This document shows, in pieces, positions 1-43,506 of a stretch of DNA of 43,506 nt (position 1 is its first letter; each line of letters opens with the position of its first letter). Origin of the DNA: Promethearchaeota archaeon (GTDB taxonomy: Archaea > Asgardarchaeota > Lokiarchaeia > Sigyniarchaeales > SOKP01); the NCBI GenBank assembly GCA_004375715.1, contig SOKP01000267.1, forward strand, positions 1 through 43,506. The letters run 5' to 3'. The position numbers and the translations under genes were made by a program. The notes beneath the pieces were generated by a model. The model saw only the letters and a list, made by a program, of their open reading frames with translations, had not been told where the DNA came from and did not search any database.

Positions 1-114
1 CCTGAAGTTCCAAATATATTTGATGTCATAATTTCATCTTTGCCTTAAAAATTTCCCATATTTATTCCCATAGAACTTCCCTTATATGTAGAACTTGCCC
101 ACAACGACATTCAG

Positions 115-3100
115 TTGGAAAAGATCGATAGTTTTACATATAAATTTGGATCAAACTCTTTAAAATATAGTTTTGGTTTCGAAATTTCTGAATTAAGAAC
201 AGATACCGGTCTCGTGCTTGCCGGGGACGCTTTTAGCTTTAATCCAAGCGAGAATTTAATCATGCTTACCAATGAACATTCCGGTTTGTTATACGCAGAC
301 ATTATCTATCAAGCCTTTGAGTGGGATATCGATTATATCTCCACTTTAGAGCCAATTACTATGACTTTTAGCGAAGACTTTATCAGTCAATACACTAAAT
401 ACCTCGAAATCGAAATTCAATACAACAAAATCCCTGGTTTCGAATTAACCAGCGTAGATCACACTTCGGGTAATTTAGTTATGACGCAAGAAGAAAAAGG
501 AGCAGAGTTATTAAATGTGTTCCTTTACAATTACCGAACAGAGAGATACGACCTTGTAGACTTCGTAACTTACGATAATTTTGGTGGTAGTGCTAACTTC
601 GTGCCCTCGTTCTCGTACGTAATCGACCGTAACTTCGTTACTTTTGAAGATTACTTTAAAGACACCGGTGGTGCGTTTGACATTAATTTTGTGTTAACAA
701 TACATGAAAATTTCGAAAGCTTTTTTAGCTCAGAATTAAGCTTCGACATCGACGAAATTAACGCTAAAATTTATCACAGCCCTCCAAGTTCAGAACAATT
801 TATAAATCCTAAGGTAGTTTTCGACGTAGATTTATCCCAATATTATTCAGATAACAATTTACATTTAGACGACATTACTATCGATTTTGATTACATTTCT
901 GATGTTTTTACTTCCGATTTAAGCCTTTTCTCTCAACATGCCCTTATTAACGAAAATTTTGCTTTTACTGTTTTAAACAAGTTTTTAGAGTACGAAAACC
1001 TAGAATTAGAAGACGATTCAATAACTTTTACAAAACAAGAATTAGAAAACTTTTTAGTTCACGACTTAGAAAACGATCGCTACTTTATCCGTATTAAAAT
1101 AGGTTACGAGTGGAGTTGCGTATTTGAGGCGAGTTTTGGTTCTGCAATAGACGTTTCTTTAATGCTCCAACTACTAAAATACGATTTAGAAGCAAGGTAC
1201 ACCTATTTCGAGACTACTCGAATTTCTTCGTTTGAAAGTTCAACTCCAGTGGGTTTAGTAGCTATACAAGCACCAAATTACGTTGAAACTGATATCGGTA
1301 TTAACGTGCTAGCTGGCGACGCTCAAGTAGATATCGGAATTAACTCTGGATTTTTACGAAATTTCGACACGAAACAAAGGCTTATGGTCCGCCAAGATTT
1401 GTATTTTAACTTCCCAGACAGTCAACTAAGTCCTATTCCAATAATAATTGATAGAGCCTACACAGACGTTATCCTAAGGTTTAAGAACCCCGTCGGATAT
1501 TTAAAAACCCCTCGGGGATTATATTTAAACAACAGCAAGAAATTCGTTTTTATTGCCGATTTTGAGGTTGCCTCAGTCGCTTTAAGTTGGCACGACGGAG
1601 TTCAAGAACACGCAATAGGAGCTATGCAACCTAAAGCCTTCCAACCAAACGAGTTCGAATATTTATGGAACGCGATAGATATAGACACTGGAGCAAGTTC
1701 GGGAGATTTAATTGAAGTGATAATAAGGTTAACCGATATTTTAGATAATACGAATGAGTATCATTATTATTACGAAGCTGACTTCTTAATCCCCACTCCT
1801 TCAGTGAGCTTAGGGGACGGTGCTCAAGATTTTACTTCAGAGTACGCAAATCCATTCACTAGCGTTAATTTCGATAGTAACGAACCAACTAATTCTGAAC
1901 TTTGGAACGAGCCTTTGACTTCATACGATCCTGCTTATATGACTCATTTAGATTACCCAGATAATTATGGTAACCAATGGACCATGATTCCAACGCTAAA
2001 CATATTTAACGGCTTTCCAACTCAAACAATTCCAGAATTATGGAGCGATTGGAGTCTTAGTTCTAACCCTAGTTACACATCTTCGAATTTTGGCAGTGGT
2101 ACTCTTTCTTCAGATCTAAACTTTGGATCACAAAACAGCGTCCCTGGCGGCTTTACCCTAAATAATGGTACCTTGGATTCTTCAGGAGACTTAAACAACG
2201 TAGGAGATACTTTTTCTACATTTACTTCGAGCGAATATCCAGGTGGCGATCCCGACTATTCACAAAAATGGAACGAAGATTTCGATACGGAAGAATCTTA
2301 TATGACGCAATCAGATTTACCAGACGGTTACGACAATTCATATTCGATGAATCCGCTTAACATGAACGTTAATTTCCCAAATGAAAACATTCAAGAAGAT
2401 TGGTCCGGATGGCAAGCTCCACAATACAATCCTACCTATACGATTACTACTTGGGGCGATGGCACATTTTCGTCGGTATACAATTCAGGAACGTCGTGGG
2501 ATGTTCCTAGTCAATCTGATTTTGGAATGACAAAGGGTACCTTAGATTACGGAGATCTCAATTCAGCCGATGGGGTAGATAAAGTCACCGTGACCTCTAA
2601 CGCGATCGATTTTAACACAGAGGTTGAAACATGGAACGCAGATTTATCCTCAGATCAAACCTATTACGATTACAACGCATACCCCGACGATTATTCCGAT
2701 ACCTTGACGTGGAATCCATTGTATATGGAAAACCGCAACCCAGAGGATTTGAACAACGCGGTTGATTACAACAATTGGGCAAACACCTACACTTCGTCGT
2801 ACACGGATACGACCTGGGGTAGCGGTAGTTATACTTCTTCACCGAAAGATCAATACGTACAATCGACAGATGACTCCTATAGTAGTCTTGGAAGTGGGGA
2901 TATTTCTTCAATGGAATCGGACGGCGGATCGGTGGCGAGATTTGATCGATCAGGAATTAGCGATAACAACGGATATGGAACTTCTGTTTCTATTGCTAAT
3001 ACTCACGGACTATGGCTCGATAATTACGGTACTGGTGGGGCTGACGCGAGAACTTACGGTACTAGCGACTGGAACGTAAACACGGGTGGTGGTTATTCTG

Positions 3101-6100
3101 GATACGTCGATTTTCACAATAACGGTTTCACAAATACTTACGTGGGATGGTCCATAACGTTCTACGTGGATACTGATTGGAACGATTATAGCGCTAATTA
3201 CAATTTTCTTGATATGGACATCAATATTTACGAACAGGCGTATCGGATTTACGGAAGGGAAGGTACGTACGACGGCGTGTGGTACGAGGTGTACAATAGA
3301 AACGATGGCGAATGGGAGACTCTTTCTGGGGTAGAGACTGGAAATCACGATACTTCTGGAACTCGTACAAGAGATTTAACGACCTCAAGTACCTATGTAA
3401 GTGCTACGTACGACGAATCGAATTTTGAGGATACTATTGCAAATTACGTAAACGCGGCTGACGGTAAAATGCGGTTTAAGATGTACGTAAGAGCGCTCAC
3501 CACAGATACACAGGTATTTTTGAATTGGGTCGTAAAAACGAAAGCGGTATTACAACAGTGGAGGGTTAAAATGGACTGGGAACCCAAATACGCTTACGCG
3601 AACTTTAACTTCGAAAGTGGGTTAGTTAATGGAGTTAACGATTATTACCTTTTCTTTGAAGGATACGCAGACGCTAACTCGTTGGCTACTCTTCAAAAGA
3701 AGGTAAGCGGTAGTTGGAGCAACGTTTACTGGTTGACCACTGGTTGGGGAGGCGTAACCTATTATAACCTCGACAATGTTCAAGATTTACGGATTAATTT
3801 CGGGTATTGGGACGCAAGTTCTGATGTCGATAATATATACATCGATTACTTGTACATAATACCGAAAAACCCCAGTGGTTATACCAGGTCTTATTTGGAT
3901 AAGGATATAAAGGACATTTTCCTCGATCGGTACGATGGTTACGAAAGTTTGGGCGAAGTAAGTACGAGAATTCTTGATACTCTTGTGAAGGTAAAAGAGA
4001 TACAAGTAAACGAAGATCACACTAGTATGATAGTTAATTGGGAGCATCGCGGTTCGAATGAGAGTGGAGGCAGTTCCCAAGTGTACGTAAACGACGTTCC
4101 CGTAGGAACTAATCGCGGTACATCAAGCCAATCGTACGTGGCAGTGGAGGAGACAATTACGGATATTAAAGCGGGCGATTTGATTCAAATATACGCTTGC
4201 ACTTGGACTCCTGGTCCATTCAGCGACTTTTACGTAAGAAACATGGGCGTTAGCGAGTACACGAATGAGTACTACGTAACGTTCTCGTTTAACTACGAAT
4301 TTACAACGGTTGATAGCAACATGATCGATTACGCTTACTTCTATTTAGACGGAACTCCTTACGCGCTTTCTAAAAATAGTGGTCCGCAGAGTTTTGAACA
4401 AAGCTTTACGTTCGATTCTACGTTTCGAGACGGTGCTAACACGGGATTTAACGTCGAGTTCGTTATACAAAACGGAGATCTCGACTTTTCCAACATGGAG
4501 TACGATATTAATTTCGTGCCATTTACCGGTCAAGGAGGTAGTTATCTTAACGAACAAAACGTAGAAGTTGATTGCGGTGGAACGTTAACGAATCAAGAAC
4601 GAGAAACCGCACAGTTGTATCTGGACGTTTCTTACGATTTTGACAACTACATTGACGCATTGAATTGGGTAAATACTAATGGAAGAACCAATAAGTTCGA
4701 AATCGTGTACAAGGTAAAAAAACAAGGTGATGCTACTTGGTACGAAAGCGTGTATGGTACGAGTACCTCGACAGCTACAACTAGGCGTTTTGACATACGG
4801 TCGTTGATTGGAAACGCAATATTTGAAGATATCAAGGTTGAAATTCTGGTTAACGGCGATCAGTGCGATCTCACGATATCAGACGTGTCTTTGATAAAAC
4901 GATCGATATCGTTCCCTGCGGAAGTAGACTTTACAATAGATTGCAACATTGATATTACTGATAAAGCTCAAGATTTAATAAAATTATACTATACTTATAG
5001 AATGGGTGACGATTACCAAAGTGGTACGTATTATAGCGACTTTTTTGAAATATACATCAAACAACAAGTAGCTCCTTACAATTGGATAATGTTCGAAGAA
5101 GACGTAGTGTCAGATTGGGACAGTGACGTTTTAGTGATCTCTAGCGATTATTACGACGCGAGCGGAAACATCGAGTTCAGAGTGGTTTCGAACAATTATT
5201 ACGATATTTTCGATGTAGAATTTGATGTGTTTAAGGTAGAACATCAATGGACCTACATATCCGGTGACGTGAACGCCGACGTAACTAAAACAATAACCGA
5301 TAGTTTCTTAAATCGTTACGACGGTTACGGTAATTATAAAAAACTATACGATGTAACCGTTGAGTTCGATTACACTTTCACCAACGGCGGAGATTTAGCC
5401 AAGTTTTACATCGATAGTACGGAGTATGTCCTTACAAAAGATGGGGCTCCTCACCTCTTTTCGCAAACATTCGAGTTCGATTCAGCGAGTAGAAGCGGCT
5501 TTGATGTAAAATTCGAAATTTCTAACGGTTTGTTAGAGCTAAGCAATATGGATTACGACGCGACGTTCAAAAGTATCAATACTTCCGATCACATCGTACT
5601 ACAACAAGATTTTAAAGTTGATTATCCAGAGGGCGGACTTACTCAATTCGAAAAAGACAACGGCATCTGGTCGATTAGGACCGCTTACGATTTTAATAGT
5701 TTCAGCGATGGTAAAACGTATTACAACAACTACGGTCGAACGAACGAGTTAGAGATCGTGTTTAACATTGAAGCGGATGGTGCTTGGTACAACGAAGCTT
5801 ACGTGTATTCTACCAGCACTTCGGAGGCCAGAGAAGAGATTTTCGACGTCACTCTATTTATGGAAAATTATCCAGGTGGTAGTCTTAACTCGTTCGAAGA
5901 TTTCGAAGTTGAATACGTGTTAATAGGAGATCAAAGACAATTAACAGTGACCGATTTATCGCTGTACGATTATAAAGCTGATGGTCCTGCGGTATTAGAC
6001 ACAGAATGCACGATTAGATTAGACGCTGTAACTATTGAAGATTCTTTTGATAACGTTGAATTACAATACGCCTACAAAACCGACGGTTCACAAATCGTAA

Positions 6101-9100
6101 ATCTTTGGTTATGGAACTATAACTTAGGAGGTTCAGGTGATTGGGAATTAATTGACAATAGCGTATACAATTCTTTCGCTACACAATATTATCCAATACC
6201 AATATCTTCCGATTATATTAACGCGAGTTACGATGTTAAATTTAAATTTGACGGAACGAGCAGTACCAACACATTTAGTTTCTATTTAGATCAATTTACC
6301 ATAGATTACTCGTATACCAGAACTGCAGGCTATATTTACGCCGATGTAACCAAGAACATAAACGATGATTTCTTAAACTGGTACGACGGCTACGCTAATT
6401 ATAAAAAGTTGTATGACGTTACTATAGAGTTCGATTATAAATTTACTACCTCCAATCTTGCTTACTCAGATTTCGCAGAATTTAGCATAGAGACTTCAGA
6501 AGGTTCGTTTACTTCGAATCCATTGACTAAAGACAACACTTGGTATTACGACCAACAATTTTCGTTTGAGTTCGACTCAGCCAGTAGAGACGATTTCGAT
6601 GTTAAATTTGAGATTTCTAACGGTGAACTATTACTTGATAACATGGAATACACTGTCCGATTTAAATGTATAGACGATCCTTCTGGAAATATTATCCTTC
6701 AACAAACTTTCGAACTCGATTATCCTTACGAATTCCAGCCTACATCCGAACCTATATTTGTAAATATTGATTACGAACTTGATGTTATCGTCGACGGAAT
6801 TACTTATCACAATACATTTGGAAATACCGACAAATTCGAAATTAGATACGCCGTTAAATCGAGAGGGGTTTGGTACGAAGAAGTATATTCTACGAGCAGT
6901 ATCGAAAGTAGATATGAAAAAATATTCGACCTGACTCAAATTCTAATTGACAATCAACTAGATTACATCGAAGATGTTAAGGTAACCTTTGCAATTATTG
7001 GAGATAGTACCAATTTAACTGTTCACTCTGTTTCAATAAAACATAATTCGCTTCCAGAAGAATATTACAGGATTGTCGATTTAGATTCAGGACAAGTTTC
7101 TTCGTGGACTAAGTTTGATTCGAGTTCTATAACTCAGTTAAGCGACTTTGGGGTTTTACCTAGCAAATTTACTTTAGAATACAAAGTTATAGACACTGCC
7201 GGCAACGAAGCAGTCGAATCAACTTACAACGGAGCGTTCGATCACGTTTTATACTCCACCGAAGCATCTATGGTCTGGGGAGACGATAATATTGATCTAA
7301 ACAGCGTAACCGCTTCACAAAGAAAGTTGTCCTTTAACGCAGATTTTGGAGGAGCTAACTTGCTTGACGTCTACATCAACGGATTTAAATATGGTACTCA
7401 AGCAGTTCGCACAACGGGAAATAATTACGAGATCGGTTTCGGAACCGAAAATAACTACGATTCCTTGTTAGTTTATTCAGATTCCATTTTAAACTCTCAA
7501 ATTTACTCTAATATTAACCCTCTTAACAAAATAAGCTGGGACGTAAAAAATAGCGAATATTACGCCGTAATTAAACACGTATTAGTCGATAGCCCTATTG
7601 GCATTATTAACCCCATAACTTACAATACGACTGTTGAGATGGATTTAAGCGCGCTTTACACACGAGGTTTCATTTTACCAGATTTCATGCGAGTTAAAGA
7701 AGTGTATTATTACAATTCTACTCCCCAAACTCCTGAAAAAACTTATCTACCATATGGAGAGTATGTTGTAGATACTATGGGAAACGTAAGTTGGCCAAGT
7801 AATTCTCCAATTCACGACGTATTTACCAATCACTTTAGCGAAGTTCAAGACGGTATAATCTATTTTGAATATTACGCTTCGGACTTTTCTGAACAATTAA
7901 AACTTGCCAACGCCGACGGGTTTATGATAGAATTTATTATGCCTTCCGTATATTGGGAACATACGACCATAGAAAAACTTACGGTATCGTTTAGCGATTT
8001 TATAGGTAATTCTTTTGCCAAAGTGTTTTACGACCTCGACTTAAAAGAATACTTCTTGGACGCAGTAAAAAGTAATTACGAGCAAGACATTTTTGGTTTA
8101 GGAAAAGTAATGGTCATACCGCTCTATATTAACATGAAAGAGATCATGTTTTCCAACCCTGGTAAGACGTTCGAATTAAAACTTTTAGATTCCATTTCTT
8201 TTGAGATCGAAGATTCTACCTTGTGGCCAGGATCGTTCGTCCAAGATTACGGTTCTGAAGGTTATTCGGTGTTAAACCTTCCATACCAAAGAGTGGGTAT
8301 CAAAGATATAAAGCTTTACAACTTAATAAGCGACTCAAACGAAGAAGTTGGTGGGTTTGTAGAGTCAAACATAGAGTTTAGAGCTCCAGATTATTACGAT
8401 TATTATGCCACAAGCGAATTTAACATAAAGAGAATAACAACTCCTCTTACTGATATTGCAGTGTTTTATGACGGTCAGGAGATAACTACCCCAACCGACG
8501 TTGAATATTCTGACTTTATAGAAGTATATCTCAAACAAGGAAGCGTAATAGAACCAATACTTTTCGATAAATTTATGGACTTGCCTATTAATCTTTACGA
8601 TACGATTGGCGAAGGAGTATATTCCACCGGGAACTTATATTGGATCACGACGAATAATAGAATATCGCCCGATGGATACACTAAGAATTATTACTACGCT
8701 AAGTTTGAAGTCCCACAATTAATTAAACTGTATAACGATCTAACTCTATTTTCTGTAGGCACCCCAATTCATAATATTGTTATTGGTGAGCAAGCAGCGT
8801 GGAAAGAATCTTCATGGTATAAATTAGATGGAAACGTTTTAGATTCAAGTGGTAGTAACGACGGTACGGCAGTTGGAACGGTCACATATCCTGTCGGTGT
8901 AATTGAAGAATGCATGAGCGTTTCTGGTCAAGCAAATAATTATATTTCAACTTTTACATCCCCATCTTTAACAACACAATCATCTTTTAGCATATCTACT
9001 TGGCTATATATTCCCGCTTCTTATACTTGGAACACATTGTCTTATAATCCTATTATATCTGCTGGTAGTTATGCAGGTGGTCATGGATTAGTACGACATT

Positions 9101-12100
9101 ATAATGCTGATAATGTAGTATCTATGTACATTCGAACCTCAACCACAACAAAAGTCGCTTCTACAACAATTTCCCGCGATGTATGGGCGAATATTGTAGG
9201 TGTTTTTGACGGTATTGCTGAAGAGTTAAGAATTTATCATGATGGAAATCACATAATGACTACTGACACTTCATCATTTCTTCTCGAGGATCTTGACGCT
9301 TCAATTTTTACTTTAGGTGGTGGAACTACTCTTGGTGGAAACACTGACCCTAATAGGTATTTTGAAGGATCCTTAGACGACGCAAGATTTTTTGATTACG
9401 CACTCTCCCAAGAAGAAGTCTCTTGGTTATACAACAGCCCTAATCAACCACTATATACTTTTGATTTTGATTTAAATGTTATTCAAGAATCGTTATTAGA
9501 TACAGGAGCAATTTATTTATCAGAAGAGAGTTTCGAGTTAGAATATCAAGATTCGCTAATACTTGAAGGCGTTGTATTAGATAACGACGAATATTTGGTC
9601 GAAGATAAAGTTTACGATTACAACTGGCAAGAAGCGTTGGATGGAACTACAGTTCACAATTTGGAAATTATAGCCCCACTAGGAGAAGATTTGTTCATTG
9701 AAAAAACTGAATTTTCGATCTTTTACTTAGACAACGAATTGCAAAAAGTACCTTTATATGTTAATCAATACAAAGGAACCGAATTGAAACACGTAAAAGA
9801 TAACGCCATTTTAGATCAAAATAAAGATCCTATTATTTCTTACATAAACAACAACTATTACTTAACGGTGTATTGGAACCCTACCGCCGCTAATTTAATG
9901 AGATACGATACCAATTTATTGGTGACCTATAAGGTTATTAAAGGAAGACCAATATCTCCTGTTTCCTACAGCTCTATAGATTCTTACGGACACAGTCGAG
10001 AAGAACACCTCGTAGAAATTCCGTTCGCTAAATACGACATGTTTACTAATCAATGGGTAACAGAAACAGATGTTATAGACAGTTTCCCAATAGACAAAGT
10101 TTTAATGATTGAAGACACGCACTCTACATCTATACCTCCTTCTATTTATGGACCTACATTTGACGACGGTGGAACTTTTAACCTTGGAATTATTGGAGTA
10201 GATAACATTTACGTGAAACCAGATGGCGAAGAAATATACCAACTAGTCGATTCTGACGATTACTATTGGACTATTAGCAATGGAATATTACAAATTAATT
10301 CGTATACTGGGTTAGCAGGAGATCTAAAAATTGCGTATTATACGTATAATCCCGTACCTTTAGAACACTCTTTAACACAAACGGAATCGGTTTTAAACTA
10401 CATAAAAGTTATTTCTAGAGACGATCCGTTAAACTTCTACGTATTTGATGATCCTTCCGATTTTAAAATTTCTACAAATGGCTATAAAATATATTTCTAC
10501 GATTTATATACAAAGGTTTTAGCAGCTGGGTTCGATTTATACGATATCTTTGAAATATCTTATCACGCTCCTTTAACTAGGAGAGTTGACCTCTCAAACA
10601 ACTTACTCTTAATGGTTCAAGATTACTCCTCTCTTAAATATGTGCCAATTGACGTTGTCCCTATCGACAATTTAGGATTTTTCAAATACGATAAAAAGTT
10701 TTCGATGGAAAGTTTACTTTCGCTACCCATGGGTGGAGAAACAACCGTTAACATGAAATTAAGTTATCTACCCGACCAAATTTGGGATGTTTCCCAGAAT
10801 CCAAGTCAATGGGCTCCTCCTATTCAATACGATTCGTACGCAGAGATAGGAGTTATCTATCCATATCAAGAGAGCACAGGTTGGGACAAAGAATTCAAGA
10901 TTATTACTATCCCTAAGAAAGTAAAACTTGAAATGGTAGACTACGCCACTCAAAGCATAGTTGTTGCTCAAGAATTTATTGAAAATAGGGAATACTTGTT
11001 CAGCACCGATCCGTTAGAGACAATAGAAAAAGGACAAGAGTATACGGCAGTTCAGATCGACGCCTTAGCGAGAGAAGATTACGAGTTTACTTACAAACTG
11101 ACCGATTACAACGGTTCGCCTATCAACAATTCAATTGTTTGGATGCACGTAGGGTTCATGCCAAAGACCGCAACCAAATTCTTAAACGATAGAGCAATTA
11201 TTGAAGAACTCGGCGAAGAACCATATTTCGAGTCTTTAGGAACCGAATTATTGACTTCAAAAGGTCCTGGCACCGGACCAGACAAAATGTTTGGTAAACC
11301 ACTTACCTATCAGACTAAAGATACTACAGGTTATTACGGTCCTATGATCTGGAATTACGCAGTTACCAACGAATACGGCGAGGTTACTTTTGAAGTTGCG
11401 TTTGACGATAATTACCTTTTAAATTTTGCTAAATGTTTCAACAGCTTATCTAGCGTATCGACAATAGAAGATATTGTTTTGTATTCCAGAGTCTTCTCTG
11501 TTCCCTTCGATTGGGACGAGTTTAAGATAGAAAATCCCGAACAATACATAAGCTCAAAAGACGGAACTGTATTCGACGGATCTGAAATAATCGAAGATTA
11601 CGATTTTACCGATTTAATTCTTCAAGATAGCACTTATGTAGAAGGAATTATCCGACTACACAAAGGAGACATAGCTTTAGGATTAAGCGATTTCTTATCG
11701 TACGATTTGCCTAATCCAGACGTAGACGGTCCCGATCCTGAATACGACGATGTTCAAATTACTTTATATGTAACCGAAGCAAATCCAATTCCAACGACAG
11801 TTACACAAAGTTTAGACTCTTTAACCGCAATTTATAGCTCTTCTGAACTTGAACCTCTTCCTATCAGTATTCTTAACTTTGAAGATACTTATAGCGTATT
11901 GATTGACGTTATCGATGTTTCTGGAAATAACATATTCCACACCGAGCAAGCAATAATTCCCGTTTTAGACGGAGGAACAATAGGAATTTCGGGCGATGTT
12001 ATGAAAGGTATCGTAACTAGTTTACCGCCTGGAGTTAGTACTATACAAATTCAAGTTAAAGAATCCGATTTTTACAAAGCCTCTCCAATAGTGTCTATAC

Positions 12101-15100
12101 CTCTCGAAATTAAGCCTCCTAATTGGGTTAAGTTTGGCGAGAAAAACACGATAATCGATTTAATCGATCCGTTTGTATCGGCATGGGGTAACAGTTTCGA
12201 TGGCGAAGAATTTATGCCCTTCGAGAGCAATTATCCCCACTTGATCGGAACGCTCTGGATAAGACCTGATTTTAACGGAGTAGAAGAGCGATCCATCCAA
12301 GATTATATCGAAATTAATTTAGATTGTACTATTTACAACCCCGACGGCTCAATAAACGGAACTTTCCCACTTAGAGAAGGAATAATGTTAAGACCTGTAA
12401 ATCGCGAGGGATTAATGACTTTCGACGTTGGATTAGGTCCTGAGGACGCCTTCTTAATGGGATTAAAATGCATGCTAAGTTTAACATTTGACGCAAGTTT
12501 TAACGAATATGAGTTAACCGAACAAACAAGAGCGACAGAAATCGTGCTTTTAGATTTAAGATTAGAAGAAAATCCTTCAAGTAATTCGCCTACCGAGCTT
12601 TGGTCTATCAGAAACGATCAATTTGAGGACGCTTCAACTCCTATTATAGGAGTTTACGAAGATTCAAGTTCTTTTTTCATAGACACAGGAGCTTTAATTC
12701 TTGGAGACGAAACTGACAAATACGGCGTAGAAGTTGACCATCAATTTACAACCGGAACTCTTGATTATTCATTAGATGCAGACAGCAACCTCTTAAGCTT
12801 AAACAATTTAATTTTAATCACCCCCGTTGACGTCAAGGACGCCGATGGTCAGACCTATCCGTTCAGCGTACCTTCTGCCGATTCTACTATTCGGTTTACG
12901 GGAACTACACCTGCAGACGGCGCTGAATTTACGGTAGTATATAAAATGGAATTTGACTTTCCAAGTGGCGAATCTTATGGCAAAATAAACCTCGATCCGG
13001 CATTAAACACCTTAGCTGGAGGAATCGACTTTTATTTCGATACAGGAGTTTTAGTTTCGAGCGAAAATTCCAAATCTGCAATGTTTGTTCCATATCAAGA
13101 AGAAATTACTGTATCTGCTAACGAATATCTTATGAGTTACACTGTCTCAAGTCCGGTTGACTCAGATTTCGTAATTTATAACAAAAAAGAATTAGATGCA
13201 TTAGATCTAGCAGATGGAGAAATTATTACTTCGATTGACGGCACTGGTTATTTAAAAATTATCTTCGATCAAGCGCCAGCAGTTCCATTTACCGTTGAAT
13301 ACGGAGTGAAGTCGCAATATCAACTCGGTTACGGTTTCCAAAAACAAGATAAGCCTTATAGCGAATCCATTCGATTAATGTACAACGATCCCGCTAGAAA
13401 TACTAATTATATAGAAGATGAAATTACAGATACAAAAAAACCAATAACTCTTGAAGATCCATCGTTATTTATTGCTTTAGATTCTTCTGACAAAGAAACT
13501 ATTTTAGAATTGTACAATATCCCCTTGCTTTACTCTCCAGAAGTAGATTTAGAGTTCAGGATTGACGAAATCGCCCTAGACAAAATAAAAGACGCTTCGG
13601 TGTTTAACACGCTTAAAATTGAATTTTTCTACGTGGCTAACGACGGATATAATTCATACTATACAGAATCCACCGAATTATTACTTGATTATGCAACCGA
13701 AATAGAGCCTGGTTTAGAAACTGACAATAGTTTTATAATAACCTATAACAAAGATTTACAAAACTTCTACGAAGCTGTAGGAGGTTCAGATTTAAACCTT
13801 TACATTTCAATATCTCAAGTTGGAGCTGGAGTTGATTACTTGCCGTATATCGTTTTAGAAAGCTTCGACTACTTATGCGACGAACATTTAGTTGAAATGT
13901 ATGACCGTATGCCAATAGATTTAGACGGGGATTTAGACGAGAATTCCGTTGTAAACACGCCTCATTATTATCAGATATTTTCAGAAGCTTTCAACGAAGA
14001 TCCGTTCAATTTAATAGTAGGTTCAGAAGTAACGGTCTCTATTAACGATCTACCCCGTTCACAATTGGTAGCTTTAGATGTCGATGCTCAACAAAATTAT
14101 AATTTCGACTACCTTGGCACTTCAGAAACCTATCCGGTAAATTCTGAAGAGCTTTATATGTTAACAAACTTGGCATTATACACGAACGCTTACAATTTAG
14201 ACGAACCATTGATCCAAGACGGTTCGATCGATCTTTACTATGGTGCTGGAACAGATATAAAAGGCGAAAGAGATTACGATAAACAATTTTACATGGAACA
14301 CCTCCCAGGAGAGAATCCACCTGTTTATTGGTCTGGAGTTGACGGTACAAAAGCAACTTCTTGGAAGACCACATTTACTTTTGCGGACACCTTCTTAACT
14401 ACGGACGAAATAACGGTTTCTGGAACTGTATATTACCATCAGATGTTTGATTTAGATGAAGACGTAATTGGAATAGCAGAAATTAACAATCTTTTTTCAG
14501 AAAGCGGAATACAAAACATTAAATTCGGCGTTCAAATGCCTAACGATATTAGCGTATATTACATAAAATCGGTAGGAGAACCATACCAATACGAATTATC
14601 CGTACAAGGATTCCCTACTGGAGATTATATAGGCGATAGCATATATTACACTATTTCATCTGGACCAGGAGCGATTTCATACAGCCCATCTGATAACACT
14701 TTAGAAAGCGGAACTCATTATTCGTTGGAATATCTTTCAAACGGTAGCAAATACTTACTATTTTACGAAGACGAAACATTTGTTGAAACCTATGTCGATG
14801 CAGATAGAATCCTAATGGTCGATTACTGGGCGTATCACGAGTTCAACGAAGGTATTGACTACGAAATTAAAGAAAATCCCGATCCTGAAGCCGATCCTTA
14901 CGAGTCTGTTATTGAGTGGTATTATACTTATAGTTACAATGATCCAGATCTATACTTTGCTATGCACCCCGATTTCACGCTCGATTCAAGTTTCAGAATT
15001 GAATATTCCGGGCTCACTTGGAGAGGTTTTGATAATAGTTATTTATTTGATGCAGTAGATAACCTTGATTTTCAACCAAGAATTACGACTGAAATTTCGC

Positions 15101-18100
15101 TCGAATACACCGGACAAAGTCAAGAAATTTTTAGTATTTTAAACATTGTCCCAGACGACCAACTTTCAGAACTTGATCTATTTAATTACATTTACTTGAA
15201 CACTTGGGACGGTGTGGACGAAGAAACGAAGCTATCTACTCAATTACCTTTCGATCCTAGTTATATTGTTCAAGACGCTACAACTGACTTCCTATATATT
15301 ATTGATTTTGATGCTATTTTAACAGGTATTAGTCCTGATATTATAGAACTTGACACATATGTTTATATAGAAACAGAATACGACTCGACGCAATTAAAAT
15401 ATCCTCTTTCAAAAACTCCGTTTAATTGGGATTACATTCCTCCCTCTCCAGTTGAGAATCATATTACGATAGATATTAACAACGGTCAGGTCGAATGGTC
15501 TTCCTACCAACCAGAGTTCTTAAACTATGTAGAAAAAATTGAAAATAACTATATTTATTTCGTTGATGGAATAATTAATCCTGGAGATACGATTGACGTA
15601 AGTTATAGATACAAGCTACAACCAGGATTGCTAGAAAGCAAACATTTCCTAATGGTAGTCTATCCGTGGACTAACGTTTTTGATACCGTATTAAGCGATG
15701 TGGTTTCCGATACATCGAGCGATTCTTCAATTACGTACCGAGAAAAATATAGAAAATTGGCTGGTGGTTCAGTTATGTCACCTTTTGAATACTCTCTATC
15801 AGTCGAAGATACTTATTCTTTATACATAAGTTATCGACTTAACCAAAGAGAATATTACGAAGAAACGTTTGAAATAACCGACCAAAGATACATCGACAAC
15901 GATTTCACTTTTACCTATTTAAACGCTGAACTAGACAATTATTTTGACGAATTAGTAATAGATAATGTTGCAGCAGTCACTGTTTATTATTACGACTTTA
16001 GTGGTCAATATCGCCTATTAGATGACGAATTTTATTCAGTCAATTATGGCACTAACACCATAACTCTTCTGCCAAAATATTCCGGTGGAATTGATAGCAA
16101 CATATTAACCGCCCATAATAACTTGAACGAATTTTACGTTTCTACCGTTCCCAAATCTGAAGACGTAGAATATAGTAGTTATCGTTTCACCTACGATCCA
16201 AGAGTGGATATTATAGATACGATAAATGTCATCAACTGGGATGTTATTGGAGCCGAAGGATTGGATGTATTTGCAAACTTGGACGCTTATTGGTTTATGA
16301 ACGATAAAGAAAGTACATACGACAATTTTGTGTCTCACGCTTCGCAAGTTGCGTCTTACTTAGAACCTAACGATAAATTACGATTTGATATCTTTTCAGA
16401 ATTTGATACTTATGGCGAATTTGATCTTTTATTGGACGATATAACAGGAAACGAATTTTTATCTTTGTTTATTGACACCAACATTAAAAATTACGAAGCT
16501 ATTAGCGATCTTACTGTAAACCTTCTTGACGCTGGAGAAGGAGTGCTAGCTAGTGACACTATCTCTATTGACGATTTATTTATGAACGATTTTGGGATTA
16601 AGGTCGACATATCTTCAGGAATGGCAAACTTAAAATTTATAGAAATCGAACCGATTTTCAGACAAGACGGAGCTTACGATTTAGACAACACAATAATTCC
16701 AAAGTTTGAAACTTTCGAATGGAACGAAGAATTAACCATGTTTGACGAAGGCGGGAACAAGTTTATGTCCGTTCCTCTAGAAAACGAACTTATCACGGAC
16801 ACCGCTACTATTTTACGATTTAACGGCGAGATGCAATATCTCGACCTCCTACCAGGAAGCGATTTCACATGGGAAGACAATAAAAACGAGTTTACCCAAT
16901 TAAACGAATACGTGTTAAATATACCTAACTCTTATCTTAATCCTGACAATCCAGTTGAAGAACTCGAATTCGTCGAAGGAAACATGATAGTCGTGAGATA
17001 TAATACTCCAGTTAAAAGGGCAATTAGCATAGCGATAGGTGAGTTGTATTTCCAGAGAAAGCCTTATGCTTATAGTTCTTCGCTTCCAACCGCAGAATGT
17101 TTGTTAGTAAATGTGGACGACTACGAAGATTATACTACCTTTACCGATCCGTATTATTATAAAATACCGCTTGATTTAACTCCTTTCAACACCGAGTTTT
17201 CAGGATCGTTTAAAACAATTAAAATCGATTTCGATCTTTCTGACGGACAAATCGATTCTCAATACATTGTTAACAATTTGATAGAGTTCTCTGACTTGAT
17301 ACTATCTAGCCCATACCCAAATTACGAGTTAACCATTAGCGAAATTGCACTTCAGAGCGAATCGACTGAATCATCAACAGTTTACGAAGTAATTAATGAG
17401 CGAGTGTGGCAATTTACTGAATTAGACGAGTATATATCCGGAGAAGATCCTCAAAACGATGCATACGCTTTTACGCCAACTAATACTCCGTTGTTCTGGG
17501 GAGAAAACAAGTGGTTGGACTATCTATTAATATTCGACGAAGATTCCAATTATTATAGTTCTTGTGTCCAAACAATTGAAGAAGATCACCAACTTCACTA
17601 TGCTTCCAATCAATTTACGTGGAACGGAGATTTTGGTGTATTCCAAGAATATTACGGTTCTCAAGTTGAGTTACCTTTAATGGTAGAGTCTAATAAAGAT
17701 ATCTATTTTGCGTATTCCACTTTAACCTCTTGGGAAACTCCTATTTCCATAGATTACGAAAATATAGACATGGGCACTATTGACGTTGTTTTCGATTATA
17801 ATTATTTACTTACCCCTAGATTTGAAAAATGGGGCGATACAGTAAACAAAAATACAGAATTTGATTACGAGTTAACGCAATATTACACAGAATCCTTCAC
17901 TGTATATGATCCAATAGCAACGCAATACACTCACCAATACGATATTGATTATTCGTTTGTAGACGACTTCACAATAGACTTAGACGTGTATAAAGTTATC
18001 GGTTTAACTCCCACTTTTGAAGATATAGAAATTATTAATGGCATTGATTACAACTGGAATTTCAATCCTGCAAATAAAGAATTTTTCATAGAAGAAATAC

Positions 18101-21100
18101 CTGGAAATGGAGATATTACTGCTTTCGATGTTATAGCTGTAATTTTAAGCTTCTCTTACGGACCGATTTCAACGTATTCAGAGATAGAACTTTCACAATC
18201 TTTCCACGATGCCTACATAACAGACGCCGAAGCAACATTTTTCGATTATTTATCTATATCATTTGGATTCAATACTATTTCTGGAGATGGTTTGTTTGCT
18301 GAAGATACCCAAACAATAACTTCAGACTTTACATCATTTGAAGCTATCGATTTTAACAGGAATCCTGACGTCAGTACAAATAATTTACTAAACAATCCCG
18401 AATCGAACATGTTTATCGACTTCCAAGTTTTTACCGACCCATTTAACGTTATTTACGAAGCTGACCTTGATATGGACGGTAAAATGGAATATAAACAAGA
18501 AATTGACCTCGACAAAGACGGTAGAATCGATATTACTAAATACGGGATTGAAGACGATCAAGACTCGGAAAACATTATCTGGTATTCAATCATACAAGAT
18601 TATGTTACCGAGGAAATTATTGTAGACAAAAAGATAGGTGAAGAACAAAAAACTGATTGGTTCGATATCGACGATACGTTATTTTCCGATTACGAGTTTA
18701 ACTTATTATTACTATTAGCTTCTATCTTAATTCTTCCATTGTTAGCTTACACTCTTTCTACTATGATACTACCCGATGTCGATTACTGGGCCCAAAAATC
18801 GGTACAACAAGAAACCACTGAAACTCAATACGCTAAATCTCGATATTATAGCATAAGGTTGGACGACGACCGCGACGGATTTACTGATAGCCAAGTCACA
18901 TACGAGAGGAGCGACACAGTAGTTGAATTCGAAAGCCATGACTACGAAAAAACAATCATTGCTGCCAAACCCCAAAATATTTTTACGGTATTATTCGAAT
19001 GGATAGCAAAAAACGTTGATTCTATGTTGGGAAAACCTCCAAAAGATTTGATATTTAACGAAGACCTCACAGAAGACAAATTAGATAACAACGATTTATC
19101 TTATTTGGGTGAGTCGCTTCACGCTAGCACGCTTCAAGCCACCTACAGAAAATTCACTAAAGATACAACGATTACTTACACGAGCGAATCTGTCTCCGAA
19201 CAAATTACAGTTCAAGATTGGAGCAATGGAACCATCGACCAGACTCGGATTTACCAAAATGTTTTCGACAACGAAGATATTGATTCAGAAATACTTACAT
19301 CTCTCTTTAAATCCAAAAAATACAAAATCGTCGATTTAGATTCCGGTCAAGAACAGCTTTTCACCGTAAAGACTCCGTTCTCAATCACTACCCCAAAACT
19401 GAGACAAATAGTAGAAACTTCAACTTCTTGGGAGGATAACATCCCAGATAGGTTCGATTCATTAACTACTATTGTTGACGGTGTATCAACTACTACCAAC
19501 GAATATGAGACTCTTGAACCCATAAACATAATAATTCCAGGAAGGTTTAGCCTATATAACGATATGTACGTTGGAGACAAAGACTACGCAGTTGGAGATA
19601 CGGAATTTAGTGTATCTGGAATATTTATCACTCCCCCAGATGGGATGGTCTATCACTCTTCCAACAAAGATTTATTCAAAGCAGGAAAGGGTAAGTCTAA
19701 AGGACATTATTTCTATTACGATTCCGATAACAACGGATTTTACGAAACTGTATACGTGTTGGAGCCGATAGATACAACTTACACGTCTGTCATTATTAAT
19801 GGACAAGTAATTAGGGGCCCCGTAGAGAAATCCGTTTACATGGTTAAAGCGATAGGGTATAATTACGACGGTCAACACGATTTCTCTCCCTACAGAAAGG
19901 TTAATAGAATAATACGATCTGAAACCAATTTTGATCAATTAGAAGCAGAAACACCTCAAAAATTTGGCTTACATTGGGTTGTTAATTTCAAAAAGTTGAA
20001 GAACGTCGATCTCATATTCCCTGACGATCCGTTTGACGGATACGAGGTAAAAGATCACATTTTTGAGATTTCTAAACTCGTTGATCCAAGCGAATTTAAT
20101 AACAAATTTTCCGAACTATTCTACGAAGCTAGGCATCAAACTTACACCGATGCGTGGAAACAATACGAGCAACAACTAGTTCAAGACATAATCGAACAAG
20201 TGTTTATGACGCTCACCGCCTCTGCAATAAGTTCTGCATTACACGCAATTCCTTTTGTCGGGGTTGTGTTAGGACCGCTCGGGTATTTCCTCGCTTACAC
20301 TTTAATGACCAAATTTTCGATGGACGTTAAAAGTAAGATAGCAGATTCTCAAACAAAAGCTTTCACATTTTACCCTGTTGAAAGCGATAGAAAACAAAAA
20401 ACCTCTTTAAGCGAACGGATCGATTCAGACGAGGAGTGGGGCGATAACATGCCTGCAGCTCTCATGGGACATCCCGGAGCCTATTATACTACAATTACAG
20501 GCGAAGACGACGAACAAATTTACTCCGCTCAAGCCATAGTATCCCCACCGAACCCTTTAAGAGACACACCAGATAATATTGGAGGATTTTTAGAATTTCT
20601 ATGGGACAATGTCTGGAAGACAACAGAATCCAATCCCGACTTGTTTACTGGACTCGATTTCGACGGACTTGAGTTAGATTTCTTGCTCATGACAAATGAA
20701 TTATCAGCCTTAAACGATGTTCCGGGTTATAGTTTCACTCTTGAATCAAACCTAGCCAAATATAACGATTATAGGAGCAATACGCTTGGATATCTACAAC
20801 AAAAGATTAAAGAAGAATCCAACGGAAAATTAGATGCAATAAAACCTATAATTATCAATGGTAAACCCCAATACATATTTGTCGATAGTTCCGAAGATTC
20901 AAATCAAGCTACCATGCCATTATCACATCTTTACCAGCCTGTTATAGTTAGTTCTGATAGAGCGAGATACATTAATCAAGAAGCCAAAATCGAAATAGAC
21001 ATAGAATGTGCCTACGCTCCCAACACTCAAGGAATTAACGCGTATCAAAACCTCATTCCTGAAGAGAAAGAACTATTCGCTTCTAAAATACCGCTTTCAA

Positions 21101-24100
21101 ACGTAGCTTTTGCCTACCCCATAAAATCGGTAGTGATAGAACTAGTAGAAAATACTATCGAAGGACCAAGAATTGTATTATCGGTTCCATTAAACAACGG
21201 TGATTATAATGTAGAGTTTGGTAATTTATACATAAAAGAAGCTATTGACAGTATTTTCTTTCCAAGTCAAAGCGCTTTCAATTTCTTGTCAGACAAAGGT
21301 ATAATTAATCCTTCTTCAAACATTTATTACAAGATTAAAATTACTTTTGATCTCGTCGTAGAAGATTCTGGTTCCAGCGATCACAGCAGAATGGCGCTCT
21401 CTCAAGCTACATCTTACGCCGTCATGGACTATTTCAATCAATACACATATGCCTCCGTTACGGCTAATATGATCGGTGAAATTGCTTACACCGAAATACT
21501 CACACTAATATCAACTCTAATTACTGCTCCTGTTCTACTTATCGGCGGGTGGACTACTGAAGGTGTTAAGAATTTTATAGGTAAAATAGGTGTAAAAGGC
21601 GTAGCCGCTAAAATACTTAAAGGCGTGTTAATTGCTGGAAAAATTATAAATTCAATTTTAGTTGCCCCTATAAAAGAAATGTTTGAAGAAATTATTACAG
21701 ACGGCTTTATAGAGACTTGGGCAGAAAGACAAGTCGAGTTATGGGGTGGAACCGAAGACATGGGATTCTGGTTTTCCGCTTTATGTACTTCCGGTCGTGA
21801 AACGCTTTCTGGAAGCTATAAAGGGGTCCGAAGTATGATGAAAGCCAAATCTGGCCAACAAGCAACCATTAAGTTGGCGCTTGACAACAGCGACAACCTT
21901 CCCACTTGGGTAGCCCAGAACATGGGTAAAGGATATATGTCTGATAGTAAATCTAGGAAGGCCATTATGGAACAGATATCCTATTTACAAAAGAATGGAG
22001 AGGCTGATATATTACTAAAAACCGATGAAAAGACTTCGATACTTAAAATCGCATATTCAGGAATTACTACCGCTTTTAAATTCACTTTATCCAACATGTT
22101 CCTCGGAAGCCAAACTATGAGTTCCATGCTCTCTCTTTCGGCGTTCTCTTCGACAATTACGGGAATAGGCGCTAAATTGGTCGGTAGGCATATTACAAAC
22201 CTTTACAACGCAAGAGTAAAAGAACAACTAGAACTAAAACCCATATTAAAGGTTATAAAAAATGCAAAAGCAGACATAGATGCAGAAGCGTACGTCAATA
22301 TAGCTAATTTATTTGCAGAACAGTCTGGCGATCAAATGCCTTCCACAAATATGAAGATGGAAGCTCCTAATAACGTTAAAGGAGGAATGTCGACGAAGAT
22401 CGAGAAGAAATTTGGTTATAAACAAGCTTTTAAACTATTAGTAGGAAGTTTTTCGATGATGTTCTCACTTAGGGGAACAGGTAAAATTAACCCCGCCAAG
22501 AATAAAAAGGCTAAACTCGACTCTAAAATAAGTTTGCAAACTGTTAGTAGCGATCGCCATGTGGTCGAGATCGCTATTGAAGATTTAGCCAGAGACGAAA
22601 GAGGGGTTTTCAAAAGAAAAGACATAAACGAATGGGACAAAAAATCTAAAAAATTCGTGCTGATCGATAAATCTGACTTGACGATCGACAAAGTTTTATT
22701 ATATATTAAAAAACAATTCGCCATCAATCCAAAAACTACAATGAAATTTTACAGCGAACAACTTGGATATTTAGATTACGCCATTACTGATAAAAGAAAG
22801 AAAATATACCTCGAGAAAACTATCGATATTGGAGGAAAACAAATTAGTATTGGACCTAACACTAAATTTAGCGAGATCGCAGATATATCTGATTTAATAG
22901 TTAAGTTCTCCGTAAAAAACGATTTTGATAGATATCCAGGCTATAAGGACGCAAGAACTCAATACTCCTACGTTTTAAGGGGGACTGGTAACTTTGAACG
23001 AGCGTTTGACACTAAAGAAAAAGCCAAAATTATACACGAATTAGTCGAAGGTAAAGAAGTTGAAGTTAATGGTGAAACAGAAAATATATGGGATGGAATT
23101 AATAACTACGCCAAGAAATATTTAGACATAAACGGACTATATCCTAACGCATTAGCAATGTATAAATCGGTTCTGAGAGCTAATTTACAAAGTCAAATCG
23201 AAACTGTTTATAAAAACGAAGTTTTAATTAATAAAATTAAAGCATCTATCAAAAATGTTGCAGAATCTGATGTAATATTTAAAAAATACGACAACTTAAT
23301 TAAAAAAGTCTTTGAAGTGCAATTTAAAGCTTTCACAGATAAGGTTACTAATAAACAAGCTAAGAAGTTTTTAGAAGAATGTGCTCAACAAGAAATTTTT
23401 AATCACATCTTAAAAACACTCGGAGCAGATAAAAAGGAAGGTCTAGGAGGATTTAGTATCTACTCTTTAGCATCTAAACTCGATAGTTTCTTGGACGATT
23501 CTCAAAAAATAGAGACATTCGAAAATTATTTATTTAAACCAGAATCAATTTCAAGTTCTAGAGCTCCTCTTCTTAAACAGATAGCTGGAGGATATTTCGA
23601 TCAAGTACAACATGAAACACCTCAGCTAACTAGAAATATGGGAATGCTCGTAGGACGTTGGCAAGAGTCCAACGACTTCTTTGGTGATTTACCTGATCGG
23701 ATCGTAGATGCTTTTATAAAAAATGATTTCGAAATACCAGAAGGATTTAACGGTATGAATTACGGAAACCAGAATCCTCCTTTGGATCTAAATACTCATC
23801 TTGGAAGTAAATTTGAGAATCTAGTGGATGTTGAAGAAGTCGTATTAGGTGTTTCTAGCGATTGGGCTAAAGTTTTTAAATCCTTCTCCACTAATTCCCC
23901 GTCAGATAGAAGATATTTTGATAACCTTCTAATCGTATTTTCAACGTTGTTCTTAGCTAGCCCAAACAAAGGAAGTTACAAAAACGATTTGTCTCCTACA
24001 ACAATTAAAGGAATGGTAAACGACTTTTCTTCGACTCAACTTTCTACATTTTTTGTAGAAATGGCTAAAAGCTTGCAATCCGGTAAATTCGATCTGAAAC

Positions 24101-27100
24101 TCATTAGAAAATTTGCTGGTACTCTTTGTGGACCCAGTTCTGATCCTGATGCTAACATAAAACTATTCATAGAACAACTATTTTTAAATAGACAAGAACT
24201 TAACCAATTCAGGAGTGGAAGCAAAGGAAAAGATTTAAAGATGCCTTCAAAATACGCCTTTTTATTTGGTATCGCTGAAATGTTTGGAGATAGTGCCGAA
24301 TTAGGGAAAGCTGAAAGTAAAAACGATGCAATTAATACTATTTCTGAATTTTTCCAATCTTTTGAAATTGAATTTGATGATGACAAACGTGTTAATTATG
24401 GAAAATTCCAAGAAAAAATAAATTCTATTGCTGCAAGATATTTTAAAGCTGATTATGTAAGGAATTTTAATGAAAATTTCTACAACGCTTTAAAGAGTCT
24501 ATTTTCGAACAAAGGATTTTTAAACCACATGATACGTAAAACTGAATCTGGGGTTGGATACCGGATACTTTGGGACGATCACGTAACTCCTCTATTTGAA
24601 GCTACGGCCAATAATAAACCAATTAAACTAACAAGAAACATGATTCCTACTTCCATAAAAGGAAAACCAATTTACGTTTTAGACGCCAACAAATGGGTTA
24701 AACTAACAAATTTAAGGAACGATTATTCTTTCGAAGCAGCTCACATTTACGTATACAACTTATTAGAGAACGGAGAAAAAGAAGTAGGAATTGTCAAAGT
24801 AGATTCCATGAACGACAACGACTTTTCTAACGCAAGAGATTCTACTGGTAACTCTATTGATATTTACGAAGGTTTTGCTACCGAGAGCGGAGCGACTGTA
24901 AACGGCGCTTGGTTAAGTAACGCAGAAGGCAATTTGATGCTTTCAGATGTCAACTTAGAAGACTTTAGTGTGCGATCTGAACAAGACCAAAAATGGTACG
25001 AAGAATTTCTAACGATCGAAAACGGAGAGTTGAAAAATGTTCTTTTTATGAGTTACATTATCGTTTCAGGTTCAAAATTAACATGCTTTCTACAAGAAAC
25101 CGGAGTAAATTTTGAGACCTATAGTTCCTATAGTTCATTTTTCCCAGACATTATTCAAGAAAACATAAGGGGTATTACGTACATAGACGAAGAGACTATT
25201 ATTAAGAGCGAAAATCCAAGCGATATTACCAAAAACAAAGTTTCCGCTCTCCAAAATTTAATGTTTCAAATTTCTGAGACTTTAAAGAAAAAACAACGTA
25301 AGCTCCCAACTGTTATGTCAGATACAGTTTTGAACCTACAGTCGTCAGAAGAAAAATATTCTATTGAATCATCTAAAAAGTTACTATTATCGTTGAAACC
25401 AGAAACCGGAGACGCATTATACGATCTTTCAGTATTCCCAATTAATCCTTCTCTAGGCAAACCTCATTACGATTCGGAAGATCCTAATTATTGGGTTAAG
25501 ATGATTACTAGGGTTACAGTAGATGGAGATCAAAAAAGTTTAACTAACACTAAGAAGAAAGCGTTTTACAACGGATTGCTACTTCTCATCCAAAACGATT
25601 TATATAAAAAAGTTGGTGAAAGTTGGGTTTTAAATCCTGATAGCGTTTTTATAGATCACCAATCTTTACTTTCAGAATCGTTTACTGACGATGCCGATTT
25701 CTTAATTGACGAAACAGACGGTAATCCCGATAACTGGAAAGACGATTTTGTTCTTGTTAAAAAAATAGATGTAGCTTTACAAGATAAATTAGGTCTCGTC
25801 GGATTCGCTTCTTACATCACAGGATTCATGACATTCTCAGAAAGTCATTTTCCATATAGAATCCACATAGACTTTGTCCCACATAATAGAAAACATCAAA
25901 AAACTTTAAATACTCAATTTGGCATTAAATCATTTAATAGACGTCATAATTCCTTTCGGTCTTCTTCTGGTCTTACTCAATTTTATGGATCTCTTTTTAT
26001 TAACGGGTTTGTCCACGAGTTAAAAGGTAGAAAAGTCGGTTCAGTTGATATTACAATAAACCAAGAAGTAAAACCTTCCACGAGCATATTTCTAGATGAT
26101 TATTTTGAAATTTACTCCCCTAGAGATTACCTCGACTATGGAGACGCCACGAACCTAATTCTTGATGGGTTTAAATCTAAAATTTCTGATCAAAAGGGAA
26201 GAAACAAAGCGAATTTGAAGGGTCGCGATGATCTATACGCCTTCCTCTCTAAGAAAGCGAAGGATTTGATAGGCAAAATATTAATAGCATACAAATGGGT
26301 TAGTATACCGTATGTGGGAGGTGAAATATTCGATCAATTCGTAGATAATCCTGATTATTGGTATAGTAGAACATTAACGCAAGCTAGAAATATGCTTAGA
26401 GCTTACATCGATAAGCCAACCTTTGCCAACGACTACATTAACACTTTAAGTGAAATTTTACGGACAGGAGAAGACGGTTACATAGAATTAAAAACGGGTA
26501 TGGGAGGAAGCGGATTTTCTCTTGCTTATTCGGGTAACGCTCTGCTTGATAAAGGTTTACGAATTCCAATTTCTTACAAAGAATTAAAAAAATTTCTCTC
26601 GTTTGATAATTTAAAAGAGTTGTCCACCGATGCTCTTTTTACTTTACTTTTTCACCACTCCGGCTCATATATGTCACCAAGAGGGGCGTATGTCCAAGAC
26701 GCTAACCAATGGTGGGAAATAAATAAAGACCAAATTAGCGATAAGACGGTAAAAACATACAATACGATAATTAATACATTTTCACTAGAAAACCTCGGCG
26801 AACAACTTTTCAACAAAGAATTTACAATAGAATTTTTGATTGATAGAGGAGCAGGAATTGATTCTTATTTCATTAAACGGTTTTCAAGTTTTGGAATTTC
26901 TGAAGACAAAATTACTTTCACTCCAAGTCACCCTTATGGTCTTAAAAACGCGATTTCAAGCTTAATCACCTATTTATACTTCTTCCCCGACACTTTTTAC
27001 GCAATAAAGCAAGGAGGGTCAAACTTTATGTTTGGTGACATTTTTAAAATACGCTCTCCTGAATATGTTGCTGATTCTGGTTATTCGGGAGTAATTGAAG

Positions 27101-27771
27101 GGAATTTTATGTGGTCAGGTGATGGTAGTGCCAACGGCTTAACAAGAGAGAATTACGAAATTCTCGCTGCCGAGTTTAGCGCAGATGATCGTTTTACCCA
27201 TCGCGATATACGCTATCTTCTCGGATTTAACAACGATGATATTGTCAGTCTATTGCTAAGTAAATTCCAGACTATGTTTAGCCAACAAGTAGACGAGAAT
27301 ATTGATATTATTGATTTAAGAATTAAAAGTCTAAATAGTTTGGTTGGGGATTTTCCTTTTATATTAAGCAAATACTTATATAACGATCATAGTAAAGCGT
27401 TAATTACAGAGCTAATAAGTCAGGGCATCATAGAAAACGAAGTCGGATTGTCGGCTGTAACTCGAGATCGAGAAGGTAGAATTATTTGGTTAGAGCAGGG
27501 AGACTTTGTCCATATTATAGACCGTCAACGCCAAAAACCCAGACGTTTTGAAATTTTTGCCGGTTTATTAACCGACGCTATATCTATAGGTAACTTTATT
27601 TTTGACTCTATTACTGAATACCCATGCGTTGATGATACACAACCAGGGTATTACCCTGGTGCTTTTTTCCATACTTACGAAATTCGGAGAGGTGGTGCTA
27701 CCAATTATTTACACGTGCTCGTTGATGCAGACGGACATATTGTTACGGCCTTCGGTAAACCGTATAAATGA
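115..27771 (+). CDS. Giant multidomain surface/toxin-like protein (>=9218 aa); annotated TTG start is doubtful and the 5' end is probably incomplete
   Basis: Single uninterrupted frame of 9218 codons in AT-rich DNA. The frame is open back to nt 49 with a TAA at 46-48. Modular beta-rich repeats, LamG-like domain, D-x-D-x-D-G motifs, TM segment and toxin-like C-terminus seen in the translation. Confidence 0.9.
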   Translation: MEKIDSFTYKFGSNSLKYSFGFEISELRTDTGLVLAGDAFSFNPSENLIMLTNEHSGLLYADIIYQAFEWDIDYISTLEPITMTFSEDFISQYTKYLEIEIQYNKIPGFELTSVDHTSGNLVMTQEEKGAELLNVFLYNYRTERYDLVDFVTYDNFGGSANFVPSFSYVIDRNFVTFEDYFKDTGGAFDINFVLTIHENFESFFSSELSFDIDEINAKIYHSPPSSEQFINPKVVFDVDLSQYYSDNNLHLDDITIDFDYISDVFTSDLSLFSQHALINENFAFTVLNKFLEYENLELEDDSITFTKQELENFLVHDLENDRYFIRIKIGYEWSCVFEASFGSAIDVSLMLQLLKYDLEARYTYFETTRISSFESSTPVGLVAIQAPNYVETDIGINVLAGDAQVDIGINSGFLRNFDTKQRLMVRQDLYFNFPDSQLSPIPIIIDRAYTDVILRFKNPVGYLKTPRGLYLNNSKKFVFIADFEVASVALSWHDGVQEHAIGAMQPKAFQPNEFEYLWNAIDIDTGASSGDLIEVIIRLTDILDNTNEYHYYYEADFLIPTPSVSLGDGAQDFTSEYANPFTSVNFDSNEPTNSELWNEPLTSYDPAYMTHLDYPDNYGNQWTMIPTLNIFNGFPTQTIPELWSDWSLSSNPSYTSSNFGSGTLSSDLNFGSQNSVPGGFTLNNGTLDSSGDLNNVGDTFSTFTSSEYPGGDPDYSQKWNEDFDTEESYMTQSDLPDGYDNSYSMNPLNMNVNFPNENIQEDWSGWQAPQYNPTYTITTWGDGTFSSVYNSGTSWDVPSQSDFGMTKGTLDYGDLNSADGVDKVTVTSNAIDFNTEVETWNADLSSDQTYYDYNAYPDDYSDTLTWNPLYMENRNPEDLNNAVDYNNWANTYTSSYTDTTWGSGSYTSSPKDQYVQSTDDSYSSLGSGDISSMESDGGSVARFDRSGISDNNGYGTSVSIANTHGLWLDNYGTGGADARTYGTSDWNVNTGGGYSGYVDFHNNGFTNTYVGWSITFYVDTDWNDYSANYNFLDMDINIYEQAYRIYGREGTYDGVWYEVYNRNDGEWETLSGVETGNHDTSGTRTRDLTTSSTYVSATYDESNFEDTIANYVNAADGKMRFKMYVRALTTDTQVFLNWVVKTKAVLQQWRVKMDWEPKYAYANFNFESGLVNGVNDYYLFFEGYADANSLATLQKKVSGSWSNVYWLTTGWGGVTYYNLDNVQDLRINFGYWDASSDVDNIYIDYLYIIPKNPSGYTRSYLDKDIKDIFLDRYDGYESLGEVSTRILDTLVKVKEIQVNEDHTSMIVNWEHRGSNESGGSSQVYVNDVPVGTNRGTSSQSYVAVEETITDIKAGDLIQIYACTWTPGPFSDFYVRNMGVSEYTNEYYVTFSFNYEFTTVDSNMIDYAYFYLDGTPYALSKNSGPQSFEQSFTFDSTFRDGANTGFNVEFVIQNGDLDFSNMEYDINFVPFTGQGGSYLNEQNVEVDCGGTLTNQERETAQLYLDVSYDFDNYIDALNWVNTNGRTNKFEIVYKVKKQGDATWYESVYGTSTSTATTRRFDIRSLIGNAIFEDIKVEILVNGDQCDLTISDVSLIKRSISFPAEVDFTIDCNIDITDKAQDLIKLYYTYRMGDDYQSGTYYSDFFEIYIKQQVAPYNWIMFEEDVVSDWDSDVLVISSDYYDASGNIEFRVVSNNYYDIFDVEFDVFKVEHQWTYISGDVNADVTKTITDSFLNRYDGYGNYKKLYDVTVEFDYTFTNGGDLAKFYIDSTEYVLTKDGAPHLFSQTFEFDSASRSGFDVKFEISNGLLELSNMDYDATFKSINTSDHIVLQQDFKVDYPEGGLTQFEKDNGIWSIRTAYDFNSFSDGKTYYNNYGRTNELEIVFNIEADGAWYNEAYVYSTSTSEAREEIFDVTLFMENYPGGSLNSFEDFEVEYVLIGDQRQLTVTDLSLYDYKADGPAVLDTECTIRLDAVTIEDSFDNVELQYAYKTDGSQIVNLWLWNYNLGGSGDWELIDNSVYNSFATQYYPIPISSDYINASYDVKFKFDGTSSTNTFSFYLDQFTIDYSYTRTAGYIYADVTKNINDDFLNWYDGYANYKKLYDVTIEFDYKFTTSNLAYSDFAEFSIETSEGSFTSNPLTKDNTWYYDQQFSFEFDSASRDDFDVKFEISNGELLLDNMEYTVRFKCIDDPSGNIILQQTFELDYPYEFQPTSEPIFVNIDYELDVIVDGITYHNTFGNTDKFEIRYAVKSRGVWYEEVYSTSSIESRYEKIFDLTQILIDNQLDYIEDVKVTFAIIGDSTNLTVHSVSIKHNSLPEEYYRIVDLDSGQVSSWTKFDSSSITQLSDFGVLPSKFTLEYKVIDTAGNEAVESTYNGAFDHVLYSTEASMVWGDDNIDLNSVTASQRKLSFNADFGGANLLDVYINGFKYGTQAVRTTGNNYEIGFGTENNYDSLLVYSDSILNSQIYSNINPLNKISWDVKNSEYYAVIKHVLVDSPIGIINPITYNTTVEMDLSALYTRGFILPDFMRVKEVYYYNSTPQTPEKTYLPYGEYVVDTMGNVSWPSNSPIHDVFTNHFSEVQDGIIYFEYYASDFSEQLKLANADGFMIEFIMPSVYWEHTTIEKLTVSFSDFIGNSFAKVFYDLDLKEYFLDAVKSNYEQDIFGLGKVMVIPLYINMKEIMFSNPGKTFELKLLDSISFEIEDSTLWPGSFVQDYGSEGYSVLNLPYQRVGIKDIKLYNLISDSNEEVGGFVESNIEFRAPDYYDYYATSEFNIKRITTPLTDIAVFYDGQEITTPTDVEYSDFIEVYLKQGSVIEPILFDKFMDLPINLYDTIGEGVYSTGNLYWITTNNRISPDGYTKNYYYAKFEVPQLIKLYNDLTLFSVGTPIHNIVIGEQAAWKESSWYKLDGNVLDSSGSNDGTAVGTVTYPVGVIEECMSVSGQANNYISTFTSPSLTTQSSFSISTWLYIPASYTWNTLSYNPIISAGSYAGGHGLVRHYNADNVVSMYIRTSTTTKVASTTISRDVWANIVGVFDGIAEELRIYHDGNHIMTTDTSSFLLEDLDASIFTLGGGTTLGGNTDPNRYFEGSLDDARFFDYALSQEEVSWLYNSPNQPLYTFDFDLNVIQESLLDTGAIYLSEESFELEYQDSLILEGVVLDNDEYLVEDKVYDYNWQEALDGTTVHNLEIIAPLGEDLFIEKTEFSIFYLDNELQKVPLYVNQYKGTELKHVKDNAILDQNKDPIISYINNNYYLTVYWNPTAANLMRYDTNLLVTYKVIKGRPISPVSYSSIDSYGHSREEHLVEIPFAKYDMFTNQWVTETDVIDSFPIDKVLMIEDTHSTSIPPSIYGPTFDDGGTFNLGIIGVDNIYVKPDGEEIYQLVDSDDYYWTISNGILQINSYTGLAGDLKIAYYTYNPVPLEHSLTQTESVLNYIKVISRDDPLNFYVFDDPSDFKISTNGYKIYFYDLYTKVLAAGFDLYDIFEISYHAPLTRRVDLSNNLLLMVQDYSSLKYVPIDVVPIDNLGFFKYDKKFSMESLLSLPMGGETTVNMKLSYLPDQIWDVSQNPSQWAPPIQYDSYAEIGVIYPYQESTGWDKEFKIITIPKKVKLEMVDYATQSIVVAQEFIENREYLFSTDPLETIEKGQEYTAVQIDALAREDYEFTYKLTDYNGSPINNSIVWMHVGFMPKTATKFLNDRAIIEELGEEPYFESLGTELLTSKGPGTGPDKMFGKPLTYQTKDTTGYYGPMIWNYAVTNEYGEVTFEVAFDDNYLLNFAKCFNSLSSVSTIEDIVLYSRVFSVPFDWDEFKIENPEQYISSKDGTVFDGSEIIEDYDFTDLILQDSTYVEGIIRLHKGDIALGLSDFLSYDLPNPDVDGPDPEYDDVQITLYVTEANPIPTTVTQSLDSLTAIYSSSELEPLPISILNFEDTYSVLIDVIDVSGNNIFHTEQAIIPVLDGGTIGISGDVMKGIVTSLPPGVSTIQIQVKESDFYKASPIVSIPLEIKPPNWVKFGEKNTIIDLIDPFVSAWGNSFDGEEFMPFESNYPHLIGTLWIRPDFNGVEERSIQDYIEINLDCTIYNPDGSINGTFPLREGIMLRPVNREGLMTFDVGLGPEDAFLMGLKCMLSLTFDASFNEYELTEQTRATEIVLLDLRLEENPSSNSPTELWSIRNDQFEDASTPIIGVYEDSSSFFIDTGALILGDETDKYGVEVDHQFTTGTLDYSLDADSNLLSLNNLILITPVDVKDADGQTYPFSVPSADSTIRFTGTTPADGAEFTVVYKMEFDFPSGESYGKINLDPALNTLAGGIDFYFDTGVLVSSENSKSAMFVPYQEEITVSANEYLMSYTVSSPVDSDFVIYNKKELDALDLADGEIITSIDGTGYLKIIFDQAPAVPFTVEYGVKSQYQLGYGFQKQDKPYSESIRLMYNDPARNTNYIEDEITDTKKPITLEDPSLFIALDSSDKETILELYNIPLLYSPEVDLEFRIDEIALDKIKDASVFNTLKIEFFYVANDGYNSYYTESTELLLDYATEIEPGLETDNSFIITYNKDLQNFYEAVGGSDLNLYISISQVGAGVDYLPYIVLESFDYLCDEHLVEMYDRMPIDLDGDLDENSVVNTPHYYQIFSEAFNEDPFNLIVGSEVTVSINDLPRSQLVALDVDAQQNYNFDYLGTSETYPVNSEELYMLTNLALYTNAYNLDEPLIQDGSIDLYYGAGTDIKGERDYDKQFYMEHLPGENPPVYWSGVDGTKATSWKTTFTFADTFLTTDEITVSGTVYYHQMFDLDEDVIGIAEINNLFSESGIQNIKFGVQMPNDISVYYIKSVGEPYQYELSVQGFPTGDYIGDSIYYTISSGPGAISYSPSDNTLESGTHYSLEYLSNGSKYLLFYEDETFVETYVDADRILMVDYWAYHEFNEGIDYEIKENPDPEADPYESVIEWYYTYSYNDPDLYFAMHPDFTLDSSFRIEYSGLTWRGFDNSYLFDAVDNLDFQPRITTEISLEYTGQSQEIFSILNIVPDDQLSELDLFNYIYLNTWDGVDEETKLSTQLPFDPSYIVQDATTDFLYIIDFDAILTGISPDIIELDTYVYIETEYDSTQLKYPLSKTPFNWDYIPPSPVENHITIDINNGQVEWSSYQPEFLNYVEKIENNYIYFVDGIINPGDTIDVSYRYKLQPGLLESKHFLMVVYPWTNVFDTVLSDVVSDTSSDSSITYREKYRKLAGGSVMSPFEYSLSVEDTYSLYISYRLNQREYYEETFEITDQRYIDNDFTFTYLNAELDNYFDELVIDNVAAVTVYYYDFSGQYRLLDDEFYSVNYGTNTITLLPKYSGGIDSNILTAHNNLNEFYVSTVPKSEDVEYSSYRFTYDPRVDIIDTINVINWDVIGAEGLDVFANLDAYWFMNDKESTYDNFVSHASQVASYLEPNDKLRFDIFSEFDTYGEFDLLLDDITGNEFLSLFIDTNIKNYEAISDLTVNLLDAGEGVLASDTISIDDLFMNDFGIKVDISSGMANLKFIEIEPIFRQDGAYDLDNTIIPKFETFEWNEELTMFDEGGNKFMSVPLENELITDTATILRFNGEMQYLDLLPGSDFTWEDNKNEFTQLNEYVLNIPNSYLNPDNPVEELEFVEGNMIVVRYNTPVKRAISIAIGELYFQRKPYAYSSSLPTAECLLVNVDDYEDYTTFTDPYYYKIPLDLTPFNTEFSGSFKTIKIDFDLSDGQIDSQYIVNNLIEFSDLILSSPYPNYELTISEIALQSESTESSTVYEVINERVWQFTELDEYISGEDPQNDAYAFTPTNTPLFWGENKWLDYLLIFDEDSNYYSSCVQTIEEDHQLHYASNQFTWNGDFGVFQEYYGSQVELPLMVESNKDIYFAYSTLTSWETPISIDYENIDMGTIDVVFDYNYLLTPRFEKWGDTVNKNTEFDYELTQYYTESFTVYDPIATQYTHQYDIDYSFVDDFTIDLDVYKVIGLTPTFEDIEIINGIDYNWNFNPANKEFFIEEIPGNGDITAFDVIAVILSFSYGPISTYSEIELSQSFHDAYITDAEATFFDYLSISFGFNTISGDGLFAEDTQTITSDFTSFEAIDFNRNPDVSTNNLLNNPESNMFIDFQVFTDPFNVIYEADLDMDGKMEYKQEIDLDKDGRIDITKYGIEDDQDSENIIWYSIIQDYVTEEIIVDKKIGEEQKTDWFDIDDTLFSDYEFNLLLLLASILILPLLAYTLSTMILPDVDYWAQKSVQQETTETQYAKSRYYSIRLDDDRDGFTDSQVTYERSDTVVEFESHDYEKTIIAAKPQNIFTVLFEWIAKNVDSMLGKPPKDLIFNEDLTEDKLDNNDLSYLGESLHASTLQATYRKFTKDTTITYTSESVSEQITVQDWSNGTIDQTRIYQNVFDNEDIDSEILTSLFKSKKYKIVDLDSGQEQLFTVKTPFSITTPKLRQIVETSTSWEDNIPDRFDSLTTIVDGVSTTTNEYETLEPINIIIPGRFSLYNDMYVGDKDYAVGDTEFSVSGIFITPPDGMVYHSSNKDLFKAGKGKSKGHYFYYDSDNNGFYETVYVLEPIDTTYTSVIINGQVIRGPVEKSVYMVKAIGYNYDGQHDFSPYRKVNRIIRSETNFDQLEAETPQKFGLHWVVNFKKLKNVDLIFPDDPFDGYEVKDHIFEISKLVDPSEFNNKFSELFYEARHQTYTDAWKQYEQQLVQDIIEQVFMTLTASAISSALHAIPFVGVVLGPLGYFLAYTLMTKFSMDVKSKIADSQTKAFTFYPVESDRKQKTSLSERIDSDEEWGDNMPAALMGHPGAYYTTITGEDDEQIYSAQAIVSPPNPLRDTPDNIGGFLEFLWDNVWKTTESNPDLFTGLDFDGLELDFLLMTNELSALNDVPGYSFTLESNLAKYNDYRSNTLGYLQQKIKEESNGKLDAIKPIIINGKPQYIFVDSSEDSNQATMPLSHLYQPVIVSSDRARYINQEAKIEIDIECAYAPNTQGINAYQNLIPEEKELFASKIPLSNVAFAYPIKSVVIELVENTIEGPRIVLSVPLNNGDYNVEFGNLYIKEAIDSIFFPSQSAFNFLSDKGIINPSSNIYYKIKITFDLVVEDSGSSDHSRMALSQATSYAVMDYFNQYTYASVTANMIGEIAYTEILTLISTLITAPVLLIGGWTTEGVKNFIGKIGVKGVAAKILKGVLIAGKIINSILVAPIKEMFEEIITDGFIETWAERQVELWGGTEDMGFWFSALCTSGRETLSGSYKGVRSMMKAKSGQQATIKLALDNSDNLPTWVAQNMGKGYMSDSKSRKAIMEQISYLQKNGEADILLKTDEKTSILKIAYSGITTAFKFTLSNMFLGSQTMSSMLSLSAFSSTITGIGAKLVGRHITNLYNARVKEQLELKPILKVIKNAKADIDAEAYVNIANLFAEQSGDQMPSTNMKMEAPNNVKGGMSTKIEKKFGYKQAFKLLVGSFSMMFSLRGTGKINPAKNKKAKLDSKISLQTVSSDRHVVEIAIEDLARDERGVFKRKDINEWDKKSKKFVLIDKSDLTIDKVLLYIKKQFAINPKTTMKFYSEQLGYLDYAITDKRKKIYLEKTIDIGGKQISIGPNTKFSEIADISDLIVKFSVKNDFDRYPGYKDARTQYSYVLRGTGNFERAFDTKEKAKIIHELVEGKEVEVNGETENIWDGINNYAKKYLDINGLYPNALAMYKSVLRANLQSQIETVYKNEVLINKIKASIKNVAESDVIFKKYDNLIKKVFEVQFKAFTDKVTNKQAKKFLEECAQQEIFNHILKTLGADKKEGLGGFSIYSLASKLDSFLDDSQKIETFENYLFKPESISSSRAPLLKQIAGGYFDQVQHETPQLTRNMGMLVGRWQESNDFFGDLPDRIVDAFIKNDFEIPEGFNGMNYGNQNPPLDLNTHLGSKFENLVDVEEVVLGVSSDWAKVFKSFSTNSPSDRRYFDNLLIVFSTLFLASPNKGSYKNDLSPTTIKGMVNDFSSTQLSTFFVEMAKSLQSGKFDLKLIRKFAGTLCGPSSDPDANIKLFIEQLFLNRQELNQFRSGSKGKDLKMPSKYAFLFGIAEMFGDSAELGKAESKNDAINTISEFFQSFEIEFDDDKRVNYGKFQEKINSIAARYFKADYVRNFNENFYNALKSLFSNKGFLNHMIRKTESGVGYRILWDDHVTPLFEATANNKPIKLTRNMIPTSIKGKPIYVLDANKWVKLTNLRNDYSFEAAHIYVYNLLENGEKEVGIVKVDSMNDNDFSNARDSTGNSIDIYEGFATESGATVNGAWLSNAEGNLMLSDVNLEDFSVRSEQDQKWYEEFLTIENGELKNVLFMSYIIVSGSKLTCFLQETGVNFETYSSYSSFFPDIIQENIRGITYIDEETIIKSENPSDITKNKVSALQNLMFQISETLKKKQRKLPTVMSDTVLNLQSSEEKYSIESSKKLLLSLKPETGDALYDLSVFPINPSLGKPHYDSEDPNYWVKMITRVTVDGDQKSLTNTKKKAFYNGLLLLIQNDLYKKVGESWVLNPDSVFIDHQSLLSESFTDDADFLIDETDGNPDNWKDDFVLVKKIDVALQDKLGLVGFASYITGFMTFSESHFPYRIHIDFVPHNRKHQKTLNTQFGIKSFNRRHNSFRSSSGLTQFYGSLFINGFVHELKGRKVGSVDITINQEVKPSTSIFLDDYFEIYSPRDYLDYGDATNLILDGFKSKISDQKGRNKANLKGRDDLYAFLSKKAKDLIGKILIAYKWVSIPYVGGEIFDQFVDNPDYWYSRTLTQARNMLRAYIDKPTFANDYINTLSEILRTGEDGYIELKTGMGGSGFSLAYSGNALLDKGLRIPISYKELKKFLSFDNLKELSTDALFTLLFHHSGSYMSPRGAYVQDANQWWEINKDQISDKTVKTYNTIINTFSLENLGEQLFNKEFTIEFLIDRGAGIDSYFIKRFSSFGISEDKITFTPSHPYGLKNAISSLITYLYFFPDTFYAIKQGGSNFMFGDIFKIRSPEYVADSGYSGVIEGNFMWSGDGSANGLTRENYEILAAEFSADDRFTHRDIRYLLGFNNDDIVSLLLSKFQTMFSQQVDENIDIIDLRIKSLNSLVGDFPFILSKYLYNDHSKALITELISQGIIENEVGLSAVTRDREGRIIWLEQGDFVHIIDRQRQKPRRFEIFAGLLTDAISIGNFIFDSITEYPCVDDTQPGYYPGAFFHTYEIRRGGATNYLHVLVDADGHIVTAFGKPYK
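1816..2940 (+). repeat. Three degenerate tandem repeats (~110-130 aa each), Tyr/Asn/Ser/Trp-rich, within the giant protein
   Basis: Units share a W-N-x-(P/D/A)-(L/F/D) ... YPD(N/G/D)Y ... M-(I/N)P ... W ... TTWG(D/S)G(T/S)(F/Y)(S/T)S pattern: LWNEPLTSYDPAYMTHLDYPDNYGNQWTMIP / KWNEDFDTEESYMTQSDLPDGYDNSYSMNP / TWNADLSSDQTYYDYNAYPDDYSDTLTWNP. Confidence 0.7.
4258..7060 (+). repeat. Three tandem ~240-340 aa modules within the giant protein
   Basis: Near-identical segments GDVNADVTKTITDSFLNRYDGYGNYKKLYDVTVEFDYTF (~5263) and GYIYADVTKNINDDFLNWYDGYANYKKLYDVTIEFDYKF (~6331), with a diverged first copy. Each is followed by FDS(A/T)xR...F(D/N)V(K/E)F(E/V)I(S/Q)NG...(D/N)M(E/D)Y and GRT(N/D)(K/E)(F/L)EI. 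Confidence 0.75.
8800..9435 (+). other. LamG/concanavalin A-like domain inside the giant protein
   Basis: Translation WYKLDGNVLDSSGSNDGTAVGTVTYPVGVIEECMSVSG...FSISTWLYI...RDVWANIVGVFDGIAEELRIYHDGNHI...YFEGSLDDARFFDYALSQEEVSWLYN matches the LamG (Laminin_G_3) pattern. Confidence 0.85.
18463..18888 (+). other. Cluster of Asp-rich Ca-binding-type (EF-hand/dockerin-like) loops in the giant protein
   Basis: DLDMDGKMEYKQEIDLDKDGRIDITKYGIEDDQD at 18463-18570 and DDDRDGFTD at 18862-18888; a third, DSDNNGFYE, near 19720. Confidence 0.6.
18697..18771 (+). other. Predicted transmembrane helix in the giant protein
   Basis: FNLLLLLASILILPLLAYTLSTMIL, the strongest hydrophobic run in the first ~6200 residues. 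Confidence 0.75.
27511..27768 (+). other. C-terminal BECR-fold RNase toxin-like domain of the giant protein (tentative)
   Basis: HIIDRQRQKPRRFEIFAG...NFIFDSITEYP...GAFFHTYEIRRGGATNYLHVLVDADGHIVTAFGKPYK-stop. This resembles the H-x-x-x-R/H ... V-x-V-D-x-x-G-x-I-V-T-A-F endings of polymorphic-toxin nucleases. No search run. Confidence 0.45.
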
Positions 27772-27848
27772 GCTAGAATTCCTTCGCACTGCTTAAATTT
27801 AAATTAGAATTTTTCTTTATTTTTATTAGTATATTAGTACATGGTGTT

Positions 27849-28391
27849 TTGATTTTGAGAGTATTTGTGTCAGATGTTATCGTTAAAACGCGTAGCTATT
27901 GGGGTGATTACTATTGGGTAGTTGGAAGGCTGCAGAGCGGTATGGAAGTTATCATCGAGGACAATCACTATGACCTGAGGGAATGTATAGGTAGCAACAT
28001 TGACATGTTATTATCTTTTATGAGGTCTCCCTACAGCGAGCAAAAGAGAGGAATTCACAGCCGAGTCTTTTTACCGTTTAAGTATTATTCAGTAGAGCTC
28101 GTTGACGAGTTGTTAGGAAAGAAGAAAGTCGTTTCAACCGATAATAAGAGAGCTACAATATTGACCGGTGAATATATTGATTCTTACACCATTCCTGAGA
28201 AATGGGCTCCCCTACCCCAGCGAGGATCGTTTGAAGCTTTCTTCAAGGAGCCATCTGCTCTTAAAACTGAAGATGGGGTGTTCCTTCTAAATCCCTTTCA
28301 TTCGGAAAGGCGAGTTCCAATTGAGCAGATTCCGCGAGAAGTGACTATGGTGGGAGGTTTGAGTTTAGAAGCTTGGAAACCAAGCCAATAA
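27849..28391 (+). CDS. Unknown protein directly downstream of the giant gene; possible immunity partner with a ~50-aa C-terminal module shared with ORF 36661-37260
   Basis: 180-codon ORF with TTG start, 77 nt after the giant ORF stop. C-terminus FKEPSALKTEDGVFLLNPFHSERRVPIEQIPREVTMVGGLSLEAWKPSQ. Confidence 0.55.
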   Translation: MILRVFVSDVIVKTRSYWGDYYWVVGRLQSGMEVIIEDNHYDLRECIGSNIDMLLSFMRSPYSEQKRGIHSRVFLPFKYYSVELVDELLGKKKVVSTDNKRATILTGEYIDSYTIPEKWAPLPQRGSFEAFFKEPSALKTEDGVFLLNPFHSERRVPIEQIPREVTMVGGLSLEAWKPSQ

Positions 28392-28433
28392 AACTCTTTA
28401 ACAAAGAAAACTTCAATTTTTATCTTTTGAAGA

Positions 28434-29474
28434 TTATTTTTTTATAGTTTTGTCTAAGACCAGTCGTTTCAACGAAGTTAAATTTTCTAACGCTTTTGGA
28501 TATTTTTCTATCAAATTCTTATTAATAAAAAATACTTCCAGAGATTGTAGATTACCGATTGAAACGGGTAGCGTTTTTAATCTATTTTCTTGCAATAATA
28601 ATTTTTTAAGAAAGCGCAAATTTCCGATCGAATCGGGAATCTCTTTTAATTTGTTATTGTGTAATTCTAGAATTTCGAGACGGCTCAATTTTCCAATCGC
28701 GTCTGGAAGACTACTTAACCGATTATTTGGCACTTGTAAAGACTTTAAATTCCGAAACTCGCCGATCCATTCTGGTAACGTTTCTAAGCGATTACCGTGC
28801 AGTTTAAGCATTACCAACGATTTTAGTTTTCTTACCGGTTCGGGGAGTTCTTCAAGATCGCAAGTGTCTAATACTAACGCCTTAATAATTCCTTTGTGAA
28901 GCACGAAACCTTGTTCAAATAGGTGAAAAACCGTTTTAAATTTGATTTTTATCCCTAATAAGTCTTCTAATTCGTGTATGATATCTATCTGTTCGATATT
29001 TAAGCTAAGAACCTCTTCTCTGCTAAGCAAATCCATATACCATTCTTCAACCAGAAAGGTACGCGTACTTTCGTTCCCTTGCGAGAATCTTTTTGCGATT
29101 TCTTCTTTGAACATTCGTAAAGCGACAATATCTCCTGATTCGCTTAATTTTTTCAACAGCGGAAACGCTATATTAGAATGAATAACTCTCGTATCGTAGT
29201 CATTTTCAAACCAAACTTGTAAATTACTGCAATGCCCCCAGAATTCAACTTTAGGTGGAATAATTCTAGGTACTTCCTCGTCTTTCGTCGCTATACCGAT
29301 TTTTTCAGCAGCTTCGTCAATAGAATCTATTTGGTCGAATTTGCGAATGTCGTCAACGGGGATATCCAGCAACAAATTTATACACTGTCTAAACCTTTTG
29401 CCAGCTACATAAATGATAGTTTTTTCGTCTTCAAATCGAAGCGAGAGGTAATCGTTAACCTTAAATTCGATCAT
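28434..29474 (-). CDS. Leucine-rich repeat protein, copy 1
   Basis: LRR consensus LKSLVMLKLHGNRLETLPEWIGEFRNLKSLQVPNNRLSSLPDAIGKLSRLEILELHNNKL after a ~200-aa N-terminal domain (VEFWGHCSNLQVWFENDYDTRVIHSNIAFPLLKKL). Confidence 0.92.
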   Translation of the reverse strand: MIEFKVNDYLSLRFEDEKTIIYVAGKRFRQCINLLLDIPVDDIRKFDQIDSIDEAAEKIGIATKDEEVPRIIPPKVEFWGHCSNLQVWFENDYDTRVIHSNIAFPLLKKLSESGDIVALRMFKEEIAKRFSQGNESTRTFLVEEWYMDLLSREEVLSLNIEQIDIIHELEDLLGIKIKFKTVFHLFEQGFVLHKGIIKALVLDTCDLEELPEPVRKLKSLVMLKLHGNRLETLPEWIGEFRNLKSLQVPNNRLSSLPDAIGKLSRLEILELHNNKLKEIPDSIGNLRFLKKLLLQENRLKTLPVSIGNLQSLEVFFINKNLIEKYPKALENLTSLKRLVLDKTIKK

Positions 29475-29518
29475 AAGCGCATCTTTCTCGTAAACGAGCT
29501 AAGAAATACAAGATTCGT

Positions 29519-29540
29519 CAAATATTTAAATGTTTTGATA
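29519..29540 (-). promoter_or_regulatory. Putative TATA box of LRR copy 1
   Basis: Minus-strand ATCAAAACATTTAAATATTT ~45 nt before the ATG; conserved upstream of LRR copy 2 (~35517) and of the orphan 5' end (~34849). Confidence 0.6.
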
Positions 29541-29737
29541 CCAACCAATTTCTGAATATTAAATATTCAAAGAATTGTTTACTATCATTATTAATAAATT
29601 CTCATTTTAGACATCTATTTACTATTCATTTTTAACTTTTTCAAAAAATTATGATTTATGGTCGAACAAAGAAAAAACTCGTTTGATTTTACTTTATTTA
29701 CTACGGTTTCTTAAATTTATCGAAAGATTTGACTCAG

Positions 29738-29838
29738 TTTGTTTACATTTTCAAACATCTGTTCGCAAATTCGACTCTTTGTTCACATTTGTTCTCTTTG
29801 TTATACATTTGTGAACTATCGCGAACAGTATAAATAAG
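29738..29838 (+). promoter_or_regulatory. Phased TTTGTTC-type motif array followed by a TATA-like element (left copy)
   Basis: TTTGTTTAC 29738, TCTGTTCGC 29758, TTTGTTCAC 29778, TTTGTTCTC 29788, TTTGTTATA 29797, TTTGTGAAC 29808, then CAGTATAAATAAGG at ~29825-29838. Confidence 0.5.
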
Positions 29839-30391
29839 GTTTTTCCTTAACATTTCTTCAAAAATCTAACTTATAGCTCAGTAAATTGCGATTGTGAATC
29901 ACTTACTTCTTAATTTTTGTCTATCTATTTAAATAAAAATTCCCATGGTTTTTTTTCGTAGTTTAAAAAGAAGTTTGTAATTAAGATAACACCTACATAA
30001 AATAAATTCAAAAAGCAAATAAAAGTGTTGTATTACAAATTTATTCTAAATCCTTTTACACCTAAAATTCTCTATTATTATAAAAAATAATAAAAATAAT
30101 TTAAAAACGGTAAATAAATGATCATACTATGCAAACTATTGTAATTGTATTAATTTTGAGCTATTAGTGACACATGGAGGCCATTTCATGTGGGTAGGAG
30201 AAGACATGGATAAAATTAAATCAAAAAGAATTGAATTTTTAAAATCAATAGATTTTGAGTAAAGAATTATCCTACCTTTTTTTTATCGGCTTTACTTCTT
30301 GTACTATACATTTTGTTTTCAGCAATTGAATTATAAATAATAATAGAAATAATTTTTATATGCCATAATTAGCTATTTTTATTAGAATAAA

Positions 30392-31234
30392 ATGCATCCC
30401 TTTCAAATTAGAGAACCAATTGTAAGTGAGCTCCGTGAATCTCTAACAGTTTTTTACAGGTCTTTTAATCGTACGATTCCCCCCGATTTGAATAACCAAG
30501 AACAGTTGCTAATAAACCTAATAAATTGTGGTATCGCAAAGTTCCAAGTTGTTGAAGAGAATGGTAAAATTATTGGATTAGGGAGTATATTTTTCTTCGG
30601 AGATATTAGTTTTATTGGATACATGGCAGTTCTTCCAGAAATAAGGGGCAAAGGCTTAGGTACTTCTTTGTTTAGTAATTTAATAAAAATAGGCAAATTG
30701 AATGGTTGTAAGACGTTCTTGTTATATGCTTCAGAATTAGGTCAACCAATATATTATAAATATGGATTTCGAAGTAAATACGTTACTAGTGAGTATAACT
30801 TGCCAACTAAACCATTGGTATCACAGAAAACTCATAAAAATCTTCATCAAACGGATATTTTTCCTTATTGGGCTGCATCAATTGATAAAACTACAATAGG
30901 TTTTGATAGATCACAATTTTTACAACTAAAAATTAATCACGGCTCGATCTTAATTACTATTGAAAAAGAGGGTTTTGCTCTCGTCTCAAATTCTTTGCTA
31001 GGACCTGTCATTTCTAAAAATATTGATGCCGCAGTGTCTCTTATAAATGAGGGAATAAAACTTGGAGCGAATCACATCATTATACCAAAACATTCACAGT
31101 TTCCTAGCAAGATCTTTGATCTCGCTAATCTAACAGAGAGAAATAGTGAATCAAATTTAAAAATGGTATATGGTAAAGAAGGAACCCAAAGATTAGACCA
31201 ATTTTATGCTCTTGGTAACTACGCTAAAGGCTAG
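30392..31234 (+). CDS. GNAT family N-acetyltransferase
   Basis: GNAT motif GYMAVLPEIRGKGLGTSLFSNLIKIGKLNGCKTFLLYAS...YYKYGF. Confidence 0.88.
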   Translation: MHPFQIREPIVSELRESLTVFYRSFNRTIPPDLNNQEQLLINLINCGIAKFQVVEENGKIIGLGSIFFFGDISFIGYMAVLPEIRGKGLGTSLFSNLIKIGKLNGCKTFLLYASELGQPIYYKYGFRSKYVTSEYNLPTKPLVSQKTHKNLHQTDIFPYWAASIDKTTIGFDRSQFLQLKINHGSILITIEKEGFALVSNSLLGPVISKNIDAAVSLINEGIKLGANHIIIPKHSQFPSKIFDLANLTERNSESNLKMVYGKEGTQRLDQFYALGNYAKG

Positions 31235-31261
31235 CTGTTATTTATAGATAATAATTACATC

Positions 31262-31828
31262 TTATAAATCGAAGATTTTTTCTTCTACTTCTTCGAAATT
31301 ATGAACCCTATGAACATTATGTTCGCACACTGAGTTTTGGTTCCATGGTTGGTCAAAAAGTAATAGAGTCCTATTTTTCATCATTTTTATTGGCTCTACC
31401 AAGTTTGGATTATCATCGACATATAAATCGTAATTTTGTTTTAATTTGATATCGTACGGTCGATGATGTAATAAAATCATCTCCGTGTATTGAATACCCG
31501 CCTTAATATCATGAGAATCTAACTTATCTACTATTGAAGAACGATATTCAGGTACACGTGCTGAAACTATGTCAAGGTCGTACCTTTCATTTAACTTTTT
31601 CATGATTCTCGGAGCACCCTCACCTATGAAAGGGATGTTTCCAGAATCTTCATAAATTTCATAAAATATTTTGAACCCCGTTTCTTCATCCATATTCCAA
31701 TCAGCAAAAAAATCCCACTTGACGACATCGCTCTTTTTGTAATTAGTGCCATATCTTTTGTTATAAATTTCGCAATACGTAATAATGATATCTAATAAGA
31801 CGCCGTCAATATCAATCGCAATTTTCAT
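31262..31828 (-). CDS. 5'(3')-deoxyribonucleotidase / HAD-like (NT5C-type)
   Basis: MKIAIDIDGVLLDI (HAD motif I), DLDIVSARVPEYRS, YDLYVDDNPNLVEPIK. Confidence 0.75.
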   Translation of the reverse strand: MKIAIDIDGVLLDIIITYCEIYNKRYGTNYKKSDVVKWDFFADWNMDEETGFKIFYEIYEDSGNIPFIGEGAPRIMKKLNERYDLDIVSARVPEYRSSIVDKLDSHDIKAGIQYTEMILLHHRPYDIKLKQNYDLYVDDNPNLVEPIKMMKNRTLLLFDQPWNQNSVCEHNVHRVHNFEEVEEKIFDL

Positions 31829-32151
31829 TATAATTCATTTGGCTGTAATAATATAAATACATTTATATCCACCTAATAAAATTGGTCCTCTACACATATA
31901 TTTGAAAAATTAATAATTTTTTTAAAACTTCTTTTTTTCATAATAAAAATACTACAAATACTCCAAAAACGAAATTTATACTATTAGTAGGATTGTAGAC
32001 ATACACACATTTTAATCCTTAGAAATAAAAATTAGATTCAAAAAACAGTTTAGTTTATATCAAAATCGATAATGAACATGAATACCACTTTTTTTCATAC
32101 TTTCTAAGAATTTAATAGAATTGGAATTAAAAGGACAGTTATTATAATTTC

Positions 32152-32901
32152 TCAAACCTCACTAGATCTTTTAATTATTTGATTATCTGGATAGTGCTGC
32201 ATTTTTCTATTATCAAGGTATAGCGCGAGGGGTACTATAAAAAGGATAAAAGCCATTAAAACTAGTCCTCCAATCAATGACCAAATAATCGAATTAGAAT
32301 AGTCGTTAATAAAAATTATTATAGCTGAGATTAAAGAAAGAGTTCCTGCTGCAATGAATCCTAACAATCTTGTGAAATACTTTTTCGTACCCCCTCTCAC
32401 GAGAGTATTCAAACCTCCTCCCACGAAAGTATTATAATCTTCGGGTGCATCAATGTTTTCAAAGATATTTGCTCTGGAAAAGGCGTTAAAAATTCTTGTG
32501 ATTGTACATGTTTTAAAATGGTTTTCATAACACATTGAAAAGATCAAAAAAGGTATGTGTGAATCCTGAATACATAAATTATGACTATATCTAAGCTCTA
32601 ATGTTTCTTTAAAAGAACAATTACCAAGATTGATTCTCGAGCATTTAGACAATGCTGCATATTCAAAAGAACATCCTTCAAATTTGATGTTCTTACAACT
32701 TTTAAAAGAAATCATCTTGAATGTGCAATTTTTTATCAAGATGTGTAAAGAAGAACTTTTGATTATAGAATGATCTGGTAACGAGTGTGTATTTTCGATT
32801 ATAAAAGGGTTTTCTGAAGTACCATTTCCAACCCATTTTTCATTTATAGCTTTTTGATATAAATCATTCTCAGAATAATTAGTATTCGACGATAACTTCA
32901 A
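32152..32901 (-). CDS. Right-handed beta-helix (NosD-like) protein with C-terminal TM helices
   Basis: WVGNGTSENPFIIEN...IKNCTF...FEGCSF...LGNCSF repeats, then two hydrophobic segments (FIAAGTLSLISAIIIFI; IIWSLIGGLVLMAFILFIVPLALYL). Confidence 0.7.
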   Translation of the reverse strand: MKLSSNTNYSENDLYQKAINEKWVGNGTSENPFIIENTHSLPDHSIIKSSSLHILIKNCTFKMISFKSCKNIKFEGCSFEYAALSKCSRINLGNCSFKETLELRYSHNLCIQDSHIPFLIFSMCYENHFKTCTITRIFNAFSRANIFENIDAPEDYNTFVGGGLNTLVRGGTKKYFTRLLGFIAAGTLSLISAIIIFINDYSNSIIWSLIGGLVLMAFILFIVPLALYLDNRKMQHYPDNQIIKRSSEV

Positions 32902-33363
32902 AAGTACTTATGTTCAATCTTTTAACTATTGATATTATATTTCCATTATCATTCTTAAAGTTTATTTTCGCATATTTGGCATTTCTTCCAGGCAGTTCTA
33001 CATGAACTATTTTTTTTAAAATTAAAATTTAGTATTATTTTGTTTAGAAAAATCTATTTTGATTGACACAATAAAGATAATTATTAATTTTTTCTGAAAT
33101 TTATATATAATTCAATGGATAGATTTATATAGCCACATTTATAATAATTACATGGGATTAAATTCCCACAAAATACTAAGTATAGAAGGTGATGATTTAA
33201 AAAACCTCAAAATAAGATAGGTAAAGAAATATTCACTCCCCTACTATTGTATAAAATTTTAAAATTCCACCAATATGATCCCTTTTTTTTTCCTTTTTCT
33301 TAAGATTTTTTTAAGAATCTTTACTTAATTTTAATATCTTTAATTTTTGATAGGTGTAATTAA

Positions 33364-34140
33364 TTGAAGTCAATTAAGGGTATTTTATCAGATATCGATG
33401 GAACTCTTTATTTCAAAGGTGCTCCAGTTCTAGGTGCCCTAGAAACTATTGAAATGCTACGTGAAAAAGGCATAAAATTGCTATTTTTTACTAACACTGA
33501 TAGTAAAACACCAAAAAATGTATACAAATTGCTCATAGAATATGGCTTTAAAGTTAAAGAGGAGGAGATATTTACTCCAATTATAGCCTTAAAAGAATTT
33601 CTTAAGGGTAAAACTAGTGTAAAATTGTATTTAGTGACAACAGAAGAAATTAAAGAAGAATTTCAAGAATTTCACCTTGTTAAAGGATCAGAAATTCCAG
33701 ATTATGTCATTGTTGGCGATTTTCGGGACAATTGGGACGTTAACAGGCTCAATGACGCTTTTAGGTATGTTGTAAAGCACAAGGCTGTATTACTTGGAAC
33801 ACAAGGTAATAAATATTATCTTGATGTAAATGGAGAGCCTGTAATAGATACCGGATCATTTGTACATATGATAGGAAATGCCGCTAATGTTAAGCCTATG
33901 ATCTTTGGTAAACCCTCTAAAGAGTATTTTCTTCATGCTTTAAAAAAACTCAATTTACCCCCTGAAGATGTAATTGTCGTTGGGGACGATATTGATACAG
34001 ATATTTTAGGTGCTCAGAATGCTAATCTTAGAGGAATTCTTGTAAAAACGGGCAAAGGGCAATTCTATAATTCATCAGAAAGAAGCATTATCCCATACAA
34101 AGTTATAGATTCTTTTAGCTCTTTAACTGAATTAATATAA
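33364..34140 (+). CDS. HAD-superfamily IIA (NagD/LHPP-like) phosphatase
   Basis: ILSDIDGTLYFKGAPVLGALETIEMLREKGIKLLFFTNTDSKTPK...GKPSKEYFLHALKKLNLPPEDVIVVGDDIDTDILGAQNANLRGILVKTGK. Confidence 0.9.
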   Translation: MKSIKGILSDIDGTLYFKGAPVLGALETIEMLREKGIKLLFFTNTDSKTPKNVYKLLIEYGFKVKEEEIFTPIIALKEFLKGKTSVKLYLVTTEEIKEEFQEFHLVKGSEIPDYVIVGDFRDNWDVNRLNDAFRYVVKHKAVLLGTQGNKYYLDVNGEPVIDTGSFVHMIGNAANVKPMIFGKPSKEYFLHALKKLNLPPEDVIVVGDDIDTDILGAQNANLRGILVKTGKGQFYNSSERSIIPYKVIDSFSSLTELI

Positions 34141-34224
34141 AATAGTTTATGATCCTAAATGTGAGTAAAATTTTAAAAGCAGATGAACGGTTTTAAAATT
34201 CTATAATAATTTATTAAAAGAATC

Positions 34225-34431
34225 TTAAGAATTAGAAGTTTCGTTGGAGGGTTCTTTTGAACCGTTATTTTTTATTATTTGATATTGATCTATTATTTCT
34301 TCCAGATTTACGGTAATCAGCGTGTGCAAATGATGCTTTCTCTCAAAAAATTCAATTTTAATTCTATTTGAAGGGTTAGCTGCATGGATTATCATATATT
34401 CCTTGCATTTAATACATGCCCGGGCTCTCAT
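34225..34431 (-). CDS. Short protein with CxxC motif, unknown function
   Basis: 68-aa ORF MRARACIKCKEYMIIHAANPSNR..., ATG start, own intergenic context. Confidence 0.6.
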   Translation of the reverse strand: MRARACIKCKEYMIIHAANPSNRIKIEFFERKHHLHTLITVNLEEIIDQYQIIKNNGSKEPSNETSNS

Positions 34432-34498
34432 AATTCTTCCTTAAAATATAGCATTATACTTATAATAAGGAAAAACTTAGAACATATCTAAACTTCGA

Positions 34499-34755
34499 TT
34501 ATTTTTTGTTCTTGTTCGTTCTAATATCACGAAATTTTTTTCGTAACGTTGAATCGTATAAATCCTTCAAATTATTAATATCCAGCAATATCTCTTGAGT
34601 TTCCAAACCTTTTATTATGCTGATTGATAATTATTCCCAGTTTTGCTACTTTAACATTAAATTCAGACGCAAGAAGCATGATATCGTTTAAACTTGTCGG
34701 TTCAGTTTCTATAACGAATCTACCAACAAGTTCACTAAAAAGTAGTTCATAAAAT
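34499..34755 (-). pseudogene. purL: Frameshifted C-terminal fragment of phosphoribosylformylglycinamidine synthase II (PurL)
   Basis: Minus strand reads ELLFSELVGRFVIETEPTSLNDIMLLASEFNVKVAKLGIII, then continues in another frame as KGLETQEILLDINNLKDLYDSTLRKKFRDIRTNKNKK-stop. Both segments resemble the PurL C-terminus (LFSE..GRF.vE; final vdl..L...y..sL). Confidence 0.55.
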
Positions 34756-34762
34756 CAATAGC

Positions 34763-34839
34763 TTAAATCTTAGCTTCTTTAATAATGTAATCTTTTTTAT
34801 TTCTAATTTCAGTCCCGCATTTGCTACAATATTTAGAAA
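34763..34839 (-). pseudogene. Zinc-ribbon gene fragment
   Basis: Minus strand FSKYCSKCGTEIRNKKDYIIKEAKI-stop; no start codon and no upstream ORF. Confidence 0.4.
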
Positions 34840-34844
34840 ACGAT

Positions 34845-34937
34845 CGGCATCAAAACATTTAAATACTCGACGAATCTTGTTTTTCTTATCTCGTTTACGA
34901 GAATAATACGCTCATGATCGAATTTAAGGTTAACAAT
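34845..34937 (+). pseudogene. Orphan 5' end of a third LRR gene copy (promoter, leader and first codons)
   Basis: CATCAAAACATTTAAATACTCGACGAATCTTG...CTCGTTTACGAGAATAATACGCTCATGATCGAATTTAAGGTTAAC matches the upstream region and start of both LRR genes, then diverges and hits a stop. Confidence 0.75.
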
Positions 34938-34944
34938 TTAGAAA

Positions 34945-35200
34945 TTAATGTTTAACTGTATCATTGTATGTAGTTTTATTTGATAAACTTAATTGGGTTT
35001 TTAGTCGAACCAAATCTTGTCTTGGATAAACGAAGCGAATATTGACAGTTGGTTCCTTTTGCCGAATCTTTTTTAATTCTTGCTTAACTGCTACTGTAAG
35101 CTTATCTAAAACTTCGTCGTTTTGGGATTTATTTTTTAAATCGCAATTTATTGAGTTATAAGTTAGATTTTTGAAGAAATGTTAAGGAAAAACCTTATTT
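34945..35200 (-). pseudogene. C-terminal ORF fragment without start codon
   Basis: Minus strand NLTYNSINCDLKNKSQNDEVLDKLTVAVKQELKKIRQKEPTVNIRFVYPRQDLVRLKTQLSLSNKTTYNDTVKH-stop; no ATG/GTG/TTG in frame. Confidence 0.35.
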
Positions 35201-35294
35201 ATACTGTTCGCGATAGTCTACAAATGTATAACAAAGAGAACAAATGTGAACAAAGTGTTGAATTTGCGAACAGATGCTTGAAAATGTAAACAAA
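35195..35294 (-). promoter_or_regulatory. Phased TTTGTTC-type motif array followed by a TATA-like element (right copy)
   Basis: Conserved copy of the 29738-29838 array, read on the minus strand. Confidence 0.5.
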
Positions 35295-35579
35295 CCGAGT
35301 CAAATCTTCTCTAAGATGATCTTAAATTCTTCGATAAATTTAAGAAAACATAGTAAAGAAAGTAAAATCAAACGAGTCTTTTTCTTTGTTCGACATAAAT
35401 CTTAATTTTTTGAAAAAGTTAAAAATGAATAGGAAATGGATGTCTAAAATGAGAATATACTAACAATGATAGTAAACAATTCTTTGAATATTTAATAAAT
35501 TCAGAAATCGGTAGACATCAAAACACTTAAATATCTAATGAATCTTTTTTTTCTTAGCTCGTTTACGATAAAAGTTCTT

Positions 35580-36617
35580 ATGATCAAATTTAAGATTAAC
35601 GATTACCTCTCGCTTCGATTTGAAGACGAAAAGACCATCATTTATGTAGCTGGCAAAAGGTTTAGACAGTGTGTAAATTTGTTGCTGGATATCCCAGTTG
35701 ACGACATTCGCGAATTCGACCAAATAGATTCTATTGACGAAGCTGCTGAAAAAATCGGTATAGCAACGGAAAACGAGGAAGTATCTAGAATTATTCCACC
35801 TAAAGTTGAGTTCTGGGGGCATTGCAGTAATTTACAAGTTTGGTTTGAAAATAACTACGATACGAGAGTTATTCATTCTAATATAGCGTTTCCGCTGTTG
35901 AAAAAATTAAGCGAATCAGGAGATATTGTCGCTTTACGAATGTTCAAAGAAGAAATCGCAAAAAGATTCTCGCAAGGGAACGAAAGTACGCGTACCTTTC
36001 TGGTTGAAGAATGGTATATGGATTTGCTTAGCAGAGAAGAGGTTCTTAGCTTAAATATCGAACAGATAGATATCATACACGAATTAGAAGACTTATTAGG
36101 GATAAAAATCAAATTTAAAACGGTTTTTCACCTATTTGAACAAGGTTTCGTGCTTCACAAAGGGATTATCAAAGCGTTAGTATTAGACAGCTGTGGTCTT
36201 GAAGAACTCCCCGAACTGGTAAGAAAACTAAAATCGTTAGTAATGCTTAAACTGCACGGCAATCGTTTAGAGACGCTTCCAGAATGGATCGGTGAGTTCT
36301 GGAACTTAAAATCTTTGCAAGTGCCAAATAATCGGCTGATTAGCCTTCCAGACGCTATAGGAAAATTGAGTCGTCTCGAAATTTTAGAATTGTACAACAA
36401 CAAATTAGAAGAGATTCCGGAATCTATCGGAAACTTACGCTTTCTAAGAAGATTAGATTTTTCGGAAAATCAATTAAAAACGTTACCAGATTCTATAGGT
36501 AATCTGGAATCTTTGGAAGTGTTTTTTATTAATAAAAATGAAATAGAAAAATACCCAAAATCGTTCGAAAATCTTGTTTATGTAAAAGATTTAGTTTTAG
36601 ACAAAACGGTAAAATAG
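35580..36617 (+). CDS. Leucine-rich repeat protein, copy 2
   Basis: Near-identical to the 28434-29474 product. ATG at 35580 is the equivalent start; the ORF-track start at 35538 is 14 codons upstream. Confidence 0.92.
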   Translation: MIKFKINDYLSLRFEDEKTIIYVAGKRFRQCVNLLLDIPVDDIREFDQIDSIDEAAEKIGIATENEEVSRIIPPKVEFWGHCSNLQVWFENNYDTRVIHSNIAFPLLKKLSESGDIVALRMFKEEIAKRFSQGNESTRTFLVEEWYMDLLSREEVLSLNIEQIDIIHELEDLLGIKIKFKTVFHLFEQGFVLHKGIIKALVLDSCGLEELPELVRKLKSLVMLKLHGNRLETLPEWIGEFWNLKSLQVPNNRLISLPDAIGKLSRLEILELYNNKLEEIPESIGNLRFLRRLDFSENQLKTLPDSIGNLESLEVFFINKNEIEKYPKSFENLVYVKDLVLDKTVK

Positions 36618-36660
36618 TTTTCAAAAAATAAAAACTTGAAGTTTTTGCCATTAAAGAACT

Positions 36661-37195
36661 TCATTGGGTTGGCGCCCAAGCTTGTAAACTCAGACCTCCC
36701 AAGACTGTCACTTCTCTAGGAATTTGCTCAACTGGAACCCGCCTTCGTGAATGAATGGGGCTTAAAAGGAACGTTCCTTCCTCAGTTTTAAGAGCAGATG
36801 GTTCTTTGAACAAAGAAACTGAATAAATTGTGTCATTAAACCTTAAAAAGACTTCTGAAATCGCATTATCATCATCAGTCCAAGTACAATTGAACTCATA
36901 TAATCCATTTTTAGAGTAGGTCATTTGAGTTTTTATAAAATTAAAATAAAAAGGGTCCTCTTCTAAGAAATTATCAACAGGATGATTATCAAATGAATTA
37001 GCTGATCCGAAAATGGTATAAGGAGTGTCCCAGAAAAATCCATCATTCAACGCATTAGGATAATTACTTTCATAATCTCCCCAGTAATTTCCTATTGTTC
37101 CATTATCCCAATTATTATTAGAACCATCATCTATTGCATTATTCTGAATATTTCCTGAAATTGAGTTGTTATAAATAAAATTATTGTCACTACCA
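36661..37195 (-). pseudogene. Chimeric fragment: NosD-type beta-helix C-terminus fused to the duplicated ~50-aa FKEPSALK module
   Basis: GSDNNFIYNNSISGNIQNNAIDDGSNNNWDNGTIGNYWGDYESNYPNALNDGFFWDTPYTIFGSANSFDNHPV is NosD-like. The tail FKEPSALKTEEGTFLLSPIHSRRRVPVEQIPREVTVLGGLSLQAWAPTQ matches the C-terminus of ORF 27849-28391. Confidence 0.7.
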
Positions 37196-37196
37196 C

Positions 37197-37375
37197 TGGT
37201 AGTGACTCTATATTCTATAGAGCCGAACTCATTGCTGATATAGAAAGAAAAGGAGGACATGTTTTAATTCCTGCCAAGCAATATAAGAAAGTCAAACAGT
37301 TCATTACCGATTATCTCGATGGAAAGCATGGTCGGGTGCGGAAATACACCTTTTCAACCGCTCCCGCAGCAAAAA
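37197..37375 (+). mobile_element. DDE transposase internal fragment
   Basis: Plus-strand reading GSDSIFYRAELIADIERKGGHVLIPAKQYKKVKQFITDYLDGKHGRVRKYTFS resembles the catalytic-Asp region of IS4-like DDE transposases. Confidence 0.6.
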
Positions 37376-37379
37376 GACG

Positions 37380-37764
37380 ATTTTGGAAATTCACGCAAAA
37401 TATTGCGTGCTCGCTGAAGTCCAATTCTTCTCAGAAACTTGTTAACCTCTGTTTGATGGGGTACCATCCGTCTTCTCCGACCGTCTGTAAATATTTTTTG
37501 CCTTCCTCGTCTACTACTCATTAAATGTTCGTTGAGCAGCTCACTAGCCTCATGAATCGATCTTCCAATAATTTCAGAGAAGAAAAATACTTTCAAGAAG
37601 TCATCCTTTTTGTATCTTGCATTTTTTGCTTTTTTAAGACGCCACATTCGAGATTTAATTTCAAAACAAAACTTTTTAAAAAATGAGAGCATATAATGAT
37701 TAGAAAGAAGTGGTTTAATTCCCGAATTCAAAACTGATTTAGGAAATATTTCTTGTAGTAGCAT
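37380..37764 (-). mobile_element. DDE transposase N-terminal fragment, opposite orientation
   Basis: ORF MLLQEIFPKSVLNSG...KDDFLKVFFFSEIIGRSIHEASELLNEHLMSSRRGRQKIFTDGRRRRMVPHQTEVNKFLRRIGLQRARNILREF. Confidence 0.6.
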
Positions 37765-38054
37765 ACATAAATATTACCACTTCTTTCTAATAAACTTTAG
37801 GTTTATCAACTACAAAAGCAAAAAAACTGGTTTGAGTATTTCAAAATAAGAGAATAGACAATATTTTTAATAGAAAGAAACTCACATCAATCGGATTCAG
37901 AGTTTAAAATCCTTTGATACTGTTAATTTATAGGAAACATAACCAACTCATATTTTAATTTAGGTTAGTTTTCTTACTCTTCTCATTAGAAAAATTTAAA
38001 GTTTATACTAGTTTTTATTTAAATACAATATTATTAAAGAAACTAGTGAACGAT

Positions 38055-38345
38055 ATGGGTAAAACTAAAAAAACTGGGATATCCGCAAGGTTTGGAGCGC
38101 GTTATGGTTCTAATGTAAGAAAAAAATGGCGCTTGGTAATGGAGATCCAAAAAAGTGGTAATTTAAAATGCCCACGATGCGAAACAAGAGGCTCTATTAA
38201 TAGAATCTCAACAGGGATATGGCATTGTAAAAAATGCAATGCTAAGTTTACTGGTGGTGCTTATAACACCCAAACTCCTCGTGGTGCGGAATCATTTAGA
38301 ATAGCGAAGCGAAAACAACGAGAGTTAGAAGTTGTAGAAGAATAA
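38055..38345 (+). CDS. rpl37ae: Large ribosomal subunit protein eL43 (L37Ae)
   Basis: MGKTKKTGISARFGARYGSNVRKKW...KCPRCETRGSINRISTGIWHCKKCNAKFTGGAY, the classic C2-C2 zinc ribbon ribosomal protein. Confidence 0.97.
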   Translation: MGKTKKTGISARFGARYGSNVRKKWRLVMEIQKSGNLKCPRCETRGSINRISTGIWHCKKCNAKFTGGAYNTQTPRGAESFRIAKRKQRELEVVEE

Positions 38346-38629
38346 TGAATAAAAATAACTCACTTATTATTAAATCCACTTTAGAGTTTCAATTTAAAAC
38401 GCCGGAATTATGTAATTTTTCTTATAACTCTATTTTACCTGAATTTAAAGTTCAAAAATCGAAAAGATCTACAATATTTTTAAAAAAAGAAGAAAATTCT
38501 CTAATCTTTTCGATAGAAAGTAAAGATATTACCGCGTTCAGGGCAACAGTTAATGATATCATCAGTTTTGGTCGGATATTTGAAGGCGTTATGAATATTG
38601 TAAATAACACGCAATATGCCTCAGATTAA
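38345..38629 (+). CDS. pcc1: KEOPS complex subunit Pcc1
   Basis: Short protein after eL43; IESKDITAFRATVNDIISFGRIFEGVMNIV fits the Pcc1/CTAG pattern (a.D..alRa.lNs......v). Confidence 0.8.
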   Translation: MNKNNSLIIKSTLEFQFKTPELCNFSYNSILPEFKVQKSKRSTIFLKKEENSLIFSIESKDITAFRATVNDIISFGRIFEGVMNIVNNTQYASD

Positions 38630-38696
38630 ATTATTCATAAATTTCTTATTCCACATTTAATTTGATATATTAATAAAATATATGATGTGATTTTCG

Positions 38697-39053
38697 TTGA
38701 CGATTAATTTAGATCAATTAGATGAAGAAACAAAAAAAAAATTTCAAAATTTAACTCAGGTTGGGCAGACTTTAGAACTCCTAACACAACAGAAGATTCA
38801 AATTGATAGTTCTATTAGAGAAACAGATCTTGCAATAGGAGAATTAGAAAAAGCAAACCCCGATACGATAGTTTATAAGCAAATCGGTGGTATAATGGTT
38901 AGAAGCGAAAGAGATAAGCTTTTGGCAGAAAAAACATCTAATAAAGAAACCTTAAATATGCGTTCAACCACGCTTGCTCAAAAAATAGAAAGAACTAAAA
39001 GCGCTTTTGAATCCCTTCAGGCAGATCTTCAAGCAGAGCTTCAGAATCAATAA
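38697..39053 (+). CDS. pfdB: Prefoldin subunit beta
   Basis: KKFQNLTQVGQTLELLTQQKIQIDSSIRETDLAIGELEKANPDTIVYKQIGGIMVRSERDKLLAEKTSNKETLNMR. Confidence 0.95.
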   Translation: MTINLDQLDEETKKKFQNLTQVGQTLELLTQQKIQIDSSIRETDLAIGELEKANPDTIVYKQIGGIMVRSERDKLLAEKTSNKETLNMRSTTLAQKIERTKSAFESLQADLQAELQNQ

Positions 39054-39068
39054 TATAATGAAATTTTC

Positions 39069-40064
39069 ATGCTTAATTCTAAAAAAGAGGATTTTTTAAA
39101 GTATTTAGAAGAGAAAAACATCATTATAACATCTCACAATTTAGTCGATATTGATGGGCTCGTTTCAGGAATTGCCTTAAAATATTGTTTTGAAAAGTAT
39201 TTCCCTAACCAAAACATACAATTAACTTTTTCAGGACTATCTAAGCATACAAAAAGTTTTATAACCAAATTTAGTGGAAAATTTCCAAACTTTAACTTTT
39301 CTTTTCAAAATCATGTTGAATTATCAGATTTTGATGTTATCGTAATAGCTGACTCAAATAATCTAGATCAGATAATGTTATTTAATAATCTAGATTTGGA
39401 TATTCCTTTTATCTTCATAGATCATCATTTAAATTTACAGAAAAATTATCCAAGTAATAATTCTTCTCATAATTTGATTTTTGATAATTATTCGTCGACA
39501 TCAGAGATTGTGTTAGAATTATTTGATGATTGCAACATAAAGCTTCCAATACAATACAAGTATCTCCTTGTTTCAGCAATATTGACCGATTCTGGATTTC
39601 TAAAGTATGGAAATACCGGAACCGTTAAAAATTTATATGATATTTTACAGGATCAGATAGAAATTCAAGATGTATTACCAATGTTAGAAAGAGAAATAGA
39701 TATCTCAGAGAAAATTGCACGAATTAAAGCTCTTCAAAGAGTTAAATTAATTCGAATTAACAATTGGTTAATAGGATTGTCACATCTTAGTAGTTTTAGC
39801 GCTTCTGCTGCTTCGATCTTAACAAAAGTGGGTTTTGACATTGGAATTGTCGTATCTGAAGATAAATCTGATTATAGAATCACCACTCGAGCAAAAAAAC
39901 AAGTTTGTCTAAAAACAGGCTTACATCTCGGGAAAATTATTAGTGAAATAAATAACGTGAATGGTGGTGGACATGATGGTGCTGCTACTTTGAATGGTAA
40001 GAATGACGTAGAAGAAATTCTTAATCAATTAATCGATAAAATAAAAGAAACTTTAATTAATTAA
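39069..40064 (+). CDS. DHH/DHHA1 family phosphoesterase
   Basis: DIDGLVSGIAL, FIDHHLN, DSGFLKYGNT, and C-terminal NGGGHDGAATLNG (DHHA1 GGGH motif). Confidence 0.92.
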   Translation: MLNSKKEDFLKYLEEKNIIITSHNLVDIDGLVSGIALKYCFEKYFPNQNIQLTFSGLSKHTKSFITKFSGKFPNFNFSFQNHVELSDFDVIVIADSNNLDQIMLFNNLDLDIPFIFIDHHLNLQKNYPSNNSSHNLIFDNYSSTSEIVLELFDDCNIKLPIQYKYLLVSAILTDSGFLKYGNTGTVKNLYDILQDQIEIQDVLPMLEREIDISEKIARIKALQRVKLIRINNWLIGLSHLSSFSASAASILTKVGFDIGIVVSEDKSDYRITTRAKKQVCLKTGLHLGKIISEINNVNGGGHDGAATLNGKNDVEEILNQLIDKIKETLIN

Positions 40065-40105
40065 CTATCCTTATAAAGTAAAAAGAATTATGGATATCCC
40101 CTTTC

Positions 40106-40945
40106 ATGAGCTTAATTAAATTTTATAATTTTCATTTTCGATATAAAGGAAACGACGAGTATGCACTTAAAAAAATTAATTTGGAAATAGAATCAAATAG
40201 ATTTATTTTATTAGCTGGGGAGACGGGATCTGGGAAAACTTCATTAATTAGATGTATGAATGGATTAATCCCCCAATTTTATGCCGGTTATTATAAAGGA
40301 TATGCAGAAATTTCAGGAAAAAACACCACTGAAACACCAATATCTGAATTATCTACTGAAGTTGGAATCGTATTCCAAAATCCTGAAAACCAACTAATTG
40401 CAATGAATGTAGAACATGAGATAGCATTCGGTTTGGAAAATTTAGGAATTCCAAGAGAGGAAATCAAAGAAAAAATTAAGGAAGTTGTAGCAATAACTGA
40501 AATTGAAAGTATCATAGATAAAGCACCTTTCGAGATAAGTGGTGGTGAACAACAACGAGTTGCCATTGCTTCAATTTTAGTATTAGAACCTAGGGTTATC
40601 GTTTTGGACGAGCCAACGGCAAATTTGGACCCATTATTCGCAAGAAAAATTTTAAACCTTTTAAAAAAAATTCAAGTCGAAAAGAAGATGACCGTTATAA
40701 TTAGTGAACACCGAATGGATTTAATCCTCCCGTTAGTAGACGACATAATTTTAATGAAAGAGGGTGAGATAATAGCTCATGGGGTTAAAGATGAAGTCAT
40801 AAATTCTAACACATTTGAGAATTTGAATATTAATAAGCCCAAAATATATTCGATTTTCAATGAATTAAAAAATAGAAATCAATTTCAGCACGATATTCCC
40901 GTTTCTATTAAAGATGCCGTAAGTTCATTAAAAATGATTAAATAA
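40106..40945 (+). CDS. ecfA1: ECF transporter ATPase subunit 1
   Basis: Walker A GETGSGKTS, Q-loop VFQNPENQ, signature ISGGEQQRVAIAS, Walker B VIVLDEPTANLDP. Confidence 0.95.
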   Translation: MSLIKFYNFHFRYKGNDEYALKKINLEIESNRFILLAGETGSGKTSLIRCMNGLIPQFYAGYYKGYAEISGKNTTETPISELSTEVGIVFQNPENQLIAMNVEHEIAFGLENLGIPREEIKEKIKEVVAITEIESIIDKAPFEISGGEQQRVAIASILVLEPRVIVLDEPTANLDPLFARKILNLLKKIQVEKKMTVIISEHRMDLILPLVDDIILMKEGEIIAHGVKDEVINSNTFENLNINKPKIYSIFNELKNRNQFQHDIPVSIKDAVSSLKMIK

Positions 40946-40951
40946 CTCGAA

Positions 40952-41815
40952 ATGCTTATGAAGGATAAAAATTCGTACCCTTTAATAATGGTTCACGATG
41001 TTGATTATGTGTATTCAAACGGAACAATTGCGTTAAAGAAAGTTTCATTAAATATTAAGAAAGGCGAATTTGTTGCAATAATGGGGCAAAATGGAGCAGG
41101 AAAAACTACTTTGATCCGCACATTTAATGGTTTAATCCGACCAACAAAAGGAAGTATTTTTTTAGAAGGAGAAAATATTGATTCAAAAACTATTGCTACA
41201 TTATCTAAAAAAGTTGGAGTTATCTTCCAAAATCCTATGCATCAACTATTTTCTACTACATTAGAGGACGAAATTAAATTTTCCTTGAAGAGTCTGAATT
41301 TAGATAAAGAAGAAATTCAAATAAAAGTCGATCAAGTACTAAAGGAATTTGATCTCGAAAAATATCGAAAAAGATCCCCATTTAATTTATCTGGTGGAGA
41401 AGCAAAAAAATTAGCTACAGCATCTATTCTATGTCGTGACCCTGAGGTTCTAGTTTTTGATGAACCAACATTAGGACAAGACGCAAAAGAGATTAATTTC
41501 TTTCTTGGATTAATAAAAAGCGAGTTAGAAAGAGGAAAAACAATAATAATAGTTACACATAACATAGAGTTTACAGTAGAACATGTTCCAAGGACAATCT
41601 TGATGAGTGGAGGACAGATCATTGCGGATGGTCCAACACAGAGTATTTTTACGAACGAGTTTTTAATATCAAAATCATCATTAATTATGCCGCAAATATA
41701 TCTATTCAAAAAAGAACTTCGAAAAATAGGAATTACTATTCCTAAAGAAGTTATGAGAGAAAGCGAAATAATTAATTTTCTCGATAATTATCTGGATAGC
41801 AAAACCACAATTTAA
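40952..41815 (+). CDS. ecfA2: ECF transporter ATPase subunit 2
   Basis: Walker A GQNGAGKTT, IFQNPMHQ, LSGGEAKKLATAS, VLVFDEPTLGQD. Confidence 0.95.
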   Translation: MLMKDKNSYPLIMVHDVDYVYSNGTIALKKVSLNIKKGEFVAIMGQNGAGKTTLIRTFNGLIRPTKGSIFLEGENIDSKTIATLSKKVGVIFQNPMHQLFSTTLEDEIKFSLKSLNLDKEEIQIKVDQVLKEFDLEKYRKRSPFNLSGGEAKKLATASILCRDPEVLVFDEPTLGQDAKEINFFLGLIKSELERGKTIIIVTHNIEFTVEHVPRTILMSGGQIIADGPTQSIFTNEFLISKSSLIMPQIYLFKKELRKIGITIPKEVMRESEIINFLDNYLDSKTTI

Positions 41816-41822
41816 AGGAGGA
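41813..41822 (+). promoter_or_regulatory. Strong Shine-Dalgarno site for ecfT
   Basis: AAAGGAGG ~10 nt upstream of the ATG at 41833. Confidence 0.7.
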
Positions 41823-41832
41823 AAATTATTAA

Positions 41833-42609
41833 ATGTCTTTAGAGTTTCTTAGTGCGTTCAAATTCTTAAAAAAAGAGACTTTCCTCCACAATTTAGATCC
41901 AAGAACCAAACTATTACTAGCCATAACGTACACTATTAACGCACTATTATTTCAAGAAATAATCCCCTTATTACTAATTTTAATAACCCTACTCCCTGTA
42001 ATAATCGTAGGAAAATTGTTTAAAAGATGGATAAAGAGCGTCAAAGGAATGTCTTTCCTCTACATTTTTATTATTGTTCTTAATACGCTATTTATTGACG
42101 AAAATGGATTAACATTCGCCATTGCTATGATCTTAAGGATTTCTATAATGATTTCAGCATTCTCTTTGTTTTTTTTAACTGTAGATCCAAACGATTTAGC
42201 TCTTTCCCTAATTACTATGAAAATCCCATACGAATATGCGTTTTCTTTCTCGTTAGCGTTTAGGTTTGTTCCAACTATTGCTATAGAAACACAAAATATC
42301 ATCGATGCTCAACAGAGTCGAGGGTATGAAATGCAAAAAAAAGGGATTATAAATCAAATAAAAAACCTATTTCCTCTCTTAATTCCTCTTATAGTTAGTT
42401 CTATAAAAAGAGCCTTTAACGTAGCAGAAGCCTTAGAATCACGATCTTTTGGTAATAAAAAAGATCGGACATTTTATTATACGATTAGATATTCCTTAAA
42501 AGATTGGATATTTTCGCTATACTTGATTCTTTTATTGACTTTTTTAATATTTATTAGAATTAATTTCATGTTAATGCCATTATGGTTTAGATGGAGTTTA
42601 CCGTTATGA
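41833..42609 (+). CDS. ecfT: ECF transporter transmembrane subunit T
   Basis: LHNLDPRTKLLLAI N-terminal motif, several TM helices, AQQSRGYE and ALESRSFG coupling motifs. Confidence 0.93.
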   Translation: MSLEFLSAFKFLKKETFLHNLDPRTKLLLAITYTINALLFQEIIPLLLILITLLPVIIVGKLFKRWIKSVKGMSFLYIFIIVLNTLFIDENGLTFAIAMILRISIMISAFSLFFLTVDPNDLALSLITMKIPYEYAFSFSLAFRFVPTIAIETQNIIDAQQSRGYEMQKKGIINQIKNLFPLLIPLIVSSIKRAFNVAEALESRSFGNKKDRTFYYTIRYSLKDWIFSLYLILLLTFLIFIRINFMLMPLWFRWSLPL

Positions 42610-43262
42610 AAACCTATTCTATTACGAATATAAATGGAGTTTCTAATTATCACGTTGGAATTAACCAGATTGAGATTGACCCCAAAGAAATTCAATTAAA
42701 AGAATTAGTAGAATTAATTGAGGTTATCCAAAGTCAGCATGAAGATACTGTTTTACAGTTCTTCAGCGATAAATATATTCTAAACCCAGAACATGTATTA
42801 CATGCTTGTTATTTCGTCCAAAAAGCCTTCTATACTAAAAGTAATATTTCAAATAAAAAAAACCTTGAATTACTTCTATATTTAGCTACTAAAAGACAAA
42901 TAAAACTAAGTCTCGAATGTTTTGGGGTAAATAGTTATAATTTACACAATAAGAGAATAACTTATTGTATCATCTCTCTAAAAGATAATATCCAGCAAGT
43001 AAATATCGAAATTAATAGCTATTTGCATTCCAAAGATATTGGCTTAAATTTAGGAAATATATCTATCGATAAGTTTAAAATCGTCAAAAAGTATTTTGAA
43101 TTTTCTGACAACCAGGTTTTAACTGTCCTGAAGGCTTATGGATTTAATTACGACGAACTATATATAAATTCTTTAAATTTAGAAAGCTTGTATGAAGCAT
43201 TGACAGACTTAATATGTGAAAAAATGGCTTTATTAAGTTTAGAGAAAAGGAGATCTATTTAG
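42606..43262 (+). CDS. cgi121: KEOPS complex subunit Cgi121
   Basis: PEHVLHACYFVQKAF...ISNKKNLELLLYLATKRQIKLSLECFGV matches Cgi121/TPRKB. ATGA overlap with ecfT favours the start at 42606 over 42591. Confidence 0.82.
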   Translation: MKTYSITNINGVSNYHVGINQIEIDPKEIQLKELVELIEVIQSQHEDTVLQFFSDKYILNPEHVLHACYFVQKAFYTKSNISNKKNLELLLYLATKRQIKLSLECFGVNSYNLHNKRITYCIISLKDNIQQVNIEINSYLHSKDIGLNLGNISIDKFKIVKKYFEFSDNQVLTVLKAYGFNYDELYINSLNLESLYEALTDLICEKMALLSLEKRRSI

Positions 43263-43506
43263 AACTTGTTATACTTATTAGGGATAATAAAAATATCTTC
43301 GGGATTTAGAAACGATATCCCACTAACATTTCCTAGCAGTTCAATCCTTATAATTTTATCTGGATTATCCAAATCGACTCTATTAGTAATGATTTTTGCC
43401 ACTGATTCAATAATGGCATTTCTTTCTATGATCTCATTTTTTCTGCGTTTTAATTCGATCTTAAAAGAATCTTCTTTGTTTAAATAAAGAGGGTAATATT
43501 TTTCTA
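43259..43506 (-). CDS. C-terminal part of a THUMP-domain RNA-binding protein (partial, runs off the window; absent from the ORF track)
   Basis: Minus strand reads ...IIERNAIIESVAKIITNRVDLDNPDKIIRIELLGNVSGISFLNPEDIFIIPNKYNKF-stop; the VDLxNPDxxIxIELLG pattern is typical of THUMP. Confidence 0.65.
   Translation of the reverse strand, partial: EKYYPLYLNKEDSFKIELKRRKNEIIERNAIIESVAKIITNRVDLDNPDKIIRIELLGNVSGISFLNPEDIFIIPNKYNKF

What the first reader, a model, noticed from the sequence alone, without database searches (positions are those of the whole stretch)
49..27771. 27.7-kb single open frame encoding a ~1 MDa modular protein
Seen: no stop codon for 9218+ codons, with clear module architecture. 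The order is beta-rich repeats, LamG, more beta modules each with aromatic-rich strands, Asp-rich loops, TM, a long Lys-rich helical part with hydrophobic patches, and a toxin-like end. Inference: a giant surface effector or adhesin whose C-terminal third is not a simple anchor, which would be an unusual protein class for archaea.
Basis: partly seen in the sequence, partly recalled or inferred. Interest (0 to 1): 0.8.

Follow-up and report, generated by a model that had tools for sequence, protein, structure and literature searches.

The report
Giant modular toxin of a Lokiarchaeon
The 27.7-kb open frame is the last 9,240 codons of an even longer gene (relatives encode 11,000-15,000 amino acids) for what looks like a membrane-anchored weapon of Asgard archaea, whose far end is a swappable toxin followed by its own antidote gene; this would give a function to archaeal giant proteins that so far have none.

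Summary
The frame 49-27771 is real: 9,240 codons without a stop, and chance would give about 10^-291. The window is one whole contig of a Lokiarchaeia MAG, and it starts inside the gene. Intact relatives are colinear at 35-43% identity and carry 2,900-7,200 more residues upstream, beginning with one to several membrane helices. Eight relatives have frames of 11,241-14,833 aa without gaps. The backbone is conserved up to residue ~7,250, and the C-terminus is then exchanged between relatives with sharp swap points. In the window the end is a ~1,840-aa tail plus a 144-aa tip. A profile of the tip matches the CdiA-CT RNase toxin of Serratia (7M5F; E 3.8e-9, and top structural hit). The next gene (27849-28391) has a homologue directly downstream of both other clear tip homologues, so it is the likely immunity gene. 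Four relatives with the same tail end exactly where the window's tip begins. Downstream-gene class follows tail class in other relatives (Cys-ribbon or LRR proteins). Best reading: a giant polymorphic-toxin effector, CDI-like in layout, with no sequence kinship of the stalk to CdiA. Toxicity, delivery and immunity are inferred, and the tip keeps only part of the proposed catalytic residues. New variant of a known kind.

The parts
49..27771 (+). 3' part of a giant gene: 9,240 codons, 5' end cut off by the contig edge
   Evidence: colinear relatives extend 2,900-7,200 aa further upstream
1855..2778 (+). tandem beta-type repeats, residues 603-910 of the frame
   Evidence: self comparison, 35-41% identity
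4228..7038 (+). larger beta-type repeats, residues 1394-2330, ~360-aa period
   Evidence: self comparison, 33-45% identity, E down to 1e-42
8935..9423 (+). Laminin_G_3 (LamG / ConA-like lectin) domain; absent at this place in several relatives
   Evidence: Pfam PF13385 E 8.3e-18; alignments of G153, G130, G160 and G011:C77 skip residues ~2912-3125
18463..18735 (+). two DxDxDG (calcium-type) loops followed by a hydrophobic segment (residues 6210-6229); hydrophobic segment at the corresponding place in some relatives
20599..21828 (+). most conserved module before the variable end (residues 6851-7260): confidently predicted beta domain followed by low-confidence long helices with invariant Asp/Glu
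   Evidence: alignments A1/A5; structure model; 31 of 227 genomes of the phylum
21829..27336 (+). long variable tail, residues ~7261-9096, shared at 21-28% with only part of the relatives
   Evidence: no Pfam, NCBIfam or PDB match
27337..27768 (+). C-terminal tip, residues ~9097-9240: CdiA-CT (BECR RNase)-like toxin module
   Evidence: profile vs PDB 7m5f_C E 3.8e-9; Foldseek top hit 5.2e-5; homologues on other backbones
27849..28391 (+). 180-aa gene, candidate immunity protein
   Evidence: 67% and 44-46% identical homologues directly downstream of the two other clear tip homologues; alignment A3
28434..29474 (-). LRR gene with a conserved N-terminal domain, convergent to the toxin locus; same family adjoins other long-tail loci
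   Evidence: Pfam LRR; 8 of 48 family members lie within 3 kb of a toxin/immunity 3' end, 0.15 expected
35538..36617 (+). second copy of that LRR gene, ~90% identical at DNA level, inverted
36664..36816 (-). remnant: last 51 codons of an immunity gene (75% identical), now the end of ORF 36661-37260

Best explanation
The frame is the 3' two-thirds or so of a giant polymorphic-toxin effector of Lokiarchaeia. SHOWN by sequence: relatives of 11,000-15,000 aa with membrane helices near the N-terminus, an acidic beta-rich stalk of many thousand residues, a conserved module, then a C-terminus that differs between loci with sharp exchange points; in the window the last 144 aa resemble a CdiA-CT RNase toxin and the gene behind it travels with that tip. 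INFERRED mechanism: the protein is held in the cell's membrane by its N-terminus and projects outward as a long filament; on contact with another cell the conserved module and hydrophobic helices help bring the tip across the target membrane, where the BECR-type tip would cut RNA (probably tRNA); producing cells and kin are protected by the 180-aa immunity protein. Loci diversify by replacing the tail or tip together with the adjacent immunity gene.
For: Colinear giants without gaps: 12,880, 11,241, 14,833, 14,473, 14,557, 12,745, 11,376 and 11,504 aa. N-terminal hydrophobic helices in all full-length relatives: several in most, two in G130, one in G160. Net-negative stalk, near-neutral Lys-rich end. 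Tails exchanged with sharp boundaries: L053/L056 79% identical for 211 aa of tail and then unrelated; L061/L070 52% for 1,149 aa and then unrelated; L055/L067 45% for 395 aa. Tip on a short backbone in G012 and on another protein in G148, each followed by the immunity homologue. Tip profile vs CdiA-CT BWH57 and Foldseek; weak similarity to the extreme C-terminus of a Rhizobium hemagglutinin-repeat protein followed by small ORFs. Four relatives with the same tail (G009, G136, G147, G002) end where the window's tip begins, a natural empty site. Downstream-gene class agrees with tail class in 16 of 24 homologous pairs, 4.5 expected, p 0.0003. Imm-LRR is an established immunity class (PMC3482391). 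A linked island in G161 holds several tip-immunity cassettes.
Against: No toxicity, secretion or immunity data exist. Of the proposed catalytic residues of the Serratia toxin (H47, E51, H52, R89; PMC8616854) only the first His is aligned with a His in the window; E51/H52 read Arg/Gln and R89 is not conserved, so the tip may be inactive or cut differently. The tip model has low confidence (pLDDT 55.7). The single-sequence search against PDB gives only E 0.28. The conserved module has no PDB match. The long tail matches nothing known. The window's own N-terminus was not seen, and a search of the own genome with one relative's upstream part found nothing. The permutation test ignores relatedness of the loci.
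Confidence: 0.72

Rival explanations
1. A giant surface adhesin or matrix protein (halomucin-like). The variable end and neighbouring LRR genes serve recognition of partners or self, not killing; the CdiA-like tip is a decayed or repurposed module.
For: Most of the length is acidic, beta-rich and lectin-bearing; long tails have no recognisable enzyme; proposed catalytic residues only partly kept; archaeal giants with one LamG are common and unexplained (PMC11573180).
Against: The tip travels with a specific neighbour gene across backbones, and tail-class/neighbour-class agreement is the pattern of toxin and immunity.
Confidence: 0.15
2. Giant gene of a mobile element such as the aloposons of Heimdallarchaeum (tandem 3,000-6,000-aa genes at tRNA sites).
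For: Asgard giant genes have been found in aloposons (PMC8813620); distribution is patchy (31 of 227 genomes).
Against: No tRNA in the window and in only one of 11 stretches scanned, 6 kb away; no tandem giant pair at the loci read; no relative of the module in 2.9 million viral contigs by this search; different size and layout.
Confidence: 0.06
3. Kin-discrimination or partner-signalling system in which the tip enters neighbours as a regulatory RNase rather than to kill.
For: Same anatomy as toxin delivery; CDI proteins also mediate cooperative behaviour (stated in PMC8616854); partial catalytic site.
Against: No evidence specific to it.
Confidence: 0.1
4. Assembly artefact or pseudogene read-through joining several genes.
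For: MAG contig; the gene is cut at the contig edge and a TAA stands 46 bases from that edge.
Against: Eight relatives from seven other genomes show the same continuous frame and order at 35-43% identity.
Confidence: 0.02

Closest known systems
CDI systems (CdiA/CdiI), in particular CdiA-CT of Serratia marcescens BWH57, PDB 7M5F (BECR RNase)
   Same: Very long surface protein with a variable C-terminal toxin followed by an immunity gene; tip profile matches CdiA-CT BWH57 at E 3.8e-9
   Different: No filamentous-hemagglutinin repeats or TPS domain found, no CdiB seen; held by N-terminal membrane helices; several times longer than usual CdiA (own knowledge); the archaeal immunity family has no match to CdiI in PDB
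Polymorphic toxin systems sensu Zhang et al. 2012 (PMC3482391), including the few archaeal cases
   Same: Constant stalk, exchangeable C-terminal toxin cassettes, adjacent immunity genes, orphan cassettes, LRR-type immunity class
   Different: The archaeal stalked example named there is RHS-type in Methanosarcina; here the stalk is unrelated and about 9,000-13,000 aa long in intact relatives, in Asgard archaea
VARTIG module of Thermococcales (PMC8416519)
   Same: Archaeal large beta-domain surface protein with hypervariable C-terminus and partner genes
   Different: Variable part is an Ig domain, not a toxin module; proteins around a thousand residues
Giant proteins and aloposons of Asgard archaea (PMC8813620); LamG-bearing archaeal huge proteins (PMC11573180)
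   Same: Giant frames in Lokiarchaeota, LamG domain
   Different: Aloposon twins are 3,000-6,000 aa, tandem, at tRNA sites; no function was proposed for the LamG giants

Membership tests
Polymorphic toxin system | Conserved N-terminal part with non-homologous, exchangeable C-terminal ends | tested here: met
Polymorphic toxin system | C-terminal domain related to a known toxin | tested here: met
   window tip only: PDB profile E 3.8e-9 and Foldseek 5.2e-5 to CdiA-CT; other tails unassigned
Polymorphic toxin system | Cognate immunity gene directly downstream, matched to the toxin class | tested here: met
   (by association; binding not tested)
Polymorphic toxin system | Export and delivery into another cell | not testable with these tools
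   N-terminal membrane helices in relatives are compatible only
CDI / two-partner secretion (CdiA) | FHA repeats and TPS domain, CdiB partner | tested here: not met
   No such Pfam or NCBIfam match in the window protein or Pfam match in the scanned N-terminal part of G022; no recognisable CdiB among neighbours inspected (by eye, not by profile)
BECR RNase toxin of the CdiA-CT BWH57 type | Fold of helices followed by a four-stranded antiparallel sheet | tested here: inconclusive
   model has that order but pLDDT 55.7; only significant Foldseek hit is 7m5f_C, TM 0.39-0.47
BECR RNase toxin of the CdiA-CT BWH57 type | Proposed active-site residues H47, E51, H52, R89 | tested here: not met
   first His kept; others Arg, Gln and a non-Arg in the window; numbering offset of 20 is my inference
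Aloposon | Tandem giant genes at a tRNA site with a MinD/ParA gene upstream | tested here: not met
   the window's own upstream side is off the contig

The most novel reading that the evidence does not exclude
A family of membrane-anchored contact weapons specific to Lokiarchaeia, in proteins of up to ~14,800 aa (among the longest archaeal proteins and, as far as I could find, the longest polymorphic toxins), with several toxin classes and matched immunity classes including LRR and Cys-ribbon proteins, and with unknown entry and toxin domains that have no known bacterial counterpart.
Probability: 0.5. Interest if true: 0.85.

Novelty: new variant of a known kind. Interest (0 to 1): 0.72.

Why it matters
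An architecture with one LamG domain is the commonest among huge archaeal proteins and its function 'is not understood' (PMC11573180). This locus gives a concrete, testable function for one such family, in archaea related to eukaryotes: contact-dependent conflict or self-recognition. It supplies small, expressible parts (a 144-aa tip and a 180-aa partner) with which a 1-1.7 MDa protein can be tested, and it shows where new toxin and immunity families may be found.

Tried and rejected
Pfam, NCBIfam, PADLOC and PHROGs on the frame gave only LamG and, for the LamG stretch, a partial TafC match below cut-off. The own genome has no match to one relative's upstream part, so the missing 5' part could not be located; a second, diverged copy sits on contig C247, also starting at a contig edge. 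A structure model of the conserved module gave no fold match. The repeated 1.4-kb segment first looked like an IS pair but is a duplicated LRR gene. The 13,771-aa frame of G011:C74 was set aside because 5,537 codons of it are N. A viral origin was looked for and not found. An aloposon origin was considered and disfavoured. One DNA pattern search was pointless and is not used.

Full report
OBSERVATION. The frame from 49 to 27771 is open for 9,240 codons. With the base composition of the region a stop is expected every 14 codons; the chance is about 10^-291, and no other frame exceeds 121 codons. Relatives with the same frame and 35-43% protein identity show that it is translated as one protein and kept by selection.

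THE FRAME IS NOT THE WHOLE GENE. The window is the complete contig C75 (43,506 bases) of a fragmented genome (83.7% complete). Named homologues in the GTDB collection are Lokiarchaeota or Lokiarchaeia MAGs, with one exception that looks like a misbinned contig. Window residues 6-13 align with residue 5,778 of a 12,880-aa protein in G022, 4,849 of 11,241 in G011, 6,343 of 12,745 in G153, 6,148 of 14,557 in G147, 6,671 of 14,473 in G136, 7,207 of a 14,833-aa frame in G156, 2,935 of 11,376 in G130 and 4,905 of 11,504 in G160. None of the sequences read contains N. Their N-termini carry predicted membrane helices, several in most, two in G130 and one in G160. The TTG at 115 is therefore not a credible start. 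The TAA at 46-48 lies 46 bases from the contig edge; whether it is real cannot be told.

ANATOMY. Stalk: acidic, rich in aromatic and Ser/Thr residues, with internal repeats and one LamG that several relatives lack. Around residue 6,140-6,560 there are four DxDxDG loops and a hydrophobic segment. Residues 6,851-7,260 form the best conserved module, present in 31 of 227 genomes of the phylum and 8 of 61 genera, all but one genome in the same family. Its beta part is modelled with high confidence; the long helices that follow carry invariant Asp/Glu but are modelled with low confidence, and no PDB fold matches.

VARIABLE END. After ~7,250 relatives diverge. Tails of about 700-2,000 aa fall into several classes with sharp boundaries: L053 and L056 are 79% identical for 211 residues and then unrelated; L061 and L070 52% for 1,149 and then unrelated; L055 and L067 45% for 395; L055 and L056 are alike to the end. 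The window's tail (to residue ~9,096) is shared with G009, G136 and G147, and in part with G002. All four of those proteins end where the window continues with its tip.

TIP AND PARTNER. The last 144 residues match a 1,049-aa protein of G012, which keeps only a piece of the conserved module, and a protein of G148. Homologues of the next gene, 27849-28391, lie directly downstream of both (67% and 44-46% identity). Further homologues exist without a detectable tip in G010, G011 and G150, as orphan immunity genes do. A three-sequence profile of the tip finds one PDB chain, CdiA-CT of S. marcescens BWH57, at E 3.8e-9. The window sequence alone reaches only 0.28. Foldseek with a low-confidence model again puts that chain first, E 5.2e-5; this is not fully independent because Foldseek also uses sequence. 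The structure's authors describe it as a BECR RNase and name H47, E51, H52 and R89 as likely active site (PMC8616854). In the window the first His is kept, the rest are not. In plasmids, a weak match (E 0.01) lies at the extreme C-terminus of a hemagglutinin-repeat protein followed by small ORFs.

NEIGHBOURS. In 20 related loci the first gene downstream is most often an LRR protein or a small Cys-ribbon protein, usually 13-82 bases away. Among 24 pairs of loci with homologous ends, 16 share the class of the downstream gene (4.5 expected, p 0.0003 by permutation, which ignores relatedness). LRR genes with the N-terminal domain seen in the window adjoin the long-tail loci G009, G136, G147, L061 and L070 in convergent orientation; 8 of 48 family members lie within 3 kb of such 3' ends against 0.15 expected. 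LRR proteins are an established immunity class (PMC3482391). In the window the LRR gene is duplicated in inverted orientation, and the second copy adjoins a remnant of an immunity gene, a trace of recombination at this end.

MECHANISM. Shown: giant size, N-terminal helices in relatives, conserved stalk, exchangeable ends, toxin-like tip, linked partner. Inferred: outward topology, delivery on contact, entry through the conserved helical module, RNA cleavage, protection by the partner. It works like CDI in layout; it is not a member of CDI, since FHA/TPS features and CdiB were not found. It meets the sequence-level criteria of polymorphic toxin systems.

NOVELTY. Giant Asgard genes and LamG giants are known without function (PMC8813620, PMC11573180), and polymorphic toxins are known from a few archaea (PMC3482391). 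I found no paper joining the two in the library searched; the 2019 mBio survey of archaeal toxins is not held, so part of this may have been noted there. Hence 'new variant of a known kind'.

Noticed in passing
L120 (G161:C4:293000-310042): Island with a short toxin carrying the conserved module, two toxin ends each followed by an LRR gene, and several small toxin-like/immunity-like pairs on both strands: looks like a cassette store for ends.
   Followed up: partly
L063 ORF tail and L120:11645-12490: A Peptidase_S24-like stretch (E 8.7e-5) in one tail, and a region that looks similar by eye before a tip in the island: possible self-cleavage to release the tip.
   Followed up: no
L052:10508-13657 (G012:C10): The short toxin gene seems to contain a LAGLIDADG homing-endonuclease-like stretch (weak PADLOC matches) between module and tip.
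   Followed up: no
upstream of intact giants (G153, G156, G011:C74; G022, G011:C77, G130): A small winged-helix-like gene lies within about 3.2 kb upstream of several giants, and a 560-616-aa putative surface protein upstream of three (30-38% identity): possible regulator and partner.
   Followed up: partly
L054 (JAAKFN010000045.1): A homologue of the giant on an 11.5-kb contig filed under a chlamydial MAG; probably a misbinned Lokiarchaeal contig, otherwise a transfer.
   Followed up: no
G000:C247:19-5910 (L044): Second diverged giant in the same genome with a different tail and a Cys-ribbon gene downstream, also beginning at a contig edge.
   Followed up: partly
L059 (G011:C77) downstream of the giant: Two tandem Cys-ribbon genes, 80% identical, behind one giant: candidate duplicated immunity gene.
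   Followed up: no
window 36661-37260 (-): ORF whose first part resembles a NosD-like beta-helix protein and whose last 51 codons are the end of an immunity gene: product of recombination.
   Followed up: partly
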